Shown here piece by piece: positions 1 to 64,000 of a stretch of DNA of 64,000 bases; positions within the stretch are counted from its first letter, which is position 1, and every line of letters begins with the position of its first letter. The DNA is from Sclerodactyla briareus (Eukaryota; Echinodermata; Holothuroidea; Dendrochirotida; Sclerodactylidae). A program made the translations under genes and the position numbers. Below the pieces are notes generated by a model. That model was not told the DNA's origin, ran no database searches, and saw only the letters and a program-made list of their open reading frames with translations. The stretch is from positions 124,001-188,000 of the forward strand of contig JAODTK010004666.1 of assembly GCA_026419785.1 (NCBI GenBank), in the 5' to 3' direction.

Positions 1-1514
1 GTTACCAGTCTGGGGGACTGTTGCCCGTCTTGGTCATCTCTCTGTGACCTCGCTGCTGGCTATTCTAGTCATCCCTTGTTCAGGCTCATGCATATTCAAC
101 ACCATGATGCACTTCCTAGTTGCGTTAGCTACCAGTACTCTTTCGGGCGACGCTTTGTTTCATCTTCTACCAGAGGTATGTGCGCCTTATGCATGTTATG
201 CTACTTTAATATACTGAGGCTATACCTTCTGGTCGTTGAAAGATAATTCTGCCATGTATTACTCCGATAATTATATCTATAGGCCTATATACTTTTTATG
301 ATGTACTTGCGGAGCGCAAAATCGGAACTATGAAAGGGTATAGACTTGAAGAGTGCACTTTTTGTTAGCTGATCGAGCTGCAAATCCTTCACCAGGTGCC
401 CAAATTAGGCTATGATAGCATGTAAAACCGCCACCGAATTCAGGTGAGATGAGATGGGGGGGTGAGCTGAGCTGGGGTTCAAATGTGTTCTATTAGTTTG
501 CATGATAGATATGGTTTCACAGAGGCAAAGCAAACTTCCTGAATGGAACAAACCTACATGATATAGACAAGATGAGAAATGCATGGCGTTTATAGATGCG
601 TATCACACGAATGAATTCTATACAATATCTCCTTCAAAAAGCCAATCAATGACGATACAATGGGCTGCGTATGTTTTATGGTCTCACGCCAGAAACTATG
701 TGTTCTTTTCTGAAATAAACGGTCATTTTCGTCCGAATGTGTGATTCTTACATCCATCCCGGACACGCATAAGCAACATGGGATCGTACCCTTTGAGAAA
801 TGCTTCTGCGGTCGCACATGAATGTGGAAGTGAATACAAGCAGACGGCAAACTGTCAATTGCTTATCCCACGTTCCTTCCTCTGCAGTACTCGTGTTGAG
901 CGTCTGTGCAGTGCCATTTTCCAGTCCTTGGTAAGGACCGATTAGGATTCCATTCAGGACCCTCACTCCGGGTGGGATGCCGACATTTCTCCAACTGTGC
1001 TAATTATTATCTTGTTCTTTCATCATTATTGGTAGTTTCTTCCAATCCAGTCTTCCCACCCTAAGTGTGTGCCTGTTCTTAGACATTTCATTCAGCGAAC
1101 TGGTGCCTGAGCTGTGGTTGCCATGGTCAGAGTGGTAATTCGGTAACGCTTTATCTCTCTATTAACTGTTGTACAGACAGCACTGGCCCTGCCGTCTGAC
1201 ATTCGCAGCTAGGCGTTGTTCACAGCGGTGCTACAAACTTCACTCCTCTTCCTTTCATCTCTCCCAGTAGGGCATGACACTTCATAATTAGGTAGTGAGA
1301 ATGAGTAAACTTTATTGCATCAAGTAAGGGAATTTGTGTCCCGCACATGAATGTTCCTGTTGCACATCTCATGCTCATTAATCTTTTCGTCTTTTCTTCA
1401 GAGGTTTGGATTTTGTTAGTTTCTGTGTTTCCCGTTGTTTGTAGTTGATACACTGTTCCATTTTTGTTCCAGTGTATTGGTATTCGGCGCCATATTAAGG
1501 ACCTATTTATTATT

Positions 1515-1563
<49 letters not shown>

Positions 1564-4500
1564 GATTGAGTTTATAGATTGAGTTATTTTATTTATTATT
1601 ATTAATATTATTATTAGCTATTCACTAGAGTGGTATGTAGCTGTTCAAGCCTTTGCTTTTCTTGTCTTTGTCTGTCATGGTGCCTATTGTCCCCGTTTGT
1701 GTCTCTCCTGTTGTTCCGCCTTTGTGGGCCCGCGTTTGCGGTATTTCTCTGCCATTCTTTTGGTAGCATTGTCAACACTATTGACTTTGATGCTTTTTAT
1801 TAGTGAGTTAGGTGCTTCCTGCTTGCTAGTGCATTTTCTATCTGCTTTCGTGTTCACTGTGTAGGCCTATCTAGTTTTCTCTTTTCTCAACCAGACCAGA
1901 TGTCGAATAAAAACGTATTAAATTGATACTTGTGGGCATTGTTGTTTTTTCTCTCTCCCGCTGTTAGCTTGTTCGGTGTTCTGTTCGCACACTAGGGAGG
2001 ACAAGTGGTTGTTTTGCTGTGAATGGTTTGGGGTGACTATTTTCGTCCGGGGCTAAGTTTCAAAGAGGTCAGATTCAGGAGACTATAAGTGATGATTTTA
2101 TGTAAGTGCAAGAAGTGTGTCAGGTTAGCGGAATGGGAGGCGGGTACTGGAAAGTGTGGGAATGAGACGGAGTGGTTAGTCCCGGTGTAGGTAATGCAAC
2201 AGAGGTAGCTGTTGACCCCGTCCCTTGTGTTCTAGGAATAGTTTTTTAGTGTGTTGCAGTATAGGAAGGCCGTGCAAGGGTCCGTGGGATGGTGTGCTAT
2301 GTAGGGATAAGGCCAGCTAGAACCGAAGGTTCAGGCATAGGTAGTTGTAGTGAAAGTGGCGGTGGATAAGGGATAATTAAAAGGGTAATTGTTTGGTGGT
2401 TGGGGACTCGATTTGTCCGTTATGTTGATCGTGATTTTAGTCGCGTAGATAAGCCGAAGCGTATAAGCAGTGTACTGAAGCTGCGAGGAAGGTAACTGGA
2501 TTCTTGGCTTGATTGGACGTCACTTCAGTTTTTCTGATGACGCCATGTCAGACCTCACCTGGAGTATTTTGTCTAAGTATGGAATCCATTTTTCTCGAAA
2601 GACACAGGTAAGCAAAAAAAACAGTTCAGGCGGAGGGGCCCTAGACTAGATCATTCTACTCAATGTCTTGAGATTTACTCACACCAGGAAATGTTAACGC
2701 GTCTCTATCTAACTCCGCTGGAGCTGAGACGAATTCGAGCTGATTTTATTCAGGTTTTCAAAATTGTTCATGAATGATTCGAGGGCCTTTCCTTCCACTG
2801 CTTCTTTGGTTTTTAAAGTATCACCCAATAGGGGCCATTGGCCTCAAGCTTTCTAGGAAAACGCGTATGGAAAATGGGAATCGGAGATATTTCTCTTCGC
2901 AGAGAGTTATTAATGAGTGGATAGCTTTCCTGAAGATGTTGTTTGTCCAAGAGTGTGAATGCGTTCAAGCACAGTCTTGATTTATTTTGCAGGAAAATTG
3001 TGGGCGAATTCTTTAGCATCTGGGTTTGTGGTGGCTTCAGGGTTCTCTTCATGAGGTCTTTTGTATTATATATATTATTATTATTATTATATTATTATTA
3101 TTATATTATTATTATTATTATTATTATATTATTATTATTATTAGTAAGATAAACATACTTGACGACAACTGCCTCGTGGTATACATGAAATAAACCTACT
3201 TGCGTCGTAGGCACAACTTGCCACTACACTGCCTATAGAACGACTTGGGAATTTTCGAACAATCTCCCTTTTTGTTGTGTATGAGTTCATGTTTTTTTTA
3301 CAGTATGCATAACATAGTACCTTCTTGACATTTGACAAATTGGACGGCTTTGCTTTTAACTTAGGATAGGCGGACCAAAATAATTGTTATCGCCTCATGA
3401 CATAGACCATTGACATGATATTGGTACTCAAATTGAACATCTCATACGATAGTCTTCCGACAATTTATTTGTTGTGACGTCACTCGCCAGTTACTGCGTC
3501 ATACGCTTGTTGAAAGATGGATGATGCGAAGTAAACGTTAGCCAGTCGCTTCGTGAGCGCGTGAGGTATTTCATTGATTGAGAGGAAGTTCGTCACTGGT
3601 ATGGTCGTTTATAAATTCAGTGGAGCGCCAGCCATCAAGGTACAATTCCTGAAAAAATAAATGAAAAAAAAAAACACACTTAAGATGATAGCGCATAGCT
3701 GTCGTAATCAGTTTATCTTTTGCAAATAGTTTGTTGTCTGCGGTGGCAGTATACAAAGTGAAATTTCTTGAATTGCCAAGGTTTTTCTGTCTGTGCATAC
3801 TACGCAATGGGGAGTGACTATATAGGGTTAGACCGACACAACACGAGAAATACTGACAATCATTGATAGAAAGATGGATTAGAGCCATTTTGGATTGGCT
3901 GGAGTTACCAGAGAACTGCATTTCTCCCAAACAAATTAGATCGATGATTCATGTTGAAAGGTGGTCTCAGGACAACGGCAATGAACTATGTTCGAGCATG
4001 CAGGCTATTTACATCCTCGTGCTCACTGGGTTTTTTCAGCACAGGAGGACATTAAGAAACTAATTGACTATTAACTTGCGAGTTGAGAGAAGCTGATTTA
4101 GGGAAGTCTGTGGAGTTGCAAGGATAAGAAATATTCAAATTCTCCAAATCTGAAATCATCACGCACCATGCACACTGATACAAAAGTTGATTCCATGAAC
4201 TATGAAACCTAATAGTAAATTTTCTTCTTTCCCGCGATATCAGAATAATCTAACAGAGATACTGACATATACTGTACATCACAATAAAATCCTACCTATC
4301 AAATCCAAATGTCACTTTCGTTTATATTCATTTCATAATTTATAGGGTTAACAAATGATTCTTTCTTCAAGCAGACCTGTCATAACTTTTGAAGTGGGAA
4401 AAATCGTACAAGAACCAGAACTAATATTTATGTCTAACGTGTGTGGCTGAATGAACGAAACGACAATAACGTTGGTGGCAACATCTACGTGTTGTGCATT

Positions 4501-7500
4501 GCAGGAATAAGAAAATAGTATTTTTCACGATGAGCTTGTCGACAGGGCACTGGGTTTTTTGTAACACTCGTTGGAGAACATAGCAACATTCAATGCAATA
4601 ATATCCTGGAACCTCAGTACATTGAGTCTTTAATGAGAGGCTGGAGGGCCAGCAAGAGCAATTTCTATTCAGTATTATTACCAGGGGTTCCGGTGTCTTC
4701 CCTATGATTTATGATTGTCTTTTGGTAATAAGTAAACATACTGTTCTGCGCGCGGGATGATGGATGGGGGTTGACCAGTTCTACGAACATGAACTATTGT
4801 GACTCTTTGGCCCAGCAATTGGACGCGTATAGCGTTCTCGATCAAGCAATCATGGTCACTCTCCTGACCGTACCGTAAACACATTTAGTTCATTTCATGA
4901 GAATTCCATTAATACTTCAGGTGGCTGTTCCATCATGCTTAGTTGCTTACAGTTCCAGTTGGCATATCTTCCCTTTCACAATGAAACGAACGATCGTGAC
5001 AAACTTATGAACTGTCTCTCTCTACATGAATTAAATTACGTTAACGGTCCACCGCCTCGTGAATGGTTCACTGACGTCACCCAACGACACCCTGGACTCT
5101 CATTTCGAATAAAGCCTGTCACTCCGTGTTATAGAGGGAAAGCCCCCTTTCCGATGATTTCCCGTCGGAGCAGTGCCGGCGGTTGCATTGCTAGCTTGCT
5201 CCATTTCGTTCTGCTCACTGAATTGGCTCAAATAAAATAATGGCGGGAAACAGTTCAACAGAAGTTCTTCATGCGGTAACTATGACTGAATTTGGTATTC
5301 ATAGATCATGTTACATATGACGCGCTAGAGGCCTCCAGACGTCCTCATTCATTCATACCCGCCTCCGGAAACAAAAACAAACGCTATATACGCATTCATC
5401 CTCAGCGATGAGATTTTATCCACTATTTCTTTCCTGTTGTTAATACATCGCGCATGTCGTGGAAACGCGAAGTAAAGTTCGATTCAGAAGCAAGAAATTG
5501 ACTTTGACGGGGACTTTGACCAAGTAGCAAAGACAGTATAGTAGTGTTTCGTTATGTCAAAACGTGACACGGTGCAGTAGACACGCAAACCACTGGATAG
5601 GCCAAACACGTAAGTGTACTATATACGTGACGTAGATTGCCTGCATACAACCACTGAAATGTTTTAAAATTAATGATTCCCGCATAGCTTAATGAACACG
5701 AAACGTTAGCTACACTATTTTTGTTTCTCTGTGCCGAATAAATTCTTTTTTTACGAATACTTCGTTCAGTTAACCCCATATAAGTGTGTTTTCAACACTT
5801 CGGTTCCAATAGAAGTGAATGTGGCCGAGCGGAAATAGGTCATATTCGCTTCAGCTATAGTGCGCCGACACCACTGTCTGTTAGAACACTTGTATAACCT
5901 GTCACAACAGCGAAAGCTGAACGATTTTTTTCAAAGGTGGAGTGTACCCTCACCGCGATACGACATCGATGAAAGATGAGCGCCTGGAGGCACTCGTCCT
6001 CCTAAAATACATCGTGGAGACACCCCTGCAGTAGATGCAGTGATTGACTTCTTCCCAACAACTTCTATATACAGACACTTGAAGTTTGTCATTTACGTTA
6101 TTAGGGATTGACTTTGTCTTCGGTAGTCTTGTCTACCATACTGTTATGTCCATATCAGTGCCAGTAGAGGCGGCACCGGGGAGGAGGGGGGGGGGGGGGG
6201 GGTTACGCCGCAATTATTGACCATCTGGTTCGACTAGGTGAGACCTGCTGTCTTCCCTTACAGGATGCGTATGCGGGATGCGACACCATGAATAAAAAAT
6301 TGACGCGTGTACAACTATGAAAAGTATCTAAGTAATATGTGATTGCTTGCAGAGATGGAGAATAGTTCCGTTGCGGCAAGAATAATCCAAATCAACTGGA
6401 GCGAACGCTGAGTAGGAGAATCTTGTGTACTAAGTCAACATCAATGTCTCATTACGTCAAATTGATCTATCGAATATCTCCGCCATAAAGCAATTTAACG
6501 TCCCTATTTTATCGGTTGCTGGATATTCGTGCATGGTCCCTTCACGAGGGTATATATATTCCTTCTAAAATAGCACCCTCCCTTCACAGAATTACGATTA
6601 TGTCATGCATAATCGTTGCTCCCCATATCCGCTACTCCAAGCTTTACTCTAATGATCGTGTCTAATATCACGTACAACTGTAGTATTAGTTCCATGCTTG
6701 CTTTCGTATCACCCGACCCGTCACATTCCGTTCCGCTCGCTGAATTGACATGAAACGTTTATATGTATGACGTGAGACGGGTGGGGAACGTTTGATCAAT
6801 ATTTTTCAAGTAGTTCTTGCTATGTAATAGATTTCTAATGAATTTCAGTAGGCAACCTCAATGGCCCAAGCAATTGGAATCAATTTTACTTGTTTAGGTT
6901 AAGCGTGGGTCTGATCCCTAATTCTAACAATGAGTGCAATATATTCTTCATAACAACACACGATTACACTAGCAATCAGCCAGGTTTGGCGTTGTAACAT
7001 CTGCGAATTTCAATTGGACAAATTACCATATCCTGATTCGTTGCACACAACGGCCAACCTAAATAAAAAACATTTAAGAGCTGCTAAATCGTTCTAGAAA
7101 TCGATGCGTTTTCTGCCGGCATATTCACAGATCAGGTTATATCCGATTACCCGTGCTTGTGTAACGTGATTCACTCTGACATTCCAAGCGACTGTCACGC
7201 CCACACCATCGGTTAGGCTATGATAGTTGTCCGAAATGGGATTCACATGAGCTATGCATTTAATCTTCAGACTGTAGTGTAATTTGTTATTGCGAACTTC
7301 TAATTAACTAATGTTCATATTCTTGATACAGCACTCTGTTGGCACGTCCTTTATCACGGGCGTTCTCTTCACTCGTTACGCCTTCATATATTTGTTTGGA
7401 GGATGCGGTTAATTCGAGTCAACAGGAACTCGTCACCGCAACGCGACAAATTTAATTGACTAGAAGGTGTTTCAGTAATAGATTGAGTGGAGCGCTTATT

Positions 7501-10500
7501 TTTAGGTGTCAATGCCTGAGAACCTTTAACGGTGAGAGTGTAACACTGGACTTTCATCGATCACATTCACCAGGGAAGTTACTTGGAGTACCCTAAAAAC
7601 CTTGAGCAAACAGTGCGGTTGTCTAGTTGTCATCACAAAGTGGCAATACCTGAATGAAAGGAATCTCTAATTTTGTTATAGCATCGCAACCAAGAACCCC
7701 GATGTGACAAAAATATGTTAGACCGCACCGAGACCCTATATACCGACATTCCACACAAAAATTAACCATCAATTTTAACTGAAAACAGGGAAGTATGGGA
7801 TTTGCATGGAATTAATATCCAGCAGTAATTAGCATTGTACTTATAGGATTTCCTCTGCCACACACTTGCAGGGCGCATTACAGTGTAAGTATATGTAATA
7901 ATGATTAATCAGAATGTCCAACAAAGTGTGTTGTTGAGGGGCATCAGGTGAGATCGACAGGCTGGTGAAAACTGGATTTCAGGAACTTGACTGAACAACT
8001 CACTTCGCCGAAGACCAAAATGAGTTGATGTATGTGTCTGGGGTTGTAGGCGTGTGTGCTTGCGTGGTGAGTATACTAAGTGTGAAAAGAGGAAAAGGTA
8101 CGCCTCCATAACTCGAGAGGTGGATGCCCCTGAAGTAGATGATCCCTTTGTTTTTGTGCCGATCAAATTATACATCCATGAGTGGGCGTGGAGTGGGAAC
8201 CAAAATAATAAAATGCCCATATCTCGTATAAAATATTACACTACACGTATCTCGGCAGCCGTAGTTCCGATTTCCATCAACCTGTTTCGGTGACATCAGG
8301 TATGAGTGTCAACAGATCCCTAACAGTATGGTGTTTTATTTTCTATACTAACATTCACAAGCACAGGGCCTAATCGGTTCAGCTGACATATTCCCTATTA
8401 GAACACGCAAAGAGAGTGTGCCCCCAAATATGTGGAACGGATGTCAATTTAGTGTATGTGCATTGTCCTTCTTGCTCCTGCTTTTTTCCACAATATTGGG
8501 AAACCATAGAATGCCCATATTTCGTTTCAACAACCGTATATAGGATTTCTTTGGGTACTTGTGTGGGGGACACAGCAAGTATAGTACACCAACAATTACT
8601 AAATTGTATTGGCGTCCTTCATTATTATTCATAATGGGTGGGTTCTAACGCAGTGTCGCTGAACACGATATATCGAAGAAGCACCAAGATGCCCATATAT
8701 AGACTGGTGAATAGATTCAAGGAGTAGATGGTGCCTGTTGATTTGTGCTGTTCTGAAATAATATGTATTGGTGGGTGAGACTTGGAAGCAGAATCATACA
8801 ATGCCATTCCAAATGCAATGCCAATTCTCGACAATCGTGGGTATGATTTTTTTTTTTTTTCGCTGGGAAATGTTGAAGGAATTTCATCAATTTCAATAAA
8901 ATAGGCCAATGCCCGAATGTAAATTGTCAGTTTTAAATTTTCTGATGAGCTAAAAGTATTCATGGACACGAGTCATGAGGTCGCAAGACAGGTACTCTCT
9001 AGCATGTTTCACGGAAACATTTTTTATTTTTTTGATATTCTTCTGTTTGGAGACCCAGTTCACTTGGCTGGGTACCTCGATAGTTCACTGTGTGAGTAAT
9101 GTGTAACAGGAAATACTCACGCATAAGCATAACTTGAGGGGGTAAAACGTCTAGTTTGGCTGGGCTTACAGTTCCCTGGAACCGACTGGTAATGCAGGCT
9201 GGGAGCTGGCTGGTTCTATTCGCACTCCAGATAGTCTGGTTTTTGGGCGGGCTTGCAGTTCCTTAAGACTGACTGGGCATGCCTGGATGGGAGTTGGACG
9301 GTCTACTCACCTTTACACACAGTCGGATTAGGTGAACTTAAAGTTCTCTGAGTTCATTATAGTCATTTTTGTTTTCGTCACAGGCCAGGGGACTCCATTC
9401 CCACGATGATCAAGTTATGCACATCTCCTTCGGTCGGGATAATTTCATATACAAGTTAGTGGCCGCCCTTACGACAATCTACCTATGTTTTCTGTCGAGA
9501 AAATATTCAGGATGTGTTCGAAAAATAGGGAAGAATCTGAGCCTAGTCACGAACACGAGGAGAACGGTGTCAACGGTTTTGCTACGGTAGGCATATTGAG
9601 AATAAGTTATTTGCATTTTTGTTTGGATTAGGCTAGGTCATTTTGTTTTTGGTGGTGGTCCTCCTCTTCTCACCATGGTGAAATTTGAGCCGGTCCGAGT
9701 GCGGTCCGGGCTTGCAATCACTAACCGTATGAGTATGATGCAGGCTGGATGATCTAAAAGCTTAAGGCAGCCTATCATTTGGCATGATGCACATTACGTG
9801 GCCGATAAGCCATAAACTGGTCCTTATTTAAGGCTGGATGACAGCATTACTTCGCTGTGGAACGTTAGCTGTATGACAGCCGAGTCGTTCCGCGGAAATT
9901 CCTTCTGCTATAACAATGTCTTCAGTTGAATATATATGCAAGCATCACGTATATGGTACCTTGTTCTGCTCGCGACACGCGAACCGCCCGAAGATATAAA
10001 CAAACCATGTCGGTTGTGTTCCAACAATGAGTACCCAGACCATATATACCCTCCTGCTACCAACTGCGAATTCAAAAATATTCTTTCGATTGGAACGTGC
10101 AATCTTCAAACCTGCTATTCTAACTATGTAAAATTATTCGTATAGCTGCCCTATGTATGAAATGCCAACAGAACTACGTTATAACTCCCATTCTGAGAAC
10201 TACGCGGTATACTCCCATTTTATGTCTTCATCAACATTCTTGGACAAACCGAACGATTCAAATCCTACTCAGAAATGCAATTAGCGACGAAACTCGGTAC
10301 GATATTCTTTCGTTAATAGATATTTTTTTCATTAATATCGACATATAAGATATGACATGCTGTGTTTGTCAAGCAAATTCGTACACACGTAATTTATTTC
10401 CTGTTGCTCACCGTTAGGGCAATGAAGGCAAATGTCCGATGCTCATACAATAGAGACACATTATATGAAATCACACAATCCAACTGACTGACGATCAAAC

Positions 10501-11734
10501 CTAATCTTATTGCTGTCGAATAGAACAGAACGGCAAGTAGCTCTTCTCGCTTAGTGCTAATGGAAAATAATTTCGGGGCTAATCTTACTCACCACATATC
10601 ATAATTTTACGCTGAGAATATGATAGCCAGACGTCGGACCGTTGAATGGGATCTCCGCTGGCATTCTCATCCTGAATTTGAAGTAGATAGGTATCAATGT
10701 AGATCCGTATATTGCCGATGATGTGAAGGTTCATGGATTTCAGAATTTTGATGACAAAATAGTGGAAATCGAGCACATTTTTGGGGACATTTGTGACAAT
10801 TAAAACTGTTAATAATTCAATTCCGTTAATTTTCCTGAGATATGTCATGAATCTATGATACAAGTAAGTCCACTGAAAACTGACGTTCTTCCATTTGAGG
10901 ACTCGAACGAAACGTCATTCCTTCCCCTGTAAAGTAGTTCAGAAACCCACGAGAATGACTCATAGAATACAATTCCTAATGATCATGATAACACACTAAT
11001 TTGGCTCTCAAAACTGCCATGTCCAAGTTGCTGGTAACCCTCATTTATGGAATCACACGTAGTGCTTCGATGAAAGGAGGGTGGCAGTATTACCAATTGC
11101 GAGGAATCAAGTTAGCCGGCTTCATTCTACTATTAATTCGGCTGTTTCGAGAATTGAGGGCATTAGGCGATAATCAGAGGTCGTGGGGGGTTTCGCGTGT
11201 AATGTAAGTCGGCGCGAAAATTGCAACAGGATATTACATTCCCCCAAAACCCAACATCCCTAATAATCGCAGTTTGCTAACCGTTGGGGAGCCTTCATCG
11301 TATCAATCAATACAAACAACTGGTAGCTATTACTTGACATGAAATACATGTGAAGTTGACCGCCTGATAAAACTGGAATGGTACCTAGAGCTATCAGACT
11401 ATGTGCTTATTCGCATGCATCTATTGATAAAGTAAGTTTTTTTTGTACATAAAACATTGGATGCGGTTTTTTTCCTTTTTATAGATGAAGATAATATGTT
11501 TTATTGATGCCGGCCACACACAGTGTCCAACGGTAAGATACAAGTACATGATCCGACTGTATGACGAGTGGTTCAGGTTCGGCTCCGGGGCGGCCTCATA
11601 CCAGGTAAGACTATAACAAGACGCAAAACCTTCGAGATTCCTCGCTGTACCGGTCACGACTCTACGTCTTGTGAAGTCATTGGCCCATTGTTATGATCGT
11701 AACACACGATCCCACAAACACACACAGTACAGAT

Positions 11735-11782
<48 letters not shown>

Positions 11783-14700
11783 GCACACGCACACCACAAA
11801 CACACAAACGCAACACCCCTAATCGAATATATACACGGATTAGCAAAAAGGCGATTGCAAAATCACTACGTGATGGTCCTTCAGGAGAGATTTCACTCGT
11901 GAAGGGCTGAGAAGCACAAAAACGGAACGGTCGGGGCTTCTCGGCCGATAATTCAACACAACATTATTTTTTTCCCAATATTTGTACCGCCCTCCTATCT
12001 GCGGCCTCATAGCAGCTAGTGTACGGAAGCTGGTTATCAGTACCACGTGTTCAAGTTATACAGGCGGAGCCACCAGACCGAGACTACATAGAACATAGGG
12101 CATTCATATTAGGTGGGGTTGGGGGGGGGGATGGGATTGGTGTGGCGGTGGAAGGGTTTGGGGGGATTGTGTGGTGTGGAGGGGGGTTCCGAAGCCCAGT
12201 TCTTCGGTCGACTTGGCTGAGACGCCAGGGCGCCGCTACCTAGTTGGACCAAACTGAAGTTTAAACCATAAAAGATGCAGCGTAAAACTGTTTCTAATCT
12301 ATCTTTGACCTGATATACTACTCTTGTGTGTCAATTAAAAAAAACAGAACTATACAACCTTCCGTTCCCCATCAACGTTTCATTTCGAGAATCGGATTTT
12401 TTTTGTTTTTTTTTTTTTGCAGGAAGAGACAATGAACAACATCAGCGAATAACAGATGGATACAATGTATACTTAGTGTGTTACGTTATGTTCACTCAAC
12501 TAACTCACGACAGGAATAGTAGCGATACTGCAGTGGTTGTTCTATTTAAGTGGTTGTTTCGAACATTAACCATTAATATAGGCCGTTAGTTAACACGCGA
12601 CGCGGGCACCCTGTGCTCCCGTAGCCGGGTAATTCCTTACCAGACCAATGCCAAAACCCCTCCCCGGCATTCCCCAGCCGATTACTCCCCATGGTTATGG
12701 TTCTGCGTAGGTTGGTGGTTAGAGAACGTATGTTGTAGGTGTAGGTATAGGAGTATAAGTTTGTATGCTATATGCCCGGGGGTAGTTGTCCCCAACCCTC
12801 TCCACCACCCGACCCTAATGACATGTTCGTATATGCATTGTCTTTAATCAGCCGTCGGAAATGTCAAAATATCCGATTTGAGCGGCCATAACTCACGTAC
12901 GCGGTATGCCACGAACTATGGGCATGACTCATTCGATTCACTACAAGACAGTTTTCAATTACACTACTTAGTTGTCTTCTCCTTCGCTCATCTCCCGTAA
13001 ATCCTATATAAATGCTCGAGATATCTGATTTTTCATCTCAGTATAGCACCAACACCTGACATCCTGCTCTAACTGTTTGGACGTTTGTACCGTCATACCT
13101 GCAAATTCCCCCCACTGTGAATTCTGATAGTTTTTGGTTAGTGATACTTCCTTTCAAGCCAATATCTGCGCTGTTCTCTTTTAATTACACTACCAATCAA
13201 TATCCATGCTCAACCTTCCCGTTGTTGCAGTTCGATGGGATCATCTCTGACGTTACTCTTACCACGCCGGGTTTGGTCACTACTGAGGCGGTTTAAGACA
13301 GAAAAAAAAAAAAACATCAGGTTCTTACGGCATTCTTAATTAATTTTTCTGCACGGTTCTCCTGAACTTTAAGCCATGTTTCGGAAAGCTATACCGTATA
13401 TGCTATTCTATGGGATGTTATTTGCCCCGAACCTAACAGAACTACAGGCCGTTTGCCATCACCCATCTTCTTTGTCAAGTGATGAATCGCCCCGGTGGAA
13501 AGTAGGGTTAATGTTCTTGAAATTTGCGAAAGCCTCGCTCATGTATGGCATGCAGGACTTTCCTGCATTCAGTTCATCCTTCACTGTAAAATCGCTCCTA
13601 CTCGGAATAGCGGATAATTTTTCCAGGCTGTATTTCATATTACATGTTTGAACAAAATTTATATAGCAAACGTTAGGACCGGACCGGAGCACTCAAAATC
13701 GAACATTACGTTTTACTGGATTCAACATCGCCTTTCGCGGTTTCGCGGGTATATGGCGACAGTTTTGAACTGCTATTTGTGAACCCTGCACACACCGCTG
13801 CTTAATAATCCACGCGCACCTAAACCACTGTAATGAATGTCCGATCTTTGTGTCTCCCTGGATATTTTCAATAGGCCCCCCGGCAACATAAACACTCACC
13901 ATTTTCACAAGATTCACCGATTCAGTTAACCCACCAGAAAAGAGAGAATTATGGCCCTGTCGGCACATTGGCAATATGTCTTGGTATACATTCACCATAG
14001 TATTACTCTACTGGCCCTCGATCAAAATATGCTATTGGATTGTTGTGTGACACTTGGATAATGTGTAAGTAACGGTAAATGCGCTCTTGGAACAAGAAAC
14101 GAAGTTAACTAGGGTATTTGATGACAAAACATCGTATGGGTTTGGATGTTTATTACTGCTACTAATAGGCAGAGGTTTCATGGACCATGGCCTGTCATGG
14201 CCTATTTAACAACATTACATTCGTATTGGTTTGTATATGAACAAAACATCGTATTGGTTTGTATGTTATACCGGTACTGTACTAATAGGCAGAGGTTTCA
14301 TGGACCATGGCCTGTCATGGCCTATTTAACAACATTACATTCGTATTGGTTTGTATATGAACAAAACATTCGTATTGGTTTGTATGTTATACCGGTACTG
14401 TACTAATAGGCAGAGGTTTCATGGACCATGGCCTGTCATGGCCTATTTAACAAACATTACGAAATGCTCGATGCTCCACTCACAGAACTCCGAATGAAAA
14501 AATAAGAAAAGAAATTGAAGTTCTAAACAAAACATTCGTCTCACACTTCGGACACCATGTTCATGGAAACACCTTTGTATACGGCATTTATAATTTAGAG
14601 ACAATGATATATGCAATAACAGTTTCGTCTAACACTGGCATACGTAAGAATAAGATTAACACCTTCCCATTTAAGCGAGTGATTGGCCCAGTGTAGAGTG

Positions 14701-17700
14701 TTGGGAGACCTGGGTTCGATATCCCGGGTCGGGTGTACCAAAGACTTTGAAAAATGGTACCTGATGCATTCTCGCTAGTCAGCACAAGGGATTGGAGCCG
14801 GGACAAAACGAGGGGTAGGCAATTCGCAAGTTGCCGTCTGCGCGAGATTACCCCCGCCCGAGGTACCGCCAAGAAGGCATTGCCTTATTCCATGTACCCG
14901 TTGAAGGATTCGCAGCTGACAATTAGATGCAATATCCAGGTCTGCATCCTTGCTGGGCCTTGTATAGGAGCGATCCTCTGCTCGGCCAGTATACCATAAA
15001 AAAATTGTACCCTGGAAATAATAACGAACCTGTGGATTGTGGAGCATAGATCTGCTTCAGTAGGACATTAAAGTGGTGTGGTGGGCCTATAGTCACGAAT
15101 GAAAACCTGCTAAGATAATGATCGCTGACGACCGTAAACGGTTGTACGTGTTTTTCCTGACAAATAATCCACCCTACTTGTTACTAAATCTAGACTAATG
15201 CCCCTCCCCCTGTCTAAAATGTCTGAATATGCCACTGAACTGCATCTGAACCTTATTGTGTGCCTCTACAATATCCTCGCCTTGTGCTGTGTACATTGTG
15301 TATTGTTTTAGAGGAAGTGCTCGACATGCCATGTAACGTGTTATGGATCTAAATTTAAGGTCCACATTTGCGCTTCGGTGTGAATATACATGCAACAAGA
15401 AGTTGTTCTGTGATCAACCGGCCTATATACGCATATATAAAGCATTGAATCCCCAAACGACTTTAATAGTGTATGAATCATTCATGTTCTCATCAGCGCA
15501 AGACCATCGATCAACTGCTAATGGAACCACTTAAAGAGGAAGAACCCTTCTGCGCTTGTGCAGGTAAGTAAACCCTATGATCAAACACGACGGCCGTAAT
15601 CCTGCCGATCAGATTCACATAAGGGTCTCTTCAGGCCAACGATCTATCAAAATCATGTAATAGCAATGACAGTACTAGTAACCTTGTATAAAAGCAGTGG
15701 CGTACCTCGAGATTCTCCCCTGAGGTCAGGAAGCCGGACCCCCCCCCCCCCCCCTCATCAACCCTCTTATTGGTGAATGAAGGCAACCTATGGCCCCTAA
15801 TTCACATATCAGTGTAGTATCTGGACGGAAACAGCTGTTCAATGTCCGATGAAAGTTTCAAGATTATGTTGGAAATTTTAGTTATTCGCGTAATGGGGAG
15901 GGGAGGCAGATCAATTGAAACCCGTGCGGTACGCAACGGAAAAAGCATTAGTGATGCAATTCAGTATTTATTCGTCCTTTTTATCCCCTAAACACAGGAC
16001 TGAATTCGTCTTCGTTAATCTTGCTTCTGGGGGAGGGGACGCAGTACACAACTTAGGGACGGCTTAGCAATCGGTGTGGCGTTCACCGCAGACTTCTATG
16101 TTGGCATGTCAACGGAAGGTTGCCATCGTGTCATGAAGATGCCACACGATTGGGTGAGTCAAAAAATATACTGCCTAAATTTCTTCTCCCCGACGATGAA
16201 TTACAGGGATTACGTCAAGGCTTTAGACTCTGGTCGCACGGGACATGGAACAGGCTATTCATACCTGGAAGCTGGAAGTCGGGAACGTCTCTGTCCACAG
16301 GCTGTAGAGCCCGGATCAAACTACAACGAAATTCCATCATCACTCTAATCCGATTTTTCGATTCCATACCTCAGGAATACCAATTATATCAACATACTGC
16401 ACTTTTGGCCGAAACACCCAACACCATAGATAATGGACCACGTTCGCATGTTCGGAAATCCTACCCGACCTTTTGACCTCACCCAGCGGAATAGCATTTG
16501 ATCGAATATATTCTCAATTGGTGTACTAGAATTATCACCTATTTTCCACAAACCCTCTTTTCAATCGGCGTAAATTTGAAGATAAAAAATCGTTTCGAAT
16601 CCCGATAATAGAATGCTACATGTATGACAGAAGAATGAAGCTTTGACAGAGAATTTACAACCAGCCAAATACCGAGAAATTGTTAATTCTATTTAGCGAG
16701 ATTAATTTCTATTTCTTACACCTTCGCAGCACGTAGAATACACTATTTGGTAATCGCTTGGCCCCCCGTAGCTGTCATAATACCCTACTCAACTGTCAAG
16801 TGAGGGGCGGTAGTGACCTCGGCCTACGCTATTTAGTAATTTACAGAATAATTTCAACAGATATCTATCAGAAGTAGATAATCTGTGCTGATTCGTTGTT
16901 CTTTCTGTCTAACTTCAGACTATATTTCTTATGCCTATTATCAGGGAATGAACGCTCGATAGGCGGTAATGAAACACATCACATATGCATAACAAAGTAG
17001 GTTAAAAATAATGTATACACGAATGAGAGTTTTTGTGTAGTCCAGTCAATATATGAATGGACCTAGAACAAATTGCAAAAAAGGGTTTCGATTTCATTCG
17101 GTAATGTAGATGTGAGCCATAGATCGAAAGTTCACCGAAATTCACCGTCAGGAAACCTGCTCCTTTTCATTATTCCGAAGTTACATAAGCCACATCATGC
17201 CTACTGACATGAGCGGGGAGACAATCTAGGCCGGGACCGATGTCTGTTCGGAGTCAGTAGAGCGCCCCAACAGAAAAAACAGACCAGGAGTCAGACTGGT
17301 TCCCATGTGGCTCAGACTAGAGTTTCCACTTGGCATCATTTTCGGAAACTGAATTGCTTGACATTTTGCTCTGATATTTTTGTTTAGTACGTCCACTCCC
17401 ACTTTTGTATGGAGGGCCTTGTGTGACCTTCGTTTTTCACCGTTAGCAATATTGTAGAGCTCATCGTTCGTTTGAGATGGATTTCGATCTCTCTGGAATG
17501 CAAGTATTGTTCCTGCTGACCTTCTTGTATTGATCAACTCCTTGTGTGGTTCCCTGCTATGAGTCTGCTCTTACTTTGTCAATGATTTCACACAAGCATA
17601 AGAGCCAGTGGCGTGCACAGCATTTGTGATGTGAGGGGGGGGGGGGGGATTATGAATCCCCCGACTGATATGGGGGAGGGATCTGGGGAAAAATCGTCAA

Positions 17701-20700
17701 TGAATTTGGTCTTTATTACGTCAAATGGCGTCTCGTGAGTCCCGAACCTAATATTAGGGTCCTGTTTACAAATGTTGGGCAAATATTGAAAGGTTGGGAA
17801 CGTAATTCAGCCACCTTACAGTTGGGGGAAACTAAATTGACCAATCAATAGACAAATCGCATGTTAAGCCTATGGGTCATCATTGGAATGGATTATCAAT
17901 TGGTCAATCAATTTGGTCAATTTTTGCCCAACTTTTGAGGTTGTTGAATACTCGCCCAACGTTTTAACAGTGTAGTATTCTGTGATAATAACAGTAACAG
18001 TAATACCCTTGAAATATTGCCCCTGTCCGTCGTCCGGTGTTTTCCAATCAGACTGCATCCAAGTAATTTCCGCCGACTAAATAATCCCTTTCCTCAAACA
18101 CCTCCCGTTGGGCACGCCACTGCATAGGAAGAGCTTGTAGCCAACGCGTTTTCTATCTGTCATCCATGCCACCACTGGTAATGTCGCCTGTATTTTCCAG
18201 TAATCACATCAGTGCCTGTTCTATTACTAGGCCTGTTGGCAGTCAAGCCCGAAAACGATCACTTCTGCGAAATGACAAATGAACCAGCAACGAACCGTTG
18301 AACCGGCAAGTGGATCGACTTGGTCAACATATTGGTGGATATGACCCCTTCCCAAATAGTAAATGTTTTGAAGTCATTCAAAGTTAATAGGAGATTTTCC
18401 AAGTGGTGAGGAGGACATAACCTCCGTCCCCCAGGGTCGTCACTTATTTGGCCCTTTGCTACTTGAACAATCTTGTACGGCTGGGTTCTGTTTCGCAATG
18501 GACACGAAAGAATTTTCGCGTCTGGGAGAATTAGCCCTCTCTATATAATTCTTCCGTGAAAACACGACTGATGCGTTCTAGGCATGCGCCAGACAAAAAA
18601 AAAAAAGAGAAAAAATCACACTGTATATCACGTCTCAATCCCTCTCCTCGAATGATCATTCTGACTCCCATCCTACCTCATATAAGCAGTTTCGGATTTA
18701 CAGTTTAATGATATGATAATGATATTGTGTCTGTCATAGGAATACCCCCAGTTCGATGTTGACGTACAGTGTGCAGAACGATCTTTCGAAGCTCCCCTGC
18801 CGGAAATTACGATCACGCCATCACAAAACTTTACAGATTTTCCTCCATACTTATCAACAATAACATTTGAAAAACATGGGTGAGTTGGTTTGCGTTTTCA
18901 AATAGCAGTGACAGTTTGAAAAATAAGCCGTAACATAATGATAAGGATAAGGAGGGATTAATACCGAATCTCGTCTATTCCCTCAACTGTTCTGTGGTGA
19001 GCATGCGCACTTAGAACTACGAATTGGCTCATTCCCTATGATGTCAACACCGTATTTCCATTCTGTTCATATGGCCCCCCGAAATCATGTTTCAATACAC
19101 TCTGAGATTGCAATCCAATAGTGTAAAAATCAATGTTGTTGAGATTGAGAACCAAATGAGGTGACAGAGGCAGCCATTTTCAATATGCCAAATAGCCATA
19201 GTTCAGTGGCCAGGTTTCGTGTGTTGTACCTTCGATATTCACCACATGGTAGCCACTTTACTATATCAATCAGGAAATCAGACATTGCCCCCTAATTAGG
19301 GTTCCGGCATGTCTTTTTTATCTACCTTGACTGGATTATAGGTTGAACTAGTAGCTTGATCCTTATTGTACATATGAGGTTACTTAACATACCAGTTCCC
19401 AAGGCAATCAATCACGTTAATGTGATAAAAGCCACGTGATCGAGAAATGGACTAGCGGGATGTGCTCGAAGGGCGGCCATTTTCACATATGTGAACTAGC
19501 ACGGTTTCTGAATTCAGTTTCCGGTAAACGTTTGATATGTTGTTAAAGGAGAAACCAAAACTGCAAGTGAGAGAAGAAAAAAAAATCTTTAGTTTGTCTA
19601 TTGTTCTTGGGCTATCCTGATTTTCGATCAAACTTTACTGAACTTGATGCAGTCTTGTGTATTTTTTTCTCAGGCGGACTTAGCAGTGCTTCTGAGAAAC
19701 GGAAGGAATGAGGAAAAGATGGCGCATCTTTTGGAATTTCCTTTCTGCGTTTGGGCGTGCATCGGCCTTTACGTCGGTATCAACATAGCGCATGTGGAAG
19801 CTTTCCATTCTGGGTTTTCGCCGTGATCGCAGCTTCTTCCTATACATTTCACTGGTTCATTGGTGGGCCAACAAATAGTTCAATGCTATGTTACCCTGCT
19901 AACAAAAAATTCGAAAGTGCTGAAACCAGCGATAGGCCTAACTAGTATGTTCCTCGTGTGCACAAGTATAATATGGAAGTGGGGACTACTCCGCCACAGA
20001 TTAAGGCTAACTAAAGGTATGGAAAAGAGGCACAGTGTGAAAATGAGGAAAAGGAATATTATTAACAATTCACTGTGCTGTTGACTTCCTATAATGTCCA
20101 TCCGAAACAGTACACTGGAGAAAAATGCCTATGTTTAATGCAAATTGAAAGTTTATGACACCGTGGCCACAGGGACAATAAAAACTGACAATCATCGCTC
20201 ATGGCTGCTTTGAAACACATCTTAGCCTCATCGGCTACTGGAGAGGGGCCGATGCTCACCTCGACAAAATCTATAAATTTATATAATGAAAAAAAACTTG
20301 TTGGAGGAAAAGGAAATCGTTGAGGGTCAGTGAAAGTGGCCGACAGACATGACTTTGAAGATTATTGATTTCTTCTGATTAGTATAATAAGAGAATCCAT
20401 ACCCAAAACTGCCTTCCGTTGACAAGACAGTCAAAATGAGACGAACCTACATACCCGATGTCTGTATGACATCTCGGTCGGGAGGGGGGGGGGGGGGTGG
20501 GTTCGGTGGGTGGGTCGGTACTGTTCAATGCCAAGCTATGCAAAATTAAATCTCTTGAATCTCCGTTACACGAGACCGGTGAACCTGATTTTATGTGGAG
20601 TGCACACCATCTTAGGAATATATAGATGCGAGCGGTCATTGACTTCGAAGAAGTCATTAATTCAAAATAAAATTACACGCGGGATCCCCTGATATGTAAG

Positions 20701-23700
20701 TTGTTTGTTTCAATTCATGAAATGAAAATATGTTCAAAATATACAATCAAAATAGCCTCTAGGGTTCTCAAATGGTGGCCTCGGGCAAAATCCGAGCAGC
20801 CAGACAAGGGCGGCGATTTGTGTTGGCGGTTGGGGGGGGACCAAGAGAATACAATCTAAGCGGAGTGCCAGCAAGGTTGGCGCGTAGCGGATAAGAAAAT
20901 TTTTCTTTTCCCAGACCCCCTAGATTGCAGGAAACGGCACGCCCCATGCCGCCTGGGACAGTCAGCAGCATTCCTAACATTGATAACAACTTTTTGTATC
21001 TCAGGGAGGTTCTCCAAAAACTTATCGCAATCGGGGTTAATTTCAAGGTTTTGCGTCGGGTGCTGTGGCATTCTGAAATAACGATTCCAAGTGAGGTTGC
21101 AGTATGAAAGGGATCATCGAAATGGACAATGCACACCACCACTACGTTCGCGCGAGCGCGCGAGATTTTGCAGGATCCAATTTCCAATTTGACCAACGAT
21201 CGAACCATTGCACGACACCTTGACTTATCACTTAGAGAGTGACGGCTGAGTTTTTTTTTTTTTTTTTTAAGATTAAGGCACCCGGTCTGATATCTTCTTG
21301 CGGACCACAGGCCGCATTGGGAGGGGAAATTTATACTTGGAGCAAGGACTTGTGTCCAAATGAGATAACACAGAAGTAAAACGCAATGCGCGCGGAGCTG
21401 CGTGCGACGCGCGGAAAAATTTTACACTTTTGGACATGCCATCTAAAAGACAGGCAATCTTTGGATAAAAACTTGTCTTCACCAAAAATTTAAATCATGT
21501 CTTTTTGCACGAAATGTTGGCGTTTCATGGGCCGAATATTCGATGACTTATTTATGGGGTTTCAACCCGCACCGTGTGCCTGCCCACTTAGTATGTGGCA
21601 CCGTGCACGAACCAACTTTCAAAAAAAGGGTTTCGCACCCATAAATTGATTGCGAATACTCTATTTTAAATTTGGGCAGATAGACCATATTGCCAAAACA
21701 AAATCATAGGTCCCGCCGTGGTTTAGACTTAGCCTCATCGCCCCCACATTCTTCCCTTCAAGACCAAAACGAGTTTACACTTTGGGGCATTTCCATCAAA
21801 ATCAGGCAATATTTGGACTTCACTTTTGGACAGCCTTTTCTCACTTGGAATTTTGAATCACGTCTTTCTGACCACGGAATTTGTGCGTTTTCCTGGTTTG
21901 CATTTTCGCATGCCGCAACCGTGTGCCCTCATAGTGATATATGTGACAGCTAGTGCACTCAACTTTAACAAGTGGTCGCACTCATAATGAATAAAAAAAA
22001 ATCCACAGATCCCTCCGGTGGTAGACCTACCCCCGTCGTCTCACCCCCTCACTCAAAGATAGCGATTTGTTTGACAACGTCCATTAAATGAGAGACACAC
22101 CTTAAGTCTGGTGAAGCTAGTCTTATGTAAACGATAGGGATTGGAGTCGAGACCCTTCTTCTTTTGAGAACAACCCGAGTGAATTTCAGGCATTTTTTGT
22201 TATGAACACTATGTCTCAGAAGGGCACAACATGTCTGAACACTACCGACACCTGAATATCCACGCGCAGCGCGCAAAAATTTCGAAATGGAGGCAGCAGA
22301 ATTCCCTAACCGATCATTTAGGTCACTACGCATTTGTTTAAACATTTTGCTGCTGGCATATTTCTGATACAGTTTCCAGCGAAATAGCAGTCGGCGGGCT
22401 CAATATTGGGGGGGACAAAATGCATTGCGTCCGCCCCCAACGCAAATTTGGTGGGGGAGGCCGTCCCCCCGTCCCCCCATGATCGCCCCCTTGCAGCCAG
22501 ATGATGCAATCAGGCCACCATAAATATATGTTAATAACTAATTCTAGGTTTCCAACAAGAAAAGGTAGGAATAATGAACGAACGTTCATACATCCTTGAA
22601 GACGTCGATACATGTCCAAAATGGCACGATCAATAAAATATACAATATCACTTTTTACTCATTATTATTGTGACCACTACAGTTTCTATATAGAATTTTT
22701 CCTTTTCCTCCATTTTTTGCTAAAGGCTCATCCAGTCTAGATTTAACATTTGCGACCCACAATGATCCCTTCTTTGCAATTTTGTGCTACGCTGCGTGAC
22801 AAATCACGGTGCCTGTTGCCCACTTCCTTAATCTAAATGCGCAGATTGATATTTTTTCTAATGTGTGAAGTTCATTTCAATTTGTTAATGTAAAATTTGG
22901 CTTTTGAAAACCACTCATTTGAAAATTGTGCGTACGCCACTGAATGAAGCATCCAATAACAAAAAAAAAGCATATTTTGTGGAGTCGCAAACTTTTTGCG
23001 ATGGGAAGTTAGATTGCATTGTGGAGGAAGAGAAGGGGGGTGGGTCTAGGGGTCCTTTCTATCTTCGAACTTTCTAGGCAGTGGCCTACTATTAAGTGGC
23101 CTCTTCGTTCATTTCAGCACTTTCAGCTAGTGATGCTTTTTTTAAATCTCGTTGGCGATATGACCAACAGATTACTACTTTATACTGAAGAGTAACATTT
23201 AAGCCAGTCCGTTTGGATTATGTACGGAATGATCTGAGGTGGTGAATCATCATATTTCGCTTAAATAGGCTACCATTCTAAGGAGGTGCCTCCGCACAAC
23301 TTCAGCGAGTCAGGCAATGAAGAGGACCAGCCGTTAGATTGAGGGGTGTATTCGGTGGGGAGATATCTCATTAGCGTCTAACAATGACATCAATGTTGCC
23401 CAGCCGAAGCAGAGAAATGAGGTTTACATAACTAACTGGAGCGATCCTGAACGGATGAGTTTATTATTTCAAGGATTTTGGGGGATAAATAGAGGTGTCG
23501 AAGCCCTAAACTCTCGCTTCGGTCGAGATGTCGAGCCTGCACACGAGAAGTCATCATCGTCTTATAGGCAACGAAGACCGAACACTCTCGTTTTTATCGC
23601 CATTCATAGTTACAACTCGAAACAAAAAGTATAAAGAACTAAAAAAAAATGACTCGAAGCCCACCAAAGAAGAATGATTCTCATTCGTTATGGAATATTT

Positions 23701-23889
23701 TTCGCGGCAGTCTGCCATCCAGGGTAACTGCTTGTTTTTTCTTGAATTGACAGGAAAGTTACCAGAGAGACCACCAGAGAGAAGAGGCATCGGACGGGCT
23801 GCTCGAGTTCGGTGTTTGTTTTCCAGAATACTCGCCCTCTTTATCGGTGGGGCTCGATTGCTTTGCTCGCGCTCTACGAGAACCAGTGA
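1..23889 (+). CDS. SLC39: ZIP-family (SLC39) zinc transporter gene, 5'-truncated by window, at least 5 exons
   Basis: Multi-exon gene for a ZIP metal transporter, a membrane protein that moves Zn2+ (sometimes Fe or Mn) into the cytosol. Seen: exons read in order carry the family landmarks TLSGDALFHLLPE, GDAVHN..DGLAIG, a HExPHExG-type signature, LAVLLRNG, IGLYVGINIA, WVFAVIA, FFLYISLV and a C-terminus ending IALLALYENQ then stop. The order and spacing match the ZIP4/ZIP12 side of the family, including a short loop ending just before the GDAVHN helix. The N-terminal extracellular domain and first exons lie left of base 1. Introns are large (up to about 15 kb) and contain LINE, hAT and SINE debris. 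Oddity: exons at 16.0 and 19.7 kb need several 1-2 base shifts to read through, although exon 1 (58 codons) is clean. So this is either a real gene with uncorrected indels or a recent pseudogene. The family call is firm; the subgroup is inferred. Confidence 0.85.
2..175 (+). CDS. SLC39: ZIP exon: first transmembrane segments
   Basis: An open frame of 58 codons runs from base 2 to a donor GAG|GTATGT at 176. It opens with LPVWGTVARLGHLSVTSLLA and ends with HFLVALATSTLSGDALFHLLPE split over the last 22 codons. The ending is the classic ZIP TM2 signature (known family form: LAVGTLSGDALLHLLP). The first half is a hydrophobic TM1 (SVTSLLAILVIP). The exon ends in phase 0. There is no frame break here, unlike downstream exons. 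The true 5' edge of the exon cannot be seen because the window begins inside it or at its acceptor. Confidence 0.88.
176..2394. other. Intron of the ZIP gene, mostly unassigned
   Basis: Begins with the GTATGT donor. I see no exon-like stretch with good splice sites. It contains the AAT microsatellite at about 1509-1562. The rest is unique-looking or too decayed to classify. Confidence 0.5.
1509..1562. repeat. (AAT)n microsatellite
   Basis: About 18 uninterrupted AAT units, followed by a TTA/ATT-rich fringe to about 1615. Confidence 0.97.
2395..3030 (+). mobile_element. CR1/L2-type LINE, C-terminal reverse-transcriptase fragment
   Basis: Three-frame reading gives the usual order of the C-terminal part of a CR1/L2 LINE: KQCTEAARK (around 2465-2490), VRPHLEYFV plus W-N-P-F-F-S-K-D (about 2545-2605), LELRRIRADFIQVFKIVHE (about 2715-2770), LKLSRKTRMENGNRRYFSSQ and RVINEW (about 2845-2920), then KSVNAFKHSLD (about 2946-2980). 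Known elements read KQCTEAAKKAN, VRPHLEYCVQ, RRLRGDLIEVFKI and SFSQRVVDEWNSLP at these points. The copy has many frame changes and stops and lies in the sense orientation inside a ZIP intron. Endonuclease and upstream RT parts are absent. Confidence 0.8.
3063..3145. repeat. (ATT)n microsatellite
   Basis: Interrupted ATT/TATT array directly after the LINE fragment. CR1/L2 LINEs often end in short tandem repeats, so it may mark the element's 3' end. Confidence 0.93.
3146..5870. other. Intronic stretch without recognised features
   Basis: Several open frames of 60-120 codons occur on both strands (for example 3571-3930 minus), but none has recognisable motifs or matched splice sites. I see nothing I can name. 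Confidence 0.4.
5875..6085 (+). mobile_element. hAT-superfamily transposase, C-terminal dimerisation-domain fragment
   Basis: Reading across a couple of frame changes gives PVTTAKAERFFS (about 5898-5935), TTSMKDERLEALVLLK (about 5962-6010) and AVDAVIDFF (about 6029-6055). In hAT transposases the C-terminal hAT domain reads PVTTATAERSFS, then LRSTM..ERLNALALL, then a V-D-A-V-I-D-x-F segment. The order and spacing fit. The N-terminal zinc finger and catalytic core are not seen, so this is a small decayed remnant in a ZIP intron. Confidence 0.7.
6183..6202. repeat. Poly-G tract
   Basis: A run of almost only G. Similar runs recur in the window. Confidence 0.9.
6210..9148. other. Intronic stretch, weak dispersed repeats only
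   Basis: The phrase atgcccatat recurs at about 8214, 8513 and 8691 with loosely similar flanks (gggaaccaaaataataaa / gggaaaccatagaat), which suggests old repeat units a few hundred bases apart. No coding exon is recognised. Confidence 0.35.
9149..9355 (+). repeat. Minisatellite, about 86 bp period, 2.4 units
   Basis: Units begin GTCTAGTTTGGCTGGGCTTA (9149), GTCTGGTTTTTGGGCGGGCT (9234) and GTCGGATTAGGTGAACTTA (9322). Each contains (T/C)TTACAGTTCC or CTTGCAGTTCC and, in full units, a GACTGG core and a GGGAG(C/T)TGG block. Divergence between units is about 25-30%, so the array is old. Confidence 0.75.
10593..10872 (-). CDS. Candidate exon of an unknown gene nested in a ZIP intron
   Basis: On the minus strand a 280-base open segment lies between acceptor cgtcagttttcag and a strong donor GTG|GTGAGTAAG. 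It would encode 93 residues, with segments such as YLRKINGIELLTVLIVTNVP near the start and QDENASGDPIQRSDVW near the end. The composition looks protein-like, but I recognise no family. No partner exon was found. A chance open frame remains possible. Confidence 0.33.
11735..11782. repeat. (AC)n microsatellite
   Basis: About 22 CA units within a wider CA-rich region to 11815. Confidence 0.95.
12113..12190. repeat. G-rich low-complexity tract
   Basis: Repeated GGGG/GTGG runs on the plus strand over about 80 bases. Confidence 0.8.
12600..13370. other. Intronic stretch, nothing recognised
   Basis: No exon with paired splice signals, no repeat that I can match elsewhere in the window. Confidence 0.4.
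13450..13543 (+). CDS. Possible ZIP exon covering the TM2-TM3 linker and TM3
   Basis: After an AG at 13448-13449 (ctacag) a phase-0 frame reads AVCHHPSSLSSDESPRWKVG and then LMFLKFAKASLM. ZIP proteins of this group have a His/acidic linker, then W-K and a hydrophobic TM3 at this point, and the preceding exon ends in phase 0, so position and phase fit. However, the TM3 core lacks the usual GGIYxFFLFE match and the donor is unclear (GTATGG at about 13544 or GTAAAA near 13584). Opposite-strand frames are also open here. Tentative. Confidence 0.3.
14122..14460 (+). repeat. Tandem repeat, 120-121 bp period, about 2.8 units
   Basis: Near-identical units start at 14161, 14281 and 14402 (third unit partial), with a degraded partial unit before the first. 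Units 1 and 2 differ essentially by one base. Each holds a palindrome-rich core around CATGGACCATGGCCTGTCAT and an internal half-repeat, TCGTATTGGTTTGTAT, occurring twice per unit. Near identity means recent duplication. Confidence 0.95.
14671..15003 (+). mobile_element. tRNA-derived SINE family A, copy 1
   Basis: A tRNA-like head has a B box CTGGGTTCGATATCCC (about 14711), then GTCGGGTGTACCAAAGACTTT, TTCTCGCTAGTCAGCACAAG, CCAGGTCTGCATCCTTGCT and GATCCTCTGCTCGGCC, ending ATACCATAAAAAA. Copy 2 at 54.4 kb shows the same blocks in the same order. The A box is degenerate here. This is a non-autonomous element expected to be transcribed by RNA polymerase III. Confidence 0.82.
15497..15563 (+). CDS. 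SLC39: ZIP exon: end of the cytoplasmic loop
   Basis: A 67-base exon lies between acceptor tgttctcatcag and donor gcag|GTAAGTA. It reads RKTIDQLLMEPLKEEEPFCA then CA plus one base. The leftover G joins the first two bases of the next exon (15998) to give Gly, so the phases agree. ZIP4/ZIP12-type proteins have an acidic stretch ending near a Cys just before the GD..HN helix, which fits. Alone it would be weak; position, phase and good splice sites raise it. Confidence 0.6.
15695..15760 (+). mobile_element. Solo left terminus of a CAGTGGCGT-type DNA transposon
   Basis: CAGTGGCGTACCTCGAG starts like the terminal inverted repeat of the element at 17606-18122 and is followed by a C-rich tract (about 15738-15754). 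No matching right end lies nearby; a lone right end, GTACGCCACTG, is at about 22932-22942. Confidence 0.4.
15998..16153 (+). CDS. SLC39: ZIP exon: metal-site helices (HNxxDG and HExPHExG)
   Basis: A 156-base exon lies between acceptor taaacacag and donor TTGG|GTGAGT. It contains SSLILLLG, then GDAVHN (16035-16052), then DGLAIGVAF (16058-16084), then TADFYVGMST, and the signature at 16132-16153, where the bases CATGAA.ATG.CCACAC.GA.TTGG can be read as H-E-M-P-H-(D/E)-L-G. In known ZIPs these two helices carry the His/Asp/Glu ligands of the binuclear metal centre. Between these blocks the frame changes by one or two bases about five times, with residues otherwise conserved. This is typical of indel errors or of a very young pseudogene. 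Confidence 0.82.
16160..17600. other. ZIP intron, nothing recognised
   Basis: Open frames through 16476 are read-through from the ZIP exon into its intron. No further exon or repeat is recognised. Confidence 0.4.
17606..18122. mobile_element. Non-autonomous DNA transposon (hAT-like MITE), 517 bp
   Basis: The left end CAGTGGCGTGCACAG and the right end GGGCACGCCACTG form an 11-base terminal inverted repeat, with weaker complementarity further in (GTGAGGGGG versus the reverse of CCTCAAACACCTCCC). Flanks CATAAGAG and CATAGGAA may be an imperfect 8-bp target duplication, as hAT elements make. No transposase frame is present. Ends of the CAGTGGCGT type are common among hAT-like MITEs. Confidence 0.65.
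18123..19673. other. ZIP intron, nothing firmly recognised
   Basis: A short open segment at 18740-18879 has plausible splice sites but does not fit the ZIP protein (see rejected items). Confidence 0.4.
19674..19877 (+). CDS. SLC39: ZIP exon: TM5-TM7 region
   Basis: A strong acceptor (gtatttttttctcag) precedes DLAVLLRNG, the segment that follows HExPHExGD in ZIPs. Further on come LLNFLSA-like bases, CIGLYVGINIA (IGLYVGINIA at 19761-19790), WVFAVIA (19811-19831) and FFLYISLV (19834-19857), then a degraded D-M-V-P region. These match, in order, ZIP helices 5, 6 and 7. At least four single or double base shifts are needed to read across. The 3' edge is not marked by a clear donor; I end it where similarity ends. 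Confidence 0.82.
20483..20497. repeat. Poly-G tract
   Basis: G run with a GGTGGGTTCGGTGGGTGGG tail. Confidence 0.9.
20760..22530. repeat. Composite of decayed repeats with GC-palindrome motifs
   Basis: Motifs of the form GCGCG..GCGCG next to AAAATTTT or GATTTTGC recur at about 21148-21170, 21388-21423 and 22260-22285. A diverged direct duplication with about 353-base offset links 21424 (ACACTTTTGGACATGCCATC) and 21777 (ACACTTTGGGGCATTTCCATC), continuing through AGGCAAT(C/A)TTTGGA and (A/C)ATGTCTTTTTG-like blocks. The long minus-strand open frame here (20768-21208) is judged a by-product. Confidence 0.5.
22932..22942 (-). mobile_element. Solo right terminus of a CAGTGGCGT-type DNA transposon
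   Basis: GTACGCCACTG is the reverse complement of CAGTGGCGTAC, the terminus seen at 15695. The matching left end was not found close by. Confidence 0.35.
23754..23889 (+). CDS. SLC39: ZIP terminal coding exon with stop codon
   Basis: Acceptor ttttttcttgaattgacag is followed by a frame reading SSVFVFQN, then TRPLYRWGS and IALLALYENQ (23857-23886), then TGA at 23887-23889. ZIP4/ZIP12 proteins end in the same way: F-L-L-Q-N, a glycine-rich helix with G-W, then L-L-L-A-(I/L)-Y-E and a few residues. Glycines expected in LLLGW are changed to TRPLYRW, again compatible with frame noise or decay. No AATAAA is seen in the next few hundred bases; an ATTAAA lies near 24144. Confidence 0.75.
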
Positions 23890-25090
23890 TGCACATGTTT
23901 GACAATATGACTGATTTAATGTCTCGCTTTCACACGGTTATGTGGAGGATAAAACAGAAAATGTGTACCGAAATCGGCCTCGAATCGCGGAAAAGTCTCT
24001 TCTGTATTCAAAAGAATACATAACACCCAACATGTCCCACAAGTCAACAAAGTCCCGGCATTGGCTCGCTGACTGTGTCACTGTGGTCAGATAACAATGC
24101 CTGTTAGTTTGTGATAATGTTGAGAATTTTGCTGAGTCACATTAAACAACATCATAAGCTCAGCGATCAGAAGGCCAAAATGGAAGGTGTTGATAACCCA
24201 CAAAAGGGCGGGATTGCATGTGTTCGGCGTGCAACACCGGAATTATCGCCCTCTATTTCGCATGAGAATCAACAGTGTTATTGCGTCCCCTACTAAGAAT
24301 TATGGTTGATAAAAGACCTGGTGTTAAAACCTTATCAATATTCAACTTTGGAAACCGCATTTTAATTGTTCACCCCAGTGCGCCAATAATTTGACCGGGG
24401 GGGCGTACTTCCTCATCAATAATTCACGGAGTGTAGTAGCTACCGGATAGTATAAGGGGTTGTAAGTGCACAAAAACACTGGGATGAAAAATTATTTTCA
24501 TCAGGTTTTTCAAGACATATTCATTTAACAGTTGAGCTTGTCACATTCTCTCTATGTTATATCAACACCAATAGTCGACGGGCACCACAGACAATAATTA
24601 TTCTCAGGGCATATGACTGCAGTAACCACTCACTCTCAACCTGTCCTCAACGTAGACGAAGAACATGATCAATATGCAATAAGAGTCAGCACCTTCTCAA
24701 AGGAGTGTGGCGGGAGGAAGTGTGCCACTTCAAAAACAAAATCCATGGGAAAAACCACGTTAGATTCAACAGATATACAAATGAAGGCTATGGAGCATTG
24801 AGAAGAAGGGACCCGGTCCTGTACGTCACCCACATGTTGACGCCAGGCGTGTGATAACATAGTAATGATTATAAATGTATTGAATAAGCGACACAATTTT
24901 TATGTAAATATCGTTTGTCGACATCATCCGTAATACTAATATCAAACTATTTAGCTACTATAATTTTACTAAAATGCGTAGTATTATAGCACTATGTTTG
25001 TGTGAATAATTATCCGTGTTATTATAATGTTTGGGGTAATACATAACCACTTTGAAACCAATGATACAATTTTTTATCACTTGTGAAAAT
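23890..25090. other. Downstream of ZIP; one possible transposon-borne domain remnant
   Basis: Between the ZIP stop and the CATA microsatellite I find no exon. A frame at 24613-24801 contains VDEEHDQYAIRV and later STDIQMKAMEH, loosely like a HIRAN-type repeat domain often found in invertebrate mobile DNA; weak. Confidence 0.25.
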
Positions 25091-25096
25091 GTGAAT

Positions 25097-25204
25097 ATAA
25101 ATACATACATACATACATACAACATACATACATACATACAGACATACCATACATTAAATACATACAACAGACATACATACATACATACAACATACATACA
25201 TGTA
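25097..25204. repeat. (ATAC)n microsatellite
   Basis: CATA tetranucleotide array with several interruptions. Confidence 0.95.
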
Positions 25205-26026
25205 TGAAGTCGTCAGCACACCGGTAGCGAGAGGTTAATGGCTATAAATCTCAGATTGGGATTTGCCCAATCATCCTCTCATTACCTGATACGGCAGAAA
25301 GGTTGCCAATGTCAGCGAAAACAAGAGTAAATTTTGCGAATAACTATAGGGAAATGTTCTCGGAAACAGTGTCGATTACGGAACAGAGGACGCGATACCG
25401 ATGGGTTTTTTATACCATTTATTTCAATTAATGAGTTTATCGCATGTACATTAATCTGTATTGTAATCATTGTTTGTGATGATCAAAATATCTGTGCTGA
25501 TGACAAGACATTCTTTGATACTGTGTTCGTTTTTGTACAATGTGGTATCTATCCTGAATACATTCTTTCTCCTCTGAAACCAGAATAGGAGAGAGTAATC
25601 TTCAGCTTGCCGGTGAAACAGCGACTGTAACAGGGAAATGATACTCTAACATCCTGCTGTAAGGAGTACTGTTAGCGAACTTGTTTTTTAATATATAACT
25701 GCGCCCGCCCGTTCAACGAATGTCGCCCTCTATTCTATCAGAGCTCAAGAGGCATAACAGCAATATTCAGGTGGGAAACTTTCGAGCATTACGAATGGCG
25801 CCTCTAATTATAGCACTTGAGGAAGCGGACGGACATTAGTGATGGTGCCTACGTGGAGATTCTTGCTAACCCTAAAAAAAAGTGCCCTAAAATTTGGAAA
25901 ACCATTTTTCTGTTATAGCAATTATGATGGGTTTGTCTTACGCCTGCAAGTGAAAGGGCAAATTTGAAAGTACAAATTGGTGAATTCAGTAAGGATCTTC
26001 ACTATTTTGACATTTTACCGAAGGAC

Positions 26027-26090
26027 CCCCCCCCCCCCCCCCGTTACCGAAAGAGCAAAAATGGGTGATGTTGCGGGGGGGGGGGGGGGA
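26027..26090. repeat. Poly-C tract followed by poly-G tract
   Basis: C run at about 26028-26042 and G run at about 26076-26089, which could pair as a GC hairpin with a loop of about 33 bases. Confidence 0.85.
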
Positions 26091-27789
26091 CAGAATCACG
26101 TCAATTGAAGGTCGTCTGCTCAACTTCGAGCTCATCTAGCGGGAAAAGTAATCGGTCGAAGTATGGTAATGTGAAGGGCCATGTGGCGTGGGCCTCCTAG
26201 TTACGGGCACACCCGATTCGGGGACTAGCTAAACGGAGGCCAATTTAGTGTTAAGTCAATGGGAGTCTGATGGAGGTCCGCATCACATCAGATCTGTCCT
26301 CCGCACAGACAGAGGGTATTTTTTTACATAGAGGGCACACCAGCCATATTCAGGTAAAACTTTCGCGCATACGGATGGCGCCCTCTATTTACCAGCACTT
26401 ATCAGACCTGTCCTTCCGCACAGATGAGGGTTGTTTAATAAGCCAGTTCGGAGATAGCTCTTGTGCATGCGTCATTGTCCTCCGGTGCTGGCATTTGTGA
26501 CAAATTATGTACTGCCGGACAATCCGCCACAGTATTTCAATGGAGTACCTGAGATCTTAGAGAAACTTCACATTATTACTCCCTTGGTGTTAACAATCTC
26601 ATTTCAAATCGGGCTCTACATAAAGAAAACAAGTTGAATTATTCTAGCATTCCACTGTATGACTAATACTAAGAAAACAAGCGAAATTCCGCGAAAATGT
26701 GATAAGATATACATGGCATGGTCATACGCACACGTTCGAGATATACTAATATTTGGGTAACCTGGCCGTAGTTAGAATGGAGAATACTCTTTAACTGCTA
26801 ACGTACGGAGCACAAGAGCGGTGTTGATTGATTGGCATCTCCGAATTTGGCAGTCTGGGGTGGTGATATATTCACTGTTCATTCTGAAGGTTCTCATAGT
26901 TTGTAGTGACCTAATAGTTTCCTGGGAATAATTTGACCGTTTTCCTGTATTTATTGCTGGAATCAGTGGTTCTAACAAAGTTATTGCATTTTTCATACTG
27001 AATAATTCGGTGAGCTCAGGAGCCACACAGTTAAACCTATGGACGGGGACGCACGTTGAGAAAGTTGTCACAAAATTGGACAATTGCGCAATGCCGTGCT
27101 GTAACTCCGACTGTTTAGGAGCATACCAACTATATTGGGTGGACATTTCGGGTTTTTTTTTGGTTGTCGAGCAAGTTCTCAAAGCGGGTTTTCAAAGGAC
27201 AAGTGCAGGATTGAAATTATGAAGTGGCTAATATAATTAGCTGGAGGGAAAAACAGAATGAATCAGTCCAAACCCGAAGTTCATTTCCGTCACAGAGTTA
27301 CAGTCTATTGAAGTTTGTTCATGTGAATTGCGCAAGATAGGAAGGCATCCCATCATGCAATGATGAATGATTGTATGCGTGCACGACCACGAAAACATTT
27401 TTTGTTTTCTATTGAAATTCACACGTTAATTTCACTTCGAAAAACATTTAGTCTATGGGGGAGTATTGCTCGTGGGCTGGTAAGGTGTGATATCAATTGG
27501 TGAGAGAAAGCAAAAGAACTCTGCGAATGTGACTTTCAACAGAATGAAACAAAAGAAATACCATAGCAGGATTTGCCGTTTGCGCAAGTGTGAGTCCCAT
27601 GAGTTATTGCGCGAATGGGATTCTTCCCAATTCATATGCATAATGGACTTTAAACACACAATAACTCCACATAGGAACATATTAAATGGGGTTTTGGAAC
27701 TTAGATACAGTTCATCCACGATACGACTCCGTGTATCCAAGCCTTTAACAATATACACCATAACCATAAGATCACGTCATATTTAACTC

Positions 27790-28010
27790 TAATGTCAACT
27801 GGTGTGGTGGTGGAACTTTGTGGATTTGCAATTAGAATCTGATGGCGTCATATCAGATCTGATACGATCAGTCAGAGAAGGAGGATCGACAAAATTCTCG
27901 ATTAGTTCTAGGAATCCGGATTCCATTTTTTGATGGTTGGTTTCCTTGCATTTTCTATAGTTCACTGACACCTTGAACGTGGCTACGAAAAGCTTTCATA
28001 ATTAGTGTAA
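27790..28010 (+). repeat. Duplicated block, copy 1
   Basis: Matches 29412-29780 from ATGTCAAC..GGTGTGGTGG to TTCATAATTAGTGTAAG, including TCTGATGGCGTCATA, GATCGACAAAATTCTCGATTAG and TAGTTCACTGACACC. Copy 1 lacks about 110 bases that copy 2 holds between GAT(A/G)GATCAG-like and AGAGAAGGAG. Confidence 0.8.
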
Positions 28011-28081
28011 GATGGACATAACTGTAAATAAAAACAAGGTATGATGAGGTATAATTCGCTTTACTGAGTATTTACTGTGGT

Positions 28082-28152
28082 GCATAATACATACATACAT
28101 ACATAAATACATACATACATACATACATACATACATACATACATACATACTA
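28082..28152. repeat. (ATAC)n microsatellite
   Basis: CATA array with one internal variant; it sits at the 3' end of the minus-strand LINE fragment that follows. Confidence 0.95.
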
Positions 28153-28164
28153 CAAACAACGGGA

Positions 28165-28640
28165 AAGAACGACGCTCAACTGAGTTTAGAAACTCTAGTG
28201 GTATTGTGTTCCAATAGGCGAGTAGTATCTGCAGAGGATCGGATGGTTAGGATTGTAGTTGGAGAGTGGATTGTGACACAGGATGCTTGAAATATCGCGG
28301 GGCTGACCAAAGGAGACATTGATAAACACAGCACAATATTGAAATGGATCTCTGTCAAGGGGTAGCACGTGCAGTCGTCTAAGCAAAGAGGGCGTTGCAT
28401 GCTCATTCTTGGCGACCTGGCTAATTATTTTGGCAGCCCAGTTTTGAATGAATCCGTTGTAACAGTAGAATGTCGGCTTCCGTTACGTCAAGAAGAAGGC
28501 TGTTCCCATAGTCAATTCTCGATGGGATGAGGGCCACGGCTAGAGATGGGTTGTATCAAAAGGTCCCTGACCGACGAGCTGTTGAAATAGAGGAAGGTTA
28601 GGCTGGTGCACAGGAGCTTTCATAAATCATGATCAACCTA
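28165..28640 (-). mobile_element. L2/CR1-type LINE, C-terminal fragment
   Basis: The minus strand reads IPSRIDYGNSLLLDVTEAD then LLLQRIHSK, AAKIISQVAKNEHATPSLLR then RLHVLPLDRDPFQYCAVFI, and finally YWNTIPLEFLNSVERRSF. Known L2-like LINEs read S(R/S)LDYCNSLLYGLP...LQRVQN.AARLI, then HITPVL..LHWLP...RI.FKILL, then LWNSLP. All three landmarks are in the right order and spacing, with several frame changes. Upstream RT domains are missing, so this is a 5'-truncated copy. The element's 3' end abuts the CATA microsatellite. Confidence 0.8.
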
Positions 28641-29411
28641 CAGAAATATCGTACACGAATGAAGGTGCGTTTGAAGCAATTCATATACCACGCTCCCAAC
28701 GAAACGAACACCGAAATACTATATGTTTGCAAATCATGGCGATTTTCCCTATATTGACAAAAAATAAGTCGTTCTTACCCAGCATTTCAGTTGTGGTATG
28801 CTCCTCACACATGGGCAATTCTGCAACGAAGTGATCTTAGTTTGTACTTCTATCTGTATGGTGGATATAAGCAAGTGTTTTACGACTGGAAAAGGGCCGT
28901 TGGTGACGCATAGAGAACCAGGTGGTTAAACGATGTGGCCTCTCCCATCTAATTGTAACTCAATTTAGGAGGGAGTTTGCTGCGCAAAACACAGAATGGG
29001 GAAGGAAAAGTGTTAGTCGCCATCACTATTTCGATGCAAATCGATCACCAGATAAGAACGCGATGTTTTATTTGCGGTTCCAGAACGGCTTGTGGAGAAT
29101 CTTTCCGTAATCGCAGGAGCGCCCTCGTCCCTTCACCTGAATCACGGACGGACGCTATCGCTTTCGAGTGCTATCTTACAACTGACGTTTATATAGAAGG
29201 TATCGTAACTTATTACACATCGAAACCTCGTGTTGTCCCCACACGAAATTCAGTGACGCCCTCTTACACTTATCAGACCTGTCCTCCGCACAGACGAGGG
29301 TTGTTTAATAGTGAGCATAGCAGCCTACTCAGGTAAAACTTTTCGAGCAAATCTTCAAAGCGGGTTTCTTAACAGTTTACACCTTCATGCTCAAGTGAGG
29401 TTTCACTTCTA

Positions 29412-29780
29412 AATGTCAACCTTTGGCTGTGGTGGAAATTTGGATCTAATCATCTGGATGCAATTAGACTGATTCGCCGAGTCTGATGGCATCATAGCAG
29501 ATCTGATAGGATGAGTGGCTGTCAAAAAAGATACAATCATCCAACTGTGAGCCAGCGGACGGAACACGAAAATGCCCAGTTTGTTACTGACAATGGGAAG
29601 TGCCCATATTGCAGCGATACCGCAGAATCAGTAGAGAAGGAGATCGACAAAATCTCGATTAGTTCTCAGAATCCGATTCCATTTTTGTGGTTACTTTTTT
29701 TGTTAAATTTTTTTTTTTTATTTAGTTCACTGACTCCTCGAACTGGCTATCGAAAAAAGCCTTTTATAATTCGTGTAAGC
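29412..29780 (+). repeat. Duplicated block, copy 2
   Basis: Partner of 27790-28010. It additionally contains about 110 bases (around 29513-29625) inside an open plus-strand frame that holds a K-C-P-Y-C motif. No function can be assigned. Confidence 0.75.
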
Positions 29781-30639
29781 GCAAATGGATTATATGGATT
29801 ATCTTTCCCTAAAGGACAATCGACGACGGTCCGTTACAGGAGCCGCGAACATTTCTTTGGTTTCTCGCATCATCATACAGTGTATTCGACTCCATCCGCT
29901 TCTATATCAACGTGAGAATTCCAAATTTGCATGGGTTGATGCGCACTCTACCGGGAGAATGTCTGTGGTTGGCTTCACTAACCCTAATCCCTTATCAGAA
30001 TTACCCACACGAAAAAAAAGAAATTAATACAACAATCCAATACATACCTGTACAGGAAAAAAAACTCCCGAAGCATACTGCCTCCCCATTCGTAATTATT
30101 GGCACCTCAAGGCTAGGATTCCTTAGTTTTACAGAGGCCGAATTCATTTGAAAAAACGATCATTGATGCCGCCGCGGGAAAAAAAAAAAGATCACGAAGA
30201 TGAACTGCTCTATACACACGGACGTTACTTGGCAATATGAGGACCATTTTCTATAAAATCAAGTTGTGGTGATGCGGCATGAGTACCGCCGGTACACATG
30301 GTTATCTCGCCAAATAAGTGTTCATTACACATCATCTGGAAGAACTTTCGCCTCTGAGGTAGCTATTTCTGCCAACGGCACTAAAAAACAATAGGTACGA
30401 TATATACTAAACATGTTCATTACCCCCACCCTCGTTGAGGACCAAAGAGTACAAGTGACGATTAGAAAGTGTACCAAATGGTATCAGTGACGATTTGCAA
30501 GCAAATCGGGTTTTAATCCCAGCAGTCACTAACCGTTTTACCCTAGGTTGCGATGGGCGAGGTCTGGTCTCACGTCGATGTTATGTAATGATTTTGCCAT
30601 GGTCTGGGGAGTGGGTTCGTTTCTGGATATGCGCAATGA

Positions 30640-30895
30640 GTCATATACTCCGCTTCTCCAGGTTCCGAGAAAGTGGTCGGATCCTGGCGTTCACCGACCG
30701 TCCGTCCTTCCGGGAAGGGGGGGGGGGGGGAGGTGTAATAAAATAGCGGTCTCAGGAGCATGTTGATGACAGTTACACCCCTGCCTCTATATTATCTGAA
30801 ACACTAGTCGAGAGAGAAGAACGAGTTGTCGCCGGTGCTCCAGTCACGACCAATGGACCAGGGTTCCTTGATGAAACCCCTACTCCCTTTGGGAT
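30640..30895 (+). repeat. Dispersed repeat family R1, copy 1
   Basis: Shares blocks with 51030-51260: CTCCAG..TCCGAGAAAGTGGT, AGTTACACCCC(T/A)GCCTC, CACTAGT..AGAGA, GCCGGTGCTC, CACGA.CAAT and CCAGGGTTCCTTGATG. A G-run lies at about 30717-30731. The internal open frames are not recognised. Confidence 0.75.
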
Positions 30896-30952
30896 TGAAA
30901 TAGAGTTTACTTACTTAACCTAATTATTACTGGGTCCCTGAACACCGTAGTT

Positions 30953-32640
30953 ACCCCCCCCCCCCCTTAGTAATCAGATTTTATTCAAAATATGCTATCC
31001 AGTGTTCACCTTGCCGCCTCTTCGAGATTCCTTTCCAGCTCCGGCTATTTGGGATAGTACTGTGGACTATAAATGCTAAAGTAACTCTTCTCTACTCTAC
31101 TGATAACAGCGAACAGGTTCGAGGAAAAAAAATCGAAAGATGAGTTGACAAGTTATCGACATTCGAAGATATAGGCTCTGCCGGGGGGCAATCATAAAGG
31201 ATGAATTTAGAATTAGTATAAAAAAACATCCATTCACTATTTTCAATTACCCACCAAAGCATGAGGGAAAAGTATACTGTTTACTCCTCCATTTCTCGTG
31301 TACGGATTCATTATTTAATTTTATATTATTTAATATGCTTCAAGCAGCTCCCTTCATCTCATTTCCTCTACTTTCCACAGAGCGCTACTGAAAATACATG
31401 ATAGGATGTTTGGCATAATCCTCGGTGGCGGAGGCACGCACACGCACAAACCACACACACTCGCACACTCACTCACACATAAATATATGCAACTTGGCTT
31501 TCGCAAGCCAATGATGTATATAATATCACCATTATGCAATAATATGAATCACCCTTGACGTATTGTTCTACGATGATGATCAGTTTGATAACGAGATGTT
31601 TTAAGCCCGTTCCTTCAGTCGACGGCAGCAGTTCTCGCCGCAGATTTTTTTTTAGGGCGCAGACGGGCAAAGTAATATAGCAGTTCCTGTCTTAGCAACC
31701 TACCTTCCTGTAATGATAGAATCTGTCAAGGTCGAGACAAACAACTCAAGATAAAATATGCTCTCCGCGCAGCTCTCAAATAAGGTTATATGCACTTGAG
31801 AAGACAGCCCCGAGTCATTTCGGGTTCCTAACTCGTCTCATCGAAGCCAGCCATTTGACTAATGACGCTCCGATATTCGAGACCTAAATTAGTTGAAAGC
31901 ATTGATTTGTAAACCATATCGTCTCGCTGGTTCACCAATTTGAGGAAGTATCCTAATCCAGTGTCCAGGCGAGAGAGATAACGAAAAACAGAAACAGTTA
32001 TCAAGTCATAATTTGTGACACAAATGACGGATATTACGAAGAGGTCGCTCCCCTCAGAAATTCATTAGGAGAATATACGTCTGTCGCCGTGGATAGGAAC
32101 AAAACAAGTTGGGTCATTGTCGAATAATGTCCAGAAAGCCGAGGGGCGATAAACCGTACCAAAGCTGATTTGTAATACACGACTGTTTAGTATATTAAGG
32201 TACATTCATTCTCAAATGAATATTGATTCCCGTTTAAGGCAACCTAAAAGCCTAATTGTCCACACGTACGTTCCTTTACGTCTTCAGATCATCAGATTAT
32301 TTTGGCTTTGGGAACACAGGGTTAGCTGCTTCGCCTTCATAGGATTTTTTTGGTTTCCGCGACACCCACGGCTTCTTCTGTGTTGCTCAACAAGGCCCTA
32401 GGAAAATAACACACATTACAGCCTTTCGGCAGCATGTTCCGCTTTATTTGTTAGGCTAGAATTCCAAAGGTACAGATGCGGCCACAAAAAAAAAAAAAAA
32501 AAAAAAAACTTCTTGTAGAATATGATATAGGTATATGAACGTTGGAATGCTTTATAAAGGTGTTCCTTTGTATCTATTCGCGGTGGGTAACAATGCCTCA
32601 TCAGCGCATGTGGCAAGTTTACCCACTCAGTACTCGTTCC
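30953..32640. other. Intergenic stretch; low-complexity runs only
   Basis: C run at about 30954-30966; CAC-rich tract at about 31437-31470; poly-A run at about 32486-32508 preceded by unique DNA. No gene or known repeat is recognised. Confidence 0.4.
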
Positions 32641-32689
32641 ATTTTATTTGGATGGATTGGCTGACTGCCGACTCATGAGTTCAAGCTAC

Positions 32690-33720
32690 GAATGTGGATG
32701 GGATATGTTGATGATGTATGAGAGATAGTTAGAAGAGACCAAGTGTTCACATTGGCTGAGCATCTCAACGAAACAGGAAGTACAGGAAATATCAAGTTCA
32801 CTGCTGACTGACGCCGAAGACAACGGTAGTATGCCTTCCTCAGACACGCTAATTGTCAGCAAGCCTGATGACAGTCTCAAGCTCGCGTGGTATTCGAAAA
32901 AGACCCATACAGACCTGTATTTGAAATTTCACTCCAATCATCTTTTGCGTCACAAGCTTGGAGTCGTCAGAACATTGCTCGATCATTTTGAAAACGTTGT
33001 TACAGATAATTTTGACAGACCAAGAAACCAAGATAAGAGAGGGTTGAGTAAGTGTGGTTATCCAGCATGGGCAATAAACAATGGCAAAGAGAGATGAAAC
33101 AACTGGAAGATCATCAAACAGCAACCGAGGAAGAAGTAGAAGAAGTGAAGAAGTAGTTGTTATCCCCTGGGAGAAAGGGGTTTCACAAAGGGCACAGAGA
33201 ACTTCCAGATAATATGACATTGATACATCAATGAAGAAAATGAACAGGCGAGACAGTTGTTAGTTCATCCAAGGGACAAGAAAGGGCTACAGGGATAAAG
33301 CAAAGTGATGTATGAGTTTCCTTGCAAGTCTTGCGAGGTAACCTACATAGAGGAAACAGGAAAGCACTTGGAGCTAGGCTAAAAGGTAATCAGAAAGACT
33401 CAAACAATCAGTAGAGCAGAAGAAAGGCAGGCTGAAAATATCAGTCACAAGTCGGCAGTCACAGACCATTACACGCGACAAACCATCGTACAGATTAGAC
33501 GAATACAACAGTCGTAGATCGGGATAGAAACAGGAGAGGCGATCGGGATGAGACGGAGACGGAGATAAAGAACCTACAATCTGTCGCATATCTACGAGAG
33601 AATTATAACAGCGCCATCACTTAGAGAAGAGTGTGGTCATTCCTGGAACGGACTTCGTGCAGTGGAGACGTTGGAACGTCTTTGTTAGTGTGCCAAAATT
33701 TTGTCTAATTTCGTGTTTAA
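32690..33720 (+). mobile_element. Penelope-like element, 3' part (RT end plus GIY-YIG nuclease), broken
   Basis: The plus strand shows a YVDD catalytic box of reverse transcriptase near 32710, then LKLAWYSKKTHTDLYL and HKLGVVRTLLDH with CGYPAWA (about 32880-33075), a run typical of Penelope-like RTs. Next comes YEFPCKSCEVTYIEETGK (about 33312-33365), the start of the GIY-YIG endonuclease that is diagnostic of this family, and then an SVTDH-like and R-E-(A/L)-type tail. The 5' half is missing and the copy carries several breaks, so it is an old inactive remnant. Confidence 0.85.
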
Positions 33721-36700
33721 TATTCTGCTCTCTAATATACTAGTCCAGATCAGCTATGGTCTTCGTGAATGAAGTGGAACATGTGTAGGAGGGGCTGATA
33801 TTCTTACTGAAGGCAGAGGGAACACCAGGCCCCATAAGTAAGATATCTCGGCAGAGTGTGAAACGTAGTTTTCAACAACAGTGTCCGGAAAATCACGGCC
33901 ACCCTATGTTCTCTGGTCCAGAGCTATATCGATGTCATCACACTTGTTGAAGTTTCAACAACAAAAAATTATAGTTCGACAGCAAATCGATTCTCAATTT
34001 CTTTTTATTTCATCGGCAGAAATTCCACCGCATGGTTCTGCAACCAGTGATCCGGAGTGCTTAGGCTTGATTCCGTGTCTGCCCTTTTTGGTATCACGCA
34101 GCTATGGGCATAGGTCTAGGTCTAAGTTAAGATAGAAATGTCCAAAAATCAGAGATTCCTCTTTGTAGTTTGCCTTTCGCCCCATATCTTTCCACACCTT
34201 TTGTAATATTCTCAGCACCTCACTCAGTATCAATACAGCATAAGAACTATTCCAATGTCCTATTCCTCACTCGAACTGAGGTTGGCTTCTGAGAATCCTC
34301 AAACCTGATACAGTGCCCACGGTATCTGAAGTGTACGCCCAACATTTGAGCTGCTCTCTGCTTTCTACCGCGTGCGAGGCCATCTGTAACGAAGTTCAGG
34401 TTTCGCTCACGGACGAGTGAGCTCTGCAACCCTTGCATTCCAACATTCAGATTTATTCGAGGCGGTAGACCAAAGTATATTCATGCTCTTCATCTGTGTC
34501 TTGAATTCATTCACTGTGGTACCTCTCCCCGAGCACCTCTCTCTCTGCGATGTGCGTTCCTCCCTCCCTCCCTCCCTCTCCCACTTAGGAGATCTGAAAA
34601 GCGAGTCTACTTCCATGACATCATTTACTGTGAATCTCTGTGTGTACTTTCCCGTTCCTTCCGGCATCAAACCAGGGCAATACAGTTCCCGAGAGTTGTC
34701 ACGACCGAGGTGGCCCGGGGGGAGCAAGCAGTCCAGTGAATCGAGTGTTTAGATGGTGGGTGGCTTTTAAACCACCTATGACCAGCGTGGGCCTTGTCAC
34801 TGCGCGTATTCACTTCTTCAAAATCACTAATGATTCGAGATTCTGTTTTTATAACATCTACGTCTCCCATTCGGTTCGCCCCAATCCTAACTCGTTTTGC
34901 TCCTGGTATGCTACCTTCAATTTTTGTCAGTCAAAATTGATAAAATATGTTATTAACTTCTTTTCTTGAAAACGCCGGAAAATATATAAATGACATTCGG
35001 AATGCTGACACGATACTACATACATCGATATTTTTTTTTTTCATGGTGATTCAATCACTTTGCGATTTGCATGGTATGCGCCGCCATCGGAAGGCGCGGA
35101 TGGCAAATTTTTCTTGCAAAATTAATTCAAACAACAGCAACAATGATTCATTAATGTCCTGAAATCTCGTTTGAATATTTACTAGAATCTCTTAAATTGA
35201 GTTAGCTGAAAGCAGAAAGATTTTTGTGATATGAAATGAACGGGAACATCATATTGTAGAGCGATACCACTGGATATCGCGGAACGGCAGAATGATCATT
35301 CCTAAAAAAAAGGAAATGTGACATTTCTGAAGGTTCGGGGCTGCGTCTTGATATTTAGTCGAAGTTGGTAAAAAACATCTCACCATAATCTACAATAAAG
35401 GTTACTGGAGAATCATCGCCATTATCGGTTTCGACGAAGGTGTAGTCTGGAACAATAGGATAAGATGCCTAAACTGCCTAACGCCATTGGCGATCACGGA
35501 CAGGACTGGAGGAGGGGGGAAGGGGGCCACCTGAATATGTTTATATTTGGGGACATCCCCCAAAATTAGGATGACTTTGTTACCTTAATAATGGTTTCCG
35601 AATGCCATCATTCCGAACGTGCCAGTCGTATTTGGAAAATATGGTCTTCCAGTCATTGAAAGCCTCAAAGTGGGACGCTCTCAATTTTAGTTCAGAACGT
35701 CAGCGGGTTCCGCGCCAACGCCATAAATATTCTGTAAATAATCGAGAACAGGTCGATTTCATCCATCATGAAAGCAGTTAGGAAATTAGGTGGCTCAAGT
35801 ATGGGGGTGAGTTTCGCGCACGGTCGTCAGATGCGGACATGAAGAGTAGGTCTCGGCAGTCGGATGGAATATGAAAGTTACACCCCTGCCCTTTTTAGGT
35901 TCTAGATGTATCACCCGTGTTCAGCCGGCTTCCTAACCGTAGATACTGAAGGAAGCCAAGCTAAGGATATTTGACGGGTGGACGGAGGCTTGAATTGCTC
36001 CAGAGATCACGGGAAACATTTAGACACAGCACACAGTTGATTCTGATGCCTTGACATTCCGAACTGTGCAATGTTTCTCTTTTCTTATTTTTTTTTTTCA
36101 TTTGAATGGAACTCCTATAAAAGATTAACAGTGTATGCAGTGGTGTATGCGAGGAAATATATTATAGCACTATTTGGAAGAATATTTTTACTACCAGTGA
36201 AGAGATCACTGTGGGGACAATAGCAAACATTGCATCCATCCAATTCGTTGGACAGGAGCCTATGTAGTCATACAAGGAATTGATGTAGTCAACATTTTTT
36301 TCCTTACCTACTTTGTAAAATCACAATGATCAGCTATTAATATTCCTCAGTGTTTGGGAAGTGTGCGTGCAAGATGTGGATTGGTGTTTTTGTGCTCCTA
36401 TAAAACCAAATTTAAAAAAAAAACCGTCGGATGGGGATGTGGAGTTGCAATACAGTGCCTGGAGCAGAATGGGATGGTAAAGAAGTTATACGCCTGATTC
36501 GCTAGCCATGGGACACTGAAGGCTCCATGATCTTTAATGGGCTGCATTTGACCTCCTGAACCCATATGTTTATTCTAGCAGGGGGTGTAGGTGAGAGATC
36601 AGCAGCTGTGTCTTTTCCCCTTTCTCTTAGTTCTCCGTGCATGGGGTTGCTCTTCTTTGCGAGGAAATTATGAGTGTGGCCCTCCTCGTGTCACTTTGTT

Positions 36701-37140
36701 CCAGAAGGAAAAAGAGGCTTGTCATTTGTGAAACTTCCACCCTGTGTAAATGATAGCGTCAGCCCGGCAGCCAGCCAACCATAATGTGATGTATTCTCGT
36801 GAGAGTCTTAGTTGCTTCATCTACTGTTAGCTGCGTACTCTCTCTGTTGAAAAAAAAAAAAAAAACCCGATGAGAAACTGTGTACGTGTACTTTTCACTT
36901 ATATCATCCCATCTTGTTGGTTTGTGGAGAATGATTCAGCACAAATATAGATGGCCCGCGACCTCTAGAATGAATGCATCGCTTGCTTGGCTTACCGGGC
37001 ATCGACCTTGGACTCCAACAGGCGGTCACTTGTACCTCTGCCCGGGAGTGCAAAGCGTCCTCGTAATATTTCAAACAGATCGCCCTCTTTATTGCGACGC
37101 ACTGGAATGTTTTCCGCATCAATATTTAAACAGGGCAACA
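33721..37140. other. Intergenic stretch with minor repeats
   Basis: CCCT-rich run at about 34557-34580. A GTCGGATGG.(A/G)T.TG motif with TTA(C/T)AC(G/C)CCTG follows at about 35860 and 36428-36500, loosely like family R1. I recognise no gene. Confidence 0.35.
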
Positions 37141-37215
37141 TCAGCGGCTTCATTCCCATACTGTTGCTCACAACAGACGGATAACATGCCTATAAGTGTT
37201 GTAATAACAACCAGA
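37140..37215 (+). repeat. Dispersed repeat R2, copy 1
   Basis: CATTCCCATACTGTTGCTCA, then ACAGACGGATAACATGCC and AGTGTTGTAATAAC, matches the segment at about 39855-39915. Confidence 0.6.
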
Positions 37216-37221
37216 GGCTTT

Positions 37222-37395
37222 GAGGTTCTTCATTATTTGTAAGGCACTGGAATGATTTCCCACATCATTGTAGATACGGAGCACCATCAGTGACGCTCGA
37301 GGCTCTTCATTATTTGTGAGGCACTGGAATGATTTCCCACATCATTGTTTGTACAGAGCACCTCCAGTGGCGATAGAGCTTCTTTCATTATATCC
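37222..37395 (+). repeat. Tandem repeat, 77 bp period, about 2.2 units
   Basis: Units start at 37222, 37299 and 37376 with GAG(G/C)(T/C)TCTTCATTATTTGT, then AAGGCACTGGAATGATTTCC and CACATCATTG. Units 1 and 2 are roughly 85-90% identical. A more diverged relative (GACGCACTGGAATGTTTTCC) precedes the array at about 37097. Confidence 0.9.
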
Positions 37396-37439
37396 CAGCG
37401 ACACGAGTAGTGTCCGGAGATATTATGGTTTCGGGTATG

Positions 37440-37905
37440 TAGCCGCCGCCGCCCCAGGCTCCGCCGCCGCGGCCGGAAACTTCAGGCGTTAGCGCAATAA
37501 CTCTTTAACGGCTTATCCGATCGATCGGAAACTTGGTACACATGTAAACGCCTTGGTGAAATCTCGGATGAGTGCGGAAGTAGGCATTACTGCATGTCTG
37601 CTGCCCTCTAGTTTGCAGGTGTTACACGAAAATACTGAGTTTATCCGAATTACACGAAACTTGGTGGGTGGGGACAAAAGTTAGTCCCGAAAAACATGAC
37701 GGTAATTTCAAGGTTACCAGAGGTCAATTTTTTCCTCGCCATTTCGTCGTATTGAAAAAAAAAAAACCTCAGTGAATGAGGACTGTTGTTAGTCCTAAAC
37801 AACTGTAGGTCATTTCAAGGTAACAGGAAGTCAAATTTGCATAATCATGCGATTTTTCTAACTTTTCTGCGGGGATATACACGTCGGCGGTTTACCCCCT
37901 GCACA
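37440..37905 (+). repeat. Old dispersed repeat with internal 107-bp duplication
   Basis: Starts GC-rich (GCCGCCGCC). It contains TTATCCGATCGATCGGAAAC and CACGAAACTTGGTGGGTGG. The phrase GGT(A/C)ATTTCAAGGT(T)A then CAG(A/G)(A/G)GTCAA occurs twice, at about 37700 and 37808. This 'unit plus acute phrase' style is common in marine invertebrate repeats; the class is unknown. Confidence 0.5.
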
Positions 37906-39854
37906 TGTCTTGTTATCAGTTGTGCGATAATCGAATATATTCTTTCATCATTGTTCAGTTGGATCACTACCCGAAACCATATAATTTTTTCCCGGGTCAG
38001 TCCTAATAATAGAATATTTAACTTCTTTGTTCTACAAGCCGGCCACCCTTCTCATATTAGAAGCTCGCACAGAACACAATGGAACACAGTACTAGAACAG
38101 AATCCATCAGTGGAATATGATCTCAATATTTATTTTCATTAAATCACATTGGTAGTTTCAACATCGATTCTACCAAAACGTAGAATTGAACAATACAAAA
38201 CAATGCCCCATATAAACAAGACAGAAGCAAAAACAACGCATCGCAAACTCTGGTTGTCTTCTCATTGAATAAACGAGTACATAGAATCTTACCAAACTAT
38301 TGACGAAATCCTACGTTTATAGAAAATAAATGGCATGGAATTAGTTCTTGATAAGTAACGTTTAACATTATTTAGAAACTGATACTTTCAATCCTACATC
38401 GGTTGTATAAAAAAAAAAACACTGTCGGGGGAAATTAATTCAACAACGATGTGTCTGTTGACATTAGGCCAACGATCTGGGAGAATGAACTCGGCTATTT
38501 AGGCGATATATAACGACAATTCTACACGAGCGTTGTTCAGTATTGGTTTAATTCTTTACTTCTCATACATGCGAACAACGGTGATCGACTCCTGTTGTGA
38601 ATAAACAAGCTTCACGGACTTCCGTATGCTGGGGTTTCTGGATCTAGACGTCTTTTCAGGTTGGGGGGAAGGGGGAGCAAGTCGATAGGTGGTGACCTAG
38701 TCACATTTTCTCTATATTTACACCTCAGGCTCACGCCCTGTCCCTACGAACAAAAATTGCGCTGAAAGTTTCACTAACCTATGTTTCGGTTCAGGGGGAC
38801 CGGAATAATTTCGTCCGCCCTTTGAATCATATCGATGGAGGAAGCATTATGCTTTGCCGGCTTCCATTTGTGTGCTGGGCGATATTGGCGTTTCTATCAC
38901 TCCAATGGGAGGTCCATAGAGTTTCCGTAGGTAAAATGTTAGGGAGAATGTCGAGGTTCGAACGTAAAGTGAGGTTCAACATTTCAACGATGAAAAATTA
39001 ACATATAAAATGAATGCATATGATTGGGCTCATAAGTGTCGATCATATCTTTTTCATTTCAGTCTCGGTAAAATGATCTCGAAGGGTGTATTCAACAATC
39101 GATTCGATGCAACGAGTTAAAAATATTGTGAATGAGTTAAACGTATGATTGCCTATAAATTGCTTATAACTTGTTTACGTTTCTAGTATATAACATCTCT
39201 TTGCCTGTTAGAACAGATACACGGCTGATAGATGCCGTTTAACTCGTGTTTTGACGCTCAAGCTTTCGTCGAGACGACTGTTGTTGTTGCGAATTTGTAC
39301 CAACCCATTGAGCTCGAATAGTCCATGTAATACCACAGAAGACTGCCGAATACCATTGCGGCCCTTATGCTACCCTGTAGAAGTGACGTGGCATGGCCAG
39401 CAGCATACGTCTGTAACTGTAGTATGTGATTGTCGTTTTTCAGCTCCTATTTAGCTTTGATCATAGGGCTACCATTATTGAGGGGAGTTCCCGGAGAGTA
39501 TGGCGACAGAATGACACCATGTACAGATGTAATGAATGTTATAATGTTACCAGGAAAATTAGGGTTATTCTGATATAATAGATTAGTTGTTCAACATCAC
39601 ACTTAATTACTGCGACCAACTGAAACGTCGTTACTCAAGTAGCGAAATAATGACTACCACGGGTTTCAGTTGCTTGGGATGATTGCCATGGGTAACATTA
39701 TGAGCAAACTCAGTTTATTAGGATATGAGGACTGAAAGTATTTGCAGTTTGTAACAGCGACGTTTTGGTATAGTTCAACTATATCAAGCATCGCGTAGGC
39801 ACGGTTGCCCGATAAAACGCAACTAGTGCCTCCAATCCGTAAAACAGCTCATAT

Positions 39855-39920
39855 TCATCCCCATAGCTGTACTCACAACACACGAATAACACATGCCATG
39901 AGTGTTGTTATAACGCAGCT
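39855..39920 (+). repeat. Dispersed repeat R2, copy 2
   Basis: CATTCATCCCCATAGCTGTA then CTCACAACACACGAATAACA and TGAGTGTTGTTATAAC; partner of 37140-37215. Confidence 0.6.
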
Positions 39921-41039
39921 TAATCAACTGAATTGTGCTGATTGGCTATTGGAATCAGCTACGCTGTGTCTGTAACATCCTTTGATTACCAATAAAGTTG
40001 TTCCACCGACTGTGTTGTATTTTTTTAGTCATCTTGCATGCTGTACAACAATTATTACAGGAGTGCCCATCACCCACATTTCATCTAGTATATACTGAAT
40101 CTCTTACTATGATCCTATGGGTGATCGACTATCACTATTTAATACTGTCAGGTAGCTAGCTGAGTTTGAGGAAAGAAGATCAAGTCGCGGTTGTTGACTC
40201 AATATAACACAGTATCATTATAGCAGCACTCAGTTAGTGGTTCACTTATCCATTAGTAACTCATAGTCTCATATCTCTCAGTAGCTACTAAGGAAAAATT
40301 CACCACCCGAGGCGGTCAGGTAATCGGAAAACAACATACATGATATAGAAATGAATTGCAATAATGTTACTCTAGCTGACTGTCAGTGACAAGTGAGGCG
40401 CCCATCTGGCCAGAACCTCAGGAACCATCCGATGAAACTTATATACCTGAAAGAACTCATATGGTATGCTCGTCATCATCGCCTATACAATACTACTCCG
40501 GCCATCATAGCTATGGTATCCTGTAGTTTCGCCGTCACTAGCTTGACAGTATCCTGGATGTAACCAACGACACGAAGCCATGGGAGACTCAATACTTTCT
40601 CGGCACACTCTGCCGAATGAACGGTCTAAACTCTCATAGCGAGTATCACTCAATAGTCATCTTGCGTGAGGTCCCAATCCTCGGCACCGAAACGAAGCAG
40701 CTTGGATCCTCAACGGATTAGAGGCTGGATGTCAGATCTAGCAATTGAGACTGCCGAGTTTGTGCAAAGTGGATTCTTTGCATTTTGGTGGGTCCGGTCC
40801 GGGGGATCAGCCCAGTTGCCTCATGAAGACTGGGGTCCTGTTATTTCAGGAGCGATTATCTCGTTACTCTTCTCATTGACTGCTTTGTAGATCGTCTGTG
40901 GAAATATCAAAAATTATTATTGTGGTCTGTGGTCTGTGGTAATATTGAAATAAATCAAAATTAATAAACAATGAATTGAGCATATCCTTAATAGAAACAC
41001 AAACAATACCAAGAGCCCAAGGGCTCTGTGGTTTCTTGC

Positions 41040-41128
41040 CTAGCGATGAGGAGTGGACATGTGGCTCAAAGGGGAATACCCCAAATGGCGTGTGTACACG
41101 TTCACAATAGGCTTTGTTTTCCTCTTCG
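41040..41128 (-). CDS. Possible terminal exon of the unknown minus-strand gene
   Basis: After AG at 41130-41129 the phase-1 frame from exon 9 reads KRKTKPIVNVYTRHLGYSPL then SHMSTPHR and TAG at 41042-41040. The phase fits and the tail is basic, but the acceptor (aaaattgcgatcag) has almost no pyrimidine tract, so this is tentative. Confidence 0.32.
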
Positions 41129-42080
41129 CTGATCGCAATTTTTTTTCCCAAGATGTGTGTGAGTAATTATTGTGTGCTCCCCAATCAGCTTCGCACACTG
41201 TACGTTCAACACCGAAATGTCACTGTTCCCTCATGACCTTTGACACAATATCATTATCATCTCATTGAGCTGTAACCGTGAACGGGCTCATACAATATCA
41301 TTGCAGTTGTTGGCACACCACACTGATGTCATCGATACAAGTTTGATGACAATCGGACATACGGTTGTCCAGACATTGACATTTCATGAATTGGCTTCTA
41401 AGCCCCGCCTACTCAAGAATATTATTAAATCGGCACAAAACCAGGGACACAACAGAAATGCTCACAAGAAATGTTTGGCGAAGCCACTTTAAGCCACGTC
41501 CCTCATGAATAATGAAGAGCACCAACACTACAATAACATAGTATTTATTCGCATTTCTCACTGATTTCAGCAAAACAAGTTTGACGGAAATCGGATCTAT
41601 GGTTGTCGAGACATTTGTATTATATGGTTTTACCTCTAAGGTCCGCCCACTCATGAATATTAACGAGAACGGCAACAAAAACAATAGAGATCATCTACTT
41701 ACTATGGGGCATCCATCAGTTTAGAATAAGAGTAATACTTCTTTCTGTCTTCCACTTATTGTGTTCCAGCAAAAATAATTTGAGCCTCACCCTTCAGGAA
41801 TATTGATGAGGACTAATAATACAATACCATAATATAGGTTGGCACTCCTCACCGATGTCAAGTTTGACGGAAATCGCACCAACGGTTGTCGAGATATTGT
41901 CATTTAATGATTTTGCGTCTAAGCCACGCCAATCATGGATATTAATGAGATCGGCACAAAGATAAAAAAAATGGGCACCCTTCACAACACGGTAGACCTA
42001 TATACCAAGTTTCAGTCTCATTAAACTTTCCCTCCTTGAGCTACAGTGGCCTCAAGCAGTGTCACAGACACATACACAGA

Positions 42081-42156
<76 letters not shown>

Positions 42157-45100
42157 CAACCTGACTACATAAGTTCCTTTGCTACCGCAAGGAACTAAAA
42201 ACGTACCAACCCAATTTTTATTATTTGCAGTTCCTCAGTTTACAGGTAGTTGGATGGTACGTCTTACAGGGCATGGGCGCAAGAATCTCTTCCCAATTAA
42301 ATAGACCGTGTTTTAGAGAGAATGGATAGACTTGTGATTTACGTTTTTACGTTCCAAAATTGCAGAGGGCTCACGAACATTGCACAATTTTGATACTAGC
42401 GCTCTTACTCGAATGGCGATCGATGTTGCTAAAATTTCGTTTGTCTTTCAATATAAAGAATTTGGTTTCATTTTTCTCGCTATGATATTGAAAATTCTTC
42501 ATCAATATATCATTTGCATCTATCCACCCTAGGTAACTGATGAAAACGCACTGGATTAGGGTGACACTTTAAAGCGTTCTGAACGCTCATGGGTACTTCT
42601 TGATGTCACTCTTCCAACACAAGAATCCCATGTAGACGCCGCAGTCCGCAAATGATGAGGTGAAGTGAAATTTTGATATGTGTTTGAAATGTTCTCTTCA
42701 TTTCAGTACACGACCATGTTAGTGACATACCTTTTTCTTGCCCTTTGTTGTGTATGGTCTTAGTTTAGCGGGAATTCGATGACAAGAAGCTTCGACATCT
42801 GTCTAGCCCCGTGAATATATATCCGAGACGCGTCAGAGGAGAGTGCGGATAGCCAATCCCCCCCCCCCCCCAAACAAAAATATAAAAAAATTAAGGAGCT
42901 GTTTAAATCTCAACAGCCAATCAGAATCAGCAATGGGTGATTTAGACTCCAACATATCTTCGTTTGATTGGTCCTCACATGGATCGTAGCAATCCCTACT
43001 TCTCTAATCCCCAATCCCTACGTAGCAATTTCTACTAATATGCTGTAAAGCAATTAGGCGATGAGAAAGAAAAAAAACAATCACGATGGTTTATCCTGCC
43101 CTCTCAGGTAAGGATTCCTGTTTTCACCAAAGCGGAAAATAGCAACAACAAATGTTGGATCACGAAGCAACGTTAGATATGGTCTCCAACCTAAATTCGT
43201 GGCTCCCAGGTTGAATCATAGCGCACCTACGTAATGATCCCTCTACGGTCTCCGTGATACGAGGAGACCTCGAGAGAGTACGAGGAGATTTACTGATCCT
43301 CCAGCATGTGAACCACGATGCATTACAGCACTATGCTCGCGTTGGGGGAACATTGAAACATTTGTCAGTTATATAGAGTCTATGACCTTACCTCGATGAC
43401 TCTCCGTCTTGTATCGAGTGGCATGTCTTCTAATAGTGACGTGCTCAGGAGCATTATGTTCTGGTTGCAGCTGTAGCTCTATTGAATCATCCTGAAGACG
43501 AGGGAGAAACAGAATGAAATTAGTTTAATAAACTGTTATAGATCGCCGTACCTTCGAAGTAGCATCTCGATTTAGATACGATGAATCAAGTTTTTTCTTC
43601 TTTTTCATGTACATTTCCTCTTCTTCACTGCCTATACGACAGACCATGCATAACGTATACCTGAGTTCATTTCGAGACCTAAGGTATTAGACTAGGCTTT
43701 CATGGATGCGGATGTCGGCTGAGGTAAGACACCATAAATGGCAAATTCATGCGAGTACTGTATTAAACCTGTCTGAATGAGCGCAAGTTGGTTTGCAGAG
43801 AGGAGACAAGTACCGTAGCAGTGAATGAAACGGACCGAACAATGAGAAGGCCAAGCAAAAAACTGTCAGTGTCTACCAATGTGGCATCGGCGTCGCCGCC
43901 CCGCGACAAATTCCTGCCATGGAATATCTCACCTATGAAGCAATTCAACGTCCCTTAATGCATGAGCTGCTTCGCATTTGGTGATCCTTTTATCTCATCA
44001 TGCAGTTCAATCTCTTCTAAGAGAGTCTCTCGCGATGTTTACATCCATATGCAACACCACATCCGCACCTATGGAATCCTTGCCTAACCCGACCCTGAAC
44101 TCACTGCTCCACGATGCTCTTTCTACAATGCTCTTCCTACGACACATACACATTTGACGCAGACATTCTAGAGAATTACGGAAGGGGCGGCAGCTGGAAC
44201 CAATACCAGGGACCGTTTACGACTTTAGGATCCCATACAGCAAACTGGATTTTGTGGAGTGTGGAATTATACTATACATTGCTGACACTGAGTAGGAGTG
44301 ATTGAGGGAACCATCAAGGGTATAATGTCGTTTTGATCCGAACAATATAGTGTTGTGGTGATATCGTAAACTTGTATTCTGACCAGCAGTGCCTAAATCA
44401 CCCTAGATGAATTGGGGTGTCGATCAATAACATGATACAGTAGTACCAGCCTCCTTGAAGGGCATTCTAACAGTTACTCAAGAACTGTGGATAATCTAAA
44501 TTTACCTGCACGCCTGGAATAATGTAAAATATCATATTTCAGCTCGGAACCCCGTAGTATTTTTGAAATTACAATAACATGAAATAAACTTAAAATATCC
44601 GCAATTCTAGAATCTTATTGAAATTTTCATTTTTATTTGGATCAAATGTGTCCCTTTCACCATCAGTAAAATATTCTAATTAAAACATTTTTGAAGCGCA
44701 ATTTACAATTAGTTCACGACATTCCAATACCGATAAAGCAAATTTACGACGAGGGCACACTGTAACGATAGCATTATGATATATATGTGCTTATCTGCGC
44801 TTTTTCGACGTGATTAAAGCGCTTCACATATCTTACCCCTGACTCATCAGTGACTGGGTACCCTGCACTATCTTTATATAGTACGCATCTCTTTCTGTTC
44901 ACTCCCGACACACCTCACTAATTTTCAATGATTCCTTCATCGGTCCCTAATTTTCCCAATAGAGTGCAGCCACATGCGACGCACGCCTACTAATCACAAG
45001 TCACCTCACAAGGTCCCCATTTTAACACGTGGGTAACGCGAGACAGTTGAGAGACATGCTTTGCCTAAGGCCACTACGGAAAAAGCCTGCGGCTTTGTGG

Positions 45101-48100
45101 GATTCGAACTCCGACTGAGCTAATCCGACTGAGCTAATCCACCCCTCTTATAGTTCACATACAAACCCAATATAGCGCTAGTCACACATTATCTCCACAT
45201 CCTCCACATGAATTCCGACATAGAACACACGGTTCTCCCAGCGTATCCAGGAATTTCGGCCGAAGTGAGTCGACCAAAAGGAATCCAGACTTCGCCTCAG
45301 CCTAACGGTGAGTGCCAAAGCCTCGCTAGGAAATACATTTTTGGAAGCATAATGGGAGAAACGGTTCTGTACTCCGATATTGTGGCCGCCAACGCCACTA
45401 ACACCCGTGATTTCTCTACAGAATATGACAGTTAGAGGCGGCTACTACCTCAGTTCGCACGAAACAGAGCCACTCGTGACACGAGGTAGACCCGGAATCG
45501 TCCACGTTCTCAAGGGCTCAAATGATATCCACCAGAGTATTCACGAACTCGGTAAATAATGCAACGGCATCTGTACAAGCCCAAGTCGAAAGTCTCGTCT
45601 TCACCAAATGAAACCCCATAGCCAGTGCTACCCGAGACCTCTCATAGTCCAGTCGGTACAGGTGTTGAAAAGTGTTGTAGCTCGCGCCGAACACTGCCCT
45701 ACTTCAATCCACCAGGACACGAATCCGAGACACCCCCTGCACAGTACTCGCAGTTCCAGAATATTAGCACAAGGTGGATCGGCACACCACGCTGGATTCT
45801 CCAAAGAATTTTTCTACACACAGAGTCGAGTCTCGAAGGCCTTGAGGGAGTCGATGTAGGCCACAAGGAATCCCCATACACATCTCCCGAATCCGCTCAG
45901 ACCGGACACGAATAACCGAGATGCAATCGACTGTCGACTTCTCGGGAGTGAAAACAGACGCTTGATCGAATAGCGACGACGGATCCCGTTCATTTCTCAA
46001 CAAACTCAGCAAAGACTTGGCAGTCACTGAAGGGGAGAATAGCCCCTTTGCGGTCCCGAGCACCACCCTTCCCTTTCCAGATAGGAACAATAATCCCCTA
46101 CCTAATATAGTACCCGAACATCATTACCAGTACCGAGTCGTTTCACAATAAACAAAATGAAAGTTATCGCTCGCAAGTTATTACATAGCAATACCGTTTA
46201 AAAGAAAAGAAAAGACTGTAGTAGTATAGTAGAACTTAAGTCTGGACCTGTGACCCAAAGATCGTTCGTTTAGTCCACTATCGCCTTCCCTGGCCATGTC
46301 CTTGAGCAAGACCATTTCCCGTCCTTGATTGCCAAACATTCGATATCGGGATATATGTGGAACCTCGGCACACTCGATCGCTAATTTCCTTGCTGATTTA
46401 CCTCTTCAAGATTGTCAGCTCCAGGATGAATCAGGTGTGCCAGCTTCCCCTTCTTGGATAGGCCCTCGCGATATTGCCAATATATTTTAATGACGTAAGC
46501 CTGCTGGTTCATTTGATAGCGAACATACGCTTGATTTGGGGTCATACCTTGATGATTTTTCATTTCACCCCCTGAAGTGGTTTTCTCTGTGTAATGACCT
46601 CTTGAATATTCATCTGCAGCACTGACCGGCTCCCCGAAACACCCTGATTGTAGTCACAAGGACAAGGACGATCCGAGTAGCGTAAGTGTACTTAGTGACG
46701 ACAGCTGAAGAAGGTAAACGCCGCCGCGCTCTGTCTCCGGAAAGGAACCTTTCCAACATCCGCTTCCAAAAAACAGTGTCTAAACCGTTTACGGATGCCC
46801 ATACCTCCTTCTGCAAAATTGAAATGTTTACTGACCAGGGGGGGGGGGTCTGCAGATTGAACATAAATTCTCTTCAATTAATAGTTTGAATTCCGACTGC
46901 TTCTCCGGAGGGAATACGCAACACGGAGAGAGAAAACAATATGGTTAAATTCCAATTTGCCCAACTGCATTTGGAACACTCCAATGATACGTGTAATGGG
47001 AATGCGCCCTAATCGCAGGGGAAACAACCTCGATCTTCCAGCCAGAAATTGCTTGCCGAATCACGATTTCGCGGTGGGGTTACATCGGTAGAAGAAAACA
47101 GGCCATTGATGGTGATAACCCCCCAAATATGCACCAAAATAGAATCACGAGTGACCAAAGTTCCGAGAAAAGTCCATTGGCATTACAACGAATAAACTGA
47201 ACTCCGAGGGCTTAGAGGAGTATATTCAAAATCATCACCAGTTAAACCAACAACTTTCCTTTCATATTTTTGGATCAATAACGACCTGACACCCATTAGT
47301 ATAACAATTATAAACATCTCGAATAGAGACAAATATGAGAGCGATTATGCGAGATTCCGTGGATACTAGTACAATACAACGCGAAGAAAGAACGGGTGTT
47401 GAACGTCAGCCAATTGTCGCACACAGCCAAAACGTAGCAGACAAAAATCAGAATCAGCGGATTAAAAAGAATCAGCGGATTAAAAAGGCACTGAATACTG
47501 GGTCATAAATGAGCAGTGATAATCTAGTGGATGTCAGTCAAACAGTCTCAAACAGACGTCTAAATTCTACGTACAATGCGAGAGTCTGAAATAATGTTGT
47601 TTTTTCTTCTTCTAGTCTTTCACAGTCCGTCAGAGTCTTCCACAGCCCCCTGCAACTTACCAATAGTCTCCATTGCCAGGCTCACATACTGGTCCGGATA
47701 AGTCGATTACTGCGCACACGTTAAACAGCCGATATTTGCTCTCTTGTCTGGCTATGAACGAGCCTATATATTATTGAAAGGGCCTTAAACAGGCGGATTA
47801 AATTAACATGTCAGAATAATGGGCCGCTATTTTCGTTTTGTCTGAGTAAAAAAACACGTCACAAGAAACAAATGTCAATAACCAACTACCAGTGACCAGA
47901 CAAAGAACGAACAAAACTATGAGAGGGAGAAAGGAGGAGGGGGTATGTCATTTTTATTGTCGTAATTGTGTTAAACAACATTCACTGATATTACGTAGAT
48001 GAAAATGACATGAACGGTGTGCAGAGCAGACATTTCACTTCAGCTATGAAAATTGCAAAAATATACCGTGAATGCAATATATTAAACTGCTCAACAACAG

Positions 48101-49183
48101 TAATGAGACCCCGGTGTTTTGGTAGTTTGGAAAATAGCTTCTCAAACTATACCGTTGTTTTTCTGTGAGGCTTCCCGCCCGAGAGTTTGTCCATATTAAT
48201 TTTGCCCGGCTGCGTGTTTTCACATGTTAAGAAGCGCTAATCAAATCAATTTTCTGGAAATCTTGTCTCGCCCTATTTCTGAAATGATAACTTCCCGGTA
48301 TGGTTGCTGATTCTGGACGCCAGGCTATGAAGGACACACACGAGATCCCCGGAATACAGACCCTAAACTGTTTCACAAACCATTACCATAGTTTTCTGAC
48401 AAGGTTCAAACCTTGTGAACAATCTAAATTGGCCTATCGAAGTAAGAATAAACATAGAGCGATCCAGTTTTCTACTAGGATGGGTGTGAAATCATTGTAT
48501 GGATTTGCTGGATGTGCTACGAAAAAGAAGCAAAGAATCCAGGTTCAGCATATACCCCCTGAGAAGAAATAGGTCCAAAGTAATTGCCCAGAAACAATAA
48601 CCGTGACCGAAAATACAGGTTCTGCTTGGCCCTTACAATCACAACGTTTCTCCTGGAAAATTACGCCTCTGGAGAACAATGCCATTCATTTTTCATAGAA
48701 ATATACCTCCATTGCGCACGAAAAACGACCCAAAAACTACAAATTCGGTCAGTAATGCTACATTAAGATACGACTGAAAAGATCAAAATCGTGTAACTGG
48801 TCTATCACGAATGAGTGTATGGATACTGTGCAGTCATCATGGAACTAATGAAGTTGAAAGGAAAGGGGTAATTTGTCCTCCCCAAGCGAAAAATGAGCCG
48901 TTTCAGGATGCAAGTTGCGCAAGCCTTCATCTAAAAACCGCCCGTACAGTATATTCTCCCAGGCCTATTGTATTATATATTAATTATATAATATATTATA
49001 TCATATATATATATAATATATATATATATAGATTATATATATATATATATATATATATAGATATATATATATTATATATAAGGTATATATATATATCTAT
49101 ATATAGATATAGTATAGATATATATCTATATATATTATATATTATATAGGAATATATATTTCTATATATACCTAACCCTTCCC

Positions 49184-49235
<52 letters not shown>

Positions 49236-52200
49236 GATATATATATAGATAGGAAAGGGTTCGGTTCATTAGGTTATATATATATATATATATAAGAGAT
49301 ATAATATATATTATATATAATATATATAATTATATATATATATATATATATTATCTATATATAATATATATATATACTTATTATATATATTATTAATATA
49401 TATATAGATAAGATACTGGCACGACTGGAACACATCCAATCATGCCAGGAGATATTTGCATAGTTTCGGCGAGTAGGATAAGTAATATTTGTCAGGGGAT
49501 TTCCCCAATTTGTTGTTCTATCGAATGGGAACCAACATGACCTCAAAACACCATACAGTAACCGTGAACTGTTTTCGCCGTTGTTCTGAATAACGAGAAC
49601 AAACCCGCTGCAATCCTTAACACATAATTCTCACGAATTCAAGCGTTGTTTGACAACACTTTACCCCAACGCGAGAGCCATAGTGACGAAGGCGTAAAGG
49701 TTTTCGCCTGTTGTAAAATGTTATGACAGCTAATGCAAGAATTCGTCAGACCTAGTTTCTCGCGTTTTTCTGAATTAGGCCTAATTTCCTTCGCGCCCCA
49801 ACTATTAATGACAAATTCCCTGATGGACAGGCATGCATGGTCGATAGAATGCAAATGCTGAAAGAGAAAGATGTTACCATCCACGAAAAAGTGGGGAGAT
49901 TGAAAAGTTAGTAATTTAATTTCCATTCAGGGATCGAATTCGGCAGTAACTGTCTGTAGTAGTGGGAACTACTCGGGACTGTTCGGAGCAGTCAAAACAG
50001 AAATCCTTATTCGAGGGGGAGGGAGGGGGGGGGGGGGAGGGGTGGAAGGCAGTGACACACCACTTTTCTATGTTCACTTAATTAAAGTGGAGCCTTGATC
50101 GAGCTAGGTCCAGCTATTAGGATGTGATTGGTGGGATTAACATCCCCTATTTGGGGACCCAACTGGTTTCAACGATTCTTTCCAAAGCTAGTCAGAGGGT
50201 TGAGTTCTGTTCATGGGAATTCAGCTGGGCACTATAGAAGGTTTAAACGTCACCTCAACCATAGGAACAAAATCTCCGAATTCGATCTCTTTAAAGAATG
50301 TATATGGGTGCGTGAATGTTCTTCCTTGTTATATTGCATGATGCCTGTTCTTCGACAATCGTGTATTAGCTGGAGAAAGCTCTGAGCATTAACCCACTTT
50401 TATAATAAAGTTCAATACAGAATACCTCTCTCAAGAATTGGACCCTTACTGGCGAAGATGAGTATCCACTCACAAAATGCGAGTAAGCATAGGTAGGTAT
50501 AGGGTCCGTAGCGTACGCAGAAATTTACTAAATAACAGTGCAAAACTTCTGCTGAACTTCGAAAACTCGCTTTTGTGTTAAGAATGTATTGATCACTTGG
50601 GTCAACCCCCCCCCCCCAGTGCGTATGCAACTGTACAGTGGACAAGGACCACAAGTGATGAAAACAAAGCCAAACTGCTGAAATGGTTAGCAGTTCTAAT
50701 ATCTAGTAACAGCACAAGTGGGTTTCGTCTTGTTAATTTGCTTATAAAATAATACAGAGAAGGAATGCGTATTACCGTAGTCCATACGATGAGGGCGAAA
50801 GCTAGCAGAGTGCGTATCAGTAACGCATTCAGCAAAATATTCGGTCTCGAGATTTCAGCGATCACTGGAAGTTTTTTCTCCAAGGTGGATTGTACTTGCC
50901 AGTTGAGATGAGCGAGGACATGGTCTGAATGCCACCGCTCTAATGCAGGGACTTCCTGGGGATTGTTTCGGGTAGTAATGCAATAAGTCTCGTCAGGCGG
51001 CTGTGAGCACTCACGTTGGACTTGAATCTTCCGCCCCTCCAGTCCGAGAAAGTGGTAGTGTTCCAGGAGTTCATGGTTGTCCTTAGGAGGGGACGTAAAA
51101 TGGTGGTCAGGGAACAGGTTGGGATTAGTTACACCCCAGCCTCCTTATCATTTGAGCACTAGTAAAGAAGAGAAAGTGAGTTAATGCCGGTGCTCATCCA
51201 CGATCAATACCAGGGTTCCTTGATGTCCGTATTTGGCTCCCTGAATCGTAGAAACAATCGAAACGACTATATTGGTTAGTATCGTATTCATTTACATATA
51301 ACTTTGTTCACTAATACATCGTTAGAGTTACAGCTGGCTTTTTGTGGGTTGATGAAAGAAATTCAATATTATTTTAATATACACATATGAATTGTATACC
51401 AACAAGCAGAACTTTGTTTTCACAGAAGGTAGTTTTTATAGGAGAGGAGAAGGATGGCTCAAATAAAATTGAAAAAGAAGAAGAAATTAATGACTAGTAA
51501 ATTCTGCTGCTTCAGTATTTTATTGCCAATCGATTTTTTTTATTAATCTCGAATAAGGTTAACCGGACAGAAACTATGCCCGGCTTCCTAACTTTGGTTA
51601 ACTAAGAATGCCTATAGGTATTTCTAATTTTACGATAAATAAAATACGGGGCATTGAGCATGTCATTACTATTTTCCCTAATATAGTTGAATAAATGCTG
51701 CTCAACAATGGTTATTGCAATAGATCCAATGCGAATTCGATTTCTGGCGGGGTAAAAAAAAAAAAAAAGATATTGGTAATAAAAGTATAAGGAGGAATTA
51801 AGTTGTGCATCTGTTTCAACTGTTTTAAGTGTTGGCTTTTAGCGAAGAAGTCCAACCCCAATCATCGACGGGGAATCTGTCGTTTAACTTGCTTCCGAAC
51901 TGACGTAACACGATGTTCATCAATATGAAGCGGGTCTTCCGTCGCATTAGTCTTCCCGATTGGCAGGGTAACCCTGACTCGTTCATAGCCTGGATGTAAA
52001 CCACTTAAAAGTGCGCCAGCAATGTCAGGGATTGGTGTTTACTGAGATTGATTTATCAATGCAATCAGCGGCCGACACTGTCGAATCGACAAGGACAGAG
52101 GCATAATTTGTATCATTCATTCCTATCTTTTCATCTAGTTCTTATCTTGATGTATTTCGCTATAGCATTCGTTCAATTCTGGCCATTGCGCTCTGTATTC

Positions 52201-55200
52201 CTCCTGTCGTGGACAAGCTGTAATACGTCATTGTAGAACGTTGTAAATATTGTTCTATCATTATTAAGCCCCGTACCCCCTTCAGCCAAAAAAAAAAAAA
52301 AAAAAAAAAAGTGCGCAATGCTGAGCTTGAATTTCCCGTGTTGGACACATTTATTCGAAGAAAAACTGATGTATAATAATAGATATCATGTGTGATTTAT
52401 AAAATAATGAATAGGTGATCCTCAGTAGATGAGTGTAGATTGGTTTGCTGTCCCAAGTCGTCACGATAGGACCGAGACATTTCAATCGATTAGCCGCACG
52501 CTCTAAGAGAATTTGTCGTGTCGTTCGTTTCACATGAACTATTTTAAGGGACACATGACCACCTATTAAACTGTAGGTACTCGCTGAATTGATGAACATT
52601 ATCTATTCTACCACTTAGAAACAAAGTGTGAGGTGAAGAGGTTTGAAAATATGTGAAGAATTTACCATCGAATGCTACACTGTAAGAGCCTACAAACTCC
52701 ACACGAATAGAAATGTTACCAGTACACTGAACTTTTTTACAATTTTGCCGCGTGGCCGAGCTGCCTCACATTCCTGGCGCCAGTACATTGAATGTATTAG
52801 ATCATACTTTTAGTATGGCCTAATTTTCAGCTGTTTTCCACTGCTCAACTACTTACATTCCTCCAACACTACCGAAAGCAGAGTGGTGGCATCGCTCATG
52901 TTCTCTACTATCACACGTATATACTTGCAACGAGTTATTAAAACAGATACAAAAATAAAAAAATAGAAAACCTCCTTCATCCCATTGAATTTGTCAGAGA
53001 GAATGCGATCTAGGATTGTCGCAAATTCTGTGAAGGAATCTTAGATGTAAAAATCCACAAATTGCGAACCTGAATTCTGGAGCATATAAATTTTCGAAGG
53101 AGTCGAATTGTTGATAGCGTGCACAGGAAACATAACATGATGGGATATATTAATAATGTAAAGAAAAAACTGGGACTACTGAGTTTCCAATATACGACAT
53201 GGAATGATTCGCTTGCAGGGTGCGCAACATGAGATGATGTCGTGGGCAAATCGAGGTTAAAAAAAAAACAGCAACGAAAAGTTAAAAAATAAACTCCCTT
53301 CCCGGCAAACAAGAGTTATTTTCATAATATTATGTCCTGGTCAGCGCTGTTCGTGATTCCCTCACAATTGAGTGCGCAAGTAACAACTTGACGTCAACAG
53401 AATATTATGAATCCGTTGGCATCCCCCGAGGGAATTTGAGGTGTCTATTCGGGCCGACACTTACATATTCGGAAGATATCACCGCAAGACGATTTGTCCT
53501 ATAACTTTCCAGTATTTGGGATGATGACCCCCACATTAAGAAGACGAAGGAGACTTGATTGAACATGCCCTGAGCACAATTACACACATTTATTTCTTTA
53601 AAGTACAATGGACTGGGCCAGTAAGGGTGAACAAATCCTGCATCCAATTAGGAAATTAAAGCATGTGGTCTTGTTGAAATATAACACTTCACTTAAATAT
53701 TACATATGTTGAGTGTGATTAGAACCGTAAAATGAGAGTTGGACGCACCTGCAAGCAGAATCTCTCCTGATTGGCTGATTGTATTCCATTGGATTAATAG
53801 GGATATTCACTGAGGTAAGGATAGAGTCAGGAATAATAAGTTTTAGCCTTAGCCACTGGGGTGAATCCTTGTTCAGAGGTACGCAACAATAATAATAATA
53901 ATAATATAATAATAATAATATAATAATAATAATAATAATAATATCAATAGGGGAGAAGAACATAGATTTTGCATGGGAAACATAGGGTCTTAAGAGATTG
54001 TGAAGATATATACGGTACAGCTAGAAGTTCACATCTGAAGAGTCTGGAACATAATGAGTAGAACGTTGATTGACTGGGTGGTACCACGGATACTTAGAAA
54101 GGGACATGCTGTCTGGACTTCGTACGTACTCAGTTCAGACGAAGGGATAAGATTCTAGAAGCTGTGACGAAGGCGTTTGCGAGTTTTTCAGACGAATTGT
54201 GAAATTCTGACAGATGTTACGAATATGTGAATCAGGATCGAAGTGATGATCACCTGTAGCACAAACGTTCAGGCAGAGTTGAGGCGGGTTGAATGAAACG
54301 ATTTGCCGAATCTCAGAGAGGGTGGAGTCGGTACTCACAGTTCCCAGGGGTGGCATGAATGACAGCAGTTTCAGAGTTCATTTATGTCAACTATTACATT
54401 GGCGTGAGTGGTATTGACCGAGTGGTGGCACAGTTGGTAGAGGCGTTCGGGGTTCGATTCTCAGTCGGGTCTACCAAGGACTTTGAGCATCGGTACCTGT
54501 TGCCTTCTCGCTGGCACTCAGCACAAGGGATTAGCAGGGACAAACGAGGGGTAGTTGCTCCCTGGTTGATTACCCCCCACCCCCCAAATTAAGGTGACGC
54601 CCAAAGAGGCAGCCTTAATCCGTGTTTTGGTGATGGATTCGCAGTGACAATAAGGTAGTATCCAGGTCTGCATCTTGCTAGCCTGGAATAGCATTGATCC
54701 TCTGCTCGGCCATACCATAAAAAAAAGTGGCCCAGTACATAACAGCCGACATACGCTTCATACTCAATATAGCGGATTAGCGACCCTAAAAGCCGTAAGT
54801 GTTGAAAATGCCCCAAAAGAGAACACAGGAAAAAGTTCTCATAGCGATATATGAACTCCGATTGCTGATTCATAGAGTTGTCAAATAGACGACCCTCTGG
54901 TGATGAGGGTGATCGATCCCAGAACAATATGGGGAAATGGATTACGGCCAGACGGAGAATGTCGTAGCCGAACATTATGCATTAAGCTCAAATCACCCTG
55001 CCGTCTTCCGCTCACGCTCCTCGATATCCAAAAATTCCCCAAAGGGAATCACGAGTGCCGGAATTTGGTGAACATTCATAATCATGGATAATTCGAGGAT
55101 TTATGGGGGTGGTTAGGTAGCCAAGCATAATCCCTAATGTCGAGCTGTGGGGGAAGGTCATTCGTTGACAATTAATTTTTGCAATCCAAGATTCTATCTC

Positions 55201-58200
55201 GGGAGAGGGGTTGTTTGATAGAAAATGAAACTGTCAAGACATATCGAATGACACACTACCTCAGACGTATTGAGTTGCAAACGGCCACTCACACTAACTG
55301 GTATGTAGTGGATGAGTTAAGGTAGGGCACATATACAAACATAGTAAAATGGACACCCTAGTTCATTTGCTACCGAGAGTGATAAATAATAATACTACAC
55401 TTACTCAAAGAAATTCGACCTTTGTTTCTATTTCTGGAACTAAATCTGTTCTAGATTGTAACCTCTTCCCGAACGCTGAAATAAGAAACTATACCACTGC
55501 ATGACAATATCGGAGGGGAGGGATGAGTGGGTCGGACCATACCCAACAACATTTTACTATGTAGCAATATTCTTCTTTTGCTGATTTGTTCCAATATTAG
55601 GGCCATTATCTCCTTTGGCTCAAATCATATCATCCCCTGCTAATCAGCATCTCCCATCTTACGTGGGGAACCTTCTCTCTAATCCTTTGGAGTGAAATTG
55701 GGACACCTCTGCCATTCAGAGTGAATATCGACTCTTCTCAGATGATTATAATATTTGCTTAGAGAGTTGCTACAAATCCTCAGTTTCATGGCATGGATTG
55801 ACTGACAATCCAAATAGGCTAGATCTAATATACTTGCAAATGATCTGGCAAGTCCATTAATTTCAAATTTGTTATATTATTCTGTGGCATCATCCTCCGA
55901 TTTTACTCAATGTTCCACATTTGTTCTCACCGTGTGGGAAGGAGATACACCCCCTTCATGTACACGAGGGTATCTTCCTATCCTCGTCACCTCTGGTCAG
56001 GGGGATCCCAAGAAACGCGGATTGCCGTCCAAGGGAGAGAATCTATTCTCCTCGTTTATTTTTTCTTCATATTTTCGGCATCCGTGAGGGGTTTCCTTGT
56101 ATCCCTTTCGCCAGTCGCCCATTCTTTCTACCTCGGAGCCCTTCTTTTTTTATCCTGGAATACTTTCATTACATGCTCCCCCAATTACATAGCCCTGAAT
56201 TGATGCTGAGACATTTACCCTATTTGTCACTACTCGTATACGACTGTTGTCCATGCAGCAGCGCTCTCTGAACAGTGCACTGCTAAAACCTATCTAAAAC
56301 GTATTAATATCCCCATGAGAACAGATTCATAGCAATTTGATCCCCCGAAGCATTTTTACTGCTTCCTTCCTCTCCTAAGGACCACTTGATACAGTTTTAG
56401 ACATTCTTGAAGTACAAATATTCCACTCAGGCGTCCTTGTACTCACCAGAGTCCATCAGTACCGGTCAGTATTTTTCGCGACCTACATACCTCTATCGTC
56501 GAAGGCCATTAGAGGTATCGAAGAGTCCATGGAAAATATGGCAACCACATATTTCCTCCTGACCGCCATGTGAATAGTGAGTAAACCATCTAACAGATCG
56601 CGCCCGCTGTCAATACATGGAAAGGTAGTAGAACGTTGACTTGGTCATGCCTATGAATTCTTACAAATCGTTACGATACCCCACTACTGTATAATCACCA
56701 GTGTTGACGTAATTAGAACTGATTTGAGTTGAAGCTCCTAGTTTGGTTGTTCCATATTTTTCTGAAGTGTGAGAAAACCCAAAATTAAGATATTCGATCA
56801 CTTCTATGTACTGATAAAAGTAAATGACTCAATAAATATAATAAACAATGGGTACAACGCAAAAACCATACCGTGATTTCATTTCCTACGCTGGTTGAGA
56901 GCAAAAATCCAATCAATACGCTTTCCAAGTCGTGTGAAAAATGCTTCATTGAATTGAAAGTTATTGACAGTTGTAAATCTCATTGAAATTGTTAACGACC
57001 ACTGTATAAATGCAATTGCAACACTGACCGACTCTTCCCTACTCTCACTCCCTCTAATGGGAATAAGGGGTGTAGAGATTGGAAGATGGGGATATAAACT
57101 TACTTGGCCTCCTGCAGTAAATGCATGCTCCTCCTGTTCTGCTCTGACAATGAGTTTGACAATAGCCGGCTGTAACAAAAGAGAAAGATTATATTTCCAT
57201 ATCATGGTTCGTGTACTCTTCTTTATTCTATACCCATTGTCACACTACGGTACACCTTGCGGTCCAGCTAATTGTGCTAGATAACCCAATGGAGAACAAC
57301 TTCGAAAGATCGCGCCGCGCCGAATCTTTCCGTGAACGCCTGAATCTCAGCTTCTTTAACCACGTTTTATATTGATTATACAAAAATTAATTCCAATCAT
57401 TACATTGATGTTGCGAAGATTTTTCCTGATCGGTATCTTGTGTATTAAACCCCTTCATACCGCATTTCAAGTTACTGTTGAGGAATTTGAAGGACTTGTA
57501 ATGTCAAAGGGGAACGATGCAAATGCCGCCTATAGATTATACACATAAATGATAAAATGTTGCGCCTTAGAAGCAGGAAAGACGGGAATAGGTATTCAAG
57601 TATAGGAATAAACGAGATTCCATAGCTTGTGAACGAGTTAGTAAGTTTTCATCCAGATTCCATCTATAGTTTTCGATTCAGCGGTTCCCCCGTGACGACA
57701 CAAGAGATATAGCCATTGTGCCTCTTTGGCGCACTCGGATCGGCTAATATTCGGTTTGGGGGGTTTGAACTCCTGTGATAATTGCTTGAGTACGAAAGTA
57801 CAATTAACACACTGTAGACTGGAATTTCAAAGAATACAACACTGAAGATGACAAGGTGATGATAAAACACGTATTATAGTTCATAGGTTCCTAGAATGAA
57901 TAAGTGCATATTGCAATCGACATCTGAGCAGTGTGTATTTAATCTGCACCTGCGAAACCTCGACATTTATTCGACGCACGAACATATCTTGCTTCTGTTT
58001 TAGCAAAGTCAGTTGACTGCGCTCCTTTGTGAACTTGAGTGCTTTTATTTATCCTTACCAATATTGATTCCAGTTTCACCTTGGGGTTGATTTGTGGCGG
58101 CGGGTCTCTACAGGGTGTTGCAACCATTGACCTTATAAAATAAAGATGGTTTATCCCTTTGCTGTGGGTATACACACGTTCGACTCAGAGTTTGAACACA

Positions 58201-61200
58201 AAGAATTTTAGAAAGGAAGAATAACATCACAACAGCACGATAAAGTGACTCTAAACTGTTCCGATGAGAAGCTTGAAATGTGCAGCGAATTGATCAGATG
58301 AGAGTATGAAATGAACATCTATGTGATGCTTTAAAAGCGATAGTGTACATGAATGTTCCTGTGGTGACAGGATGATTTGCACACACACACACAAAAAAAA
58401 AAAGTGATGAGAGTGTGTTAGGTTTGGCGTGAATGAGTACGATCATACGTATGATGGCTGCAGAGGCAAGCGAAATGGATTTGGTGAATGAAATACGAAG
58501 AAACGAACGAGACGAGAAGCGAATCGACCGTGTAGCACCTTGAATGATGTCACATGGCAGCATGGCGTTGGTACGACTGAGAAGATGAAGAGAGATACGT
58601 TGATGATAACAGCCATGATGATAGTGATAATCACGGTGATGATGGTGATGTCGACGATAAGGTGAAAGTCGCAAGAACACTGAAATGAGCAATATGGTAG
58701 CATCTTGATCATTTCACCTATCTCGGATGTGACTGATGGGCTGGAAAGGGATGAGTTTGATGATAGTGGTTCGGATGATAGCGACAATCGCGGTGATGAT
58801 GATGATGAAGTATCAGGAGCAGCTAGCAGAGAGCACCAACAATAACAATATGATCGAATCTATATATAGTTATTAAAGGAGAATTGGTTAGTAGATATGT
58901 GAAACAATTGGTACAAATAGACATCTCAACAAGAATTCCCGAGAAAGGGTTTTTAGTGCCATATTTTTTTTTATTTCAGATGTAGAACCATTGCTAATCT
59001 TCGGGTTCGAACATGTTATGAACAGATGAATTACTGGTTGTTAATGACAACGAGGTAATTTTTTGCCAGCAATTTCAGAGAGGTATTCGATTTCCTGATG
59101 GCACTTTCCTCTTTCTCCTAATTGCACCAGTTATCTCACACACGATAGAATGATGAATACAACACAACAAACTGCATGTACGTGTGAGATTCAAACCTCC
59201 TCTCCTGTTTCCTGCTGGCGAAGCTATTGAGGGCAAAAGAGAAACGATAATATAAGGCATATATATTCTTATAATATATAATATTGTGCACATTAATACC
59301 ATGAGGCGACGCCGCACACGGGTGCATGATGTATCATTCAATAAATTAGGGGCTCAACCTATGACATCGATATTTTACACCTAAAAACAGTTTTCTTCAC
59401 CTATTGCCGAATCAATTTATTTCCTTTCAGGATATTTGGTATAAACTATAAACATTCTAATGAATAATTCAGACTTGGGGGAGGGGACTATGACCAAAAT
59501 CATCGCAAATTCCGAAAATGCGATAATAAGGGGGTCCATACGTAAAGTTTGTTCTACGTCTTGTCGATACAGATTTCCAATGATTTTTATTTCCTTTCCT
59601 CTCATTCTCCAGTCAGTTTCTATCGGAGTATTTTATCTGGTTTATTATGTCAGTATAAACAGTTATCAGGTTATTGGACTTGAACAGTCTCACTATGTGA
59701 ATATTTGGGGAAAACAAAAAAACCTGTCAATGTTTTGGAATATTTTGTTCGGCAACCACCATTTGACCAGCAAGCTTCCAACTCTTAGTAACCCAATTAT
59801 ATGATCCATCTGTGGAAAAATTGTAAAGAATCTATTTCAACTGATTTGTGTTGGTAATGGGGTCTAAATGTACCGGAAAAAAGATGCCACCGGTACAGGA
59901 TGGGGAACCTGATTTTTTCCAAAATGTCGTTCAAAATGGCCAATAATATGGAAAATCTTAGAAATGCATTATTCAGTCGAAAAAAGTTATGTAAATTTCA
60001 AACAAATCATTGTACATATATTTTTCGATCATTGCGAGCACGTAGGCGACATTCCCATGCTGCGAGTATGTGCCAAAATCAAGATAGCGGCCAATATGGC
60101 CGACAATTCCTCGGAAATTTACACAAAAAATCAAAAATAACTGGATGAATCTGTCGGAGGAAGGGGGAGTGATGCAAGCTCAAACAGGGACAGCAGTTAC
60201 ACATAAAAAGGCTATCTACGAGATTTATTTTCCAGAGTCTGTGATAAAGCCTTTTCTGACACGAGGCAGCTGCTGTCAGCATCCCACAAGCTGGGTTGTA
60301 AAGGCCCTGAGGTACGTGTCAACCACAAACTCTCGGGGGGGAGCGACACACCAGATTCATGAAACAGGCTAGTGGAATGGAATATTGATCAGACGATCCC
60401 ACCAAAGATGCTGCACTCAACATGACCTGAGAGGAGTTTACACCAATCAGTAGTAACAGGAAGGTGTATGTTGTAACTGCCATAGATGGATTCAATCAGT
60501 GCCAGATAGAGGTAGTGTTCCGACGATGAAGCAAGCGTGAAATGAGTATCACTGCAACAGTATCGAGAGGGACTCGTAGTGAAAAAGGGGAGCCCCATTC
60601 TATTCTGCCACATCATACAGACGATGAGGCCGAAACACAGAAATTAATGATTTCTTCGATTGAAAGCTCGCAAAGGTAATACGCCCCCACTTACGCGAGA
60701 ACTTCCCTTACACCCGTGGTGCAGGTCCAGTCGTTCTGCCCAGTTTTACGGAATTTACTTCAGTAACAGAGAAAACTCGCTCTCCAAGCTCCCCCATCCA
60801 CCTGTCCGCGAAGGATAAATCATGTGGTTTAATGGTACATATTGTCAAACGTGTCTAGATATAAACATGCTGTGTTGTCGCTATTGCTAATGAGCCAGGT
60901 ATGGACCCACAAGCATTGGCCAATATGACCAGTGTTTGAATTTCTGCTTTGAACATGGGGTACCTGGAATGGACTGCCTTCAACCAGATTGGTGCTCATT
61001 TCAGTCGTTCCTCATTAACATTCGAAGTTTTGAGTCAGTTACCGGCGTAATAAACCCATAGAGACTGCACTCCTGCGAGTGCGCAATTGAGTACTGGAAA
61101 AGCCTTAGACGCTCATCTTTAGTCGCGGATTTCACTCCATTGTACATAGATTCACAGATGAAAGGGTATCGACGACATCCAGAGTTGGAAGGCGGACATC

Positions 61201-61639
61201 GTCTGATAACTCAATCGACTTCACGAACGAAGGTCATTCAGTTTTCCGCTCCCGTTTCGCAAAGACAACACGGACCTACTGTCCACCTACTGTGGGGGAT
61301 TCACCCTCGGTCGAACCACGACGACTTTTCGACGACTTTCCGCGTTTCGTACTTTGACGCTTTCAAGAATCATGTCACTAAAATATGTCATCATTGAACC
61401 AAATCCACAGGATCTAAATCGCACGTCGACAGAGGACCCAGAATTCAGCTGCACGTAAGATCACACTTACACAAAACATGATCACAGTCACCCCGTGCTT
61501 TGATTGAGTGATATACACTGTTGCCTGCCATTGCACGGATTGAATTAAAAATGGCTATGTATGCTTCCAAGATTGCTCCACAACTCCGCTCCCTACCAAT
61601 CAGCCATCGTCTCTGGTTGGCCCCCATGTCCCCTCGCTC
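41040..61639 (-). CDS. Unrecognised multi-exon membrane-protein gene (ten candidate exons)
   Basis: On the minus strand ten open segments bounded by good splice signals run from 61639 down to a stop at 41040. The last five introns, joining exons 53569-53465, 51000-50776, 49857-49752, 46571-46402, 43491-43392 and 41128-41040, have matching phases (0, 0, 1, 0, 1). The chance of this with unrelated open segments is low. The predicted product has a strong membrane helix (NILLNALLIRTLLAFALIVW, in exon 51000-50776), then a polar region, an acidic stretch and a basic C-terminus. I do not recognise the family and claim no function. Upstream exons (61.6-55.4 kb) are less consistent in phase and may include a missing exon, an indel, or a second gene. 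LINE and SINE copies sit in the introns. Confidence 0.55.
41330..42063 (+). repeat. Cluster of three related repeat units upstream of an AC tract
   Basis: Units at about 41338-41445, 41573-41670 and 41857-41960 share AAGTTTGA(T/C)G(A/G)(C/A)AATCG, GGTTGTC(C/G)AGA.ATT, then TCTAAG(C/G).C(C/A)(C/G)GCC and (C/A)ATATTA.(T/C)GAGA(A/T)CGGCA. The last unit is followed by ACCAAGTTTCAGTCTCATTA and the AC microsatellite. Such units ending in CACA arrays are known as abundant unclassified repeats in marine invertebrates. Confidence 0.65.
42064..42155. repeat. (AC)n microsatellite
   Basis: About 40 CA units with two interruptions, ending before CGCCAACCTGACTACATAAG. Confidence 0.96.
43392..43491 (-). 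CDS. Candidate exon 9 of the unknown minus-strand gene
   Basis: 100 bases between an excellent acceptor (tttctccctcgtcttcag) and donor CGAG|GTAAGG. Reads DDSIELQLQPEHNAPEHVTI then RRHATRYKTESHR, phase 0 in, 1 out. It continues the acidic end (NLEE) of exon 8. Confidence 0.62.
44310..44985. other. Intronic stretch, nothing recognised
   Basis: AT-rich unique DNA in an intron of the minus-strand gene; no exon or repeat is seen. Confidence 0.4.
44999..45147 (-). mobile_element. tRNA-derived SINE family B, copy 1
   Basis: On the minus strand a tRNA-like head (GGTGGATTAGCTCAGTCGGA, then GGAGTTCGAATCCCA as B box) is followed by CCGTAGTGGCC, AAAGCATGTCTCTC, ACCCACGTGTTAAAATGGGG and ACC. Copy 2 at 62.3-62.7 kb has the same order. 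The A-box region GGATTAGCTCAGTC is duplicated head to tail (14-base period). It directly follows the 3' side of the LINE at 45.2-46.1 kb. Confidence 0.8.
45165..46110 (-). mobile_element. Non-LTR retrotransposon (LINE) reverse transcriptase fragment
   Basis: The minus strand gives, in order, IIVPIWKGKGGARDRKGA (about 46092-46040), VFAEFV, SSVFTPEKSTVDCISVIRVR and R-E-M (about 45965-45885), then FVNTLVDII after a degraded D-F-A-D-D site (about 45560), and LRRSLDSFW plus a G-Y-.-W-.-.-.-V tail (about 45290-45200). LINE RTs of this sort read VVVPIWKGKG, QSGFTPKRSTIDRI, LDFADDAVIF and LRRRLDSF..SLRRI.GY at these places. Many frame changes and several missing parts make it a decayed copy. It lies in sense within an intron of the minus-strand gene. 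The clade is not determined. Confidence 0.82.
46225..46345 (+). mobile_element. Probable tRNA-related SINE fragment (family C)
   Basis: ACCCAAAGATCGTTCGTTTA, then CCTGGCCATGTCCTTGAGCA and AGACCATTTCCCG, resembles the widespread invertebrate SINE phrase in which a tRNA B box is followed by CATGTCCTTGGGCAAGGCAC. Only one degraded copy is seen, so the call rests on general familiarity. Confidence 0.45.
46402..46571 (-). CDS. Candidate exon 8 of the unknown minus-strand gene
   Basis: 170 bases (phase 1 in, 0 out) between acceptor aaaaccacttcag and donor GAAGAG|GTAAAT. Reads GEMKNHQGMTPNQAYVRYQM, then NQQAYVIKIYWQYREGLSKK and GKLAHLIHPGADNLEE. The frame is open throughout. The N-H-x-G-M-T-P-N-Q start recalls integrase-like proteins, but the splice signals and phase match to exon 9 favour a host exon. 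Confidence 0.55.
46580..48960. other. Intronic stretch, mostly unassigned
   Basis: A G run lies at about 46838-46846. An 18-base direct repeat, AATCAGCGGATTAAAAAG, occurs twice at about 47451-47487. Minus-strand frames at 46610-46864 were considered and not accepted. No other exon was found. Confidence 0.4.
48965..49415. repeat. AT-rich (TA)n block with embedded inverted repeat
   Basis: About 450 bases of nearly pure TA/ATAT sequence. Within it ACCTAACCCTTCC (about 49170-49182) is mirrored by GGAAAGGGTTCGGTTCATTA and GGT (about 49252-49275), flanked on both sides by TATATA. It could extrude as a long hairpin or cruciform. Confidence 0.9.
49752..49857 (-). CDS. Candidate exon 7 of the unknown minus-strand gene
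   Basis: 106 bases after a strong acceptor (catctttctctttcag). Reads HLHSIDHACLSIREFVINSW then GAKEIRPNSEKREKL, ending in phase 1 at CTAG|GTCTGA. The donor is weak; a better GTAAAGTG lies further on (about 49662) and is also phase 1. Confidence 0.5.
50010..50040. repeat. Poly-G tract
   Basis: GGGGGAGGGAGGGGG... run with few interruptions. Confidence 0.9.
50776..51000 (-). CDS. Candidate exon 6 of the unknown minus-strand gene: membrane helix
   Basis: 225 bases, exactly 75 codons, between acceptor acgtgagtgctcacag and donor ACTACG|GTAATA. It starts PPDETYCITTRNNPQEVPAL, continues ERWHSDHVLAHLNWQVQSTL and EKKLPVIAEISRPN, and ends in the hydrophobic NILLNALLIRTLLAFALIVW. The frame is clean throughout. 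This is the best-supported exon of the gene. The family is unknown to me. Confidence 0.6.
51030..51260 (+). repeat. Dispersed repeat family R1, copy 2
   Basis: Partner of 30640-30895: TCCGAGAAAGTGGTAGTG, TTAGTTACACCCCAGCCTCC, GCCGGTGCTCATCCACGATC and CCAGGGTTCCTTGATG in the same order. Confidence 0.75.
51270..53460. other. Intronic stretch, nothing recognised
   Basis: Contains A runs at about 51755-51769 and 52288-52310. Open frames here lack paired splice sites or motifs. Confidence 0.4.
53465..53569 (-). CDS. Candidate exon 5 of the unknown minus-strand gene
   Basis: 105 bases (35 codons, phase 0-0) between acceptor taattgtgctcag and donor GAATAT|GTAAGTG. Reads GMFNQVSFVFLMWGSSSQIL then ESYRTNRLAVISSEY. 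Confidence 0.5.
53887..53945. repeat. (AAT)n microsatellite
   Basis: AAT array with two TAAT interruptions. Confidence 0.95.
54411..54726 (+). mobile_element. tRNA-derived SINE family A, copy 2
   Basis: Better preserved than copy 1 (14.7 kb). A box GTGGCACAGTTGGTAGAGGC and B box GGGGTTCGATTCTCAG are both recognisable, spaced as in a tRNA gene. The body then gives GTCGGGTCTACCAAGGACTTT, TTCTCGCTGGCACTCAGCAC, CCAGGTCTGCATCTTGCTAG and GATCCTCTGCTCGGCCATAC, ending in CATAAAAAAAA. It lies antisense in an intron of the minus-strand gene. Confidence 0.88.
55405..55475 (-). CDS. Candidate exon 4 of the unknown minus-strand gene
   Basis: 71 bases between acceptor tttcttatttcag and donor TTTGA|GTAAGTGTAG. 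The only long frame reads FGKRLQSRTDLVPEIETKVE and F-L, then TGA as the very last codon before the donor. Length 71 rather than 72 and the terminal stop suggest a one-base error, a true alternative end, or a false exon. Confidence 0.4.
55480..57100. other. Intronic stretch, nothing recognised
   Basis: Overlapping plus-strand open frames at 55869-56271 are pyrimidine-rich and show no recognisable motifs. Confidence 0.4.
57104..57169 (-). CDS. Candidate exon 3 of the unknown minus-strand gene
   Basis: 66 bases between an excellent acceptor (aatctttctcttttgttacag) and donor CAA|GTAAGT. All three frames are open, so the product is uncertain: phase 2 would give RLLSNSLSEQNRRSMHLLQE, phase 0 PAIVKLIVRAEQEEHAFTAG. 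Confidence 0.5.
57290..59860. other. Intronic stretch; GAT-rich low complexity
   Basis: GATGA/TGATG-rich sequence at about 58590-58810 produces His-rich minus-strand frames by composition alone. No exon was found. Confidence 0.4.
59870..60120 (+). repeat. Dispersed repeat with AATATGGCCG phrase
   Basis: Contains AAAATGTCGTTCAAAATGGC and GCGGCCAATATGGCCGACAA. It is similar in style to 62820-63110, which on the minus strand has AAAATGGCGTCCAAAATGGC and GCGCCCAATATAG. Probably two distant copies of one repeat class. Confidence 0.45.
60695..60757 (-). CDS. Candidate exon 2 of the unknown minus-strand gene
   Basis: 63 bases between acceptor tttctctgttactgaag and donor CTCGC|GTAAGTGGG. Only one frame is open: KFRKTGQNDWTCTTGVREVL. 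Phase 2 in and out. Confidence 0.42.
61471..61639 (-). CDS. Candidate exon 1 of the unknown minus-strand gene
   Basis: Acceptor gggcaaaatgtacag and donor TTTTGT|GTAAGTG enclose 169 bases with a 56-codon open frame. Segments include GANQRRWLIGRERSCGAILE, EAYIAIFNSIRAMAG and KARGDCDHVL. It ends in phase 1, which does not fit the next candidate exon directly, so an exon between them may be missed. Confidence 0.45.
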
Positions 61640-62122
61640 CTGTACATTTTGCCCAGTGGGCGCACTCAAGAAGTTCAGGGGACAGAACACCACTCACCCG
61701 CCCTGAACCCATGTGACCAATAATTTTTTGACTACAGAACCCCTTTTTTGGTTCAGTAGACGTTCTTCAGCTATTGTTTTTCGAACGTTGCAACAGAAAG
61801 GTTTTAGTGGCCCATACATTGCATTCATCTACCAATAGGGGGGGTGGTTATACTTTTAATTATGGCGCACTTCCCTTGGGACCCGAACTCCAACTCCCCC
61901 CTCCCGAGACGAATCGTTAGTAGGGCCAACCATGAGGCTCATCGCCGGCCAAAAACAAATTGGAGTGGCGCGACATAGGCATTATGCCCTATAATAGAAC
62001 ACCTTTGTTCTACGGTTTATTTCGTCACCGGCACCACTCGTTCGAAACCTCCTCTCCACCTGAGAAACATGTGTGCTCTTTGATACTGCTTGTCGCAGTG
62101 GACAGCGCTATATACGTCCTAG

Positions 62123-62160
62123 TTATTATTATTATTTTTATTATTATTATTATTATTATA

Positions 62161-62197
<37 letters not shown>

Positions 62198-62220
62198 TAT
62201 TATTATATTATTATAATTAT
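62123..62220. repeat. (ATT)n microsatellite
   Basis: ATT array with several interruptions. Confidence 0.95.
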
Positions 62221-62334
62221 CAGAGAGAAGGGATCCATAGGGAGTCACTTTGATCGTATCAGTACAAGGTTATATGGGTGTGTTGATACTTTGTTTTGAT
62301 AGGAAGATTAAGATAAACAAAGTCGGGTTGTCTT

Positions 62335-62692
62335 GTCTTGTATCACAAGGCAAGGCGCCTCCCTGACCAACGACCTAGGCCACTTTCAACACCACCACCT
62401 ACTCCCAGGTCATTGCAACCTGATGAAGACCTTGCTGCACCACCCAGGATGCAAGTTCGCTCGCGACCTACTATGCCCCTGGCAGCCAACGCAGGCGGGC
62501 GCCTAACTTTGTTAGCCCCTCGTAGGTTCCCACTTTCAACACGTGGGTGACGTGGTGCAGACTTCGAGGAAACATGCCTCGTGTAACAGCACTGCGGAAA
62601 ATTTCCCCTGGCTTCAATGGATTAGAACTCGCAATCAAATTTCTTTTGACCTTAGGTCCGGAGCTCTACCGACTTATCCACCTTCTCACTTT
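62335..62692 (-). mobile_element. tRNA-derived SINE family B, copy 2
   Basis: The minus strand begins GAAGGTGGATAAGTCGGTAG (A box), GAGTTCTAATCCATTG (B box), then TTTTCCGCAGTGCTGTTACA, GAAACATG-like and ACCCACGTGTTGAAAGTGGG plus ACC, as in copy 1 at 45.0 kb. It extends about 180 bases further to a tail with CAAGACAAGACAA units. It is therefore more complete than copy 1 and defines the family's length at roughly 350 bp. Confidence 0.8.
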
Positions 62693-62819
62693 CCGTATCA
62701 CTTTGTGTGATTTTATGGCAGCCATGTTGTGTATTTATCGAATTTTAACAGCAAGAAAATGTCGTTTTTGCACTTTATATACCACGAGTGATATACATTT
62801 GGGTATATATTTCAATATG

Positions 62820-63115
62820 CCTTAACGGTCTTCACTATGGTCAACTGGTATGAGCCATCTTCCTGAATGTTGTTATGTCTTACAGCCACTTCCCATATTT
62901 TCCAGCTACTAGCAGCTATATTGGGCGCCATCTTGTTCCTGGGACATGCTAACAGTGTTTTTTGTGTGTTAGCAATAACCGAAAAATATGAGGTCACATT
63001 TTTTTTGAAACTCAACATCACTGTTTTCGTCTGATCTGCGCCTTTTCTAATTTCACTATGTCCTGGCAGCCATTTTGGACGCCATTTTGAAAAAAAAAAT
63101 GAAAAAAAATTCCCC
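62820..63115 (-). repeat. Dispersed repeat with GCCATTTTGG phrases
   Basis: GGCGCCATCTTGTTCCTGGG, then GCAGCCATTTTGGACGCCAT occurs on the plus strand; the minus-strand open frame through here is a by-product. Possible relative of 59870-60120. Confidence 0.45.
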
Positions 63116-63119
63116 ATAT

Positions 63120-64000
63120 GCATGGGCGCATCTTTTTTCTGAAGAAACATCAACCTTTGGCTACTCAATCCGTTGGAAACAGATTCTTTAAATTTTTTCG
63201 CAGATTGGAAAAAAATAGATAATTTTAGGTTACTATCTGACCTTAATAAGATTAGGTATTCATGAACAGCAAGAGAAGATATTTACTTTTCTTGCTGAGT
63301 CTATATGGTTCAACTAAAAGTGTTACATATGGAAAATAATTTAGGGGACACCGAAATCACTTATGATGTGCTTCTAATTCCACATTGATAAGAAGAAAAC
63401 AAACATAAATAAAATATGAAAATAGGCTTCCTACTTGACCATTGCTATCCCATAATAGAGTTTAGTTGAAACAAATAACGAATATAACCCCTCAAAATAA
63501 AGATATACTTCAATAGGGGCTTAGTAGGAAAAAACGTCCTACTTTTTAAACAGGAACAGCAATTTTCGCACCTCTGCCCTAAAAGGCAGCAGCGTGTGTG
63601 TTGATGTATTTTTATCATTTATTGGGGACATGGGAAGATCATTAAACCAATGAATAACGGAAGAAAGGACATGTGATAAATATGACATTGGGAATGCCTT
63701 ATCAGAAGAATGTCATTTAGCCACTAGCCCCTCAATGTATGAAGTTATCCACATACGCTGTATTCCAGGAATCAGTACTGAGGTACCCTTTCTACGTTTA
63801 ACACTATGAAACACGAAATATAACATGGCAGATAACATTAACCGATCGACCAATTTCAACATCATCTGATGATCATAACATAGCACTATTGCCTCTCTTC
63901 ATCAGTGAATATTCAAATACATTCACGGTATGATATATTAGCTGAATACGTAGGCCTACTTGAAATGTGCGTAAAGAATGTTCAATTGCCAGTTCATGGA
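63120..64000. other. Right end of the window, nothing recognised
   Basis: AT-rich sequence without exons, repeats shared with the rest of the window, or RNA genes that I can see. Confidence 0.4.

Follow-up and report, generated by a model that had tools for sequence, protein, structure and literature searches.

Few metal importers are better known than the ZIP (SLC39) transporters, several kinds of which can be set beside the gene that we describe here. SLC39A4 (ZIP4) and SLC39A12 (ZIP12) have the same order of eight transmembrane helices (TM1 to TM8) as our gene, with the letters of HN..DG in TM4 and of CHE.PH in TM5 and a short TM2–TM3 loop, and they also have in common with it HLLP. followed by GLH.H, which reads GLHTH in ZIP4 and, after HLLPE, GLHSH in our gene. 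The SLC39A6/SLC39A10 type appears to share the CHE.PHELG motif; its reference carries a long His-rich TM2–TM3 insert that our gene lacks. The SLC39A8/SLC39A14 type again has this helix order, together with IPE/LPE and the VEKI.. of TM3, but TM5 of ZIP14 has CEE where our gene has CHE, and the CHE.PH of TM5 excludes a ZIP8/14-like CEE motif. More distant are the bacterial ZIP of structure 5tsa, which we take to be BbZIP, and ZupT: the TM4–TM7 region aligns with them, and 5tsa reads HNLPEG, with E in place of the D of HN..DG.

The window, that is the whole stretch of 64,000 nucleotides of Sclerodactyla briareus DNA that was analysed, is confirmed at the level of its letters to hold, in short exons within its first ~24,000 bases, the membrane-domain half of a ZIP gene of ordinary animal type. 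We think it likely, and well short of certain, that the following holds jointly: the locus, with five well-placed exons and a sixth, probable exon, represents the 3' half of a LIV-1-kind SLC39 (ZIP) gene from an animal; this gene is functional in its host; and its frame changes are for the most part short indel errors of the assembled sequence and not mutations.

What does the locus encode?

The landmarks of a ZIP protein follow one another from TM1–2 to the C-terminus on the plus strand between 3 and 23889, both in a three-frame display and in spliced traces (Table 1). This is what the initial annotation had claimed, and co-linear spliced alignments bear it out, with matches at E1, E2, E4, E5 and E6 and all eight TM segments, as named by alignment, in order on one strand. 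A frameshift-tolerant protein-to-genome alignment, one of the checks that it had proposed, gives one co-linear plus-strand match, consistent in order and strand. The splice dinucleotides are intact, with AG acceptors at five of the five exons checked and GT donors, and the start of E2 is matched exactly by the ZIP4 trace. E3 is a probable exon whose sole basis is splice phase: with E2 ending in phase 0 and E4 entered from E3 in phase 1, its phases fit both neighbours.

Together the six exons would encode the eight-helix core of a zinc/iron importer in which, going by what is known of the family, TM4 (HN..DG) and TM5 (HE.PH) would together make up the metal site through which zinc reaches the cytosol. 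The N-terminal half or extracellular domain, if present, would fall upstream of the first base of the window.

Table 1. Exons of the ZIP gene and other features of the window
Feature	Positions	Strand	Content	Splice signals	Frame changes
E1	3..175	+	TM1–TM2: ..LLPVLVISL / TSLLAILVIPC..FLVALATSTLSGDALFHLLPE; placed by spliced traces and hand tracking; 5' end uncertain (window edge)	donor GTATGT at 176	1
E2	9384..9586	+	ARGLHSHDD.., TM3, ..VEKIFRMC.., His/Glu-rich loop	acceptor CACAG, donor GTAGGC	1
E3 (candidate)	15497..15563	+	short variable-loop exon RKTIDQLLMEPLKEEEPFCACA; open throughout	donor GTAAGT	
E4	15998..16153	+	TM4–TM5: LNSSSLILLLG / GDAVHNL / DGLAIGVAFTADFYVGMST / VAIV / CHE / MPH	donor GTGAGT at 16154	3 (trace) to 6 (hand)
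E5	19674..19862	+	TM6–TM7: ADLAVLLRNG.. / FWNFLSAF / ACIGLYVGIN.. / PFWVFAVIA / FFLYISLVH	acceptor CTCAG, weak donor GTGGGC at 19863	4
E6	23754..23889	+	TM8, C-terminus: LPE.. / ..GLLEFGVCF / QN / LALFIG / WGSIALLALYENQ, then stop codon (23887..23889)		3 (trace) to 4 (hand)
Dispersed repeat, two copies	14712..15004 and 54450..54725		72.5% alike, 41 mismatches, 16 gap openings		
Tandem repeat	14124..14460		120-base unit, 2.8 copies, 95% matches, 3% indels		
TA array	48974..49410		long and degenerate, ~437 bases		
Penelope-like ORF	32729..33097 and ~33300..33400	+	resembles part of a Penelope-like retroelement (..KKTHTDLYLKFHSNHLL.HKLGVVRTLL..)		
LINE-like piece	45764..46117	-	resembles a LINE reverse transcriptase		
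Signal-peptide-like piece	~38845..38935	+	MLCRLPFVCWAILAFLSLQWEVHRVSVG	followed by GT	

Could the resemblance be due to chance?

Scattered hydrophobic pieces of intron or spacer might come to resemble a ZIP once their frames are chosen by eye, and a local protein-to-DNA alignment allowing frame changes and GT-AG introns was therefore written to avoid such choices. Its references were hand-typed membrane domains of four ZIPs, namely ZIP4, ZIP12, ZIP14 and one ZIP6/10-type, labelled ZIP10, which may be ZIP6; of these, ZIP4 and ZIP12 were checked and gave Pfam Zip matches of 1.5e-62 and 1.3e-59. On the plus strand of 1-24500 the scores are 294 (ZIP4), 298 (ZIP12), 260 (ZIP14, the lowest) and 345 (ZIP6/10-type, the highest, part of which comes from low-complexity micro-exons). 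The minus strand of the same stretch gives 109, 118, 117 and 125, respectively, and 40 dinucleotide shuffles per reference, or 160 runs, give means of 105.5–115.8 and maxima of 124, 125, 135 and 139. Elsewhere in the window (two regions, both strands, four references) the 16 values range from 85 to 169, the top one being a chain of scattered, partly His-rich pieces over ~19 kb.

Exon by exon, the best score from the four references was compared with the highest from 240 permuted references. E1 (118 against 50), E4 (97 against 43) and E5 (97 against 49) each reach about twice the permuted maximum, E2 (54 against 49) and E6 (52 against 44) stand slightly above it, and E3, at 30 against 43, has no sequence similarity to the four ZIP references. 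In addition, the ZIP4 trace misses E6, and the ZIP12 trace misses E2 and fills the gap with spurious micro-exons. E2 and E6, being weak alone, thus lean on co-linearity, and we accept them because they lie in the right order and place, have splice signals at their borders and can be read as TM3 in the one case and TM8 plus stop codon in the other.

Profile searches tell a similar story. The hand-joined read-through matches Pfam Zip (PF02535) at 1e-24 with 87.8 bits against a cut-off of 35.1, a score inflated by hand-chosen frames, and none of eight single-frame pieces passes that cut-off, E1 alone among them matching at all (frame 2-175, 2.9e-4, 20.6 bits). The joined sequence also matches 5tsa at 1.5e-4; its match to the ZupT model of NCBIfam, at 1.7e-5, falls far short of the 252-bit cut-off of that model. 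Searches of the PDB with single-frame E1 and E5 returned no ZIP, and for E5 nothing at all; the one match of E1, at E 0.086, is unrelated, and we ascribe to chance the weak Pfam side matches that E5 and the joined sequence gave (E 0.03-0.16). Inflation of the joined score, and the closeness of E2, E3 and E6 to their permuted references, are what a chance resemblance has in its favour. The strand, shuffle and permuted-reference comparisons refute it, and we give it next to no weight.

Which ZIP is it?

The label SLC39A4/A12 that the initial annotation had attached stands in part. An SLC39 gene it is, and GLH.H after HLLPE leans towards ZIP4/ZIP12, but the finer name is not secured, with identities of 36–38% to all four references: 104/275 (37.8%) to ZIP4, 99/276 (35.9%) to ZIP12, 105/289 to the ZIP6/10-type and 100/276 to ZIP14. 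ZIP4 and ZIP12 themselves share 145/304, and our gene differs from both in being frame-broken, with its N-terminal extracellular half outside the window, and in an identity to them no higher than that to other ZIPs. According to PMC4222902, ZIP12 was not found in sea urchin, lancelet, fly or worm, and attempts outside vertebrates to distinguish it from ZIP4, including in invertebrate chordates and deuterostomes, were unsuccessful or inconclusive. Since identity favours no reference and this distinction failed or gave no clear answer outside vertebrates, we leave the gene unplaced: by its letters it appears to be a LIV-1-kind ZIP whose closest resemblance, in one motif, is to ZIP4/ZIP12. That it is an invertebrate ZIP4/ZIP12-type gene, near the state before the two separated, seems to us unlikely.

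Why are the reading frames broken?

The claim that several exons are frame-broken has proved right. Combined, the traces give 12 frame changes (11 in the ZIP12 trace and one in E2 from other traces) and hand tracking of 299 codons in open pieces gives 16, all within ~0.86 kb of exon. They are denser in E4–E6 than in E1–E2, which counts against sequence error as their cause, and the spliced exons do not form one open frame in the assembled sequence. The letters HN, DG, CHE and PH can all be seen, although they do not share one frame and frame breaks separate them, and the last E of HE.PHE is unreadable in frame. The exons were also said to give no ORF of note, and indeed, while 121 stop-to-stop ORFs of at least 60 aa overlap 1-26000 on both strands, those with sizeable ZIP pieces span only ~60–110 aa, and one ORF of 139 aa (16057-16476) overlaps E4 for the most part in a different frame; ORF length therefore does not reveal the gene.

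A working gene misread in assembly and a recently dead one would look similar, and the main rival is a ZIP pseudogene, unitary or duplicated, that has kept its introns and whose frame changes are true mutations. We regard it as a serious but clearly less probable reading. It draws on the sheer number of frame changes, on the weak E5 donor and on the lack of a homopolymer link among the frame changes: 7 of the 16 touch runs of at least 3 against 5.1 expected (P 0.22), and 4 of the 16 touch runs of at least 4 against 1.9 expected (P 0.12), neither a significant association. Against it, the letters of the metal site (HN..DG and HE.PH) are kept. Moreover, among the 64 columns in which all four references agree, our gene has the invariant residue in 45, an X or a gap in 8 and another residue in 11, the change being conservative in 9 of these 11 against 5.45 expected under random change (P 0.018, one column being doubtfully aligned). 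Many short frame changes combined with amino-acid constraint make up the pattern that assembly errors would be expected to leave.

Nor was any nonsense change seen, either in the true exons of the traces or in the hand-tracked codons, an absence that in the latter is partly built in because open pieces were selected. With a substitution-to-indel ratio of 8-10, a dead gene should show 3.3-4.1 stops, and the probability of none is 0.038-0.017. A literature search for this ratio gave no usable published figure, so that the neutral values of 8-10 are assumed, and at a likewise assumed ratio of 4 the probability of no stop is 0.19, which means that the stop-codon test separates a dead gene from error weakly.

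A third reading, in which a working ZIP mRNA is truly translated across the frame changes by programmed frameshifting or editing, has nothing to recommend it beyond the frame breaks themselves; these are too many and lack a common sequence, we know of no precedent in ZIP genes, and we consider it barely credible. We return to a working gene broken by sequence error. The 12 self-repeat pairs of the window, which partly overlap, hold 200 mismatches and 60 gap openings, and most interruptions of its trinucleotide arrays are slips of a single base. These indels fit an indel-rich sequence without proving error, and those of the self-repeats need not be errors because the repeats are partly old mobile elements and overlap mutually. 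Long-read drafts are known to break genes by such frame errors, according to PMC12007338.

What else lies in the window?

Outside the exons, the two copies of one dispersed repeat are SINE-like by look, and the signal-peptide-like piece looks like the first exon of another gene. Eight other ORFs of the window, among them the one that holds this piece and the Penelope-like and LINE-like ones, have no Pfam match at 0.01, and a search of the window for RNA families and tRNAs found none.

What does this mean for annotation and for the family?

That a standard annotation would report nothing here, as was first supposed, is doubtful. Bacterial-style ORF calling normally misses any animal gene rich in introns, and pipelines for eukaryotes carry protein alignments over introns and in many cases cope with frameshifts. 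Where short frame changes reach 1-2% over small exons, a gene is hidden in ORF lists and plain to protein alignment that tolerates splicing and frameshifts. ZIP transporters are so well known that one extra copy changes little; counts of ZIP genes in this animal could, even so, wrongly score the locus as lost or dead. Finally, should the gene truly be of the ZIP4/ZIP12 type from before the split, a well-read invertebrate copy could help to date the separation of ZIP4 from ZIP12, given that in PMC4222902 attempts to tell the two apart outside vertebrates failed or gave no clear answer.
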